Shown here piece by piece: positions 1 through 64,000 of a stretch of DNA of 64,000 nucleotides. The DNA comes from Trichaptum fuscoviolaceum (lineage: Eukaryota; Basidiomycota; Agaricomycetes; Hymenochaetales; Trichaptaceae). Location of the stretch: positions 3,040,707-3,104,706 of the forward strand of contig CAJSYZ010000008.1 of the NCBI GenBank assembly GCA_910574455.1, given 5' to 3'. The number at the start of each line of letters is the position of its first letter. The stretch's first letter is position 1. Below the pieces are notes generated by a model. The model worked only from the letters and a program-made list of their open reading frames with translations, did not search any database and was not told the origin of the DNA. The position numbers and the translations under genes are program-made.

Positions 1-652
1 TGAACCCGTTACTGGATCTCCTTCGCCCTCTGCTGTTCTGAATAAACCTAGGATATCAAATGCACCCAGCGCACCTACATCTCTATACAAAGCTGCAAAC
101 GTAGGCAAGCCGCGCTACAAAAATATTCGTCGCCGATCTGGAACTCCGCCCTTCATGGCTATCGAAGCTCTTGACTTTCATCTTTTCCCATACGTTCATA
201 ACCTTTGGCACGACTTGGAATCCATTCTTTACGCATTTGTGTGGCATGGTGTTGGATATAGATGGAAGGCGGGGATAATTCCGTGGACTATAGAGGATTA
301 TAGACGAATCGAGGTCCTCCAGGAGTGGAGAGTTTGGTCTCGGGAAGATGTAGTAAATAAGAAGACCGTCTTCTTAGTGAGTCCGGTGTCTATACTCTCG
401 CATATTGCGCATTCGAAATCCAGAAAAACATGCTGGTTTCTCTCAACTCTGTTCGCTAGGAAGATGATGGTTATTCGTGATCGCCAGCTTGCCCGCGAAA
501 TAGGAGCCTTATCATCGAGAACATCTGCGCTTGAGGTTATTTTTCTTGATTACAATCCACCACTTTACCCTTTCTTCGCAGATATATTGGGATTCGATAG
601 GGTGGAATGTCGACAGAGTTGTTGTGTGAAACAAACACTGACGAATACTTGA
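1..652 (+). CDS. FunK1-type fungal protein kinase, C-terminal part (5' truncated by window edge)
   Basis: The frame is open from base 2 to the stop at 650-652, so only the C-lobe half is in the window. Seen: the family block SGTPPFMAIEAL, then the DLESILYAFVWHGVGYRW segment, which is the best-conserved stretch of all copies here, and the C-terminal VECRQSCCVKQ motif. In the family this half follows the catalytic loop; that loop and the ATP-binding lobe lie upstream of the window. The protein continues a few residues past the CCV motif. It is the first of twelve FunK1 copies or remnants in the window. Whether the complete gene is catalytic cannot be judged. Confidence 0.85.
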   Translation, partial: EPVTGSPSPSAVLNKPRISNAPSAPTSLYKAANVGKPRYKNIRRRSGTPPFMAIEALDFHLFPYVHNLWHDLESILYAFVWHGVGYRWKAGIIPWTIEDYRRIEVLQEWRVWSREDVVNKKTVFLVSPVSILSHIAHSKSRKTCWFLSTLFARKMMVIRDRQLAREIGALSSRTSALEVIFLDYNPPLYPFFADILGFDRVECRQSCCVKQTLTNT

Positions 653-907
653 ATCTCCAGCTTGAATATCTATAATACAATCACTATTCTAGTATAACTA
701 CGGTTGCTGGCCAAGAGTGATCGTGATAAGATAAATATCAACCCCATACTCGCACTGAGGCCGGCGAAGACGAGGGTTGGTGGGTTAGAATATAATCTAC
801 GCACATTTCAACTTTTAGCTAAAGCTCTGTCAAACTCTCGCAGGCATGAACGGCGATGTATTCCTTTGCTACAGCACAGACGCCGTTGAAGTCAGATAAC
901 GAATAGC

Positions 908-2353
908 ATGCCAGCGACCTCGATTCAGTGGCTGACACGGATGACGGAATCAAATAATTGCCATACCATGCAAGTTGTCAGCCACCAGCACTTGAGATCT
1001 CAGTTCAAGGAACTTATCATCTACGCCAATCGCCCATTCACTTCTTCTACCACCATTGGTACCGACATGCGAGCCTCACTGTCCTTAACGTCTATCTTCT
1101 CCTCGCTGCTAAGTCCAGCGTACGGCGGGAGCTTTCTGCTTCAAATCCCTTCTATTCAAGTCATCAAGGCCCCTGAACTACCCTCGGATGCCTCTCCTGC
1201 CTCGCTTCCGCGAAGAATCCGCCGATGGAGGGGTGCACTTGGCACTATGGGAGACTACACGCTGCAGCTGCCGAGCCAGGGCCCGACGAGCGCGGCTCGT
1301 CTTGCTCTCGCTCGACAGGGATGCGCGACTGGAAGCTACCGCCTCAACTGCTCTGAGAGTCTATACGTCGTTGATCAATGCGGCCGAGCGATGTTCGAAC
1401 GCATCCAACTGGAAGAAGAACTTGAGGCGGGGTTGCATGGCCTGATGGAGAAACCGCCGATGCGGGGCTCCAACTCGACCACGGAGACTACTACTACCTC
1501 AGGCCCGCCCCTGGCTTCCGTATCCCAAGTCTCTGGCGTAGCTTTGCCAAAGGCGAGCTCCGGTGCTGCAATGCTCAGTCGTAAAATGACGACAAGACGT
1601 GTGGCAACTTATGGAGGAGAGGTTCCTCGTAGACGCCCATCAGCTCGCCGCCGCAAGCCGATCCCTTCGTCCCTGGACATGCGCTTTAGCTCACAAGGCT
1701 TGTCGAGTTGTGCCACCTTCACGGAAGGACTCTGCGAGCTTGATGAATTCGATGATTTGGCAGTAGCGCCATACGACAAGTCATCAGCGCGACTGTCAGC
1801 CTCTTTCTCTGCCCACGAACTTGGCGTCACTCAGCCCGTACTCGAATCTATCACTTGGAACCTGACATGGTTAAGTACTTCGCTAAAGAAACACTCCTAC
1901 CCATATGGCCCTCGTAGCAAGAAAGATACCACAAAATCCTCCTTATGCAAATCCTTTACGGCTTATGATCTTGCATCTTTGTACGTCGAGGGTCCGGTAG
2001 CAATTGAACACGAAGCTCCTGAGTCTCCAATTCCAAAACCAGCCTCAAAGAGACGAAAGGTCCAGAAGCGGCATCCTCGTGAAAAGGACCTGGTAGATTC
2101 TATAAGGTTTTCATCTTCAACTGGTCTACTTCCACGAACTGGCTCTTGGTCAAGGCTCCGCAGGAAATTCGCCAACCAGCATGATAGTCTTTCTAGACAA
2201 GATGCAGCTGTCCGGGAGGGAAACCCTGGTTCGCCCTTAAGACGTTCTATTAGCGTCTCTGCTGCATTGTTGTTTATGACTCAACGAGGTATTTCCGTCA
2301 CTGGGTGTACAGGTCTCGAATACGGGGAATTACTTGTAGACCTTCCGGCTTAG
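908..2353 (+). CDS. hypothetical protein, orphan ORF of 481 residues
   Basis: An uninterrupted 481-codon frame, long for non-coding DNA here. It encodes a basic, Ser/Arg-rich protein with no domain I recognise. Low-complexity basic stretches occur near residues 235-250 (RRRPSARRRKPIP) and 375-395 (SKRRKVQKRHPREK), the latter resembling a bipartite nuclear localisation signal. The start could be the ATG at 908 or the internal one at 1068 (MRASLSLTS). It lies between two FunK1 genes and ends about 210 bp before the UBA4 stop on the other strand. It could be an intronless lineage-specific gene or a chance frame. Confidence 0.4.
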   Translation: MPATSIQWLTRMTESNNCHTMQVVSHQHLRSQFKELIIYANRPFTSSTTIGTDMRASLSLTSIFSSLLSPAYGGSFLLQIPSIQVIKAPELPSDASPASLPRRIRRWRGALGTMGDYTLQLPSQGPTSAARLALARQGCATGSYRLNCSESLYVVDQCGRAMFERIQLEEELEAGLHGLMEKPPMRGSNSTTETTTTSGPPLASVSQVSGVALPKASSGAAMLSRKMTTRRVATYGGEVPRRRPSARRRKPIPSSLDMRFSSQGLSSCATFTEGLCELDEFDDLAVAPYDKSSARLSASFSAHELGVTQPVLESITWNLTWLSTSLKKHSYPYGPRSKKDTTKSSLCKSFTAYDLASLYVEGPVAIEHEAPESPIPKPASKRRKVQKRHPREKDLVDSIRFSSSTGLLPRTGSWSRLRRKFANQHDSLSRQDAAVREGNPGSPLRRSISVSAALLFMTQRGISVTGCTGLEYGELLVDLPA

Positions 2354-2565
2354 CATAACTGTCCGTTCATTACGCATCTGTCTTCGCTTCCTTCATATTG
2401 TTTTGCCCTCGCATGTTCGATCCCCATTTCAATGCTCTCGCACTGCTTTCTAAAATTCAACTGCTCATTGAATCGTACATTTAGTATCTGCATGAATTTA
2501 CCCTTAAGCTTTCTGTTGTGAATTGTAGTTATGCGACAAACGACTTTACCTTATCCTACATCAAA

Positions 2566-4215
2566 CTAGTATGTAGGAAATTGAGGGTCGACGTCCAAAC
2601 TCCAGCTCCTTAGGCCACCGATGACATCCATCACCTCCGCATTGTTTCGCAACCCTTCATCGCCATTGTCTAAGGCAGATTTTAAGGCTCTTGCAGCAAT
2701 CTGTGAATCATTCCCTAATCGGCATATTAGGATCGTCGTAGCCTCCATAATCTGTAATTGTGATGCAGGATTTGCTACAATTTCCGACAAGGGGACATCT
2801 AATACAGGGGTAAAAAGCATGAGATTTCATCTTTTAGTATATCCCGCAAGCACGCACTTGTTGAATTCGGTAAATGGCATATGCCAAATTCGACGGAGCT
2901 CCTAACATCGATTAGTCGGACAGGATTATTACTGGAGTCTATTCGCTCCTTCAGCTCCTTATATTGCCCAAGCGAACGATTGTAAACAGTTTGTCAAGAA
3001 AGTGTAGAAACGGAGAAAACGTATGAGTCTCACCTTCGCTGTCATTCGCTTCCGCCTATCTCTATCCTCTAAGCCTCTCGAGACCCAGTCTGGTCTAGGG
3101 CCACCGCAGAATGAAACATAATCTAGCTCTGATATCGCACCCAGCTTCTCTCCTTCATCTCCACATGCTGGACACGTCTTTCGGCGGCTTCGAAGTTTGA
3201 TACTCCGAAACGGTGGGTAGGCTAAAACAGAGTAGATGAGCAGTGTTGGCTTTCTATCTAAGGAGCAAAACAAGTTTTAGTTCTGATGACGTTAAACCCT
3301 CGCGATAAATACAAGTGATACGTACCATGGATTCCAGAGATAAGTTTGATCGCCTCGACGGCCTGCATGGTTCCAATTATCCCAGTGACTGCGCCTAGGA
3401 TGCCAGTCTCTTCACAGCTTCCCGCCATCTCCGGCGCGGGCGGCTTCGGAAAAAGACATCGATAGCACGGGCCTCTGTCCGATCCTTCCTCAGTCAGCGG
3501 CAAATTGTATACACATAGCTGCCCATCAAGCTTCTGCGCCGCGCCGCTGACGAGCGGTTTCCCAAGCCGGACAGCAGTGTCGGAAAGTAGATACCGGGCA
3601 GGAGCGTTGTCCGTGCAGTCAAGGACAACGTCATAGGTGGTTAGCAAGGTTTCTGCGTTTGATGGTTCGAGTGCAGTATTGTATGTGTTGATTTGCACTC
3701 GGCTATTTAGCCTACAGATTCACAGAAAGCTTTCCAGATATGCGTGTTTGGGTCACGGTCAGATAGGAAAATGTGCCTACTTCTTCAAAGAACTAGCGGC
3801 GGATTCGACTTTTGGCAGCCCTAAAGTCGATTCGGAGTGTAAAACTTGTCGTTGGAGATTAGAGATCTCGACAGTATCTGCGTCAACGATACCAATGCGT
3901 CCTAGATCAAATGCGTAAATTCGAAAGTTCAAGAGTATGTCTTCAGACTACACAACTTGCCTACTCCCGCAGCGCAAAGATATTGAAGTGCAGGGCAGCC
4001 AAGGCCTCCGGCTCCAACCACTAATACCGATGCAGCCTGGAGTTTTAACTGCGCTTGTTTCAGGGAGACATTGTGTTAAATTGCTGCAACGAAGAGTGCA
4101 GTAGAAGAAGCTTACCAGGTAAACCTAAGCCGTCAATTATCATCTGCCTACCGTACCGACGATAGTCCTGCAGAGGAAGAGCGTCAATGTTATATTCGAC
4201 GTTTTGCGCTGTCAT
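2566..4215 (-). CDS. UBA4: Uba4/MOCS3-type E1-like sulfurtransferase (ThiF domain plus rhodanese domain)
   Basis: Multi-exon minus-strand gene starting at the ATG at 4215 ([18 protein letters not shown]) and stopping at 2566. In the family, Uba4 adenylates and then thiocarboxylates the ubiquitin-like Urm1, and MOCS2A in molybdenum cofactor synthesis, for tRNA wobble-uridine thiolation in the cytosol. Seen in order: the [16 protein letters not shown] opening of the E1 fold; [17 protein letters not shown] nucleotide loop; [25 protein letters not shown] with the adenylation-domain cysteines; TCPACGD zinc cysteine pair; rhodanese [19 protein letters not shown] joined over a short GTGCGT...TTAG intron to [10 protein letters not shown]; and the rhodanese active loop CRLGNDSQ with its catalytic Cys. 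Introns are about 50-70 nt. The 5' end faces a FunK1 kinase 266 bp away, so the two share an intergenic promoter. Confidence 0.9.
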
Positions 4216-4481
4216 GGTTGCGGATCAGGTTGGCATTCACTGGCAGGGTGACATTGACAATATCTCTGCCAGCGTGACAATTAGCACGTGCCGTGACTTG
4301 AGGTGACACGGCAAGCGCGACGCGCCCATCGCGCCGGTTAACGCGGGTTTTTCACCAAAAACGTGACCTTGCATTCCAACCACTGCCTACCACTCTTGAA
4401 TACTCCTCTTCTGCCAGACCATTCAACTTTCGCACTCTCAAAAATAAGCTCATATTCATAGGCCCTAACGCGCTCTTCAGT
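4216..4481. promoter_or_regulatory. divergent promoter between UBA4 and the full-length FunK1 gene
   Basis: 266 bp between two start codons on opposite strands. It holds CACTGGCA at 4238-4245 followed by GGTGACA, a CACGTG E-box-like palindrome near 4286, and repeated GTGAC words. The same three words recur in the intergenic regions of the truncated FunK1 pairs and upstream of the F-box gene at 62419. Function is inferred from position only. Confidence 0.5.
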
Positions 4482-6890
4482 ATGGCCTCCGACCATCCGA
4501 ACACGTTCGACGACCACGATGTTCAACGTATGCCAGTGCTGGGACATAAAACTGATGCTCACTCCAAAGATTGCTATTCCTCACATCTCTATACTCATCG
4601 GAGCGTTGATCGTCACTTCGGATATGACTTACGGAGGTACCGTTACAGCGACATATCTTTTGAGATATTCTTAAGATGTTCGTTTGGCGTAACTGACACC
4701 GACATGGAGGTACTGAAGGATCGCGTACAGAATATCGCTGCTCACGAGACAGAGGCCTACAAGAACAAAGCAGCTGAGTTCTTGATTGTTGCAGGAAGTC
4801 CGGAAGCTGAGACGTACGGGCTGTTCGCGGACATGGGCAATATGGTATTGAACGCACATGAAGGACAATCTGGCAATTGCATCAAGGTCCTGCCTTCTGA
4901 TCGTAATGGCCGAGACCGCTTGGCTATTCGAAAACCACACGTAACGCTAGTCCCGCAGAAGGACGGAGATACTGAGATCGACTTGAAAACCTTACGATGG
5001 GACCACATGCTATGCGTGGTGGAGTTTGAAAAGGCACCATCGGATAGCTCTGCGGAGGAAGGGGATTTAGATCTTAAGAACCACAAGCGCGCTTCAACAG
5101 ACGCAAGGGATTCTGGTGCAGATGTTCTTAAGACTACCTCTTCCACAGACAAGTTGTCTCCGTCTAGTGAGGCTACCCCAACAGCAGTGGGTTTGCAGTC
5201 CCATTTGCCATTGGACTCGCCAGAAGCCGTATCGCAGACCTCTCTTTCAGCTCAGCCCCAGAATCAAGGCTGTAGGCAGGCTGGAGAGTCTCCAGCTATC
5301 GAACTGCCTTTTGCAGAGATGCTTCTTGCAAGCCATATTACACAGGTGATGAGCCATTTTTCAGGTCGTACATTCACATTCGGCGCACTTGTCAGGCATA
5401 CAAAAATGCGGTTGGCATATTATTCACGCTCCCTGTATGTTATCTCAGACGAGATCGACATCGTCAAAGACCATGTCATATTCGCCGTATTCTTGTGCCT
5501 ATTCGCGATGCAGCCACTGGACAAGCTCGGTTTCAGCAACGACATGGACCTATGTAACCCCTTCAATACCAAGTGCAAACGCGCAAGAAAGCTCGGCTTT
5601 GACATGGAGCCGGTCAATGGAGGTGACAGCTACGTCTTGCAGCCCAGCATGAGACTGGAGCTGGGAGAATGTAAACACATTGAGCACTGCCTGATTGGTC
5701 GAGCGACGGCAGTCTTTGATGTCATGAGGCCGCAGGACTGCAAGGTTGACCTTGTTGCTAAGTTTCAATGGCATCCTAAGACCAGAAGACGCGAAGACCA
5801 TGCGATACTAATAGCACGAGAGGTCGATCCGGAACATTCGCCTGAGATCTACGGTGTAGCCATCGTGGCAGAGAAGTCCCCGTCACAATACTCGTCACAA
5901 TACTTTAAGGTGGCGTGCGGGTCGACTCCTGTGGTGGAAGTAGAGGAGCGAGAATTACGCGTGATACTAATGCGAAAATACAATCCTGTGGAGGAGCTGA
6001 CTGATGAGCAATTCTGCGAAATCGTGCCTCAGTTTGCTGCCTGTGCGTTCTATCATTACTTCAAACAATGCGATGGCCTAACGAGTATCTGAGCAGATGT
6101 TCATGCACTCTTCTCCGAAAGAGAGCTCCTTCATCGAGATATCAGCATCGCCAATATGGCGTATAACATGAAGGACGGGAGGATAATTGCTACGCTGCTT
6201 GACTTTGATCTAGCTACCTTTCCAGACAAAACGAATAATTCGGACGAAGCTGTTCCACAACATTCGGTTAGCAGTCCAGAGGCTCCTGTATCTGTCAATG
6301 GATTGGCCTCATCGATCGGTGGTCCGGAATTTCCTATGGATAATAATAGTGCGGAACTAAGCAAGGCCAGTCGCGAATGTCGCCGATCTGGGACTACGCC
6401 CTTCATGAGTATCCAGGCTCTTGATTGGAGTCTTTCACCATTTGTTCACCATCTCTGCCATGAGCTAGAGTCCATTCTCTACGCGTCTGTATGGCATGGT
6501 GTGGGATATAGATGGAATGCGGGGGATATTCCGTGGACCTCAGAAGGCCATTATAGGCCAGTCGAGATCCTCAAGGAGTGGAGATTTGGTTCTCTTGACG
6601 AGGTAGTAAGTAAGAAGGGCGCCTTCCTACTGAATCCGATGTCCATACTTAAGCATATGAAGCACGAAAGGCTTCGTAGAGCTTGCTTATTCCTTTCATA
6701 TTATATATTCAACCAGAAATTGACGGGGTTGCGACAGCTCGAGATGCTCAGAGACTTTCCAGATTGCTTTTCGAAAATTCACCGTACACTGTGGGTCGAC
6801 TCGGAGTATATCGACAAACCGGTTTATCCTTACTTTGCGAAAGTATGGAAGATGCAGATTGCACAATGTCAGAAGACTTGTTGTGTGTAG
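4482..6890 (+). CDS. FunK1-type fungal protein kinase, full length, motifs intact
   Basis: Two exons, 4482-6042 and 6097-6890 (784 residues), joined over a 54-nt GTGCGT...GCAG intron in phase 1. N-terminal family region: SSHLYTHRSVDRHFGYDLRR at about 28-50, then FGVTDTDME. The ATP-lobe follows, with DIVKDHVIFAVFLCLF and a VAIK-like Lys (LVAKFQW, about K427) before a conserved RRRED segment. Exon 2 carries the catalytic loop HRDISIAN (H533, D535, N540), the DFG-equivalent LLDFDLA (D556), then SGTTPFMSI, DLESILYASVWHGVGYRW, and ends exactly at CQKTCCV. Serine/threonine-type phosphotransfer is predicted from the family; the substrate is unknown. With 44547-47479 it is one of two copies here with every catalytic motif in place, so it is the best candidate for an active kinase. 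Confidence 0.88.
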
Positions 6891-7329
6891 GCTACATCCA
6901 CTAATGTGTCTCACACTGTGTCCGTGGTTTTGTGCGCTTCCCATCAATTTACGAGTGCTTGTCGTGATTATATATAATGGTTTTTGCATTTGTGACCAAT
7001 AAATTGGCTGTATGTCCATCCATTTTGTTGTTTCGCGCAGGCTATGCTGAAAATAAGTCCGGTGGTTCTACGTCATCTTGTAATCTACAGCGTACCCGTA
7101 CAATTCGGAGGCACGGTGACCTGTGAAAAATTATGAAGCAGATTACCATGAATCTTGTTAAGCTTCGAATATTGGAGCGAAGATGAGCTCTCTGTCAGTC
7201 TTGCAGCATATATTCAGGAATGTATATAAACACATAAAGTCTACGGGAAGCTTTCATTCTCATCTTCATCTACAAATCACCTCAAAGCATATAGGTACTA
7301 CCTATCAAAATCGACGCACCGAGCAAAAA
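6891..7329. other. intergenic, no gene seen
   Basis: 3' flank of the FunK1 gene and 5' flank of the SDR gene. An A/T-rich stretch with TATATAAA at about 7221-7228, roughly 100 bp before the SDR start codon, could serve as its TATA element. Nothing else is supported. Confidence 0.4.
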
Positions 7330-8739
7330 ATGGCGAAGCAAACCATATTTCTGACGGGAGCAACTGGTGCGCAATATTCACTTGCCCGGTAGAGATTTAG
7401 TTCATCTGCTGACTCCGCGTATACGCCTCGATGTAGGATATATCGGAGGCTCTGTGCTTTGGCGTCTGCTTCAGCACAAGGACGCAGCCGATTTCAAGCT
7501 CACGGTCCTTGTCCGCAACGCCGAGAAGGCGAAGCTCTTCAAGGAGAAATTCGGGATCGATGCCACTGTTGGTAGCTACCAGGAGGAAGATAAATTGGAG
7601 GCATTGGCAGCGCAAGCCGATTATGTTATTGCGACCGTAAGTCCCGATCCAGTGACCTTTCTAGGTCCTCTTTACTGAACAGCGGCGTTGAATGCAGGCC
7701 GATTGCCGTAACCTTTCGGCCATGAAAGCCATCCTGTCAGGGCTAAAGAAGTTCAAGGGAAGAACTGGGAGGGTCCCCGCTTTCATTCATTCTGTGCGTA
7801 ACCGTTTAACTACATTCTCAAGAAATAAGACTGTTGTGACTTACGGTATGCCATTCAGTCCGGAACAGGCGTTCTTGGGGACAACGCGGCTGGTGCCTTC
7901 GCCAGTGAGAAGATCTACAATGATGCATCCGTCGAGGACATCCAGTCATTGGCTATCACGCAGCCCTTCAGAGATGTAGAAGTCGCCGTCGCCTCTGCTG
8001 ATGCCGAAGGTAAGATGAGTAAGACGCACGGGATTGAACAAATGGCTTGCTGAAGTTGTCGATAGGTTATGTTAGAACCTATATCATCAGTCCTTCGACT
8101 ATCTATGGAATTCCTAAGAACGGGTTCACCGAGGCTGGACTGCAGCACTCGCACTCTATCCAGATTCCGATGTTCATTCGAGCCAGCCTTGGTCGCGGGC
8201 AAGGCGGCATGATCGGCCTGGGGAAGAACAAGTGGCCTAATGTACATATCGACGATGGTGAGTTCACGTCCGTCTTAACTGCATATGCTTACTATACTGA
8301 TATTTCGCGCCCAAATTGCAGTGGCAGACCTTTATATCGTGCTCTTCAATAAGATACGCACGGACCCGGAGGGAACGCCTCACGGACGTGAAGGATACTA
8401 TTTCGGAGCAGCAGCCGAGCACCAACTCTATGATGTCGCAAAGGCCATCGCAGAAGCCCTGGTCGCTATTGGAAGGGGAAAGAGTTCAGAGCCGACGACG
8501 TTCACTCAGGAAGACCTTGTCAAGTACTTTAAAGGGGTAAGTCCTATAAATTAATATCCAGTGTCAATGGAAAGCTAACCGACCTTCCCTTTCCTTTCAA
8601 GTCCGCATTCTTTGGCTGCAACGCACGATGCGTAGCCCACAGATCGCTTTCTATCGGCTGGAGGCCCGCGAAGAGTACTTCAGACCTCATTGCCTCCATT
8701 CGCCCAGAAGTAGAGGCACTTGTTGCCGAAGGTGCATAG
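7330..8739 (+). CDS. atypical short-chain dehydrogenase, NAD(P)-binding (NmrA/epimerase-like)
   Basis: Seven exons reconstructed by splice motifs and frame: 7330-7366, 7437-7636, 7698-7793, 7859-8009, 8066-8257, 8322-8536, 8602-8739; 342 residues. The Rossmann dinucleotide loop is split by intron 1 and reads TGATGYIGGSVLWRL after splicing (TGxxGxxG). Further Rossmann features: LTVLVRNAEKA after beta-2 and ADYVIATAD after beta-4. A YIISPSTIYG segment and PNVHIDDVADLY match the C-terminal part of extended/atypical SDRs. The classical YxxxK pair is not evident, as in the atypical group, so it may be a redox sensor or oxidoreductase; the substrate is unknown. The product is probably cytosolic, as no signal peptide is seen. 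Confidence 0.8.
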
Positions 8740-9321
8740 GTTGTGTGGGCCAAGCACACTGTTCTGGAGATAAATACAATAAATAAGAATCAGACAGCTT
8801 CCGATCGTTCTACTTAGTAGTGAAGTTTGACTTTGGAATAGCAATTTATAGATGCCAATATTGAAAACATCAGACTTACGAATCTACGAGCCGCTTCGAA
8901 TGTGAATTTGATTTCGGCCTTGAGAACGAAATCTATAATGATTATTTGCGCATACTTGAGCACCTTCTGAGCCAGTGAACGGATGCCAATCGTGAGGTTG
9001 AGGTTATTGATAAACTTGCTCTCAACCGTTATTGCTAAGTTAGGTCAGGTTGCTCAACGCCTACCACTGTCCCACTGGCCGTCGTGCACCTGCATAACAC
9101 TTGCTCTCGCTGCAAAACTTATTCAAATCCACCTTTGCTTTCTGCAGTACATAAAAACGATCAAGGGCTAGAGGATGGTTAGCTGTTGAGCACGGACTTC
9201 GTCATTCATCTGGTTCATTAAGACGGAGTGGGTCCTGGAAGGTTCATACGGTGTCAAGGTGCGCACAATGTTATGCATCGATCGTCTTCGTTTGTACTAA
9301 TTATCATTCAGATATCTTGAG
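8740..9321. other. intergenic, no gene seen
   Basis: 3' flank of the SDR gene and promoter/leader of COX10. It contains CACTGGCC near 9066, a near match to the CACTGGCA word found upstream of other genes here. No RNA gene or ORF of substance is visible. Confidence 0.4.
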
Positions 9322-10608
9322 ATGAGCATGCTCATCCGTAATGGCCTTCAGAAGGAGCTGTGCGTGAATCTCAGGCGCTTTACTCGCAACCAGTCTGCAG
9401 TCGCACATGCATTAGCACCAGTGAATTACTCCCAATCGTCCAAGTTCACCTCATATTTCTGGAGAAACGAACAATGGCAGCGCAATGGGCGGAGAAAACT
9501 CCTCTCTAACGCTATCGCAGCTGAGCCAGAGCATACCAGCATCGTCGGTGCACTACACAACTCCTACCCCCCGCCTCTGTCTGTTGTCCCATATCGTCCT
9601 GTACCCTCGCTCACGCTCCCTCGTTTGCTCGGTATCTATGCCCAGCTCTCCAAATCACGGTTGACAATGTTCAACGTGTTGACAGCCATGTCTGCCTTCG
9701 CCGTTTTCCCACTACCAACGACTGTGCCGGTCCTCCTCGCCACCGCTGCGGGCACATTATTTTGCTCTGCATCGGCGAACACACTGAACCAACTACAAGA
9801 AGTCCCATACGACGCTCAGATGGCACGCACTCGAAATAGGCCGCTGGTGCGCCATGCCATTTCCCCCCTCCATGCGACAGGATTTGCTCTCGTCACAGGT
9901 GTGGCCGGGCCCGCGCTTTTGTGGTCTGCTGTGAACCCTACGACAGCGCTGCTCGGGCTGGGGAATATCATCCTTTATGCGGGTCCATATACGTACCTGA
10001 AGCGACGAAGCGTCTGGAATACATGGGTTGGTGCGGTCGTAGGGGCTGTCCCTCCGCTCATGGGCTGGGCTGCGTGTGGAGGGCAAATTCTCCCTTCAGC
10101 CTTCACCCAGATTCATTTCTACCTCCCCAGCTTCATCAGTGCGAGTACCTTACTCCCGGTTGACTCTGTGGAGAGCCCTCTAGCCCCCTTAGCATTGTTC
10201 CTCCTGCTCTTCAGCTGGCAATTTCCTCATTTCATGGGGCTCTCGCACGTCGTCCGAGCTTCGTATGCTCAGGCGGGATACCAAATGCTCGCCGTCCTGA
10301 ACCCTAGGAAAAACGCGCTCGTATCCCTCCGCCATGCTGTTCTCCTCATACCCATATGCTCCATCCTGGTCCCTCTCTCGGGGTTGACAACGTGGTGGTT
10401 CGCACTTACGAGCTTGGTACCGAATGTCCTCTGCACGAAATATGCATGGGAGTTCTGGAAGAAGGGCGGGGAGAAACAGGCACGCAAGGTCTTCCATGCG
10501 AGCCTGTGGTACCTTCCAGTCGTCATGGGCCTCATGATGCTGCACAAGAACGGTTTGGAATGGACGAAATGGTTCCGGGGCGAAGAGAAAGAGCAGGAAT
10601 TGGCGTGA
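9322..10608 (+). CDS. COX10: protoheme IX farnesyltransferase (heme O synthase), mitochondrial
   Basis: Intronless frame of 428 residues. Cox10 farnesylates heme B to heme O, the first step of heme A synthesis for cytochrome c oxidase, in the inner mitochondrial membrane. Seen: an N-terminus rich in Arg/Ser without acidic residues (RRFTRNQS), consistent with a presequence; YAQLSKSRLTMFNVLTA, the usual first-helix entry; the UbiA-family motif NTLNQLQEVPYDAQMARTRN with the Asn/Asp residues that bind Mg-diphosphate; the second polar loop YTYLKRRSVWNTWVGAVVGA; FSWQFPHFMGLS; and several hydrophobic membrane segments. Length fits fungal Cox10. It converges with the ZNF830-like gene, their stops lying about 150 bp apart. 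Confidence 0.95.
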   Translation: MSMLIRNGLQKELCVNLRRFTRNQSAVAHALAPVNYSQSSKFTSYFWRNEQWQRNGRRKLLSNAIAAEPEHTSIVGALHNSYPPPLSVVPYRPVPSLTLPRLLGIYAQLSKSRLTMFNVLTAMSAFAVFPLPTTVPVLLATAAGTLFCSASANTLNQLQEVPYDAQMARTRNRPLVRHAISPLHATGFALVTGVAGPALLWSAVNPTTALLGLGNIILYAGPYTYLKRRSVWNTWVGAVVGAVPPLMGWAACGGQILPSAFTQIHFYLPSFISASTLLPVDSVESPLAPLALFLLLFSWQFPHFMGLSHVVRASYAQAGYQMLAVLNPRKNALVSLRHAVLLIPICSILVPLSGLTTWWFALTSLVPNVLCTKYAWEFWKKGGEKQARKVFHASLWYLPVVMGLMMLHKNGLEWTKWFRGEEKEQELA

Positions 10609-10762
10609 CATTCTCCTCAATAGTCACTGGATATCATCAAAAGGGCTCGCCGAGCTGGGGTGGGGAGGTGCTGGAGATAGCAATGTGACATGATATAGTA
10701 CAAGTATAATGCGAGTTTAACATGTAGATGCAATAAGTTACGACCCAATCAATACATTGTCT

Positions 10763-11647
10763 CTATGATTTCACCTTCGCCTTCTTCTTTGCTTCACGCA
10801 TTCGTTTAAGTGCCTCCACCTTCGCCTTCATAAGACCGACACGCTCGTCTGCCTCTTCCTGAGCTCGTTCCTCCTCGATCAACCGGTCCATGATGAGCTC
10901 ACGCTCGTCCTGCTCTTTTCGCCGCTGTTTGTCCTCTTCTGATTCTTCTTTCTGTTCCACCTCCGCAGCCCCTTCGCCGTCGACTACAGACGGTGGAAAG
11001 CCTGCACCAGCCTCTGGAACGAGCTCAGGCTCGGCAATGACTGTCGCACGTTGAAAGGCGGCTTGCAGTTCATCATCTGCTTGCTCCTCAGACACGGCTT
11101 TCTTGAGAACCGTTGCTTGGAATTGCTCCCATTCAAGATCAATTTGGGTTTTCTCTTTCGCGGGACCCGGAGCTTGCGCCTGTATAGAGTCCGCAGCTTC
11201 GTCCTCTTCTTCATCAACACCAGATAGTACAGGAGCTTGCGAAGGATTAGAAAAGAAGTCCGCCGGAAAGCCATTCGCAGCCTGCGCTTTAGTCTTGACT
11301 GCCAGAGGTTGTTCATCGTTCTCCTCGTCGCTAAGTCTGCGCTTTTTTGCATCAACATGCATGTCCTCATCCGTGTCCCCATCGTCCTCTTCGGCGGCCT
11401 TGCGCTTCGTTGTAGCAGCCGTTGCCTCTTCAGCTCGCCGACGCTCCTTCTCCTCCTGCTCCCGCATCTTCATAACAGCGACACGATGCGATTTGCTCCC
11501 TAGGTGCCCTTCCCACATGCTCGCCTGCTTCACGGGCGTCCCGCAGACCGTGCATCTTAGCTGTCCTGTACTTGAGTACGCGGCGTACGGGTGTGTTACT
11601 TTCGCTTCTTGGCGTTTCGCGCGCAGCAGGGCACGGGCGTCAGCCAT
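10763..11647 (-). CDS. ZNF830/CCDC16-like zinc-finger splicing-associated protein
   Basis: Intronless, 294 residues. N-terminus MADARALLRAKRQEAKVTHPYA is typical of the family and is followed by one C2H2-type finger, LRCTVCGTPVKQASMWEGHLGSKSHR (C32, C35, H48, H54 approximately). Then come a long Lys/Glu coiled coil (KMREQEEKERRRAEE), an acidic middle and a second charged coiled coil near residues 235-290 ending in KKKAKVKS, a probable nuclear signal. Homologues join pre-mRNA splicing complexes and are nuclear; this role is inferred from the family. A DLEWEQFQATVL segment near residue 170 is also conserved in such proteins. Confidence 0.8.
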   Translation of the reverse strand: MADARALLRAKRQEAKVTHPYAAYSSTGQLRCTVCGTPVKQASMWEGHLGSKSHRVAVMKMREQEEKERRRAEEATAATTKRKAAEEDDGDTDEDMHVDAKKRRLSDEENDEQPLAVKTKAQAANGFPADFFSNPSQAPVLSGVDEEEDEAADSIQAQAPGPAKEKTQIDLEWEQFQATVLKKAVSEEQADDELQAAFQRATVIAEPELVPEAGAGFPPSVVDGEGAAEVEQKEESEEDKQRRKEQDERELIMDRLIEEERAQEEADERVGLMKAKVEALKRMREAKKKAKVKS

Positions 11648-12002
11648 TCGAGGTCAGTTGTTAGCAGTTTATGAGAATGAAGAAAGGCGACTGCTAGTCT
11701 TGAGGAGGTGTTTTGTGTGAAGTATTACAAGCGGTTCACCATCTGAACTTCTGAAGCTATGAAGTACGCGCCGAAACTTGAAGTTTCGTGCGCCAGCCGG
11801 CGTGGGAACTTGAATAAGAACGTCGATCACCGTGGCACTCGCAGCGCACTTTATCATGTTCAACGACATTGTAGTTTGAGATTTAAAGGCCATCCAATAA
11901 ATTCGTGACTGACCCAGTGAAGTCCAGACTAATTCGTTGTCAACAGAGCGATTGTTTTATGTTTGTTACTGACATAAACGATTTTGAATCCGAAGTATTG
12001 CG
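11648..12002. other. intergenic, no gene seen
   Basis: Promoter side of the zinc-finger gene and 3' flank of a FunK1 copy. An inverted repeat AAACTTGAAGTTT lies at about 11775-11787. No coding signal is seen. Confidence 0.35.
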
Positions 12003-13448
12003 TCAGAAACTATTACAGATATATAAATTGGAAGTACTAGAAATCTGGTTTACACAACAATGCTTTTGACATTCTACCCTTTCGAAGCCCCATATATCTG
12101 CAAAGAGAGGGAAGATAGGCTCGATATTCACAGAAGTTTCCACTCCCGCTCGCTTGCCCAATCCCTCTGTCTTGCGCATCCGCGCTCGCCTATCCATTCT
12201 TCTGTCGTTCATGCGTCTTCGAATAGCCAATACCCTTTGACTGAAAACTGTTGTGAGCTTGTAACATTTTTGACTTAGATCTTCGTGATCAATATAATCG
12301 CATATGTCCGCCGCACTCCCTAGGAAGCCAACCTCCTCCTTAACAACATCCTTCCAAGATCCTGCTCTCCATCCTCTGAGAAGATCCACGTTTTTATACC
12401 CGTCCCAAATCATCGGACATTTCCCTTCCTTCCATCGATAGCCAACAACATGCCATACAGATGCGTAGAGGAGAGATTCCAAATCGTGGGACAAATCATG
12501 TACATATTCGGGAAACAGTGAGTTGTCGAGACTCTCGATAGCCATGAAGGGTGCAGTGCCTGATCGTTCTTGACATTTGTCAGTGTTACTCTCTCCATCC
12601 GCAATGTCTGTAGTAAGTAGAGGGGCAGGCACGTCGGGTTGATTGGGTACATCTGAGATCATAGGTGTATCCAGAACGGTAGTTGATGAAGGAGATTCAT
12701 GGACAGGTCCGACAGATCCAGACGCGCCTGGACATTTGGCTCCCTCCAGATTTGATGTCTCGTCCAGAGAGGAGGACAGATCGAAATAAAGCAACGTAGC
12801 AGTCATCCTGCCGTCCTTGATGTGGTACGCCACATTAGTGAAACTAATATCTCGATGATGGATAAGCTCTTTTTCGGAGAACAATGCACGAATATCTGAT
12901 AAAATACTCGTCAGATCAACACATAGCATGTGGTCCCATCGTAACGTTCTCAGGCCGATCTCGGTATCTCTGTCCTTCTGCGAAACTAGCGTTACGAGTA
13001 GTTTTCGAATTGCCAAGCAGTCACGGCCATTGCAGATAGAATACAGGAGGTTGATGCGATTGCCAAATTGCTGTTGATGTGCGTCCAATACCATGTTGCC
13101 CATGTCCGCGAACACCCCGTACGTCTTGACTTCCGGACTACCAGCAGCATTTATGAGCTCGGACGAGAAGATTTTGTAGTCCTCCGTCTTGTGAGCAGCG
13201 AGTTCCTTTACGCGATTCTTCAATGCATCCATGTCGGTGTCACTTACGCCAAACAAGCATCTCAAAGCCTTTTCCAAAGTTATATCGCTGTATCGGTACC
13301 GCCGCAAGTCAGACCCAAGATGTCGATCAACGCTCCGATGAGTATAAATTTGTGAGGAATAGCAAGCTTTGGGATAGTTGGCAGACGCTTCAGCTGTATC
13401 TTCCAGGACATGTTGAATATCACGCTCATCCCGCCGGTCGGAGTCCAT
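12003..13448 (-). CDS. FunK1-type kinase with N-lobe deleted and intron tail exonised
   Basis: Single open frame of 481 residues. The N-terminus is normal for the family (SSQIYTHRSVDRHLGSDLRR, FGVSDTDMDALKNRV, then LRWDHMLCV). The whole ATP-binding lobe is missing: LRWDHMLCV runs straight into DLTSILSDIRALFSEKEL and the catalytic loop HRDISFTN. The DFG-equivalent reads LLYFD instead of LLDFD. Further on come APFMAIESL, DLESLLYASVWHVVGYRW and VECQKHCCVN. The CTGACGAGTAT word that marks intron 3' ends in sister copies sits at the deletion junction and is now read in frame. A protein without a glycine loop and without the metal Asp should not phosphorylate; if expressed it would be a pseudokinase. 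The open frame suggests the change is tolerated or recent. Confidence 0.8.
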   Translation of the reverse strand: MDSDRRDERDIQHVLEDTAEASANYPKACYSSQIYTHRSVDRHLGSDLRRYRYSDITLEKALRCLFGVSDTDMDALKNRVKELAAHKTEDYKIFSSELINAAGSPEVKTYGVFADMGNMVLDAHQQQFGNRINLLYSICNGRDCLAIRKLLVTLVSQKDRDTEIGLRTLRWDHMLCVDLTSILSDIRALFSEKELIHHRDISFTNVAYHIKDGRMTATLLYFDLSSSLDETSNLEGAKCPGASGSVGPVHESPSSTTVLDTPMISDVPNQPDVPAPLLTTDIADGESNTDKCQERSGTAPFMAIESLDNSLFPEYVHDLSHDLESLLYASVWHVVGYRWKEGKCPMIWDGYKNVDLLRGWRAGSWKDVVKEEVGFLGSAADICDYIDHEDLSQKCYKLTTVFSQRVLAIRRRMNDRRMDRRARMRKTEGLGKRAGVETSVNIEPIFPLFADIWGFERVECQKHCCVNQISSTSNLYICNSF

Positions 13449-13945
13449 GGTCTGTGCAATATAAGCTATAAGCTGTGAAGACAGGTCATCTAAGACAGTT
13501 TAGACTGATTTCTCTGATAGATGGAGAGTAGTTGAGCGATGCTGAGAAAGCAGGTGAGTCCGGGCTCATGGTGGTTGAATGGCAGTTGTGGTTACGCGTC
13601 CAGATATCTGGCAGGGCAGGGTCGGGCCGTGCAGATCTGAGTCGAGGCAGTGTCCTTTTTCAGCCAATGATATAGCTGCCGAAGCACACCCGAGTCCTGG
13701 ATGATCACGGAGGTCTCTATTGATCTTGATAAACAATCTAAGATCTTTAGCAGCAGGACAGCGAATAAGTTCGAGGGATTGGGTACTAGGAGACTGAAAA
13801 TCTATTTGGTTTCTGAGTGGCACTATGTAGTTCATGGGCAACTAATACTACTGTATATCTCTCAATCACTGCTTGTCAATATCAACGACACTAACTTACA
13901 GACCAGCGATCAATTTACGTTATTACCGACAAAAAAAATATGGCG
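13449..13945. other. intergenic, no gene seen
   Basis: 5' flank of the FunK1 copy at 12003-13448, then the 3' flank of the next copy. The first 110 bases resemble the 5' flank of the FunK1 copy ending at 27775, with shared words such as AGAAAGCAGGTGAGTC and TGGTTACACGC. No ORF is supported. Confidence 0.4.
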
Positions 13946-15201
13946 TTAAGGAGGGTTAGTTACACAACAACTATTCTGACATGTCACCCCATTGAAACCC
14001 CACAGGTCGGCGAAAAAGGGAAAGATCGGTTGATCGTAAACAAGAGATATAGCCCGACGCTTCACGGCCTGCTGCCTGAGTGTTGCATTGGCCAATTTTT
14101 TTTGAGCCCAAGCACGATTTCGTACTGCTTGTATTCTTTGTCCAAACAGCGCTGCAAGATTCCAGCATATTTCCGAAAGCTCTGGGTGCTTCACGTGCGG
14201 AAGTATGTCTTCCGCATCGAATAAAAAGGTATTCTTCTCCATCACTACAACCTTCCATGCTCCCACTCTCCAACCTCTGAGTATATCCTCATTCTTGCTT
14301 TTTTCAGCCCCCGAAGCATACGGATAATTTCCTTTCGACATTTTATATCCAACGCCATGCCACACAATCGCATAGTAAAGAGACTCCAGATCGTGGCAGA
14401 GGTCATGAATATATGGAGAAAGTTTCACGTCGAGGGCCTCGATAGCCATAAAGGGCATATTTCCAGATCGCTGGTAGTTGTCGTTATTGTCCTCGCTTGT
14501 GTTCGCTGCTTTACATAGTGAAGTAGGTGCACTAGGTTCATCAGATACATCTGAGGGCTTCAGAGTAGAAACAGGTAAGTCTCCTTTAACAGATGCAGAA
14601 ACGCGTGAACGATCAGCTCCCTCGAAATAGGATGAATCGAATTCAATCAGAGCACCAACTCTCCTTTCACCTTTCACGTAATATGCCATATTAACAATGC
14701 AAATTCGATGAAGGAGCTCCCCATCTGCTGTGCTACTCGTCAGTTTATGTTTTAAGAGCAATAATGTAACGCACAGGCAGTAAACCGGGATTCGACTTCG
14801 TGAAGCTCTTTATTCAGCTGAATGTAGATCGTGGGTCGTGACATGTTCAGAAGTCGTTGCAATATTCTCGTATGTGGGATGACCTCTGTCGGTGATAAAT
14901 GACTAATCGAAGACGACGAGTCCGTAGGTGCATCTGTAATGAAGGCTCTTGCATCCGTTGATCTATGATTATGGCCATCACGATCTGTATCCTCCTCTTT
15001 CAGAGACTGCTTTTGGGCATCGTTGCTCGACTGTGCCTTTTCGAACAGCGCGCACGACATATGTAAGGTTTTCTTCTGTGATACGGGCGTTACACATGAG
15101 CTTTCAAGAGCCAAGTCGTTACGTGTGCTCCTAGTAGATAGAGGGCCCTTGCATTTATTTCCCATTTGTTGTTGATGTGCGTCTGGAGTGGTTCCAGCCA
15201 T
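13946..15201 (-). CDS. truncated FunK1-like pseudokinase, cassette copy 1, type A (HRI)
   Basis: Exons 14775-15201 and 13946-14724, 401 residues. It starts with MAGTTPDAHQQQMGNKCK, which aligns with the middle of full FunK1 proteins (NMVLDAHQQQFGNR), so the family N-terminus is absent. The ATP lobe is replaced by a short Ser/Thr-rich stretch ending in LNKELHEVESRFTA. After the intron the catalytic loop reads YGELLHRICIVN: the HRD aspartate is Ile. The DFG-equivalent is IEFD. The remaining C-lobe is well kept (NMPFMAIEALD, DLESLYYAIVWHGVGYK, VTCQNSCCVTNPP). It is divergent from the type B gene starting at 15667. An alternative upstream frame (15090-15368) does not match the family. The intron acceptor is a CAGCAG doublet. 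Confidence 0.75.
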
Positions 15202-15666
15202 TCTTCTAGGATATGTTTGAATATCAGGCGTATCCGAGTCCGGTTGGTCGCTTGAAGTCCGTGATCACCAAGCTGAGTGATGTTAGCGATGGAGGAAGTT
15301 TTCCAAGAGTTATTTGACACAATTGGAAGAAAGAAAATAGTCAGACGAAAGTCAGCGGGGGAAGGCAAGGTGCATGTCCCGAACTTGAATCTGATTCATG
15401 GCCTGTCGGTGGTGAAAGAAAATCACTCGCGGAACTGGCAAGTATGTCACACTGGCAGTGTTACAGACCATGTGATCTGCACGTGCTAGTTTGTCACAGT
15501 AATACTGCGTGTGACAGCGACGCGTGCACTTGACAACTGACAACCATGCCCGAAACCACTGGCACACATATTTCTTCTCTTCTCTTCTACCTCCATCACT
15601 CAAGCTGTTTAGCCGCTATACCTCTTCAAAACCTGCTACCACTCTATATTGTAACGCACGACGATC
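15202..15666. promoter_or_regulatory. bidirectional intergenic region of FunK1 cassette copy 1
   Basis: 465 bp between divergent start codons. A conserved core near 15445-15515 contains GTCACACTGGCAGTGTTACA, then CATGTGAT, CACGTG and TTTGTCACAG. The same order recurs at 19130-19200 and, in reverse orientation and less complete, at 56110-56195. A pyrimidine-rich leader (TTCTTCTCTTCTCTTC) precedes the type B start. The sequence conservation suggests a shared control region. Confidence 0.55.
15450..15460. promoter_or_regulatory. dyad site CACTG-n-CAGTG
   Basis: Odd-length perfect inverted repeat CACTGGCAGTG in the cassette 1 promoter, flanked by GTCA and TTAC. Identical 11-mers lie at 22290-22300 and 44368-44378, with one variant at 19138-19148. 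It is a plausible dimer-binding site; no factor is known to me. Confidence 0.45.
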
Positions 15667-16797
15667 ATGGCCTCTTCAAACACAAATACGCTTGACGAGC
15701 CCGAAAGCATGCGTAACCTGGAAGATACGGCAGACGTGAACTCTCCAATAGGCTATTGTTCTTCACTCATATCTACACACTGGGTCTTTGATAGCCGCAA
15801 ACGCAGGTCACCGAATACCAGAGCCTCCAATGCAAATACACGTACGGTAGCACCACAGCGTATTTCGAAGGCCCCAATGGCAGTGGATCTGATGCGAAAG
15901 TTCAATATGACGGAGGAGCTAACTCACAAAGAATCTCATGAAGTCCTACCTCAGCTTACTTCTTGTGAGTCCTATCATTGCTCTTTTGACAATTGGCCTA
16001 TGCGCTGACAATGATCCGAATAGCTATTCGTTCGCTCTACTCCGAAAGAAATCTCCTTCGTCGAGATATTAGCACTGCTATCATGAAAGAAGGAAAGATG
16101 ATTGCTGCGCTGATTGATGTCGATCTTTCTACTATTCCGGATGTAACATCCAACGTGGATGGGACTGAACGACTAGGAACTTCTGGATCCGTCAACGAAA
16201 CCTTTCAACCCGTTGCTGTGTCAAATGTGCATACATCTCTGAATGAAAGTGTAGACGCGAGTGAACAGGACAAAAATGGCAAATGTCAAGAACAAAGTGG
16301 AACCGCTCCCTTTATGGCCATTGAGGCTCTTGAGTTGTTCTTCTCTTCCTATGCTCACGAACTGTGTCATGATCTTGAGTCTCTTTTATATGTTTTAGTG
16401 TGGCATAGTATTGGTTATCGATGGAAAGAAGGGAGATATCCGAGGATTTGGAGCAATGACGAGTATAAAAACGTTGAGCTTCTCAGAGCATGGATTATGG
16501 AAGGTGGTTGTTGAGAAGAAGTTTTCCTTCCTATCGGATGCGTCGCGCATACTCAACTATGTTAATCACGATGAACTTCGTGACAAATGTTATATGCTCA
16601 CAAAAGTGTACAATCAAAGGGCAGGAGCAATGCGAGGCATCAAAGCGGACATAAACATGGCCAAGAGATCGGGAAGGAAGCGTCAGGACATCATTTTCAT
16701 TAATGAACCTATTTTCCCTCACTTTGCAGATATATGGGGTTTCAGAAAGGTAGAATGCCAGAAAAGCTGTTGTGTAGAATCGATATCTAGATTTTAG
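15667..16797 (+). pseudogene. truncated FunK1-like gene, cassette copy 1, type B, frameshifted
   Basis: Exon 1 is 15667-15964 and exon 2 starts at 16024. The N-terminus MASSNTNTLDEPESMRNLED resembles the start of the full copy at 4482 (MASDHPNTFDDHD). Most of the N-terminal region and the ATP lobe are gone, leaving a jump to KAPMAVDLMRKFNMTEEL. The catalytic loop is RRDISTAIM (His replaced by Arg) and the DFG-equivalent is LIDVD. Compared with the sister copy, 8 nt are missing just after AGAGCATGGA (about 16495), so the frame ends at WIMEGGC; the rest of the C-lobe (SDASRILNYVNH to CQKSCCVESISRF) continues in another frame to 16797. Probably non-functional as a full product. Confidence 0.75.
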
Positions 16798-16902
16798 CAC
16801 TTCCTACCTATGTAATATTCATAGTTTTTGCCAATGATCTACTATACATCATCAAATTACTATCGTGTATGTCAGTAACAGAAGCAATCACTCTGTCATC
16901 AG

Positions 16903-17431
16903 TAAGGTGTGACATGGGTACAGGTAAACCCGGGTTACCCGTGCATCCGACCCGCAGGTCTGTCACGGGTCTGGGTGTTCTGGGTCTGGGTGCACCTGCA
17001 GCACCAAACCCGGGTCGGGTCTGGGTCAGGGGTTTGCCAAAGTGGGTCAGACCCGGGTTACCCATATCAAGGTAAAACCTTACATAGTATGCTATTTTTG
17101 TCTGTAATTCTTCAGCAAGTCCTCTTCTTAATTAAAAAACACTCACAACTGTAGTTTGCTACGGTTTTTGGACATGAGATAAATGACATTAGGGGCAGTG
17201 GATAATGGTAAAATGAGAAAACAAAAAATTAATTGCCTTATCGGGCAAGTATTGTGTGGGAACAAAGCTTTATTGATGACCCGGGTCGGACCCGTAACTA
17301 GCCCGACCCACACCCATACCCGACCCGCACCCATGAAGCCAGACCCGGGTCGGGTTCGGGTCACCCTACTTTTTCTCCTAACCCGGTGGACGGATACGGG
17401 TTGGGTCGGGTCAGACCCATGTCACACCTTA
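16903..17431. mobile_element. non-autonomous hAT-like DNA transposon, 529 bp
   Basis: 17-bp perfect terminal inverted repeats TAAGGTGTGACATGGGT (16903-16919 and 17415-17431) are flanked by an 8-bp direct repeat GTCATCAG (16895-16902 and 17432-17439). An 8-bp target duplication is the hAT hallmark. The subterminal regions are packed with GGGTC/GACCC and ACCCGGGT words in both directions; the centre is A/T rich. There is no transposase, so mobilisation would need a hAT enzyme elsewhere. The paralogous flank at 26195-26260 has the same neighbourhood without the insert, an empty site. Confidence 0.85.
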
Positions 17432-17675
17432 GTCATCAGGCGAGAAGCGGATCTGAATACTGTGAGTCTAGCAATTATTAGATTTAATTGGAATGATGAT
17501 ACAGCCTCAAAGCATTCGAAAGGTTAAGTCGCTGTGCACACCCTTTAGTGATACTTTTAAGTTGGTAAATACCGCACTGTATGTAGTTTGGCGAACAATT
17601 ACAATCAGTGCTTGCCCGCGGCAAATGTACATGTATTATAGCAAAGAGTAATATTACAGACAAAGCCACTTGGCA

Positions 17676-18943
17676 TCAAGGACGCTTAGGAGTGTTAATT
17701 ACACAACAACTCTTCTGACATGCCACCCGTTCGAAACCCCACATGTCTGCAAAGGTAGGAAAGATTGGCTGATTGTGGACAACAGACATAACCCGAAGCT
17801 TCGCGCCCTGCTGCCCCTGAGCCGCTGACTCGGCGGCAACTTCCATGTTCCAATCCCAATTTCGTACAGCTTCTATCCTTTGTCGGAACAGAAATGCGAG
17901 ATTCCAGCATGTTTGTTTAAGCCATAAATGCTTGACATGCCGAAGTGTGTCTTTCGCGTCGAGTAAAAAGCTGTTCTTCTTTATCACTACTTGTTCCCAA
18001 GTTCCCATTCTCCATCCTCTGAGAATATCATGCTTCTGCCTTGCAGATTCCGTCGATCTATATCCAACACCATGCCATACAGAGGTGTAGAAAATAGACT
18101 CCAAATCATGGCAGATGTCGTGAATATATGGAGAAAGTTTCAAGTCAAGAGCCTCGATAGCCATAAAGGGCATAGTTCCAGATCGATGGCAAATGTCGTT
18201 ATTATCCTCTTCGCCTGTGCTCGCTGCTTTATATAGTGAAGTAGGTGCACTGGAATATGCAGATACACCTGAGACTGTAGACGACTTCAGATTAGCAACA
18301 GGTAATTCTCCTTTAACAGATGTAAGAAAGCCTGAACGCTCAGCTCCCTCGCAAAAGGATAGATCGAATTCAATCAGAGCATCAACTCTCCTTTCTTTCA
18401 CGTGGAATGCCACATTAACAATGCTCATTCGATGAAGGAACTCCCCATCTGCCGTGATGCTCGTCAGTTTTTAATTCAAGAGCAATAATGTAACGCACAG
18501 GCAGTAAATCGGGATGCGACTTCGTGAAGTTCTTTATTCAGGTCAATGAAATTATATCGGACCGTGAATCGTGACATGTTCAAAGGTCGTTGCGATAATA
18601 TCATAGGTGGGATGGCCTCTGTCGGCGATAAATGAGTATATGAAGACGACGCGGCCGAGTAACATGAGTCCGTAGGTGTATCTGAGATGAAGGCCCTCGT
18701 GCCCGCTAATTTATGAGTACGGCTTTCACGGCTTGCATTCTCCTCAAGCTGCTTTTGGGCATCGTTGCTTGACTGTGTCTTTTCGAAAAGCGCGCACGAC
18801 ATATGTAAGGATTTCTTCTGTGATACGGGCGTCAAACGTGAGTTTTCAAGAGTCAAGTCGATACGTGCCCTTCTAGTAGATAGAGGGTCCTTGCATTTAT
18901 TTCCCATTTGTTGTTGATGTGCGTCTGGAGTGGTTCCAGCCAT
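17676..18943 (-). CDS. truncated FunK1-like pseudokinase, cassette copy 2, type A (HRM)
   Basis: Exons 18499-18943 and 17676-18448, 405 residues. Same build as the copy at 13946-15201: start MAGTTPDAHQQQMGNKCK, no N-terminal domain, no ATP lobe, LNKELHEVASRFTA at the exon end. After the 50-nt intron the loop is YGEFLHRMSIVNVA, so the catalytic Asp is Met, and the DFG-equivalent is IEFD. The C-lobe is kept (TMPFMAIEALD, DLESIFYTSVWHGVGYR, VACQKSCCVINTPKRP). It is divergent from the type B gene at 19352 with 408 bp between the starts. The 3' flank is homologous to the flanks at 26195-26430. Confidence 0.75.
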
Positions 18944-19351
18944 ATCTTCTAGGATATGTTTGAATATCAGGCGTATCTGGTCGGTCGCTTGAAGTCCGTG
19001 ATCACCGAGCTGCGAATTGTTAGCGATGGAGGAAGTTTTTCAAGAAAGTCAGCGAGCGAAGGCAAAGTGCATGATGTCCGAGTCGCGTACTGATTCATGG
19101 GAAAGAAAAGCAACCACTCGCGGAAGCAAACATGTCACACTAGCAGTGTTACATACCATGTGAATTGCACGTGATAGTGTGTCACAGCATCACAGTGACA
19201 CAGGCAGTGCGACGCACTTATCCACTGACAACCATACCCATAACCACGCATATTTCTTTTCTTCTCCTCTACCTCCATCACCTCAAGTTGCCTTCCTAGG
19301 CAGTCACTCTACTCCTAAAAAACTTACTATCGTTCCTACAACACGGCGATC
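18944..19351. promoter_or_regulatory. bidirectional intergenic region of FunK1 cassette copy 2
   Basis: 408 bp between divergent starts. It repeats the copy 1 core: CATGTCACACTAGCAGTG (19131-19148), ATACCATGTGA, CACGTG and GTGTGTCACAG, followed by a second GTGACA cluster and a pyrimidine-rich leader (CTTCTCCTCTACCTCC). Confidence 0.55.
19138..19148. promoter_or_regulatory. dyad site variant CACTAGCAGTG
   Basis: Same position in cassette 2 as the dyad at 15450-15460 in cassette 1; only the central base differs, so the inverted arms are unchanged. Confidence 0.4.
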
Positions 19352-20829
19352 ATGGCCTCCTCAAATACAAATACGTTTGACGAGTCCGAAAGCATGCGTA
19401 TCCTGGAAGATACGACGGACGTGGGCTTTGTCATAGCTTACCGCTCTTCACTCCAATATTTGCATCGGATCTTTAATCTCCATCTCAGGTGCGACTTACA
19501 CCAGTACCAATTTAGCGACATAGCTCTCGAGCAGTACTTAGGATGTTCGTCAAGGATAACTGACTCGGACACCGAAAAACGAAAGATGCGCATACAGGAA
19601 ATCACAGCCCGCAAAGCGGAGGACAAAAATTCAAAATCGGATGAGCTTGCAAATGTCACTGGAAAACTGGATGTTATGATAAAGAACGGAGATACCAAGA
19701 TCAACTTGAAATCCTTACGATGGGGCCGGGACCATACGTCAAGCGTGCCGCAGTTCAAGAGGCCAGGCTTGAGCAGTTCTGTCCATGCCCACAGGAACTT
19801 ACGGGAAGAGGATGACGTAGTTTTTCAGAGTCACAAACGCAGATCAGCAAATACACGTACGGTAGCACCACAGCGATCTTCGAGGGTGTCAGAGGCAATG
19901 GTTCTGCCAGTGATGCGAAAGTATAACCTCACCGAGGTGCTAATTCAGCTTACTGCCTGTGCGTCTTATCATTGCTCTTTTAACAATTGGCCTATGCGCT
20001 CACAATTATCTGAACAGCAATTCATTCGCTCTACTCCGAAAGAAATCTCCTTCATCGAGGCATGAGCACCGCTGGCACGAAGGAAGGAAGAACAAGTACT
20101 GCACTTATCGATTTCGATCTCACTACCGTGCCGGTTGTGATGTCCAATGCGGACGGGGCTGAACAACGCTCAGGCACTTCTAGATCTCTCTATGGATCCT
20201 TTTCACCTGTTGCTGTTTTGGATCAGCACATGGTGTCAGATGAACGCAGTGCACCTACACCTCTGAACAAAAGTGTGAACGCGAGTGAACAGGGCAACAA
20301 TGGCAAATGTGAAGAACAAAGTGGAACCGCACCCTTTATGGCCATCGAGGCTCTTGAGTTGTTCTTCTCTTCATGTGCTCACGAACTGTGTCATGATCTT
20401 GAGTCTCTTTTATATGTTTTAGTGTGGCATGGTATCGGCTATCGATGGAAAGCAGGGAAATATCGGAGGATTTGGAGCAACGACGAGTATAAAAACGTTG
20501 ATCTTCTCAGAGCATGGAGAGTAGGATCATGGAAGGTGGTTGTTGAGGAGAAGGTTGACTTCCTATTGGATGCGTCGCGCATACTCAACTATGTTAATCA
20601 CGACGAACTTCGTGACAAATGTTTTGAGCTCACAGTATTGTACAATCGGAGGGCAGTAGCCATGCAAGGCATCAAAGCGAACATAAACATGGCCAAGAGA
20701 TCGGGAAGGAAGCGTCAGGACATCATCTTCGCCAACGAGCCTGTTTTCCCGCACTTTGCAGATATATGGGGCTTCAGAAAGGTAGAATGCCAGAAAAGCT
20801 GTTGTGTAGAATCGATATCTAGATTTTAG
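19352..20829 (+). CDS. FunK1-like pseudokinase, cassette copy 2, type B (HRG), N-lobe lost
   Basis: Exons 19352-19958 and 20018-20829, 472 residues. It is the longest type B copy: the N-terminus MASSNTNTFDESESMRILED is followed by a recognisable FunK1 N-terminal domain (YLHRIFNLHLRCDLHQYQ, then KINLKSLRWGRDH), then a basic stretch and a jump to the exon end MRKYNLTEVLIQLTA. The ATP lobe is absent. The loop reads SERNLLHRGMSTAGTKEG, the HRD Asp being Gly; the DFG-equivalent DFD is kept (LIDFDLT). The C-lobe is complete (APFMAIEALE, DLESLLYVLVWHGIGYRW, VECQKSCCVESISRF). A reading frame opening at 20062 is just exon 2 and not a separate gene. Kinase activity is not expected. Confidence 0.75.
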
Positions 20830-22289
20830 CTATTCTTATCTATGTAATATCGATAGTTTTTGCCAGTGATTTACTATTGCAATATGGGCCACCGTGGTGG
20901 CAAGCTCCCTGGCTTTACTTGGGACCCTTGTGATTTGGACTTGTGTTCTGTTGGGGCACGTGCATAGACATGGCCGAGGGCGAGTGTGGGCTAGGGTTTG
21001 ATGAAGGCGCGTCTTGGCTGGGACATGTGTATGAAATTTATTGATATGTGACAATATGTTTCGTAATAGCGAACTTGGACATATCTGTAAAGTACTGTAT
21101 CTGATTCAAGACTTGTGTGTGGGGACAACTTGAAGGGCATGTCTGGGCCTGGACATGGGAATTTAAGTGGCACTTTCTGGTGCAAGTGACTTAAGCAGCT
21201 GAGTGACTGAAATTCTTGTTAAGTAAATTTTACTGATTCAGGCATCAGCTTGTCCTCGCCACGAATGTCTGAGCAAATCATGGGGAATGCATTGAATAGC
21301 AGCTTCTGCATCAAGATTTGAGCATCTCAGCGCATCCACTTCTTCAGGCTCACTGTGCATCGACAGTCAGAGGTCCTACGTTTTTGTTGGCAGGCGACAA
21401 TGCAGGTTGTATTGCCGCGGCCGTCTTCAGTTCAGGGACAGAGCGAACCGGTACCGAGAGCGGGTCAACTCCATCGTCTTCGGTAGATAAAGGTCCTATG
21501 TACGATAGGCATACTTGGAGTTGAAACATCTCACAGAAGTGTCAAATCGCTATCTCCATCTTCAGCCAAAGGCACGTTGCAAGGGTCGACACTGAACTTT
21601 ATTTTCCAGCACAGGCAGTCGCAGGCATAGATCTGGTCAGAGAGGCACGATGGTTAACGTTATTCGGGTTGACTGGGGTATCGGTTACAGAGTGTACAGT
21701 TTGGATCAAGACATATCGGACGGTTGATTTCGGCGGCTCCTCTTCAAGGAACGTTGGCGATGAAGCTTCAGTAAGAACAAACACTTCATCGGTAGAGACT
21801 TCAGGTAAAGCAATAGCAGAGGGATCGACAGAGAGCGTCGCATGCGCAGCCACTGGGCAGTATAGAACGTCAGCCAAGTTACTATGAACGGGCGCAAACA
21901 GATAGTCGTCGATAGGCATCAGGGTTAAGGCTTGTATGAGCCACTGAGCTTGATAGCTTTGTGCGCGGTGTGAGTGGCAGAAGCGTACACAATGACAAGG
22001 AAGCTTACGTAGTCACTGGGTAACATCGCCTCCATGCCGTTCATTTTGAATTGACGTGATGCTGTGTGTCCTGGAGAATGTGTCAAGTCCGATTGATGAT
22101 GCTTAATATTTGAAGTAGGCTTCTAGCCGTCTTAAAGCTGAAGTTGAGTCTGTTGAAGGGCAGTCCGAGGACGAGAATAATCACTTCTTTTCCTTCAAAG
22201 TGAACAGTCGCGGTTGAGAATACAATCCGAGAGTCCAGAGTAAGAGAACCGAGTGAAACCAAAGGCAGATTACACTTGAGCCTCCCTGC

Positions 22290-22300
22290 CACTGGCAGTG
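22290..22300. promoter_or_regulatory. dyad site CACTG-n-CAGTG
   Basis: CACTGGCAGTG identical to the sites at 15450 and 44368, followed by CACGCTCACGTCA. It precedes only a weak ORF here, so it may mark a decayed promoter. Confidence 0.3.
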
Positions 22301-23638
22301 CACGCTCACGTCAGGTCTACCTCTTGAACCAAGAGCTCCAGGTGATCGAACTTCTTCGCATAAAAACTGCAGATGATGAGGCGCTATTTCGTGGTATGAA
22401 AGTCTCCGAGCGAGAACGCAAAGAGCTTGAGAATAAGAAGTGTCAGTGGGAGGCGGCGCAGACAAAACACAGCATCTTCCGAACCGGCGTGCTAGACAAG
22501 GAGCAATCTGTCGACGATAGCGAGTATGGCTTTGACGAAAGGCAGACGTACCTGTTTGTTCTTCTGGACACAATAAGTATTTCTGCTTCTGCAGTGCTTT
22601 CACTTCTTTATCAGTTTGCTACCGACCGAACTCGGAAAAGGAAAGAGAGAAAGAAAGGAGTGTGAAGTGGCAGGTGAAACATAGATATCCGAGACGAATA
22701 GGGGCTTAACACTGAGAGAATAAAAATAAAATGGGGGAAAGCCATAGGGAAGGCCAAGAAGAGGGGGAAGGAAATAAGAAATGAGAAAATAGATTAAAGC
22801 AAGGGAAAAGAAATAGTAAAAAAAATGAGTGAGATGGGCGGAAGAGAGAGTAGCGGGAGACGAGCCGAAGATCGAGCTTCTCCCGCAGCACCCTTCCCTC
22901 CGCGTCCAAGTTGTTCGTACCCTTCGTCACAATCGCGAGCTGTGCTTTCAGTTGTCGAATAGATGCTGTCGCTGAGCACTGGTGCGCCTCCAATGTTGTC
23001 TGAAGCCGCTTTGTCTCTGTCGAGTACAATGTCGAGAGCATCAGATTACGCTTGGCACACTGTTCTGCCACCCTATTCTCCTTCTCCAATAAATCAATTC
23101 GCAGTGACAATCTTCTAACCTCCTTCCATGCGGAGACTGAGTTCTCCTTTGCCTCTTCCTTGAGCGCGACGCGTCACATCGGTGAGCTGCTTGTCGTGCT
23201 CCCAAGCCGTCTGGAGCTGATGGTCCATCTCCTGACTACTTTCCGAGAGCAGCGCGACCTTTTTTGAGCAATGGAGAGAACAACTTTCGTGGCCTCGAGA
23301 TCTGCCACCAGTGCTTGACGTGTTTGATCCGCTCATACCATCTGTATTTCTGAGGAGTTATGCATGGTCTGGGCCGCGTCATCCAGCAAGGCAAAGCCGT
23401 GTTGAGTATCCACGGGACAACCACGGCCTCGCAATCCGTGTTTGCATCCCCATCGGGCTGTGCGCGGTTGTGACGGGGCGCTCTACAGAAGTAGACCGTG
23501 TTGACATCGAAGTAAAACATAGTGCGCAAGTTCGCAGGCTCTCTGAAGCGAGCAAATGTGGTGGCGGGGATAGGACCGCGCCATGCTGCAAATCAATCAG
23601 CAAATGGTTGTCCACAACATGAGCGAAAGTAGATCCAC

Positions 23639-24297
23639 TCACGACCATTGCACGGAAATGCTGTACATTCCTACACCTCTCATGGCGCAAGCAACCTTCA
23701 GACTTGGTAACAAAGGATGCCCCTTGCCTTCATCCCAAAGTTGAACCGTAACCACTGCCAGATTCTCCGGTTTTCTCACATTGCTAATCATTCTGTGCAG
23801 AGAAGCAACACGGACAACTGAGAAGGCCAAGTGCTCGACACCTGCCGAGAGCTGTTTGAAAGCGAGAGGTGACGGTAAAAAGATTTCGACCTTGAATTCC
23901 CGTAAGCGATTGCAGGTGTGTATGGAAGCCTCTCCCCGAGCGATTGCATCGTCATATGCTCGTTGTTGTTCCAATTAGCGAGCTTCAACGCACGAATCCG
24001 CGGTTCAGAGCGTAATACGGCCAAGGTGCCGACATCGAATGATGGGACCGTGTTGCACATGCGCGCTGCGTCGACGGCGCCCTCCGTCTGTTGCCCAGGC
24101 AGCACAGCCAAATAGCGAGATGTCGAGCTCGTAGTACATAGAGCTTGCCACTGGGAGATTTGACGTCTGCACGTGCGAAAGAGTGGTGGGGAATCTGATC
24201 AAGATGGTTGCAGTCGAGATGCGCACGCGTGCCAGTGTAACGGCACCACCAAGCTCGCGGCCGCGTTCATCTTGCGGTCGTCTACATGGACGAAGTA
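23639..24297 (-). pseudogene. F-box/LRR-like gene remnant, frameshifted
   Basis: Minus-strand segments in successive frames read like an agaric F-box/LRR-type protein: LGGAVTLARVRISTATILIR, then a tract with RIRALKLANW, then NRLREFKVEIFLPSPLAFKQ and PENLAVVTVQLWDEGKGHPL. At least two frame changes are needed. The 5' side is cut by the Tc1/mariner element whose left end is at 24298. The identification rests on general composition, not on a named motif. Confidence 0.3.
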
Positions 24298-25634
24298 CAG
24301 CGGGTTACCAAAAATGATCGTCACATGTCACATGTCACGCTAAACTCGCGGTGAACACGACTTTTGCTTCGTGTTTCTGTCCTTCTTCGCTCTACCTCTT
24401 GCACCCACTATGGCTCGTCTTAAGACCCAAAGATCTGAACTTGACTCTCCATTAAAGAATCAGATTGTTGGTGCTATCTGTGCTGGAAAAAAAATTTCCG
24501 AAGCGGCTCGACTTTTTGGTGTCAAAAGAACCACTTGTCAATCACTCTGGCAACGATACCTAAAAAATGGCACAACTCACAATCGGCCTTGAAGTGGGCG
24601 AAAGAAGAAGCTCAGTGACCGCTCTCGCAGACACTTGAAGTTTGAGGCCAAGAAACAGCAAAAACTCTCGCTTGCAAGACTTGGCCAGTTAACGGAGCCA
24701 AAAGTGCATGAAAGCACTGTTCGTCGAGAACTAGCAGCATTCGGACTGCACCGGAGGAGGGCACAACGAAAGCCCTACATCAGCAGGGCTCATAAACGTC
24801 AGCGGCTCGCTTGGGCGCGTCGGTATAAGCATTGGACAAAGTTTCATTGGCGCCATGTGATATGGTCAGATGAATGCTATGTCTATGTTGGTGACAACAA
24901 GGGCCCTGTATATGTGACACGATCAGAAGACGAGAAGTATGACAATGAATGTGTTATACCAACATTCAGACAATCAACCATAAAGGTCATGGTTTGGTCC
25001 TGCATTGCCGATAGCCAGCGAGGTCCTCTAGTTTTACTCGATTTCCCTGGAGGAAAGGGTGGAGGAATGACGACCGACTGATACACTGAACAAGTGCTTG
25101 ATGGACCTGTTCTTGATTTCTTCAAGAAGATAAGGACCAGCAGAAGCTTTATGTTCTTTCAGCAAGACAATGCTCGATGTCATGTGGCGAAAAAAACCCT
25201 AAACTGGTTTAAACGTAACCAAATCCATCTCTTTCCACATCCACCCACTTCTCCTGATCTCAGTCCTCTGGAGAACATATGGAGCCTCTTCAAATATCGC
25301 ATCAGATCACAGCCTCGCTCCCCTACTTCCATATCTCAGCTGAAGATCGCTTGTCAGGAGGCTTGGAATAGCATTTCAGCAGATGATATCAACAGATGTG
25401 TCTTTAGCATGCCTGATCAAGTGCATGCAGTAATTGGAGCACATGGTGGACCAACTCGATTTTAATGCAATACTTTCTATGCTATGATGTACTGTATGAT
25501 CTCATGTATCCAATTGTGAAATTACATGCTTTATTATGATGCAAAAATATGAGCTACTAACATATTACTGTGAAGCCTGTACGAAGATTTGTGACATTGT
25601 GTGACATGTGACGATCATTTTTGGTAACCCGCTG
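24298..25634. mobile_element. Tc1/mariner-family DNA transposon, 1337 bp
   Basis: Terminal inverted repeats of about 36 bp begin CAGCGGGTTACCAAAAATGA on the left and match the reverse complement of the right end, continuing through TCGTCACATGTCACA. A TA dinucleotide flanks each end (24296-24297 and 25635-25636), the usual Tc1/mariner target duplication. The near-perfect TIRs point to recent insertion. It carries one transposase gene, now with two stops, so it cannot move by itself. Confidence 0.9.
24410..25465 (+). pseudogene. Tc1/mariner transposase with two in-frame stop codons
   Basis: One reading frame from MARLKTQRSELD to GAHGGPTRF (352 codons including the stop), interrupted by TGA at 24590-24592 and 25079-25081. 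N-terminal helix-turn-helix: SEAARLFGVKRTTCQSLWQR; second HTH: ESTVRRELAAFGLHRRR. Catalytic DDE triad: WSDECYVYVG, then FQQDNARCHVAK, then SPDLSPLENIWSLFK (the Asp of QQDN and the Glu of PLEN are 34 residues apart by my count, a DD34E arrangement). In the family this enzyme cuts at the TIRs and inserts at TA. Both TGA codons fall where other members have sense codons. Inactive as read. Confidence 0.88.
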
Positions 25635-25636
25635 TA

Positions 25637-26429
25637 GTTGCAGGCAAAAGGAACGGAAAAGCCTGAGCAGGCCTCTGTGCTGGAGCCGAACACCGTGACG
25701 CACCTGGCACCTGAAGTGTTTAAGTGATTGGAGAGCTGTAAATAGCTAATGATTAAGTTGTTGCAAGAAGTACATTTAATGTATGTTAGGATACTTAGTA
25801 CCCGGACTCGGACATGTAACACATTTTTGGGACTTATTCTAATGACTACTTGGACTTGTTTTCTATGGACAAGTGTTCCTGGTTCACTACGACTTATGGA
25901 CTTAGCGACAAGCGTATAGCGTCTGAGCGACCGGGGTCCAGCGTCTAGCGTCTGAGCGACCCGGGACCAGCGTCTGAGCGACCAGCGACCAGCGTCTGAG
26001 GGACCCGGGACCAGCGTCTGAGCGACCAGCGACCAGGGTCCAGCGACTCAGCGACCAGGGACCAGCGACTTAGCGACCAGGGACCAGCGACTGGTGCGGA
26101 GAAACCTCGGACCAAGTAGCAGTTCCCACGGAATTATGATCAGCATGTCCCCAGGACAAGCCAGGGGATTATGTAGCATCAAGTTACTATCGTGTTTGTC
26201 AGTAACAAAAGCAATCGCTCTGTCTCCAGGATAACAACGGATCTGAATAGGTTTAGCAACTACTAATTAGTTGTAATTGGAATGACGCTTCAAAGCATCG
26301 GAAAGGTCGAGTCGCTATGGCATACCCTTGAGTGATCCTTTAAGTTGCTAAGTACCGCACTGTATGTATGTAGTTGACCAGCAGCTACAATCAGTGCTTG
26401 CTCGCGGCGAATGTATTGTAGTAGATAGT
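25637..26429. other. intergenic: end of inserted block, minisatellite, FunK1 3' flank
   Basis: Right flank of the Tc1 element, then a minisatellite (25912-26092), then from about 26168 sequence homologous to the flank at 16850-17675 (ACTATCGTGT, GTCAGTAACA, AGTACCGCACTGTATGTA). No gene is seen. Confidence 0.5.
25912..26092. repeat. minisatellite of AGCGACCAGGGACC-type units
   Basis: About 180 bp of imperfect tandem units built from AGCGTCTGAGCGACC and AGCGACCAGGGACCAGCGAC. Units drift from the GTCTGAG form on the left to the CCAGGGACC form on the right. It is non-coding and lies between the Tc1 element and the FunK1 copy at 26430. Confidence 0.8.
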
Positions 26430-27775
26430 TTATAGACAAAGACACTTGGCATCAAGGACGTTATGATGTTTAATTACACAACAATTCTTCTGACATGCGA
26501 AAAAGTCGAAACCCCATACATCTGCGAAGGCAGGAAAGGTCACCTGCCAATCGTGAACAACAGGCATAACCCGAAGCTTCGCGCCCTGCTGTCCGAGTAC
26601 TGCTGACTCGGCTGCAAGTTTTCTAATCCAGGCCCTATCTCGTACGGCTCGCATCCTTCGTCGGAATAGAAATGCAAGATTCCAGCATATTTGTTTAAGC
26701 ACAAAATGTTTCACATGGTCGAGTACCATGGCTGGTTTCGTCAGAAAGACATCTTTTCTATCGGCTACTTCACTCCAAGATCCCACTCTCCATTCTCTGA
26801 GGATATCATGTTTCTTTCGCGTTGCAGATTCCGAAAGGTACGGACAAATCCCCCTCTTCCATCGATATCCAAGTCCATGCCACACAGATGCATAGAGAAG
26901 GGACTCCAGATCGTGGCACATGTGGTGTTCATACGGAGAAAGTGTCATTTCGAGTGTCTCGATGGCCATGAAGGGTATACTTCCAGACCGATGACGATTA
27001 TTATTACCTTGTTCCCCTGCATTCTCATCTTCATATAGAGATGTAGGAGTACTAGGTGCATTCGACAACATAGGCGTATTCGGTATCGCAGCGGGTGAAG
27101 AAGATTCATCGACAGAACCAAAAGCATCTGGACATTCGAATCCGGATGGATTTGAGATCTTGGACGGATCGAATTCAAGCAACATTGCGATTACTCTGCC
27201 GTCCTTGATGTGGTTTGCCATATTAGCAATGAAAATATCTTGATGAAGGTGCTCTTTATGTGAGAACAGGGCATGAACATCTATTCGGATACTCGTCAGA
27301 CCATCGGAGTTCGATTTAAAATGTGAAGACACAACGCACGTGTAGTAAACTGATGCACGAATTCACGGAACTGTTCGTCAGTCAGTTCCTCGAGAGGATC
27401 GTATTTTCGCGTCAATACCATCTCCATGAGATGCCCGTACGACTTAGCTTCCGGACTTCCTGCGGCTTTCAGGAAGTCAGCCGATTTGATTTTGTAGCCT
27501 CCCGTTTTGTAAGTGGCGAGATTCCGTACGCGATTCTTCAATGCATCATCCATGTCAGAGTCAGTTACGCCGAACGAACATCTCAGAAACGTTTGAAAAG
27601 GGATGTCGCTGTAAGTATTACGCCGTAAGTAAGACCCGAGATGAAGGTCAACGCTCCGATGCGTGTAGGGGTGTGAGGGATAGCAAGCCTTCAAATGGTT
27701 GACAGACGCCTCAGCTGTATCTTCAAGTTCCAGGACATGTTGAATATCAAGCTCATCCCTCCGGCCGGAGTCCAT
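26430..27775 (-). CDS. FunK1-type pseudokinase, N-lobe deleted (HQD)
   Basis: Exons 27340-27775 and 26430-27280, 428 residues. The N-terminus is intact (MDSGRRDELDIQHVLELED, PYTHRSVDLHLGSYLRR, FGVTDSDMDDALKNRV), then AGSPEAKSYG jumps to MVLTRKYDPLEELTDEQF, so the ATP lobe and linker are missing. The loop reads YSHKEHLHQDIFIAN in the family alignment: HRD became HQD. The DFG-equivalent is LLEFD. The C-lobe retains IPFMAIETLE, DLESLLYASVWHGLGYRW and FACQKNCCVIKH. Its closest relative here is the copy at 12003-13448 (same MDS.RRDE.DIQHVLE start, similar 5' flank), but it lost a different segment and kept the intron. It is probably an expressed or recently silenced pseudokinase. Confidence 0.75.
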
Positions 27776-28844
27776 GGTCTGCGCGATATAAGGTATAAGC
27801 TATGAAACAATGCAGACTGATTGTTTTGATAAGTGAAGAATAGTTGAACAATGTTAAGAAAGCAGGTGAGTCAGGACTCATGGAGGTTAAAGTGGGAATT
27901 GTGGTTACACGCGAGTCGAGCTAAGAAGTCTGAGTCACGATGGATTCCGAGAAACTGGGTCATAATTGGGACGCGACGATCATTTTTTGTAAGAGGCTTT
28001 ACATATGATTGGATTTGTGTTCAAGGTCTATCTACTACACATACAAAACGACAGGAAGAGAAAAGAAACATTTAAGGAGGTTTATTTGAGGTATGATTTA
28101 CTATGGAGAAGGTTCGAGTGTCGAGTCATTCTCCGGGCTATACAATACGATACGGATAAAGTGACAAGAGCGCAGACATACTGTTACACACATATATACA
28201 CGGCCGATCTTCTCTTCATCGCATCCTCTCGTAGACAAACGAGAAGATCGAGAAAAACAGAGCGGAAGAAGAGGAAGAACGGCCAATATCAATATGCTCG
28301 TGAGGGGATGCAATCTTGGTGATGTCCCAATCTCAAGGAAGATCAAGAAAGACAGGAAATCAAGGGTCATTTGGGAGAACAGGAGATGAATGCCAGTGAG
28401 AAATCTTGGAATAAAGAACGTGAGGAGGTCGTGTTCATGACGATGACAATGCCGATGCAAAATAAGCGTTAAAGTGAAAGGCGGGTGATAATATGTATGT
28501 GCGTTTATCGTGATCAGGTTCGTATGTGTGTGCGGCCATCCGCACCCACATGAGTATGCCATCGTGAAGTGGGATGTTTGTATGTACCGTCAAGATGCGA
28601 ACAGCGTATTTTACAGTCGAATGTAATTCGACAATGCCAGATGAGTGATTGATGACCATGCGGTGCTGAGTCGTGGGGGTGGTGATTGCGAGTGCTTATA
28701 CTGATGCTGAGAGAGACAAAGTGAAGTCGAGATGCTGAAATGATGGATGGACGGAAAAAACGCCAAGGGAGTACTACAGTTAGAAGCGTGCTTGGACCAA
28801 AAGATGAAATCCAGAGTGGCCATGGTTCAATCCTCCATGGTCAT
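27776..28844. other. intergenic, no gene seen
   Basis: 5' flank of the FunK1 copy, homologous to 13449-13560 at its start, then 3' flank of the CRIB gene. At 27973-27992 a 20-base word closely resembles the Tc1 inverted repeat end. Frames here are short and without family resemblance. Confidence 0.4.
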
Positions 28845-31628
28845 TCAAGCCACACATCCAGAAGGATCTTCGCTGCGCGTTCGGCGAGCAACCACGACGT
28901 CCTTCTCATTCATCGTCAAACCTCCTTCAGCCTGGTTTTCCGGCTCCACGACCGCAACCGCAACCGCGACGTCACCTGCGCCTTTCGGATCCTCAAAAAT
29001 CACTTTCATGTCTCGCGACGTGCGCTCGTCCGTCGGTGTCATCGGTGGTGTCGAGAATGCCTCGCTCTCCTCCGTATCGTCCGTCTCACCCGACCCCGCC
29101 GACTCCTCGCCAGAGGAGGACGCCGACGAGGACAGCGATGACAACGAAGGACGCGGCGATGCATCTGTATCATTTGACTCTTGCGCGGCAGGCGATACCG
29201 ATGTCGATTCTTTCTTTGATTTCGAACCAGTCTGAGTTTCTTGAGGTCCAGCAATGGCTTGGAGTGTTCGTGATTCTGGTACTTGTGCGTCACGAACGGA
29301 CTCCAAGCTCGAGCGTCCCGAAGTAGTCTTCTTCTCCTTCACCTCAGAACTCTTCCGCTCGGCCTCAGCTTCCAGGGACTTCCTCGCCATACCCACAGGT
29401 TCCGAAGCAGGCAGGTCCGGGATCAGCAAGTATGTCGACACGCTCTTCCTCTGATGCTTCGATTTGTGCTGCTGCTGTTGTTGCATCGGTGATAGACACG
29501 ACATAACAGAAGACGCGCTCGGGAGTGGCGGTACCGGCGGTGGCGCCACCAACGACAAAGTACCCAACGCAAGCTCTTCCTCCGGGTCCAACCGCGGCAC
29601 CGGCTTCCTCCTCACCAAGCTCGCACGTTTCTGCGCCTTCGGCGTCGTTGTGCTCTTGCTCGGCGATCCGCCGAGTATCCCGTCTTCCGGGATCCCAGGG
29701 GCCGACACCGAGCGCACATGCGTCCCCGTCAGCTTCGCAAGCGCATCCTCCACGCCTTGCACCTGTGTCCCCACTCCCATTCCTGCCTCCATCGCTGCCA
29801 GCTTTGCACCCAAGCTCGCAAATTGTTCGGGTGTCACGCTCCCCGTAAACGTGTTTGCACTTGCACGTTTTGGATTCCGTGGAGGCCGGACAGGCGTTGT
29901 CGTCGGTGTCGGTGTCGGTGTTGTCGCCGCCGACATTCCCGGAGGAGGAGGCGATGATGATGGTGATGCCGACGCCGCTGCCAGCGTTGAGAAGTCCAAC
30001 GACTTCACCAAACGTTGCTTCTTGTCATCCGAGTCCGGATGTAATGTCAATGGCGACTGGTTGACCAACCACAATTTTCAATAACGAGAAATGAAAAAAA
30101 AAACATAGTCAGCAAAATTCGAAATAACCAATATTCAAATACGTATCAACCCTCCTATATGGACGAGAGGGGAGGGAAAGAGATACGAGGGATACAACAT
30201 ACCTCGTTTTCGTTCTCATGCAACCCCACATGCACTCCCATGGAATCCATGCGTGTCTCGATGACCTGTCGCCACCGCGCCTCATCCCACATCTCCTTAC
30301 TCGGGTTTGGGCTCTATAGACAGAAGACAACCACGTCGTCAGTATAAGTTCAATATGAGAGATGAATAGATAGAGCGCATGGTAGATTTGAATGAGCCTG
30401 CGCTCCAGATGACATCGGTAGCGCAGGAAAGGGACATGGTATCGATCAGTCCCTTGTGTCAAGGTCGCCGCAATAAACCCCACCACGCATCTCACATCAT
30501 GCACCACACCGATGCAAAATGAAATAAGTGATGGGGAGGAACGAAGAAAGTGTAGCGCTGGAAGAATCCTTGACATGAGGCGCTCAGGGCAGGGCCCCAG
30601 TAGAGGCGTATACTTTCCTTGGACATATGGCACAAAGAAAAGACGCGTGAAGGATAGGGGCAGACATGAAGAGTTCGCGACGCTGATCAGTGATCTCTGC
30701 AACTGCAAGGGCGAGACAGAAACGATCTTGGTCGCCCGAACCGCGCGTGCAATTTACGAGTCCTCTGTCCGTCATTAGAGTGAGATGACGAACGAAAGAC
30801 CAAAGAACAGAATTGATATGTTGTTCTCCCAGAGTGTGTCACAGAAGAAGAAGAAATGGACAAGGACAGAGCAAATCGAAGAAAAAAAACAAAAAAGAAA
30901 GAAAAAAAAAACAAGACACTCACATCGTTTGCTCCGAGATGAAACTCGTGTCTAAACCCACTCGGCGCTCCGATGCATATTTTCGCCTTTCCTTGTCCTG
31001 CTTTCGCCCCCTCCGACTTCGCTTCCGACGCTTCGGAACCCTCGAAAACCTCAGTAACGACGACGCATTTTTCACCACTAGAGGCGGAAGCAGAAGCGTT
31101 CCGCAGACGCGCGCGTGCCCAACGCCCACTCCGCCCTGGTACTGATCCTGATCCCGCAGGGGACACGGACACGGACCCCGAGCGCCGGAGCGCGGCGAAC
31201 GCGAAGGAGCTCTTTAGGCTGAAGACGGTGAAGCTCGTCGTGCTGGCGTTCACGTTCGATTCGGCATCGTGACTGGGGCCCGTGGGGCATGATGCATTGC
31301 CATTGCCATTGCCATTGCTATTGTCAGAAGTGCCACCGCCAAGGGAGAGCGAGAACTGCCGGCGCTGTTTCCTGAGCATCGGCGTCTTCTTTGCTTTTGT
31401 TTTCGTCTGCGGTGTTGACACAGTTGTAGCTGTCGTCGCGGTGGCGTCAGGGGAGGGCGGGAGTGTGGATGGGCCTGATCCGGGAGAGGAGACGGACGCG
31501 TCGGCGTGGCGGTCGTCTATCGACGTCGATGAGGCTGAGGCGGGCGAAGACGAGAACGTCGTGCGCACGGGGGAGTCGTCCAGTATCGAGTGGTGGTGCG
31601 GTGCGGTGCACAGCAGTGTCGCCAACAT
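28845..31628 (-). CDS. CRIB-domain (Cdc42/Rac-binding) protein with long disordered regions
   Basis: Three exons: 30924-31628, 30203-30313, 28845-30056; 675 residues. The first exon is Ser/Thr-rich and disordered, then ends in a CRIB motif, CIGAPSGFRHEFHLGAND (about residues 218-235), matching ISxPxxFxHxxHVG. Exon 2 continues with PSKEMWDEARWRQVIETRMD. The last exon is Pro/Ser/Thr-rich with a QQQQQ run and basic KRASLVRRK; it has no kinase domain, so this is not a PAK. In the family, CRIB motifs bind GTP-loaded Cdc42 or Rac, so a polarity or cytoskeleton effector role is inferred. The first intron is long (610 nt) with a long pyrimidine tract. TATATAG lies about 30 bp upstream of the start. 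Confidence 0.75.
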
Positions 31629-34140
31629 CGTGAAATTGTCCTTGCCACCCTATATACCCAGTCTACTTTCTAGTTCGAAGTCTAACCACACAGCGAGCTC
31701 GTGCAGTGCAGTGTAGCAGCTGTTCTAGCTCCCAGTGAGGCGATTGAGTGGGAGGACGATGGACGACACACTCTATTTGTCGTCCGGGAAGGCTTATTAT
31801 GAGAAGCGGGGGTCAGGGGTCAGCGCGGATAGACGTGCGCGTAGGTGGTGTTAGCGTTGCTCTAGGCGAAGTTCTCGGCGAGCCGTCAGCCGCTGCAAAA
31901 CTGGATAACGCCCGCACCTGGGCCACCGAAGCTCAGCGGTTGACGAGTCGAAGACAACTGGAATTAGAAGACTTGGAGAGGATTGTCTTCGTTATATGAT
32001 ATAAGGCAGGCGTGACCGGAATATAGGGGACACCCCTCGAGCGTCGGTGGTCCAGTGCCCAATCGATTCAACAAACGGGTATTCCGAAAAGCCGGGTTAC
32101 TTGAGTGCAGCTCAAGATTGCTTTCGTGGCGTGGCGTGCAGCAAATATGCGAACCGGGATAAGATTCGGCACGTAGACGTAGAGCAGCAAATGGCTCGGA
32201 CTAGTGACGGATAAATGCTAGTCGAACAGGGAGGACATTAGTGAGAAAAGCCGAGTCTATTCGACATGGGGGAAGCTGTACCTTCAGTTGCTCTGCTCGC
32301 TGTCGGGCTCGCGCGCGGGGATAGTGTCTCTTAGTGCGCTTCCCAGAGGGTTCGGCAGATATGTATACGTCTCGAGAACAAGAAACAAGAGGCGAGGTCA
32401 AGCTCTGGCCTCTCCGTCGTGAAGCACACAGTATCGCAAGGGGGAGAAAAGCTGTGGGGAGACGGAGTGTCCTCAGTTTTAGACACAAACAACAACGGTA
32501 GCTATATCTAGCACATGCACACTCACCTTCCTCTGTTTTGTATATCAAATTTCCTTACTCCTGCCTCTGTTTCCTTCCGAGTGACCGGCAGTAAATCCAA
32601 TGCTCTCAGATAGCGAGATGCTGGGCCGGGGCGCGTGCGTGGGGAGCCGTGTACGTGGCAGGGCGAGTGTAATTGACTACCCTGTGTCCAACCTTCAATT
32701 GTCGTCCTATGACCAACTGTTCTCCGGCGTAACGACGAGCTCGAGTCTAAGAAGAAACTCTATCAGCACTTGCTGTCTCCACAATAAGCGAGGTAAGTGC
32801 GATCGTCCGGGGACAAGGACAGATTTCGACAGCCGTGCTCTTATATACAAAACATACCATTCGCCTAGGACTCAGGATCAATCATGCAATGAATCTACCG
32901 CAGAACCCAAACGTAACCGCACGTCAAGACTCAAAACACTCGCCTTTTTTCTCTTTTGATGCGCATATGTCACCTTGATCGCCCGGGAGAGGAGACCTTG
33001 AGACGATATTCCAAATCGTGCGGTCGTGCGGCGTGCGCACGAGTATTCACAACCGAGCATTGCATTTGGTCTTCAAATTAGAATCAAATAAAAACATTGC
33101 GCACACAGCTTGGATTCCATGGGAAGCCGATTGGGTGTGTGTGTCGAAGAAGAGAGTAACAAAAGCGTGCACTGGCAAGGGGCAGTGCGCGCGGCCTGTC
33201 CTGTCACCGTGTCGCCGTCGACCTCACACCGCGACCCTGCCAGACGCATCAATCGCATCAATCCTCCCCAAACTCCCATTTTTTCTCTAGATCTATGTGC
33301 AAATATCATTCCCCGCGGCCGTTCACCGCCCTTGTAGAAGTAAATCGTGCAAATCATCACTGCAAAGCACTCATCACCACACTCGTCGAATGCCCCTCCA
33401 TAACATACAAACAGTCTCATATGCACACAAGTTCACAGGAAGGTGAAGCTCTCCACATCTCGCATATCAGACATTCGACAAGCGACGCAGTCCCTCGCAG
33501 CGCTTACATCTCTACAGGGACTGTGGCCGCCAAACAGAACTTGAACCGTAACTCAAGATCCTGAACTTGTAAGTAACTCGCAATCATTACATTTCAAGCA
33601 GATCAATATCCATATGTACTAAGTCTAATACAGCATCCAATCCATCGCTCGGTGTGAGAAGACGTGTGCCGAACCGTGCGATAGGTACAGCACACCCATC
33701 GCCTACACAAATGCACTAAATTCCACAATCGTCCTTTCTATTCTCATCTCCAGCTCCTCTGCAAACCAATGACATTTCGCGCATTCATCGTTACCGTGTA
33801 CTGTATCTCACCGCCAATACAGGTTTGCCAGTGAATCTTCACATAGCTGGAGGGACACGGACTTAAGTATGCCCTTCTAGCGCGCCTCGCGATGGAAAAC
33901 AGAAGGTATGCAAGGTCATTTCATGACATCGTTATTAGACATACATAAGACTGGATCAAATAAGTGAACAGGTTGGCAGATCGTAATCGCAGTAATCAAA
34001 CACAACTACTCTCACATGGAGCGAGAATGGGAAAAGTCTAAGAAAGAAGGGCAATGCAGTATGGAGAAAGAGGTCAAGATCAAAGAGAAGGAGAGAGGAA
34101 GGAACAGTGCAGGGAAATTAGCATGAACGCAGAAACATGT
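31629..34140. other. 2.5 kb intergenic region, no gene seen
   Basis: Upstream of the CRIB gene and downstream of DBP2. Several short frames exist but none shows a domain, splice-consistent extension or codon pattern. CACTGGCA occurs at 33170-33177 and TATATACA at about 32843. It probably contains promoter and UTR sequence, possibly an unrecognised non-coding transcript. Confidence 0.4.
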
Positions 34141-36965
<2,825 letters not shown>

Positions 36966-37638
36966 TGTAATGTATATTCTAGGGCGAAATCTATGCTCAA
37001 GGAGAGACAAATGTATAGAGCCGAAGAGGAGAAATCTATATGTCTATAAGAGACGACGCGGAGAGGGGGATGATGAGAGGGAAAGGAGAGAGATGAAAAA
37101 AGCAGTGAAGAAGACCGACGCGCTTACTGAAACTGTCGTCTGCCAAACATAACAAAACACCGAATATCCTATATTAGCTATCCGCCACCGGGTTACGTTA
37201 TGTTTGTTAAGAACCAATTGGATTTTGTGCAATGTCAATTCATTTCGAAACTAACCGTCGACAAGGTCCCTATTTCCGGCTATGATGGTTGACAGAAAAG
37301 AAAGTATAAAGTGCGATGCGGATATTTACTCAAAATACAAAGGGTATGCGATGTACCAAAAATGATTGAATGAATGTAGTCTAAATATGCTGTCAAATTT
37401 TGATGGATATGAGAATCGGGAAGAAACAATAGAGGCGGAAGATAGCGAGCCGATAGCACTGGATGAGGATGATAAGTTTTCGAGAAACAGTAATGATCTG
37501 GGGTAGAGAATGAATGCGGGCTACAGAAATTGTCCTGATAAGAGGAAACTGAAGAAAGGAGTGGGTCGTATGAGTAAGATGAGGTTATAGCTGTTATATA
37601 CCGTGCGCACGAGTTGAGGAAAGAGACTTGGGGATATT
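36966..37638. other. DBP2 leader and RSR1 3' flank, no further gene
   Basis: Read on the minus strand, the part next to DBP2 is pyrimidine-rich (TCTCTCTCCTTTCCCTCTCA), as in highly expressed fungal promoters or leaders. TACTAAC and CCGCAG in 36913-36962 are the branch and acceptor signals of intron 1. A further leader intron is possible but not shown. Confidence 0.4.
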
Positions 37639-38505
37639 TCACATCACAATGCATTTATCAGACCGCTTTTTGCGCTTTGGCGCCTTCGGATATCTTTCGC
37701 GCATTTGCCGAACGATGTCGACGAAAACGTCATTCACGTGAAGGTCCTTCTTCGCGGACGTCTCGTAGAACGGAAGTTCCCAGCGTGCGGCGAGGGTCTG
37801 GATCGTCGACTCCTGCACCTCCCGTTCTGCTATTAGATCGAGTTTCGTACCAACGACAACGATAGGGACCTTCTATTGTCGGGGAAGTGATAGTAGGCAC
37901 AGCAATTGTTTGTGTCAGCGTGGAAGCAGATGAACGGAACGGAAGATATAGTTACCGTGTTCCCGCCCTTAATCCTATAGATTTGCTGTCTAAGGATATC
38001 CACTTCACGCAACGTCGCCTCCTGTGTTAGGCTGAATACAAGATTAGGACGCGTCATACGTCTGAGAATATCATTCCTCCGGCGACCAACCTGAAGACCA
38101 ATATGAAGCCCATGCCCGACTGATAGAACAAGAGTGAGATAGGGGGGAAGGATGAGACTGGACAGACGACATGCCTTGATGTATACCTCGTTAAAGGCAG
38201 TGAACTGTTCTGCACCGGCAGTGTCCAGCACTTCGAGCTGGAAGACAAGTGAGCGCTAAGCGCCCGGTGCATGGAGCGCGTAGAGTACGCACCTTGGTCA
38301 ATTCCCCATCGACCTCAAGCTCCCGACTGTACTCCTCTGACGTGAAAGCAATGAGCCATACGTTCCCAGCGGCCCGAAAACTAAGCTAAGCACCTTCAAT
38401 TGTTGGATCATACGTCTCAACGAAGACTCCCTTGACGAAGCGGCAAGTTAAGGCGGACTTGCCGACACCTCCTGCACCAAGAACGACTGCATTGAATTCG
38501 CGCAT
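37639..38505 (-). CDS. RSR1: Rap/Rsr1-type small GTPase
   Basis: Six coding exons, about 185 residues, from [20 protein letters not shown] to [13 protein letters not shown]1 GAGGVGKS; effector loop [10 protein letters not shown] (split by an intron); G3 [17 protein letters not shown], Rap-like (Rap proteins have DTAGTEQF, Ras DTAGQEE); G4 GTKLDL, where Ras-type NKxD is TKxD; G5 ETSAK. The C-terminus has a polybasic stretch plus CaaX box CIVM, so prenylation and membrane attachment are expected. In the family, Rsr1 directs bud-site selection and polarised growth through Cdc42. The intron after NEVYIK seems to use a GC donor (AAG|GCATGT) before TATCAG|TCGGGC. The product could equally be named Rap1. 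Confidence 0.88.
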
Positions 38506-39542
38506 GGGTGTTACATGCGGAGTTGGGGTGCACGAGACGGAGTACGAGCGGCGAGACGGAAACGATGGTGAGTGTATGAAGACAAGCAGGATGGGAGGGG
38601 AGACGCGCACCAAAGGCGGGAAGAGGCCCCTTACGGTTGGCCCAATCCGAATTGTTGACGCCGAATCCGACTGCCAGCTCGGAATCAGAGAGGATGAACA
38701 ACGCCTTGAAGGCAAGGATATAAGAATAAGGTATATGAGTATATCAGTGGTTTTTGCAAGAACCTTCCACAAGAATAATATCTCGACTAAGCGAGATTGT
38801 CAAGCTACTCTGGGAATTCGCCCATGCGTCGCGTGACATTCAAGTTGTGTGACATTTATACTTAATATTCACTGGAACAGGCCGAGCTACAAGTTGCCAA
38901 TGCCGGCAAACACTTCAATCGGGATTTGTGCAGTTAGTGAGGCATCAATGTCTACATCGACTGACGATTAGTAGAAGGCATTGTCCAGCCCTTAGTATAT
39001 TATGAATGAAGAAAAACACATTGTATCAGTAATATCCATTTCAGGAAACTTTCCTTGGCCGTTGAGGCATGGGTGACTTGAGGTGACTTGCATTCAAGTT
39101 TGTTCTCAGTCCACCGATCTCGTCCCGTAGCTCGTCCAGATCGCAACACTGGCAACAAGCCCAAAACATTTGTTTGTTCGGCGCAAACTCAGAGTGTATA
39201 AAGGAGCGGCACATTGATCGTCGAAGCCCCGAATTTTCTTAACCTCCCACTTCTCCCTCTCAGTTAGAAACTTGAATTCCAGTGCTAGCACAGCTGCAGC
39301 CGTCCTGCAAGTGATCTTCGAATCGGACGCTGCTCGGGTGGACGTCAACGACTACCGGGTGCTTTCATACATTCCCAGCCATTGAGTTAGTAAAGAATTT
39401 AATTATATGTGACAAGGAAATCGGCAAGAAAGCCGTATTTTCTCTCCAACTTGAATGTTCTCACGCAATTCAGGAACAGCAGGCTCAGGCTGCAGTGTAT
39501 GGCCTTAAGCTTTGGCAAGGGTGTACCTTGACCACGTTCATA
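38506..39542. other. intergenic, no gene seen
   Basis: Between the divergent RSR1 and cyclophilin genes. Repeated GTGACTTGAGGTGACTTGCA at about 39070 resembles TGACTTGAGGTGACACGG at about 4292 in the UBA4/FunK1 promoter. No ORF or RNA gene is supported. Confidence 0.4.
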
Positions 39543-41018
39543 ATGGTTGCGCCCCGTGTCTTTCTAGACTTTGCCATCGATGGTGCACCGTTAGGCAGGT
39601 GAGTATTCCTTTCACATTATGCTCTGATATCTTCAACATTCCCGGCCATCTCCAGAGTCGTGTTTGAGCTCTTCAACGTGTCTGCGCCAAAGACTGCAGA
39701 GAAGTGCGTCTTCTAGAGCTATCGCATGTCCTTCGCATTCCTGAACTATGTCTAGCTTCAGGGCATTATGTACCGGCGAGAAGGGCGTGTCACCGCTATC
39801 ACAGCAGTCTCTGTACTACAAGAATAGCATAATCCATCGGTCGATACGTGATTTTATGATACAAGGCGGAGGTACGTCTTTTTTAGCTGCTGTAGCAACA
39901 AAATCATTACATGCTCCTTCTTTCCAGACTTCACAAAACGCAATGGAACCGGCGGGGAATCGATCTACGGTGCTCCATTTGCTGATGAAGATCTATCACG
40001 ACCGGTAGATGAGGCAGGGTTAGTCTGTTTTAGGCTTATTTTGTGCGCAAAATGCTCATGTTCGTAGGCTTCTCGTGATGGCGAATAAGGGCCCAAACAC
40101 CAACAATTCCCAATTCTTCATTACTCTTAGGCCTTGTCCCCATCTCAATGGTAAGCGAGCCAGTCCCCTCCTTTAGACCAGCTCTTTGAAACAACAGCTG
40201 CTAAATTAGCTTTATCTTTTCACTAACGCAAGGGAAGCACGTCGTCTTCGGGCGTGTTGTCCGCGGATTCGATGACGTTGTCCAGAAAATAGGCGAAGTG
40301 AAGACGGATGAGAAGGATCGGCCGTCTGTGCCGGTTGTAATCATAAACTGTGGCGAGCTTGAGCTACGAAGACCTCCACCAAAAAGAGATGCTACCCGTA
40401 TGTCTTACACTTCTCTCATTTTCGTCCAATACCAGACTGATGATACACCTGCCAACTGCAGCCGAAAGTGCCTCCAGCGAAAATAGTGAAGACGAAGGGA
40501 GAGGTCGTAAACGATGGAAGAAGCATCGTCATTCGTCGTCGGAATCTCCCTCTCGTTCACGAAGCCGGTCGCTACGCGAAAGCGATTCTGAGGACCTCAA
40601 GCGGCAGAAGAAGCATTCCAAGCACCGGAAGCATAAGGACAAGAAGAAGTCACGGAAGTTCAAGCACCGGTCGCAGTCGCGGTCGCCTTCCAAGCCGAAA
40701 GATGCTGTGAACGGTGCTCCTCGGGAGGAGACAGAGGAAGAATATGACGCGCGCTTAGAGCGGGAGGAGAAAGAGCGCATCGAGGCGGCTAAGAGGCGCC
40801 ATCTGGAGGAGCTGAAACGGCGGTATCAAGAGGATGAGGCTAAGCGTCGGTCCAATGCACCTGAAGACGGACAAGTTCGATTTAAAGGTCTGTATTGGAT
40901 TAACATTTTCTCTGCCTTCTTCAATTTATCATTTATTCATCTTACAGGGCGTGGACGTATGAAGTATGTGGACCCTGAAATCCGTGCTTCTAGAGACGGA
41001 AGAGACCGATATGATTAA
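39543..41018 (+). CDS. cyclophilin-type peptidyl-prolyl isomerase with RS-like tail
   Basis: Start [19 protein letters not shown] at 39543, then at least six short introns. Exon joins give [38 protein letters not shown] (catalytic Arg and the FMIQGGDF block), [27 protein letters not shown] and [10 protein letters not shown], all standard cyclophilin landmarks with active-site Arg, Phe, Gln and His. After [10 protein letters not shown] the protein changes to an Arg/Ser/Lys tail ([33 protein letters not shown]), as in nuclear SR-cyclophilins (PPIG/NKTR type), and ends [13 protein letters not shown]. It isomerises X-Pro bonds; an association with splicing factors is inferred from the tail. Stop at 41018. 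Confidence 0.9.
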
Positions 41019-41932
41019 CGTCACAAACTTAAACACCACCAGACCTTTAACACCATATATTTCCTATTATCTGCATATCATGCTCACCCCCCTTAGCTCA
41101 CTATATCTTTGCTACAGTGTGTAACTAGCTTCCAAACAAAATACAGAATGATTGGAGCAGGAGTTAATGGTGATATGAAGGAAATGATGTCGGCTTCTTA
41201 AGAGTCTTGATTTACTGAAATAAATTCTAGATAATAGTCACAGCCTCTAAGATATCTTCTGATCCTCTCTTAGCATGTTCTAGAGAGAAAATGGAGACCT
41301 CTGCTAAAATGTTGGCAGTAGAAGCAAAGAAGTTGACTACATAGACTTGTAAGATTTTATTCTAGACTAGAGTTGAAAATGAAGATGGGTTGAAATAAAT
41401 AACAATGCAAAATCGAGAGATGAAAGGAAGGTCAATGACTATACTTGCAATTGCTACCGCGTTGTCTACTCAAGTGTTTCTTTTCTTTGGAACAGTACTT
41501 GTCTTCAGTGTATTGACTGGTCGAGGGTAATGAAAGCTCTGTCTATTCATTTTGTTTACTTTTAGTCTTTGCTAAGTTGTACACTGAAGCCTGACTGATT
41601 ATCCGATAATGAAAGACACCCTAAAGCATAATAAGCAAGGTGTATAACAGAAAGGAGAGAGACGCGCGAGGGATAGAATAGACAACAGATGCTTTCCACA
41701 AAAAATAATATAATGGAAACACATTAGCAAGAAGGTCAAGCGAAGTAGAAAGAAGCAAATCACAAGAGGACGAAGATTATTACAATCCCAAACGCACGCC
41801 CTGAAACATGCGTCGGTTAAGTAACAGAAGTCGAAAGCGGTTCCTCTATCTCGCAGATAGATCACTGATAGCATAACTTTGGTTAAAATGGGCAGATTAG
41901 GACGCGGTTCCCGTCTGTATCACCGTACTTAT
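41019..41932. other. intergenic between convergent genes, no gene seen
   Basis: 3' flanks of the cyclophilin and eIF4B genes, A/T rich. Short frames have no support. It may contain only UTR and terminator sequence. Confidence 0.4.
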
Positions 41933-43904
41933 TTATACGGTGACCTCAGCGAGTTTTTCGGTGGTCTCCTCTACGAGCTTGTCCTCGCCCGATGCAGGGT
42001 TGCTCTCAGCCGGCGAGTCCGCAGATGCATTGGCTGCATCCTTCTTGGCTGCGGCAGCAGCAAAGCTGAATGCTGGCCTGACCGTCGCCGGGGGAACCCG
42101 AGGAGAGCTTGGCGACGTTGGAGGCGGTGATCCCGCTGATCCTGATGGTGCCTCTGAACCATCTCCCGCACCGTTAGCACGGGAACGCGCCTGTCGGGAG
42201 CTATGGCGCGACATCGTATGTTGTACGCGCTGGCTGACTTCCTCACGCTCCTTCTCGATCTTCTCGAGAACCGCAGCTTCACGGGCAGTGACATCTACAG
42301 GCCTACATTTCGAAGTCTAAGATACAAATCGACAAGCAGTTAACCAGGAGAAAACTCACTTAGCAGCGCCGAAGGGGTTGGGCTTTGCAGCCGGTTGATG
42401 AGCAGCAGCCTTCGGTGAAGAAAGAGGGGTCGGCTGGGCGGAAGGGTTGGAGGAACGAGGGAGGAGTTCAAGTTTACGACGTCCCATCTGAGGTGTGGAA
42501 GGGACCGAAGTGGTTGCTTTGCAAGTCCATCATCAGCACAGGTAAACTCAGAGATCATTCGACTCACGGGATGTGCTGCTCTTATTTGATCTCCTCCAAG
42601 CTCCTTCGTCAGGAGTAGATGAAGGCGGGCCCATATCTCCACGTCCCCGTACAGAGCCAAAGCGACTTCCCGGAGTGCTTTCCGGGCTTGGGCCCGAAGG
42701 CTTGAACTTTGCTCCAATTGTCCACTTGTCCTCCGCATCTGCAGGACTTGGCTCGCCTTCGTGGCTGGGAGTGGAGAAACCTGAACCTTTCCTCCGTGCG
42801 GGAGGAACATCAGGCTCTGCGTTGAACCGCGGAGGAGGCCTGTTCGAGCGCCAGTCACTGATATTGTCGGACGCAGACTCGCGAGGAGTAGATTCGGATG
42901 AAATACCCTCATATCGTCGACGTCCAGGTCCATCTCTGTCGCCACGACCTGGCAAATCAGGCAAAGGTCCGTCCCGACGCCAGTTACCTGAAAATTTATC
43001 ATCATCCCCTCCACCAAATCCACCTACTCGATCCTTTTCTAATTCTACATGTCAGTCATTGTAGTCGAATGCAGATAAGGGATGCCACATACGGGGTTCA
43101 GCGACATTCACACGAATTTGACGATTTGAGAATGACTGGCACGATATCGTCAGATGCTGTGCTCGTTATAGGGGAACTCCTAAGAAACACATACAGCTCC
43201 ATTTTTATCAAGCGCAGCCTTAAGGCCTTCCAGATCAGAGAATTCGACGTATCCAAAACCCTTGGGTTTGTCCTCTCGGTCGCGGATGATTTTGACACTC
43301 TTCGTCTACCAAAAAAGAATTTAAAGTTAAAGACCCATCACGAACATCCTGAGACGACATACGGACCTCATGTGGACTGAAGAATGAACCAAGTTCACCT
43401 TCGGTCAAGTCGAATGCAAGATTCCCAATGAATGCTGTGTATGGAGGGCGAGTGGGGAGCGGCACATCGTCTCTCTGAGGCGCTGGACCACGATCAGCTG
43501 CACACCGAACAAAGATTTAAGAGTCAAAGTAAAGCGTCATAAGTTGATAAGCACATACGACGTGAAGAAAGGTAATCGCCGCCCCTCCTCCCAAAGTCCC
43601 TGTCTCCCATGCCATCGTCCTGCCTTGGGGCCGCTGCAACAGCGCATTAGTCCTACATCTAGACAGCATAAATCATAGGATTCTACATACGCGCTGAGGG
43701 CAAATTGTCCATCTCGTCCGCCCAAGACCCCAGAGCTGTTCGTAAAGCGTATAAGCACAGTAACATATTACAAAGGCAACTCTCCAGACTTACCACTATC
43801 CTCCAGGAAAGCATTTAACGACATTTTTTCTCCCTTTTTCTTCGGTGCTGCAGAAACAATCGATTTCAGTGATATGAAAAGACATAACTCATTATCTTAC
43901 CCAT
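41933..43904 (-). CDS. TIF3: translation initiation factor eIF4B-like RNA-binding protein
   Basis: Multi-exon gene from the ATG at 43904; exon 1 contributes only ATGG, joined to give MAPKKKGEKMSLNAFLEDS, a start typical of fungal eIF4B. Then LGSWADEMDNLP, a single RRM with RNP2 TAFIGNLAFDLTEGEL and RNP1 KPKGFGYVEF, RVNVAEP, and a long disordered region with Arg/Gly/Asp and Trp-containing repeats (GNWRRDGPLPDLPGRGDRD, ISDWRSNRPPPRF, WTIGAKFKPSG). A conserved C-terminal segment LEKIEKEREEVSQRV is followed by an Ala/Ser-rich acidic tail. eIF4B stimulates eIF4A and 43S loading in the cytoplasm; this role follows from the family. Start, RRM and tail order support the call. Confidence 0.85.
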
Positions 43905-44546
43905 GATTGCAGTGAGTAGACTCTGTTTTGTAGTCTGAAGACTTGTACGATGGTGGTTCACGATAAAAGTCGCTTGAGAAGTTGACACACTTCGGAACGG
44001 GCGGAATAGCCAAAAAGTTCGCGTTTAGGTCAGATTAGTCACCTAGATATCACGTGCGCTCAACACGACATAAACACGTCGAAATTAGACGAAACCTTGC
44101 TTTTCACCTTGAATCCGCTCAGGCTTCGTGCCTTCAAAGACACCCAGAAGGTAGTGCTCCAGAGCAATTCAGGGAGTAGCTTGGCGAGCTAAGCTGAATT
44201 TAATGCGCCTGATAAGTACCAATATACCCCAGGTATGGAAGTCTTGCAGAATATGTATATTTATTTCCCTAGCTACTGCCACGGTGTATGTGTTAGACTC
44301 AGTTACTAGAGATTCTTTGTTTTGTTTTGTGAGGAAAGTATATGCGCGACGCTTCACGTGACGTGCCACTGGCAGTGTGGCTCGTGAGAAACTTGAAGGC
44401 ACGCGCGTAGTATGTAGTAAAGGCGCGACTGATTCTACCTTGCCTATGAACCACAACCTCCGTATCTTGTCTTCTCACCAACCATCTCTCAATCAGCGAT
44501 CTCCTCCAAGTCGAGTTAACATCAGAAAAACCTTCTTTCATTGCTC
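43905..44546. promoter_or_regulatory. divergent intergenic region of eIF4B and FunK1 kinase
   Basis: 642 bp between start codons. The FunK1-proximal part has CACGTGACGTG, the dyad CACTGGCAGTG (44368-44378) and ACTTGAAGGCACGCGCG, the same order (CACGTG, CACTGGCA, ACTTGAA) as the promoter of the F-box gene at 62419. The eIF4B side has CACGTG near 44052. Confidence 0.5.
44368..44378. promoter_or_regulatory. dyad site CACTG-n-CAGTG
   Basis: CACTGGCAGTG about 170 bp before the start of the full-length FunK1 gene at 44547, just after CACGTGACGTGC. Confidence 0.45.
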
Positions 44547-47479
44547 ATGGCGCTCAATTCAGCGACCATGACCTCCACTCATACGAGTTCGATTCATAGC
44601 TGGTACACGATCAACGAGCTCGAACTCCAAAGCATCGTGAAAGAAACCGAAATGGAGGGTCCTTCTGAAGTCATTGATGTAGGGGACATCAATAGCACTC
44701 CTACCAGACCTCGCATCACTTCGCACCTATATACGCATCAGAGCGTTGACCCTTCATTACGGGAAGAGTTAAAGCGATCCCGGTTCAGTGGCATCTCTTT
44801 TGAGGAGTTCTTGAAATGCTCGTTTGGACTGTCGGATAAGGATATGGAAACTCTGAAGGAAAGCGTGAGGGAAAAGTCGGTTCACGAGTTGAAGCAATAT
44901 AAATCCAAAGCGACCGAGTTCGCGATGCACGCCGAAAATCTGGAAGCTAAAATGTACAAGCCGTTCGCGGAGATGGGAAACATGGTACTGAACGCACATC
45001 AAAAAGGGTCTACAAAACGAATCAAAGTGCTTCCTTCCACTGGCAACGAATTCGTGAAAGGTGACCGTTTTGGTAGACGAAAACCTGATGTGTCATTGGT
45101 GCCAGAGAAGGATGGGGATGAAAGCATCGACATGGAATCTTTACGGTGGTATCACATGTTGTGCGTGCTGGAGTTCAAGAAAGGACAATCAAATCGAAAA
45201 CATCCTCGAGAAGAGGACCCCTCAGACCGTGAATCCCGCAAGCGCGGCTCGACAACCTCGGCGCTAGCGCATGAATCCGGAGCTGACCCATTACCTGAAG
45301 CATCCGGAACCGCAACAAGGACCTCAGCGGGTGCACGGGCTTCTGGACCAGTCACTTCCCGGGGGCGCGGAACCAGGACTAAGACCTCAACGGGTGCGAG
45401 CGCAGTTACTTCCCGCGGACGCGGAACCAGGTCAAAGACCTCAACGGGCGCGAGGGCGTCTGGCGCAGTTACTTCCTCGGGGCGCGGAGCTAGGACAAAG
45501 ACTTCATCGGGTGCGAGGGCGTCTGGCGCAGGCCCATCCATGTCTTCAAGAGAAACGTTGACCCGGCCTAGTCCTACGGCTCCATCAGAAGATCTACCTA
45601 TCCTGCGAAGGTCGCAGCGACTCGTAAAAAAATCTCCTCAATCAACCACCGTACCGGACACAATGGGTCCCCCAGTGCCGGTAGCGCAGGGTCCTCCCTC
45701 GACCGAGCCTAAGGATGAAACAGCGATCCCGCCGGCGACGAGCAGTCCATGTAACGACGACAGCCTACAGGCCGGGGAAAATCCGACGGTCCAAGCGTCT
45801 CAGCGCGTCTTACCTACCGCCCAGAGACCTCCTGGTTCGGAAATTGTAGACGATACAGAGGTACAACTGGCAAACTACGCTACAGAGATGTTGAGCATTC
45901 TTTCAGATCGTACATTTGCATTCGGTGCAATTGTCAAGAAAACGAAAATGCAGCTCACTTACTATTCGCGCTCCACTTATGTCATTTCGAACGACATCGA
46001 CATCGTCAAAGACCCTGTCATGTTTGCTGTTTTCTTGTGCTTATTCTTGAGCCAGCCCCTGGACAAGCTCGGTTTCAACAAGGATATGGGCCATCGCAAC
46101 CCTTTCAATCGCGAAAACGAGATGACAAGAACGCTCAACTTTGAATTAGACCCGATCGACGGAGGCGATAATTTCAAGTTAAATCCTGGCATGAAACTTG
46201 AGTTGGAAGATTGCATTCACACCGAGTACTGTCTCATGGGTCGAGCAACGACAGTCTTCAACGTCAAGAGGCCGGAGGGATGTCAAGTCGATCTTGTCTT
46301 GAAAGTTCAATACCATCCGAAGAGTAGGAGGCGCGAAGACCATGCGATAATAATAGCACGAGAGGTCGACCCGGAACATTCGCCTGAGATTTATGGAGTA
46401 GCTATAATGGCAGAGAAGTCTCCTTCAGAGAACCTCAAGAGTGCTTGCGATACGCCCCCGAAGAATAAACTAGAGACGCGAGAAATACGTGTGCTATTGA
46501 TGCGGAAATACAGACCAATTGAGGAGTTGAATGATGATGAGTTCCATGAAGTCATCCCTCAATTTGGCACTTGTACGTTCCGACGTTGCTCTTGATATAG
46601 ATTACCAATGAACTGACCACTATCTCAACAGATGTTCATGCACTCTACTCCGAGAGGGGTCTCCTTCATCGGGATATTAGCATCGCCAATATGGCATTTT
46701 ACATTAAGGAGGGAAAGATTATCGGTACGCTGATTGATTTCGATTTGGCCACCTTTCCGGAACAGACACCTCGTCTGGGTGGAGCTATACCACAACCTTC
46801 GGCCAACAGTCCGGCTGTTCCTGAAGCCGTCAACGAAACTACCTCTTCGGCTGCCATTCTGGACACACCTATAGTTTCAGACGTACCCAATGCACCCGGC
46901 GCAATTGCCCCCCTGCCTACCGCAGCCATCGCAGTTGGGAACGGCAACAATGGCAAAGGTCAAGAACGATCTGGCACTACACCCTTCATGGCTATCGAGA
47001 GTCTCGACATAGAACTTCCCGGGTATGTACACCATCTGCGCCACGAATTGGAGTCTCTCCTTTACGCATCTGTATGGCATGGCGTCGGTTATCGGTGGAA
47101 AAAGGGGAAACTTCCGATGGTATGGGATGTCGATAAAAACAAACTCATCGATCTTCTCAGACCATGGAGAGTAGGATCCTGGACAGTTGTTGTTAAGGAG
47201 AAGGTTGACTTCCTATTGGATGCGTCGGGCATACTCAAATATGTTAAGCACGAAGAACTTCGTGACAAATGTTTTAGGCTCACAAGAGTGTACTGCCGAA
47301 GGGCAGGAGCATTAAAAGGCATCAAAGCGGAGTTAAACATGGCCAAGGTATCGGGAAAGAAGTGCCAGGACATCATTTTCGTCAACGAGCCTATTTTCCC
47401 TCACTTTGCAGATATATGGGGCTTGAGAAGGGTTGAATGCCAGAAGAGTTGTTGTGTAGAATCAACATCTAGATTTTAG
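44547..47479 (+). CDS. FunK1-type fungal protein kinase, full length, motifs intact, with tandem repeat
   Basis: Exons 44547-46572 and 46632-47479, 957 residues. First ATG is 44547 (MALNSATM). N-terminal domain: SHLYTHQSVDPSLREELKR, FGLSDKDMETLKESV, KPFAEMGNMVLNAHQ. A tandem repeat (about residues 250-330) separates it from the ATP lobe, with FAFGAIVKKTKMQLTYYSRS, MGRATTVFNVKRPE, LVLKVQYHPKSRRRED (VAIK-like Lys) and HSPEIYGVAIMAEKS. Exon 2: YVHALYSERGLLHRDISIAN (H688, D690), LIDFDLATF (D711), TPFMAIESL, ELESLLYASVWHGVGYRW, VECQKSCCVESTSRF. All catalytic residues are present. Its C-terminal VES.SRF tail matches type B genes of the cassettes, suggesting these descend from a gene like this one. 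Substrate unknown. Confidence 0.88.
45300..45540 (+). repeat. in-frame tandem repeat (RGRGTRTKTSTGARASGAVTS units)
   Basis: Four imperfect units of 17-21 residues built on T-S-R-G-R-G-T-R-T-K-T-S-T-G-A-R-A-S-G. Bases repeat as CGCGGAACCAGGACTAAGAC and variants. The segment is basic, and its RGRG cores resemble RGG or AT-hook elements. It is absent from the other full-length copy at 4482. Confidence 0.85.
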
Positions 47480-47924
47480 TACTTACGATACATCCTTATT
47501 AGCTTCTGATGCATTCCTTTTTTGAATCACTATTGTGCATGTCAGTAAGAAAGAAGAATCTCACTATGTAGCTGCGCTGACAATGGATCCAAGTAAGTTG
47601 GGTGTTACAAACTATTCATGCCAAGCCACTGGTTGCGATCTTCACCGGTTCGGTGATCGGATAACACTGAACTTAATTTTACCTTCGGCCGGGGCCGTGG
47701 CTCGCTTACTACAGTACTATGTAGTACTAGTACCTACTATTACATAGTCGGCATTGTGTGGCATAGTGACAGGACTCGGAGTTCGTATGTTGATTCACAA
47801 CCATGAAGCAAAGTGCAACATGCAACTTGCGGGCCTTCGTCCTACTGCTTTCACTTAAAAATCATTTGTTCCTCTAGATGTCAATTTACTCTTTGGAAAA
47901 TCTCCTCCATTACGTCGCATGCGT

Positions 47925-48032
47925 CCGTCGGGAGCCTAACACGCCACTCACACCTCTATACCCATCAGAATGTTGATCGGAATCTCGGTTCTTTAGGGCG
48001 TTATCGATACGATTTGAGAAGTTCGTTTGGAG
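47925..48032 (+). pseudogene. FunK1 pseudogene, 5' piece upstream of nested insertion
   Basis: Reads SHLYTHQNVDRNLGSLGRYR and DLRSSFGV, the conserved FunK1 N-terminal block, with small deletions. It stops at the TA where a TIR element begins (48033-48034); the same exon resumes at 54202 (SVSNMETEKNRARKIA), aligned with DTDMEVLKDRVQNIA in intact copies. Confidence 0.75.
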
Positions 48033-48359
48033 TATGGTGCCGTTCACTTACAGGCCACTACTTTTGTGCAGCCGCCAAATTGGATCTCAGTAAAAAATTT
48101 CGAGAAAAGAATTCGCAAAATCTTTGAAAATATTAGTGTGGACTCCGTTTGCCCGGAAAAGCTCAAATTTGCAATAATAAGGTTGATTAACATAGAATAT
48201 ATTAGGGAATAATAAGTTAGTAGTTATCTTTGCATGCCCGGAAACGGAAGCTGTATGACAAATACATGCCATAAAAAGGAAATATTGAGGACTCCGCCAA
48301 TTTGGGTGAACTCCAAAAATTTATCTCCGCCAGTTTTGCCCCAAAAATTAAATCATTTA

Positions 48360-48396
48360 GTGGAAATGCTCCTTTCACTAAAAGGAGCATTTCCAC
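48360..48396. other. perfect 16-bp hairpin upstream of LINE ORF1
   Basis: Arms GTGGAAATGCTCCTTT (48360-48375) and AAAGGAGCATTTCCAC (48381-48396) with a 5-nt loop, ending 19 bases before the ORF1 ATG. It would form a stable stem in the RNA. Confidence 0.75.
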
Positions 48397-48415
48397 GATT
48401 TTTGAGATAACCACC

Positions 48416-49623
48416 ATGTCCAGTCAAGAAGACAGGGTGGCACAAAGCATTAGCGCAAATAATAGCTTTGAAGCATCAATATCTCTTACTCACGAAGAAG
48501 TACACGAACTCCTGGACGCGAACAACTCACTTAAGGCACCGGAAGTAATATCGGCTATCAAGAAATGGTCGCGAGGCACCAAGGTCACAGCAAAACAGGC
48601 AACGGCCCTGGACAGGATGCTTGATCGCCTATTGGTGATCTTCGCCTCCACCCACTCGTACACGGACATAGTCGAGCGTCTCCAGGCGCTTGACGAGAAG
48701 ATCAGCGCACCACCGGAAGCGAAGAAGACCACCTATGCGTCAGTGGCGCGATCGACACCGGAAGTTCGAGCGCCCAAACGACCCACCCGTGCCGACGAGG
48801 TGACGATCAAGATTACTCGCCAGTCCGTGGCAGAAACGAGGACGCAGGGGTCAGGAGAGGAGGTGAAGGGATGGGTGGAGAAGGCGTTGAAGGACAGCGG
48901 GGTGGATGGGTTAAGGGAGTTGGAAGTCCAAGGGGTACAACCACACCGGAGTGGCACGAAGGTCACGGTTCGCTTGAAGTCCCCAGAGGATGCGAAGGCA
49001 ATCGTCCGGAGTGCCGCAAAGTGCTCGAAGGCCTTGGGCGAAGGTGCAAAGGTGAGTGTCCCGCATTTTGGAGTGGTAATACAAGGGGTACCTTTGTACT
49101 ACGCCCCACGGGCGCGGATACTCGAAGGGAACTGCATGAGCAGAACCCCCACTTGCTACCCTCCCCCGAGACCATCGTGGACATCCGATGGCTGGTGCCA
49201 AAGGACAGGCTACCTCTGGGGCGACGCGCAGGCAGTTGGGTGGTCATTCTCGACAACCAACAAGCGGCGGACAACCTAATTGACCAGAGTGTCAAAGTCC
49301 AGTCGCTCCTGCTCTCCGCCCGGAGGTACTTTACGGGGCCCCGCCAGTGCCGCAAATGTCAGCGATGGGGCCACCTCAGCTACAGCTGCACGGCTAAGGA
49401 GCAGACATGCGCTCATTGCGGCGGACCCCACGACGGTCAGACCTGCCAGTCCAAGGAGTCGAAGAGGTGTGTTAACTGCAATGGCAATCATGAGTCCTTT
49501 TACCCCCAGTGCCCAACGAGACGCACTGAGTCCCTGCGAGCGAGGGAGGCTCAAGCGGGCGAAAGTGTGTACTTTGCGGGTATTGACTTCCAATTCTCCT
49601 CTTTTCTTTCTTCCTCTTCATGA
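48416..49623 (+). pseudogene. LINE ORF1 (gag-like nucleic-acid-binding protein), frameshifted
   Basis: Starts MSSQEDRVAQSISANN; a Lys/Glu-rich N-terminal part (IKKWSRGTKVTAKQATALDR) and RRM-like middle (KVTVRLKSPEDAKAIV) run in one frame to about 49085. The frame then changes, and VDIRWLVPKDRLPLGRRAG and three CCHC knuckles follow: CRKCQRWGHLSYSC, CAHCGGPHDGQTC, CVNCNGNHESFYPQC. Binding of the element's RNA is the family role. One shift of one base separates the halves. Confidence 0.8.
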
Positions 49624-52600
49624 ATATTGAACAATTATCCCAACACGGCTTTAGAATTCGTTCCCTTAACTGCCACCGTAGATACGAAGTATTGATTTCT
49701 CTCCTTAATAATTCTGACCCCAAGTCTCTCGACATCCTATGTATACAAGAACCCCCCCCCTCTTTTGCTCGATTCCCCTCTCTCTCGCCCCGTCAGTGGG
49801 ACAGACTCTTACCTTTCCCTTCTAACGACGAAACTCCGCCAAAATGTTTTATTTATATCAGTAAACGCATCCCCTCCTCCTCATTCACACAAATCCAAAT
49901 TCCCCATTCCAATATCACGGCACTCCGCATTCGCATTTCTCATCTTTTTATTTCTCTATTTAATGTATACAACCCCCCTAATTCTTCTCAAACAATTGAT
50001 GCCTTGCATACACACCTTCAAGACCCGAGGACAGGCCCAAGTGCAGCAGATGCGATCATGCTAGTTGGGGACTTCAATAAACACGACCCCCTGTGGTCGG
50101 GTCCCCTTCATCCCCATCGTACCAAGAGGGACCCAGCAGACACCTTGATCGACATCATCCTGAGACACGGACTGGGGCTGTGCCTAGAGCCCGGCACCCC
50201 AACGTACCTGTCTCCAGCACATCGGACGTGGTCAACACTGGACTTGCTCTTTGTTTCTGAAGATAGTCTCCTCCCCGTATTGTCGTACTGTCATACATTT
50301 GGAGGAGATGCATCAGACCATATGGGGCTGGAAGCCGAGTTCAGCATATACCCTGACCAGGTAGACGCAAAGCCGAAACCGAGGTTCCGGGAGGCAGACT
50401 GGGCCGCGTTCGCCAAAGCTGTCAATAACTACTTTCAGGCGAACCCACTACCGGCCATAGGACCCTCCCCGGCCTCGCTGGACAACTATGTGACTCTCCT
50501 CACGAAAGGGCTGCAACACCTCCTAGCCTCGGCAGTCCCAACCACTACAGTATCCCAGTATCGCAACCGCTGGTGGACTGCCGAGCTTACAGCCCTTCGC
50601 AAGGAGTACCGCAAGGTTCAACGACGCATAAACAAGTCCGATAGATCGCATGCGTCATGGGAAGAATGAAAGAGGCGCGTAACAAGTACACTGGGGCTAT
50701 CACGAAGCAGAAACGGGCACACTGGAAACAATATATGGAACAGCTGACGCAAGAACAACTGTGGACGGCGGCGCGGTACACTGACGATACCCCTAGTGCG
50801 TCAACCCGCGTCCCCGCCCTCACCAGCCCCAATGGCATGGTTTCCAGCACAGACGGAAAGTGCGCCGTTCTCTTCGACACCTTCTTCCCTTCCCTGCCCA
50901 ACAGCTACCGACCCCCAGCGCCTTTGGCCCAGCCTGAACGGACCATCCCCCTGGCCCCTTTTGACCAGAGGGACATCGATAAAGCCATATCGAGATTGGC
51001 CCCGTTCAAGGCCCCAGGGCCATCGGGCATACCCAATATTGCTATCAAGTCAGCCCAGGCATTCCTAGGACCGGCCTTGCTTAGCATATTGCGGGCATCC
51101 CTGGAATTAGGCCACTTCCCGACACCATGGAAGTCGTACAGCACAGTCACCCTTCGCAAACCGGGAAAAAGCGATTACACGGTACCCAAAGCATATCGAC
51201 CTGTCGCGTTGGAAGACACCTTGGGTAAGGTGCTCGAATCTGTCATTGCGACACGGCTGTCGGCCATTGCGGAGGCGCACCAGATGCTGCCGGCCACTCA
51301 GTTCGGGGGCCGACCGGGGCGCACCACCACGGACGCCATCCTATTCATCACCCAGAAAGTGAAAGACGCATGGCGCACGGGCAGGGTGGCCAGTCTCCTA
51401 CTCATGGATATTTCGCAAGCCTTCCCGACCGTGCCTCACCCATCCCTATTAGCCAAACTCAAACGAGCGGGAGTGCCACCACCCCTTACAGCGTGGATTA
51501 CAAGCTTCCTCTCCGACCGCACCACCACCCTGTCCTTCGACGACTTCACTTCCTCCCCTCAACCAGTCCCCATTGGCGTCCCACAAGGCTCACCCCTCTC
51601 CCCCATACTGTACCTCCTCTTTAATTCCGACCTCTTGCAGCTCCCCGCAAAACCCACCGACCCATCCTCGGGCTTCATTGATGATACGGCCAAGCTAGTT
51701 GTCTCAAACTCTGCCGCAACCAATGTGCTCACACTCAATGCGTATCTCCAAGACGCGGACCGCTGGGGGGATACGAACGGATCTCGGTACGATTATCAGA
51801 AGTTCCAGCTGATTCACTTTTGGGGGCACAAGGCCAAGCCAGCAACAGCAACAACAGCAGCACTCGACCTTCAATTCCGCTCGCATGTTATCCGACCATC
51901 GGCGCACGCAAGGTACCTGGGGGTCATACTGGATGAGAAGCTGTCCTTCAAATTTCACATTGAACAGGTCCTTGCTCGGGGCACCCGGACACTGGGAGCG
52001 GTGGGAAGGCTAAAGGTACCCCATGGCTATATGCGCCAACTTATACAGGCCATGGTCCTCCCTCGGGTTGAATACGCCCTGGTAACGTGGTACGAGCCCC
52101 TCTCGGAGGGCCCAGGACGACGGACAGGGAACGCAGGGCTCACTAAGGCAATGTCCAAATTGCAGAGGAGGGCCGCCAAACTCATTACCGGGGCCTTCAG
52201 TACCACAGCCACGGACATGGCGGACTTTCATGCGCACCTTCTACCCACCCACATTCGCCTCAAGCTCAGTGTTTTCAAGGCCGCAGTGCGACTGTGCACG
52301 CTACCTCCACAACACCCACTACACGCCATGGTGCAGCGATGCCGGCGACCGGTGAAGAGACACCGCTCTGTCCTTCATAAGCTAATGAGTGCCTTCCCGG
52401 AGCTACGGGGGTCTGTAGAGTCCATAAGGCCCCTACTCGGTACGGATTCAGCGTTCCCGGGTCTAACAACCCGTGTAGCGACATCCCGCGCGGCAGCCAA
52501 GGATGAAGCAGAAGCAGCAATCGCAGCAGGGTCACTCTGCATCTTCTCAGATGGGTCGGGTTACAAGGGAGGTGTAGGGGCCGCAGCCATAGCCTTCGGG

Positions 52601-53744
52601 GGGAAACCAAGGGCTTCGTACGAGGACTACGTCGGGAAGTTAGGCACAGGAACTGGGGCAAAGGACAGGCGGATGGAGGTCAAGGACGGGGTCACCGGGA
52701 GACCGGGGACACAGACGCAGGAAGGCGTATTTCTCTCTTCTTTTTCTTCTTCTTTTCCTTCTCTCAACGAGGCTCACTCTCACTGTAGCTCTAGCAAAGT
52801 CTCTTCTCTCTCTTTTCCTTCTTCTCTTTCCTCCTCTTCTTCTCTTTCTCTGCCGCTTTCACCCACAGGTCATATCTGGTCCCCGGACGTGCGCCGCCTC
52901 CACCTTGGGACGGCTCGGGAACACACGGTCTTTGAAGCTGAAGTGAGTGGTGCGATTCTCGGGCTCGACCTCATCAGGGCCACCCCCCGTGCCACCCGGG
53001 CATCGATATTCATCGACTGCCAGGCCGCCATAAGCGCCATCCGGGCTCCCCGAGCACAACCGGGCCAACATCTCCTCACCATATTCTGGACGGAACTTCA
53101 GCGACTTCAGCAGCAACGAACCACTCTAGCCATTACCATCCACTGGGTCCCAGGCCACGAGGACATGGAAGCCAATGAGCAGGTCGACGGGGAGGCCAAA
53201 ATGGCAGCACAGAACACCGGGGCCAACCAAACCGGCCGACTCCGATATTTTGCCAACAGCCTACCAGCTAGCGCGGCCGCGCTCATAGCGGCTAGGAAAA
53301 ATCAGGCCTCCCTCGAGTGGAAACAAGAGTGGACCAAGTCCAAGAGCGCGAAGAAATTGCGGGGCCGTCGACTCGAGTGCCCCCTCGCGGGCGGTACGCA
53401 CTATCTACAAAGACCGAAGCCGGAACGAGTGCGCCATCCTCACACAGTTACGCACGGGGCACGCACCACTGAACGCTCACCTCTTCCGCATCCGCTGCTC
53501 TGACTCTCCGCTCTGTTCCAACTGCAAGGTCGCCGAAACGGCCTCTCACTACCTCTTCAACTGCCGGAAATATGCTAGCCAACGCCGTGCACTCCGAACG
53601 TCACTCCGCAACAAACCCCTCACTTTACGTTCTGCACTGGGCCCGGGAGCAAGGGTCGGACCCATACTACGCTTCATCAAAGACTCGGGTCGATTCCCCC
53701 ACCTGTTCCCGACCACTGAGGTGGAAGACGATACCTTGGGTTGA
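49620..53744 (+). pseudogene. LINE ORF2: endonuclease, reverse transcriptase, RNase H; frameshifted
   Basis: The first frame (49620-50669) is the endonuclease: LDILCIQEPP, LVGDFNKHDPLW, TWSTLDLLFVS, GGDASDHMGL. A shift at about 50660 leads to the second frame (to 53503): RT with KAPGPSGIPN, KAYRPVALEDTLGKVLE, GGRPGRTTTDAI, LLMDISQAFPTV (catalytic Asp), PQGSPLSPILYLLF and the active-site box GFIDDTAKLVV. RNase H has IFSDGSGYKGGVGAAAI, FEAEVSGAILGLDL, FIDCQAAISAI and IHWVPGHEDMEANEQVD. After another shift near 53400 the frame gives CSDSPLCSNCKVAETASHYL, a CCHC-like finger, and stops at 53742-53744. A pyrimidine-rich stretch codes a Ser/Phe-rich insert inside RNase H. Confidence 0.85.
52733..52870 (+). 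repeat. pyrimidine-rich tract inside LINE RNase H
   Basis: About 130 bases almost free of purines apart from a short centre, coding LSSFSSSFPSLNEA and SSLSFPSSLSSSSSLS in frame. It separates the first RNase H Asp (FSDGSG) from the Glu block (EAEVSG), where the family normally has a short link. Confidence 0.7.
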
Positions 53745-54201
53745 TTTAGGCTTTCTTTATTCCCCGCTTCTTCTCAATTATTCTCCTATTTATTCTCTCT
53801 AGAGCGGACCCTCAAGACGGGCCCCCCTCTCTCCTGCGCAATTGTAACACCAAAAGCCAACACTTGTACCACCACCCTCCCGCTCTGTAGCTATATGCGC
53901 ATCCCTCTTCCTCTCAGCGACACTTCGCCTCACAAGAATCCCACACTCAAAATACCCTTTCCGGATCATACCTATCAGAGCTTCTTTATTCTTTAATCCT
54001 TTAATTTTCACTCTTCCAGCCTCACACATAGATAAATGGTAGATTACATGTATTTAAGTGCGCCATAGGCCCTAAAGGGCCTGCAGTCACTATAATGGAA
54101 TAAATCAAATCAAATCAATAAAGGATTTTTAAATAACTATTTTTTTGATTTTTCTATTTGGGGTGCACAAAAGTAGTGGTCTCTAAGTGAACGGCACCAT
54201 A

Positions 54202-54790
54202 AGTGTCTCCAACATGGAGACCGAAAAAAATCGTGCCCGTAAAATCGCTATTCACAAAGCGGAGGACTACAAAACAAAAGTGGCTGAGTCCGCGATCACG
54301 CAAGAGCTTTTGAAGCAGATATACCTATTACTATGGATATTTGTGTCTCATGCGCGTCATCTCCGTCCAGTCATACAGCACTGACAGAGGACCCGGCCAA
54401 TCTGCGGGAGACTTGCATCGACTTTCGAGGGAGTCAGGACCCACGGCTCGATACAATTTCATGGACGAGCTGAATAACGAAGAGTTTTACCAAAGCATAC
54501 CTCAATTTACTACCTGTGCGTTTCATCATTGCTCTTAAAACCGAGACTGACGGACATCTCACCCAATGATCATTCCATTCGCTCTTCTCTGTAGAGGAGA
54601 TCCTTCATCGGAGTACCATCGCTAGCATTGCATATGATTAGTACGTTAAAGAAGGCACACTAGCACTGATGGATTTCGATCCGGCTGCCTTTGCCGATGT
54701 AACATGATCCATTGTGGAGGGAGCTAAACGCATAGTTGCCTCTGCGTCGGTCAACCTTTACCTGATTCCTCTTTCTTACTGATACCGTGA
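54202..54790 (+). pseudogene. FunK1 pseudogene, 3' piece downstream of nested insertion
   Basis: Resumes the broken exon with SVSNMETEKNRARKIAIHKA and EDYKTKVAESA, then lacks the ATP lobe and reads MDELNNEEFYQSIPQFTTC before the family intron (GTGCGTTTC). Beyond it, LMDFDPAAFADVT (the DFD block) is visible, but the catalytic loop is scrambled (HRSTIASIAYD followed by a stop). Homology ends before the adjacent minus-strand gene at 54839. A clear pseudogene. Confidence 0.75.
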
Positions 54791-54838
54791 CGCACGATAG
54801 TAATTCAAAAAAAGTAATTCATCAATGTATCGCAAGTA

Positions 54839-55977
54839 CTAAAATCTAGATATTGATTCTACACAACAACTCTTCTGGCATTCTACCTTTCTGAAGCCCC
54901 ATATATCTGTGAAGTAAGAGAAAATAGGCTCGTTAACGAAGATCATGTCCTGAGGCATCCTTCCCGATCTCTTGGCCATATTTATGTCCGCTTTGATGCC
55001 TCGCATAGCTCCTGCCCTTTGATTGTACACTTTTGTGAGCATATAACATTTGTCACGAAGTTCTTCGTGATTAACATAGATGAGTATGCGAGACGCATCC
55101 GATAGGAAGTAGAACTTCTTCTCAGCAATAGCTGTCCAAGATCCTACTCTCCATGCTCTGAGAAGATCAACGTTTTTATACTCGTCGTTGCTCCAAATCC
55201 TCGGATATCTCCCTTCTTTCCATCGATAACCAATACCATGCCACACTAAAACATATAAAAGAGACTCAAGATCATGACACAGTTCGTGAGCATTGGAAAA
55301 GAAGAACAACTCAAGAGCCTCAATGGCCATAAAGGGTGCGGTTCCACACTGTTCTTGACATTTGCCATTTTTGTCCTGTTCACTCGCGTTTACACTTTCA
55401 TTCAGAGATGTGTGCACATTTGACATAGCAACGGGTTGAAAGGTTTCGTTGACGGATCCAGAAGTTCCTGGTCGTTCAGTCCCATCCACATTGGATGTTA
55501 CATCCGGGATAGTAGAAAGATCGAAATCAATCAGCGCAGTAATCGTCTTTCCTTCTTTCATGGCAGCAGTGCTAATATCTCGACGAAGGAGATTTCTTTC
55601 GGAGTAGAGCGAATGTGTAGCTGTCCGGTTTATTGTCAGCGCATACGTCAATTGTTAAACGAGCAATGATAAGACGCACAGGAAGTAAGCTGAGGTACGA
55701 CTTCATGAAATTCTTTGTGAGTTAGCTCCTCCGTCATATTGAAATTTCGCATCAGAACCATTGCCATCGGGGCCTTCGAAAGTCGCTGTGGTGCTACCGT
55801 ACGTGTATTTGCATTGGAGGCTCTGGTATTCGGTGACCTGCGTTTGCGGCTATCAAAGACCCGGTGTGTAGATATGAGTGAAGAACAATAGCCTATTGGA
55901 GAGTTCACGTCTGCCGTATATTCCAGGTTACGCATGCTTTCGGGCTCGTCAAGCGTATTTGTGTTTGAAAAGGCCAT
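54839..55977 (-). CDS. truncated FunK1-like kinase relative, cassette copy 3, type B (RRD)
   Basis: Exons 55680-55977 and 54839-55620, 359 residues, open throughout. It is nearly the same as the type B copy at 15667 but without its 8-nt deletion: MAFSNTNTLDEPESMRNLEY, short basic link SRKRRSPNTRASNANTRTV, MRNFNMTEELTHKEFHEV, then YSERNLLRRDISTAAMKEG. HRD became RRD; the DFG-equivalent LIDFD is intact. C-lobe: APFMAIEALE, DLESLLYVLVWHGIGYRW, VECQKSCCVESISRF. No ATP lobe, so catalysis is not expected. It is divergent from the type A gene at 56434; the whole pair is inverted relative to cassettes 1 and 2. Confidence 0.75.
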
Positions 55978-56433
55978 GATCGTCGTGCGTTACAATATAG
56001 AGTGGTAGCAGGTTTTGAAGAGGTATAGCGGCTAAACAGCTTGAGTGATGGAGGTAGAAGAGAAGAGAAGAAATATCTGTGGTTTCGGGCATGGTTGTCA
56101 GTTGTCAAGTGCACGCGTCGCTGTCACGGTATTACTCAGGCTGTGACAAGCCAGCACGTGCAAATCGCATGATCTGTAACACCGTGACATGTTTGCCAGT
56201 TTTCTTTCACCACCATGAAACAGATTCAAGTTCGCGACATGCACTTTGCCTTCGCCCGCTGACTTTCGTCTGACTATTGTCGTTCTTCCAAGTGTGTCAA
56301 ATTACTCTTGGAAAATTTCCTCCTTCGCTATCATCACGCAGTTCGGTGATCACGGACTTCGACCGACGGGATACGCCTGATATTCAAACATATCCTGGAA
56401 GCTGGCACCACTCCCGACGCATATCAACAACAA
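55978..56433. promoter_or_regulatory. bidirectional intergenic region of FunK1 cassette copy 3
   Basis: 456 bp between starts. Read on the minus strand it repeats the other cassettes: CATGTCACGGTGTTACAGAT, GCACGTGCTGG, TTGTCACAG and CGTGACAGCGACGCGTGCAC. The dyad CACTG-n-CAGTG has been lost by a small deletion (CATGTCACGGTGTTAC). Confidence 0.55.
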
Positions 56434-57695
56434 ATGGGAAATAAATGCAAGGACCTGTTATCTACTAGAAGCACACTTAACGAAAACTCACTTGTGATGC
56501 CCGTATCGCAGAAGAAATCCTTACGATGGGACCATATGTCGTGCGCGCTGTTCGGAAAGGCACAGTTAAACAACAATATCCACAAACAGCTTCTGGAAGA
56601 GGACGATGCAGGTCGTGAGAGCTGTTATCATAAATTATCGGACGCAAGAGCCTTTCTTACAGATACACCTACGGACATTTGTTACTTGACCGCGTCGTCT
56701 TCGACAAGTCATTTATCACCGACAGAGGTCATCCCACCTACGAGAATATTGCAAAGGCTTCTGAACATGTCACGACCCACGGCTCAATACAACTACATTG
56801 AACTGAATAAAGAACTTCACGAAGTTGCATCCCGATTTACTGCCTGTGAGTTATATTATTGCTCATAAAACAGAAAGAACTGACTATTATCACAGCAGAC
56901 GGTGTGTTACTTTATCGAATGAACATTGCTAATTTAGCATACTACGTGAAAGAGGAAAAGAGAGTTTATGCACTGATTGAATTCGATCTATCCTTTGTCG
57001 AGGGAACTGAGCCTTCAGGCGTTTATGCATCTGTCAAAGGAGACATACCTGTTTCTATTCTGAAGCCTCCTCTGGTCTCAGATGTATCTGCAGATTCCAG
57101 TGCGCCTACTTCACTATATAAAGCAGTGAGCACAGGCGAAGAGGATAATAACGCCAATGACCATCAATCTGGAACTATGCCCTTCATGGCTATCGAGACA
57201 CTCGACATAAGACTTTCTCCATATGTACACCACGTGTGCCACGATCTGGAATCCCTTCTGTATGCATCTGTATGGCATGGCGTTGGTTATCGATGGACGA
57301 AGGCGATTTGTCCGTATGCTTTGGAATCTGCAAGGAAGAAGAAACATGATATCCTCAGAGGATGGAGGGTGGGATCTTGGGCTGAGGCAGCCGACAGGAA
57401 GGAGCTCTTCCTGATCAAACGAGACGAAATACTCGACTGCATGAACCACCCAGAGCTTTCCGATATATGCTGGAATCTTGCAGCGCTATTTCTACAAAGG
57501 ATGGAAGCTGTGCGGGCCCGCATCAAAATCAGAAAGGTCGCAGCCAACTCGGCGACAGGACTCAGACATGAGGCCGGGACGCGTCGGTTTTTATCTTTTG
57601 CTCACATGCAGCCGACCTTTCCCACCTTCGCAGATATATGGGGGCTCGAATGGGTGGAATGTCAGAAGAGTTGTTGTGTAGCTAATCCCATGTAA
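56434..57695 (+). CDS. truncated FunK1-like pseudokinase, cassette copy 3, type A (YRM)
   Basis: Exons 56434-56845 and 56899-57695, 402 residues. The first 11 codons of its sisters are present upstream (AGTTPDAYQQQ), but their ATG is missing, so the start moves to MGNKCKDLLSTRS. LRWDHMSCALFGKAQ is kept, then the ATP lobe is absent and LNKELHEVASRFTA precedes the intron. The loop reads YGVLLYRMNIAN: both His and Asp of HRD are replaced. The DFG-equivalent is IEFD. C-lobe: TMPFMAIETLD, DLESLLYASVWHGVGYRW, VECQKSCCVANPM. It is a pseudokinase by sequence. The 3' flank shares the CACACCCTTGAG word with the other type A flanks. Confidence 0.75.
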
Positions 57696-58153
57696 CTTCC
57701 TTAGCCCCAAGAGTCTTCATTTTTGATGGCGTTCACTTACTTCTTAATTTATTGTACTTGCCGTGGACAACAGTGATTACGATAGTTCGCTATACACTGG
57801 AGTACCGTGCATAATGACACTCAGACTTGATAAGTTGTTACTATAGCACACCCTTGAGGGATTCGTCAACTTATCAACTTAATGATTCAAACGCCTTGAG
57901 GGTTTGAGGTCAATGTACATAACCAGATCGAGACCTGACAACCTTCACGATTTCATCATTGCAAACCCTCCTTGTGCAATCATCTATCACAAATGCTGGG
58001 CTGCGTATATCGAGCCTCAGTGTTCGGCATGTTTACTCCTGAGAATTGTAATAAAAAGCCTACAACAGAAACATCAAATGGCCTGAACATTTACAGCATC
58101 CGGCCGTATGACTTCATGAGCTCCTGAATCCTGAGTCAAAGAGTCAACTTCCC
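57696..58153. other. intergenic, no gene seen
   Basis: 3' flanks of convergent genes; GATAAGTTGTTACTATAGCA followed by CACCCTTGAGGGATTCGTCA is related to the flank of the FunK1 copies at 17500 and 26320. No ORF is supported. Confidence 0.4.
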
Positions 58154-59800
58154 TCACAACAGCGTAAACCTGCTCTTCATGCCCATCTCCGCGACAAGCG
58201 TGACCTCGTCTTCGCGCATGCCCAGGCCGAAGGGCGGGGGTGCTAAGAGGAGTGCGTACTCGCCGAGCAGGGAGGTGCGGAAAGGCAGCGTGTCGTCGGT
58301 CTGTTTATGTAGAAGAAGGGTGAATATGAGTTGATGCCCTTTTCTATAGTTTTAATGTGAAGTGAAAGGCGAGAGGAGAGAGGCAGGAGATAGAGAGAGT
58401 TAAGCTTACGCAGATGGCGATGGGGTGGTTGAGCGCGTAGTGGTACCGCATGTGGTGGTCTTTGAGGTCCCGGACGGTTTTGCACCTGTGGTGAGAGATT
58501 AACGCGAGGGAGAGAGGGAGATTGAGGAACATGTAAAAGACATATAATTCTGGGGGTGGGTGGAGGGGGGGTCGGGCAGACTCGCAAACCAGTCGTTAAT
58601 GTTGGTACGATATAACACCAACGACTGGTGTAGGGGGAGGGGAAGAGCATAGAGACGAGGGCGGGTATAGGGATAGGGATGCACGCACAGGAGGTTCGAC
58701 GTCAGACAGATTTCGATAGCGATATTGTGGTCGCGCACGAATTGCTTCGCCTCGGCGTCGAGGAACGTGGCGTGCCCGAGCCGGTCGGGACGGAGGGATA
58801 GCAAGCGCATCGTCTCCTCGGGGGTGTTCCTGTCTGTCTTGAGGTGTGCACAGGACATGGTAGCGAAGGTGGATGAGCAAGACCAAGACGCAGCGGACAC
58901 GGACACGGAGAGGAGATCAGCCGGGAGACGGAAGGATGAACGAAGGGAGGCTGTTATACTTCGGCGATGTGGAGTGTGATCCCGAGCCCTGCGGCTTTGG
59001 CGCGCTGGAAGTGGGACTCGAAAAGGTTCATATCACCGGCCTGCAGAGGGGTTTGGAGGTTAGCTTAGGGCATTGGATTTCGGATGAGCACGATACAGAT
59101 GGACTCAACATACCAGGGGATCGCCGCAGAGATCGACACCGACGACGCGCCGCCCGCTTTTTCGCAGGTCTATGGCGATGTCCACGCATTCGTTGGCCTC
59201 CTCTGGGGACATGCGGCGATCGAGAGACACGATGAGCGCGGCCTCGTCTGCTGCATACCTTTCGACCTCTTCCAGGACGGTCTCGACGTACTGCAGGCGC
59301 GTCATGTGTGCTGTCTTCTTTGGCGTACTCCGGAGCTCGAGATATGCGCACTGTCTCTCCTGCGCTGCTTCCTTCGAGGTTTCGGGCTGTTCTTTCGACT
59401 CGGGCCCGAATCCGGTCCTGCCACTGCCAGTGTTGTTATTGTTGTATTTGCTGACTCCGAGAAAGTCCTGGAGGACCGCACGCGTTGCGTACGCGAGGTT
59501 TTCCGGGGAGGCCGTCAGTGCATAGATTGCGGTGAAGAGGCCGAAGAAGTCGTAGATCTCCTTGAGTTGGACGCCTTGCTGCAGCTTCGCGACGCCCTCT
59601 CTCACAACAGAGTCCGCCGGGTTCGCCTCGGAAGTGGCGTACTTTGCTGCAAGTTCTTGCAGACATGTTAAGGGTATGCACCCGTTGAGATGGGCGTGCA
59701 ACTCGGCCTTTGGGAGAGAGTGGAGGAAGGAGACTTGTGCTGCGGTGAGTGCATTGAGAGCCTCGGCGGGGGGGCCGTAGATCTGCCTCCTGGTAGACAT
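58154..59800 (-). CDS. adenosine deaminase-like protein (ADAL/MAPDA type)
   Basis: Multi-exon gene from MSTRRQIYGPPAE (59800) to GMKSRFTLL (58154). Seen: metal-binding HxH in PKAELHAHLNGCIPL, where the HLNG variant is typical of ADAL rather than classical ADA (HLDG); YDFFGLFTAIYAL; CAYLELRSTPKK; VVGVDLCGDPL; the next exon AGDMNLFESHFQRAKAAGLG with LHIAE (zinc His and catalytic Glu); RLGHATFLDAEA; IAIEICLTSNLLC; HPIAIC and TDDTLPF with the metal Asp. All active-site residues are present. ADAL enzymes deaminate N6-methyl-AMP to IMP in the cytosol, a nucleotide-cleaning step; this assignment is inferred. An unusual Asn-run insert (YNNNNTGSG) lies near residue 120. Confidence 0.85.
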
Positions 59801-60375
59801 TTTTGACAGATTGCGGGTCTTTCAGAGCCTATATTTCAGATGAATATGGTTTGAGAAGAAGACTATGAGCATTCAGTAATTACTGAGTCTCCCGAGATAA
59901 AAGTCGAAGTCCGTGGTGTCTTCCTGAACTTGAACCCGGGAATTTGTTCGGCTGCCACTACTAGGCTTAAGTAGACCGGCCCTCAGGAGCCTCAGGGTGA
60001 GACGCCTGCCCTGAACCTGAACAAGGTTTACTTATCAGCGGCATTTTGTCGGACATGCATCTCCGAGGCTTCAATTGAAGCTTACCTCCCCAAAATTTGA
60101 CCTATAAATGTCGGATTCTTAGATGTGTGAGATGGGAAATGCGAACATAAATGCAAAGCTTTTTTCGCATGTTAATACTTGGGTGGAAATGCACCGAATG
60201 GAACAACACAGTAACATCCATGGGGGATGATGACTGGGCAGATACTTGTGTAGATACAGATCGTTGGAGTTGCAGAGCATCGAGACAGCCATACTGTCTG
60301 AAACCTATGTAGTAATGTAAGTCTATGTCCCCCTCTAAACTATAATTTGTTTTAAATCTGTCGCATGAACCAAGA
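59801..60375. other. intergenic, no gene seen
   Basis: Promoter side of the ADAL gene and 3' flank of the F-box gene. A CCCTCAGGAGCCTCAGGGTGAG quasi-repeat lies at about 59980. Nothing else is supported. Confidence 0.35.
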
Positions 60376-62106
60376 TTATGCGGGATAGGCTATCTTGATC
60401 CACCGCTCTTTTGTGCTTGTACAAATGATTGCGCCGCTCTGGTGATCTAGGTCGTATGTGAACGTGCTACTCCTGGATAGCCACTGGGGCGCGGACGCGA
60501 ACGGCTGACGCTGGGCGACAATGCCGTCGTCTATTGTTGCTAGAACGAGATCATACATTTGCAGTCGCCTGACCAGCTGGTGTCTCGACTGAAGCAACAA
60601 GCGACCAGACAGTGTGATCTGCTTGCGATAAAACAGATACCGCTCGTTGATGGGATAAGGAACGTTGGCGCATGATAGAAGGCGCAAAACTGGTGCTTCG
60701 GTGTCTGATTTACGTGGTGTGAAGGCATAGCGGAAGATGTGTGGCCCCCAGCGCGCAGTATTCCGAACTCCTGCATGAATCGCTATAGTGAGCTGATAAA
60801 ACCTTTCTCGCTCTTTTTTCCAGTGAAACGAGCAGATCGAAGGACGTGCGATGCGCCCTTCGGTCGCGTACCCAGGAGGTAACTCAAAATGGTTGTCTGT
60901 AAATCCGAGCACATCCACGTCAATTCTCGCAGTCGCAGACGATGATCTATGTTCCTCTGGTAGGGTATTGAATAAGTGCCGGATGTCCAGGACTCTCAAT
61001 AAAGGCACCTTTGGATCGTCGTACGTAGAGCAAGAGAAGAAGAGATGGTCCAGAATAATCGTAGGCAAAGGGATCTCGTAGCTCTTCTTAAAGGCATGTT
61101 TAGAATATGAAGGTCTGTGTAAGGGTTCGCAATAACTCACTGCAGGTACCCTCGCGAAGACAGCTCGATCTGACACAAAGTCAGTGATTATAAGCAAGGA
61201 GGATATATCATCGAAGTGAGATAATGAGATTGCTGTAAAGTCTCCTCGTATAGTAGCATTCAGTTCGGTCACATGAGTGAGATTTTCTATTTTTCTTGAG
61301 TATAGTCTGCATATCTCTGGCTCTGACTGTATATTGATATGGAATACCTCCGTTATCCTGTAAGTTATACATAAGATGGGTGAGCTGCTACAGAAGAAAA
61401 GGAAGGGGAGTTCTTACATGACCATTGAGACCATTTGAAAATCTGGAAGGCTGAGGCGAGAGATGACAACAGTGGCAGAGTTGTGCCTTTGAAAATCAAC
61501 ATCGAAGTCCTTAACGGGTATGAGCACGTCGTGCATCAGTTGTAAGTCAGGATATGTCCAGATAGCCTTATGTGTCTTCACATCAACCATCTGAAGGAAG
61601 CCATTGGTCCACAAAACAAAGAGATGTCGTCCTCCCGGGACCAGCTTAATCATGGGAGAGAGCATGCGTAAAGAGAGCCCGTCGAAGTCCTCATAGGTGC
61701 AGATCCGTGGCTTTTCCATTGAAGGACGAATAGTAGGCGGGTCATTCAGCTCAACTCGTACGATTTTATCTTCACAGAAAGTACCGTTTCGCCAATTCTC
61801 AAATCCCTGCACAGCTTTGATTACGAACGACCGAAGTTCATCGCTCTTCAGCGTACGAGCATCGACATGCAGGGGTAAATTGGGTGCATGTGCTTGATCA
61901 AGTCGTCGAAGCTGGGTCAGCCAGACTTGTTGAGTAGATAGTATGAGATCTCGAAGGGCACGACATGTCTGTGTGGCATTGAAGGTCAGAAAACTTCATG
62001 TAGTAAGAATGAAAACGACCTGTTCAAGTTTGAGGACTTCCTGAGCTTCGACAAGTGAGAGAATTTGTATCAAAATATCTTCTGGTAGTCCAGAAAGCAG
62101 CACCAT
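60376..62106 (-). CDS. F-box domain protein
   Basis: Start at 62106 (MVLLSGLPEDILIQILSLVE), then QEVLKLEQ and, after a short GTCGTT...CACAG intron, TCRALRDLILSTQQVWLTQL: this is a canonical F-box (LPEDI-LIQILSLV, followed by the C-R-L-x-W-L pattern). The next exon includes FENWRNGTFC, VPGGRHLFVLWTNGFLQMVD and KAIWTYPDL, which look like blades of a beta-propeller; the last exon (60376 to about 61360) has no motif I recognise and ends KERWIKIAYPA. In SCF ubiquitin ligases the F-box binds Skp1 and the C-terminal part binds targets; the target here is unknown. The N-terminal F-box makes the call secure; exon limits in the middle are approximate. Confidence 0.8.
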
Positions 62107-62418
62107 AGCGGTGGTGATGACGGTGATCCTGGGCGAGAAATCTAGACTCAATGTAACTTGGTAAGTCTCGACGCTCGTAACCAGACCATGCTATTTTTTG
62201 GATGTAGTAAGGCTTGCGGAGCACTGAGCGCTGTTGCCAGTGCCAGTGACGTCCAGGGTCCTCCGAGTCACGAGTCAATCAGAACTAGTATCGATACCGT
62301 GACCGTCACGTGCACTGGCAAGCTGTGAGCAACTTGAAAAGCCTGCCCTCAGGTTGCCCTACATCGCTCCTTTTCATCACAGTAGCCTTTCTTATATATT
62401 CCCCATCATAACGCTTCC
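62107..62418. promoter_or_regulatory. divergent promoter of two F-box type genes
   Basis: 312 bp. Contains TTGCCAGTGCCAGTGAC (62234-62250) facing the minus-strand gene, then GTCACGTGCACTGGCA (62304-62320) and ACTTGAA facing the plus-strand gene. The CACGTG, CACTGGCA, ACTTGAA order matches the region before the FunK1 gene at 44547. Confidence 0.5.
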
Positions 62419-63993
62419 ATGGAGTCGTTTCTTAAAAATGTCGATGGATGTACCCTTACTATCAAGGACTTTCACTCAGCGATATCATTCCCTACACCCT
62501 CAGATGCTATCTTTGCCTCAGTGATACTTAAATACGCCAACCTGACGATGGAGCTCTTTGATGATTTGTTCACTATCTTTCATCTCACAGAGTTCCACTC
62601 TGATAGTCTAAAGATGACTCGGACACAGGATATTTTGGGTCACATTGCGGATCAAAGGCGATCACTAGCAACTACTAGAGCCAGAGGAGCGGAGAGAGAC
62701 CAATCGGTTCTACACTCCAGAGGCCGTGTTCCGTTGCTTGTCGTCGATCTCGTTGCAGAACATCTTGACACCGAGAGACTACCATTCCATAGAACAATTC
62801 TGAGCCGAGACCCTGCTAGCGAAGCAGACGACCTACTTCGGGATATGAGTTTAGTTCATCGGTCATGGACGGAAGCTGCGCAGCGTTCTCTCCGAAGGCG
62901 TATTTGCTTTAGAGGGCAATTGGATCTGGGTCTACTACTTCAGAGCCCGCAATTGGGTCCATGGGTTCGCGATCTTAGCATCATATCCTACCTCTTCCCT
63001 CTTGCCATCGCCGAAGGCCATCCGGGCTTTAACTACGGGGACACGCCGAAACTCATAAAAACAATACTGAAAATATGTCCAAACGTTGTAAATCTGCACC
63101 TTCAGGACTTCCAGCCACGGATGGTTAGTGTGGCTTCACCATCCAGATCGCCTGTAAATGGTACTTCTAATGACATCGTGCCCGCACTTGGCGATCTAAA
63201 TTTCCTGGAGAACATTTGGCTTCATCAAGTTTACGATCCGCCCGCTACGAGCCTCCCGGAATTGTGCGCATTGATCCCTCGCCTTCAGTGTCTGAAGAGC
63301 CTAAGCCTTCAAAATTGGACCGAAAGAAACACAGTGGAACTGGAAACTGACCAGCAGTCTTCCACAATAACATCCGTAGATGTGTCGGGTTCTAATGGGC
63401 AGCTGGAGGCTTTGTCACTGATTGGTATAAACGATACAAGCCCTTTGAGTCGGTTGACGAACGCATTACAGGAGCACACGCCAACTGTGTTAGAGTTGTC
63501 CCTCTACGACATGAGGTTTCCGCCTGGCATCGGCCCGGGAACGGGTTTACGAACGAAGGGACATCAACCTTTTGTAGAACCTGTTAAACCTTACATCACG
63601 AAACTCATGCTCTCTGAGTATCTGCCCGAAGATGATGTCACCTCCGTGGTGAAACAGTTCCCATCGTTAAAGGTCTTAGTTCTGTGCATAGCCTACTTTT
63701 CGAGCTTACCACATCCTCCTTTCGTCCTCCCTTCCTCTACTCGTTTTTTGCACGTCCACTTCTGCATGGTGCCTACCGAGGCGCAGGATCCTTTCGCGAT
63801 CGCAATGTTAGAAGCTTCGCCACTCGTCCAAAACTTATCAGTCTCGTACAACAACGTCGGGCCAGAGCATGGTTTTGAGATGACATTTACCGATACGATT
63901 AGATATTGCAAAGACAATAACGTGCAATTTGAACTGAACGAAGTAGAGGGCCAGCCCTCCTTCCTTGATCTACGATTAGACAAATATTTATGA
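62419..63993 (+). CDS. F-box/LRR-like hypothetical protein
   Basis: Intronless, 524 residues. A central VPLLVVDLVAEHLDTERLPF and LLRDMSLVHRSWTEAAQRSL (about residues 103-160) form an F-box-like element as found in many agaric proteins (PxLVVDLVAEHL, then hydrophobic helix and W-x-x-A-x-x-x-L-x-x-x). It is followed by leucine-rich, LRR-like strands: VRDLSIISYLF, VVNLHLQDFQP, LKSLSLQNWTE, LEALSLIGIND, VLELSLYDMRF, LKVLVLCIAYF. This is a plausible substrate-recognition solenoid of an SCF adaptor. No target can be named. Divergent from the F-box gene at 60376-62106. Confidence 0.7.
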   Translation: MESFLKNVDGCTLTIKDFHSAISFPTPSDAIFASVILKYANLTMELFDDLFTIFHLTEFHSDSLKMTRTQDILGHIADQRRSLATTRARGAERDQSVLHSRGRVPLLVVDLVAEHLDTERLPFHRTILSRDPASEADDLLRDMSLVHRSWTEAAQRSLRRRICFRGQLDLGLLLQSPQLGPWVRDLSIISYLFPLAIAEGHPGFNYGDTPKLIKTILKICPNVVNLHLQDFQPRMVSVASPSRSPVNGTSNDIVPALGDLNFLENIWLHQVYDPPATSLPELCALIPRLQCLKSLSLQNWTERNTVELETDQQSSTITSVDVSGSNGQLEALSLIGINDTSPLSRLTNALQEHTPTVLELSLYDMRFPPGIGPGTGLRTKGHQPFVEPVKPYITKLMLSEYLPEDDVTSVVKQFPSLKVLVLCIAYFSSLPHPPFVLPSSTRFLHVHFCMVPTEAQDPFAIAMLEASPLVQNLSVSYNNVGPEHGFEMTFTDTIRYCKDNNVQFELNEVEGQPSFLDLRLDKYL

Positions 63994-64000
63994 TCCGGAT

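What the first reader, a model, noticed from the sequence alone, without database searches (positions are those of the whole stretch)
13946..57695. Divergent two-gene cassette of truncated FunK1-like genes, present three times
A type A gene (start MAGTTPDAHQQQMGNK, loop HRI/HRM/YRM, DFD changed to EFD) stands head to head with a type B gene (start MASSNTNT.DE.ESMR, loop RRD/HRG, C-terminus VESISRF) at 13946-16797, 17676-20829 and, inverted, 54839-57695. Each pair shares a 408-465 bp intergenic region with the same ordered motifs. The unit was copied as a pair. Both partners lost the ATP lobe but kept the C-lobe, one intron at the same phase and the cysteine tail. Paired, co-regulated pseudokinases would be an undescribed arrangement; alternatively this is segmental duplication of dying genes.
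Basis: partly seen in the sequence, partly recalled or inferred. Interest (0 to 1): 0.85.

Follow-up and report, generated by a model that had tools for sequence, protein, structure and literature searches.

The report
Twin shortened fungal kinase genes, triplicated
A fungus carries three copies of a back-to-back pair of shortened, probably inactive kinase genes whose reading frames are mostly intact; the pair looks like a by-product of a fast-shuffling kinase gene cluster, although selection on the shortened proteins is not excluded.

Summary
Three head-to-head pairs of FunK1-type (PF17667) genes without the ATP lobe lie in the window. They share homologous intergenic regions of 465, 408 and 420 bp and were found nowhere else in the 59-Mb assembly. 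Corrections: B1 is broken by an 8-bp frame change, A3 lacks the first ATG, and two of three B genes end in VESISRF in frame.

The pair was copied as a unit, but its copies are mosaics (289 runs of site classes against 394 expected, 0 of 5000 shuffles as low), and the 3' flank of A2 matches that of its neighbour FK4. The lost ATP lobe is not special to the pair: 8 of 11 genes of this cluster lack it, with four different junctions.

The genes are not simply dying. The A frames have no stop where neutral drift predicts several (0 of 4000 simulations), and the A coding gaps are multiples of three (26 of 26). Amino-acid constraint is nevertheless weak (omega 0.56-0.99), apart from a 42-codon C-lobe core in most pairs.

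Most likely this is a birth-and-death FunK1 cluster in which one divergent pair of ATP-lobe-less paralogues was triplicated. Paired function and co-regulation remain untested.

The parts
13946..15201 (-). A1: exon 1 15201-14775, intron 47 nt, exon 2 14727-13946; 402 aa, intact; loop HRIC, EFD
   Evidence: exon 2 97% identical to public protein P0001
15202..15666 (.). intergenic region of unit 1 (465 bp) between the A1 and B1 start codons
   Evidence: found at 3 places genome-wide
15667..16797 (+). B1: exon 1 15667-15964, intron 59 nt, exon 2 16024-16797; 8-bp deletion near 16492, stops after 262 aa; broken copy
17676..18943 (-). A2: exon 1 18943-18499, intron 50 nt (acceptor shifted 3 bp), exon 2 18448-17676; intact; 3' flank resembles that of FK4
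   Evidence: exon 2 99% identical to P0004
18944..19351 (.). intergenic region of unit 2 (408 bp)
19352..20829 (+). B2: exon 1 19352-19958, intron 59 nt, exon 2 20018-20829; 472 aa, intact; longest B
54839..55977 (-). B3: exon 1 55977-55680, intron 59 nt, exon 2 55620-54839; 359 aa, intact; 3' flank resembles that of FK5
55978..56397 (.). intergenic region of unit 3 (420 bp)
56398..57695 (+). A3: exon 1 56398-56845, intron 50 nt, exon 2 56896-57695; open, but no ATG at the A1/A2 start (next Met is residue 13)
   Evidence: exon 2 99% identical to P0003
12003..13499 (-). FK3: another FunK1 gene without ATP lobe; N-part FK1/FK2-like, C-part FK5-like; open frame through what looks like a remnant of the intron
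26430..27799 (-). FK4: another FunK1 gene without ATP lobe, nearest window relative of A
4302..6890 (+). FK2: full-length FunK1 (comparator)
44520..47479 (+). FK5: full-length FunK1, nearest full-length relative of the B C-lobe

Best explanation
This is a birth-and-death FunK1 kinase cluster (11 genes on contig C8) with strong reshuffling between paralogues. Two different FunK1 paralogues, each with the ATP lobe deleted in frame, came to lie head to head once. A comes from the FK4-like side of the tree; B has an N-part that leans to FK1/FK2 joined to an FK5-like C-lobe. The pair with its intergenic region was then copied as a unit to three places, one inverted. Since then the copies have become mosaics by gene conversion or ectopic exchange with each other and, for A2 at least, with the neighbour FK4. 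Shown: the pairs, the absence of the lobe, the mosaicism, the open frames, and one broken copy. Inferred: the order of events; that the proteins are made; and that what is selected is a catalytically dead C-lobe plus Cys tail that binds the partners or substrates of full-length FunK1 kinases (decoy or scaffold), in which case the linkage of the two genes would be incidental.
For: A, B and their intergenic DNA were found at three places genome-wide (all candidates scored). 8 of 11 C8 genes lack the lobe, with different junctions. In the C-lobe tree A sits with FK4 (support 89/90, moderate) and B with FK5 (98/97). N- and C-parts of FK3 and B2 match different paralogues, e.g. FK3 N-part 66% to FK1 and C-part 52% to FK5. 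Informative sites cluster along the unit: 289 runs against 393.6 +/- 11.4, 0 of 5000 shuffles as low. Local dS differs 3.6- to 8.9-fold along A, and the 3' flank of A2 matches that of FK4 (z 25.6). Frames: 0 of 4000 neutral simulations keep three A genes stop-free, and 26 of 26 A coding gaps (three pairwise comparisons, not independent) are multiples of 3, against 11 of 27 intergenic gaps. The core omega is 0.12-0.30 in the three A pairs, p 0.018 or less.
Against: Gene conversion from constrained donors could itself keep frames open and core omega low, so selection on the truncated genes is not cleanly separated from selection on donors. Whole-gene omega is near 1 for A1/A2 (0.99) and B1/B3 (0.87); core constraint is not significant in B2/B3 (p 0.14) or B1/B3 (p 0.77). 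The match of B1 and B3 flanks to FK5 (z 10.2 and 10.5) may be plain descent rather than exchange. The original pairing event is not seen; a shared truncated ancestor of A and B could be neither shown nor excluded. Pairing without any solo member would also fit selection for the pair.
Confidence: 0.66

Rival explanations
1. A and B form a functional, co-regulated pseudokinase pair. A bidirectional promoter makes both proteins together, and they act jointly (heterodimer, or dominant-negative on full-length FunK1), which is why they are always copied together.
For: 3 of 3 pairs kept, no solo A or B among the matches. Frames open beyond neutral expectation in A1-A3, B2 and B3. Public proteins close to all three A exon 2 (97-99%; clusters of 5-7 member sequences) and one further A1-like at 88% (4 members). 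The catalytic defects differ: A lost the loop Asp, B replaced the loop Asn (residue roles recalled).
Against: No expression data. The intergenic region is not clearly more conserved than synonymous sites (78.5% units 1-2, 76.9% units 2-3; the 91.4% of units 1-3 goes with a recent B-side similarity). One B copy is broken and one A copy lost its first ATG. All three pairs descend from one event, so pairing has a sample of one. No close public B exon 2 was found, though poor short-read assembly of near-identical B1/B3 could explain that.
Confidence: 0.17
2. Plain decaying pseudogenes: recent segmental duplicates of dead FunK1 genes with frames open only because they are young.
For: B1 frame change, A3 start loss, degenerate loops, omega 0.99 for A1/A2 and 0.87 for B1/B3.
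Against: Divergence is not small (dS 0.23-0.38 except B1/B3 at 0.05); 4.8-7.8 stops per lineage expected and none seen in the A genes, B2 or B3; 26 of 26 A gaps in frame; splice sites kept, including a 3-bp acceptor shift in A2 that keeps frame.
Confidence: 0.14
3. The A/B unit is a mobile cassette that inserted at three sites.
For: Homology drops sharply near the two outer stop codons in all three copies; one copy is inverted and about 34 kb from unit 2.
Against: No copies outside the cluster. The edges are FunK1 3' ends whose flanks still show weak homology to each other (A1-A3, A2-A3, B1-B2) or match neighbouring FunK1 genes (A2-FK4, B1-FK5, B3-FK5). I did not search systematically for terminal repeats or target-site duplications of the unit.
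Confidence: 0.03

Closest known systems
FunK1 / Pkinase_fungal family (PF17667)
   Same: C-lobe and activation-segment signature (SGTxPFMAIE..LD ... HDLESLLYxSVWHGxGYR), Cys tail and phase-1 intron before the loop as in the full-length neighbours; clustered, lineage-specific expansion as described in PMC3203195 and PMC3591445 (passages read)
   Different: ATP lobe missing, catalytic residues degenerate, genes in head-to-head pairs
Pseudokinases / kinase-domain-loss paralogues such as the Bub1-Mad3/BubR1 series (PMC3591445 passage)
   Same: a duplicated kinase loses catalysis by domain deletion or mutation while the rest is kept
   Different: function of those is known (recalled); here it is not, and half the kinase fold is gone
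Birth-and-death multigene clusters with gene conversion (general knowledge)
   Same: mosaic copies, broken members, local homogenisation
   Different: nothing fundamental; the head-to-head truncated unit is the unusual part

Membership tests
FunK1 (PF17667) homology | profile match over the curated cut-off (24.1 bits) | tested here: met
   exon-2 frames of A1, A2, A3, B1, B2 and B3, all over the cut-off; best stretch only within positions 339-385
FunK1 functional kinase | ATP lobe (profile about 41-194) | tested here: not met
   positive controls FK2 and FK5
FunK1 functional kinase | catalytic loop HRDxxxxN and DFD | tested here: not met
   A lacks the loop Asp and has EFD; B has I/G/A in place of the Asn and lacks four residues after it; B2 has HRG; B1 has DVD (residue roles recalled)
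Pseudokinase | translated, folded kinase-like domain without catalysis | tested here: inconclusive
   frames open beyond neutral expectation, but the AlphaFold2 model of A1 exon 2 had mean pLDDT 39.4; no expression data
Co-regulated divergent gene pair | joint expression from a shared promoter | not testable with these tools
   no RNA data; only the shared 408-465 bp is shown
Co-regulated divergent gene pair | intergenic region conserved beyond neutral | tested here: inconclusive
   78.5% (units 1-2) and 76.9% (units 2-3) identity, against A/B dS of 0.23-0.38 for the same units; roughly neutral by eye, no formal test and no motif test
Mobile cassette | copies at unrelated sites | tested here: not met
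   3 of 3 matches within one 64-kb stretch

The most novel reading that the evidence does not exclude
FunK1 clusters repeatedly make frame-protected 'half-kinases' by cutting out the ATP lobe (four different junctions among 11 genes here, independence not proven; C-lobe-only copies also on contig C10), and the head-to-head A/B unit is a linked pair of such half-kinases kept together because both proteins are needed, for instance as decoys or adaptors for the full-length FunK1 kinases beside them.
Probability: 0.17. Interest if true: 0.68.

Novelty: new variant of a known kind. Interest (0 to 1): 0.38.

Why it matters
FunK1 kinases are heavily expanded in some fungi and their function had not been established as of 2013 (PMC3591445, passage read). 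If the shortened members are real proteins, kinome counts over-state active kinases and the family may work partly through non-catalytic C-lobe proteins. If not, the locus is a clear example of a kinase cluster that creates and discards shortened chimeras. Either way it gives a concrete set of open frames to test.

Tried and rejected
Positive selection on the A C-terminus: a model with one dS for the whole gene gave omega 1.3-1.7. With local dS it fell to 0.56-0.81, so I rejected it as an effect of mosaic divergence. With local dS the A loop-linker region gave omega 2.3 and 2.1 in two pairs (p 0.069 and 0.086), which I do not read as significant.

Common truncation of A and B: linker comparisons were inconclusive (nine A-B comparisons; the best score was reached by 1 of 200 shuffles, the others by 3 to 115; no A or B linker convincingly matched FK1, FK2 or FK5). 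The closeness of the 3' breakpoints of A, B and FK4 at the MRKYN motif was not tested formally.

Widespread C-lobe-only genes on C6, suggested, were rejected: reading the one 10-kb stretch fetched (L034) by eye shows upstream frames that look like an ATP-lobe part. The C12 stretch (L035) was only compared by tblastn.

B exon-1 DNA alignments contain gaps that are not multiples of 3 (B1/B2: 11, 2, 9, 1, 308; B2/B3: 2, 2, 2, 307). The net length difference is 309, a multiple of 3, and the protein-guided alignment is in frame, but this is weaker than for A.

Structure: the AlphaFold2 model of A1 exon 2 was too poor to use; no fold search was run. The codon-model null in IQ-TREE failed inside (shell quoting), so I wrote a pairwise GY94 fit. 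NG86 values were lower (0.45-0.78) and are superseded because they ignore transition bias. The organism could not be named (no paper). Literature searches for shortened FunK1 or FunK1 pseudokinases. None of the titles or abstract starts listed describes them, but the lists were capped (10 of 878, 12 of 36, 12 of 2,222). Passages of PMC3203195, PMC3591445 and PMC2838846 were read; no whole paper.
Full report
WHAT IS THERE. The window is G000:C8:3040707-3104706 of a 59.09-Mb genome in 12 contigs. The FunK1 content and intron style point to a filamentous fungus, probably a mushroom-forming basidiomycete (inference; not named by any search). The three head-to-head pairs are real. Gene models (from DNA alone): A1 15201-14775/14727-13946, A2 18943-18499/18448-17676, A3 56398-56845/56896-57695; B1 15667-15964/16024-16797, B2 19352-19958/20018-20829, B3 55977-55680/55620-54839. 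Introns are 47-50 nt (A) and 59 nt (B), all after the first base of a codon. Five of six frames are open from end to end. B1 carries an 8-bp deletion and stops after 262 residues; A3 has no ATG at the position of the A1/A2 start.

ATP LOBE. In each exon 2 the best PF17667 stretch lies within profile positions 339-385, whereas FK2 and FK5 in the same window also match 41-194. In the alignment with full-length FK1, FK2 and FK5, A keeps a piece of the N-terminal region and linker, B2 keeps a longer piece, and both resume just before the intron that precedes the catalytic loop. A lacks the loop Asp and has EFD; B has I, G or A where the loop Asn stands and lacks the next four residues (residue roles are recalled).

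GENOME-WIDE. A, B and their intergenic DNA were found at these three places only. In this FunK1 subfamily the C-lobe searches find 11 genes on C8, 6 on C3 and 5 on C10 (two weak C7 matches, E 3.2e-4, belong to other FunK1 genes and are left out). The FK2 exon-1 query finds the ATP lobe in 3 of 11, 6 of 6 and 1 of 5 of these (all 19 candidates scored). So 12 of 22 lack the lobe at that sensitivity, 8 of them on C8: A1-A3, B1-B3, FK3 and FK4. Junctions of A, B, FK3 and FK4 differ, and the public protein P0005 shows yet another; that the deletions are independent is likely but not proven. Family counts are lower bounds (107 of 163 candidates scored).

ANCESTRY AND MOSAICS. In the C-lobe tree of 24 rows A groups with FK4 (89/90) and B with FK5, P0006 and P0012 (98/97), FK3 next (98/96). 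The N-parts tell a different story: FK3 is 66% identical to FK1 over 164 residues of its N-part but 52% to FK5 over its C-part. B2 leans the same way, more weakly: N-part 31% to FK1 and FK2 (73 and 83 bits) against 25% to FK5 (46 bits), C-part 52% to FK5 against 41% to FK1. Between the three units, sites where two copies agree against the third are clustered: 289 runs, 393.6 expected, 0 of 5000 permutations as low. Units 1 and 3 agree over intergenic, B exon 1 and B loop (64, 63 and 53 sites against 20, 4 and 6 for units 1-2), while A C-terminus sites favour units 1-2 (65 against 41). The 3' flank of A2 matches that of FK4 (z 25.6). The flanks of B1 and B3 match that of FK5 (z 10.2 and 10.5), which may be descent. 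The intergenic region read as B-upstream weakly resembles the upstream DNA of FK1, FK2, FK3 and FK5 (z 3.9-4.4) but not of FK4 (z 1.8). This fits gene conversion or ectopic exchange within the cluster.

SELECTION. Pairwise GY94 fits: A1/A2 omega 0.99 (p 1.0), A1/A3 0.70 (p 0.026), A2/A3 0.67 (p 0.011), B1/B2 0.56 (p 0.003), B1/B3 0.87 (p 0.73), B2/B3 0.59 (p 0.003). Full-length FK1/FK2 gives 0.40 for the N-part and 0.55 for the C-part. Fitted by region with local dS, the 42-codon core from SGT to GYR has omega 0.30, 0.27 and 0.12 in the three A pairs (p 0.018, 0.007, 1e-5) and 0.125 in B1/B2 (p 0.009), but 0.33 (p 0.14) in B2/B3 and 1.4 (p 0.77) in B1/B3. A exon 1 and the A loop-linker region do not differ significantly from 1. 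Neutral simulation predicts 4.8-7.8 stops per lineage in eight settings (four gene pairs, each from both sequences; 0 to 0.75% of 2000 runs without a stop), and 0 of 4000 runs left all three A genes free of stops. For A exon 1 alone, 5.1 stops are expected in total and 0.6% of 3000 runs have none. A coding gaps are multiples of 3 in 10 of 10, 7 of 7 and 9 of 9 cases; intergenic gaps in 4 of 10, 3 of 7 and 4 of 10. Frame protection is thus clear for A and, from stops, for B2/B3; amino-acid constraint is weak outside the core. Conversion from donors under selection could give part of this pattern.

OTHER SEQUENCES. In a protein collection of 5.77 billion sequences, the A1 query finds P0001 (97% to A1 over exon 2, 6 member sequences), P0002 (88% to A1, 4), P0003 (99% to A3, 7), P0004 (99% to A2, 5) and the more distant P0005. 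The three A loci therefore exist with open exon 2 in other data sets, of unknown strain or species. No close B exon 2 was found; the B2 query excluded proteins shorter than about 260 residues, the B3 query did not. B1 and B3 are 93-96% identical by exon, which may break short-read assemblies, so this absence is weak evidence. P0007 repeats the FK3 junction, and P0008 does by eye.

INTERPRETATION. The head-to-head pair arose once and was copied as a unit within a cluster that makes and reshuffles shortened FunK1 genes. Whether the pair has a function as a pair rests on data not held here. The intergenic region diverges roughly like synonymous sites, which gives no clear support for a specially conserved shared promoter. 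The more general observation, that the ATP lobe has been cut out repeatedly while frame, C-lobe core and Cys tail are kept, is the part I find most worth testing. Literature was seen only as search listings and passages; nothing seen there described shortened FunK1 pairs.

Noticed in passing
window 16895-17439: Element of about 529 bp between units 1 and 2 with short terminal inverted repeats (TAAGGTGTGACATGGGT) and an 8-bp flanking duplication GTCATCAG; 7 matches genome-wide including itself (80-100% identity, six of them over the full 529 bp). Looks like a non-autonomous hAT-type transposon (type recalled).
   Followed up: partly
L033 4275-6914 (C10:1.325-1.328 Mb): Downstream of a full-length FunK1 gene lie three tandem C-lobe-only copies, at least one with an open frame ending in a Cys tail: a second place with shortened FunK1 genes.
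   Followed up: partly
window 12003-13499 and 26430-27799: FK3 and FK4 also lack the ATP lobe; FK3 seems to read through a remnant of the intron and is an FK1/FK2-FK5 chimera.
   Followed up: yes
junctions of A (14775-15201), B (19352-19958) and FK4 (27296-27799): The 3' deletion ends of three lineages fall within a few residues of one motif (MRKYN), either by shared ancestry or by a recurrent breakpoint.
   Followed up: partly
window 50645-53503: Long open frame with a reverse transcriptase domain (RVT_1) between FK5 and unit 3, possibly linked to the rearrangement.
   Followed up: no
window 9301-10608: UbiA prenyltransferase domain (PF01040) in a frame inside the FunK1 cluster.
   Followed up: no
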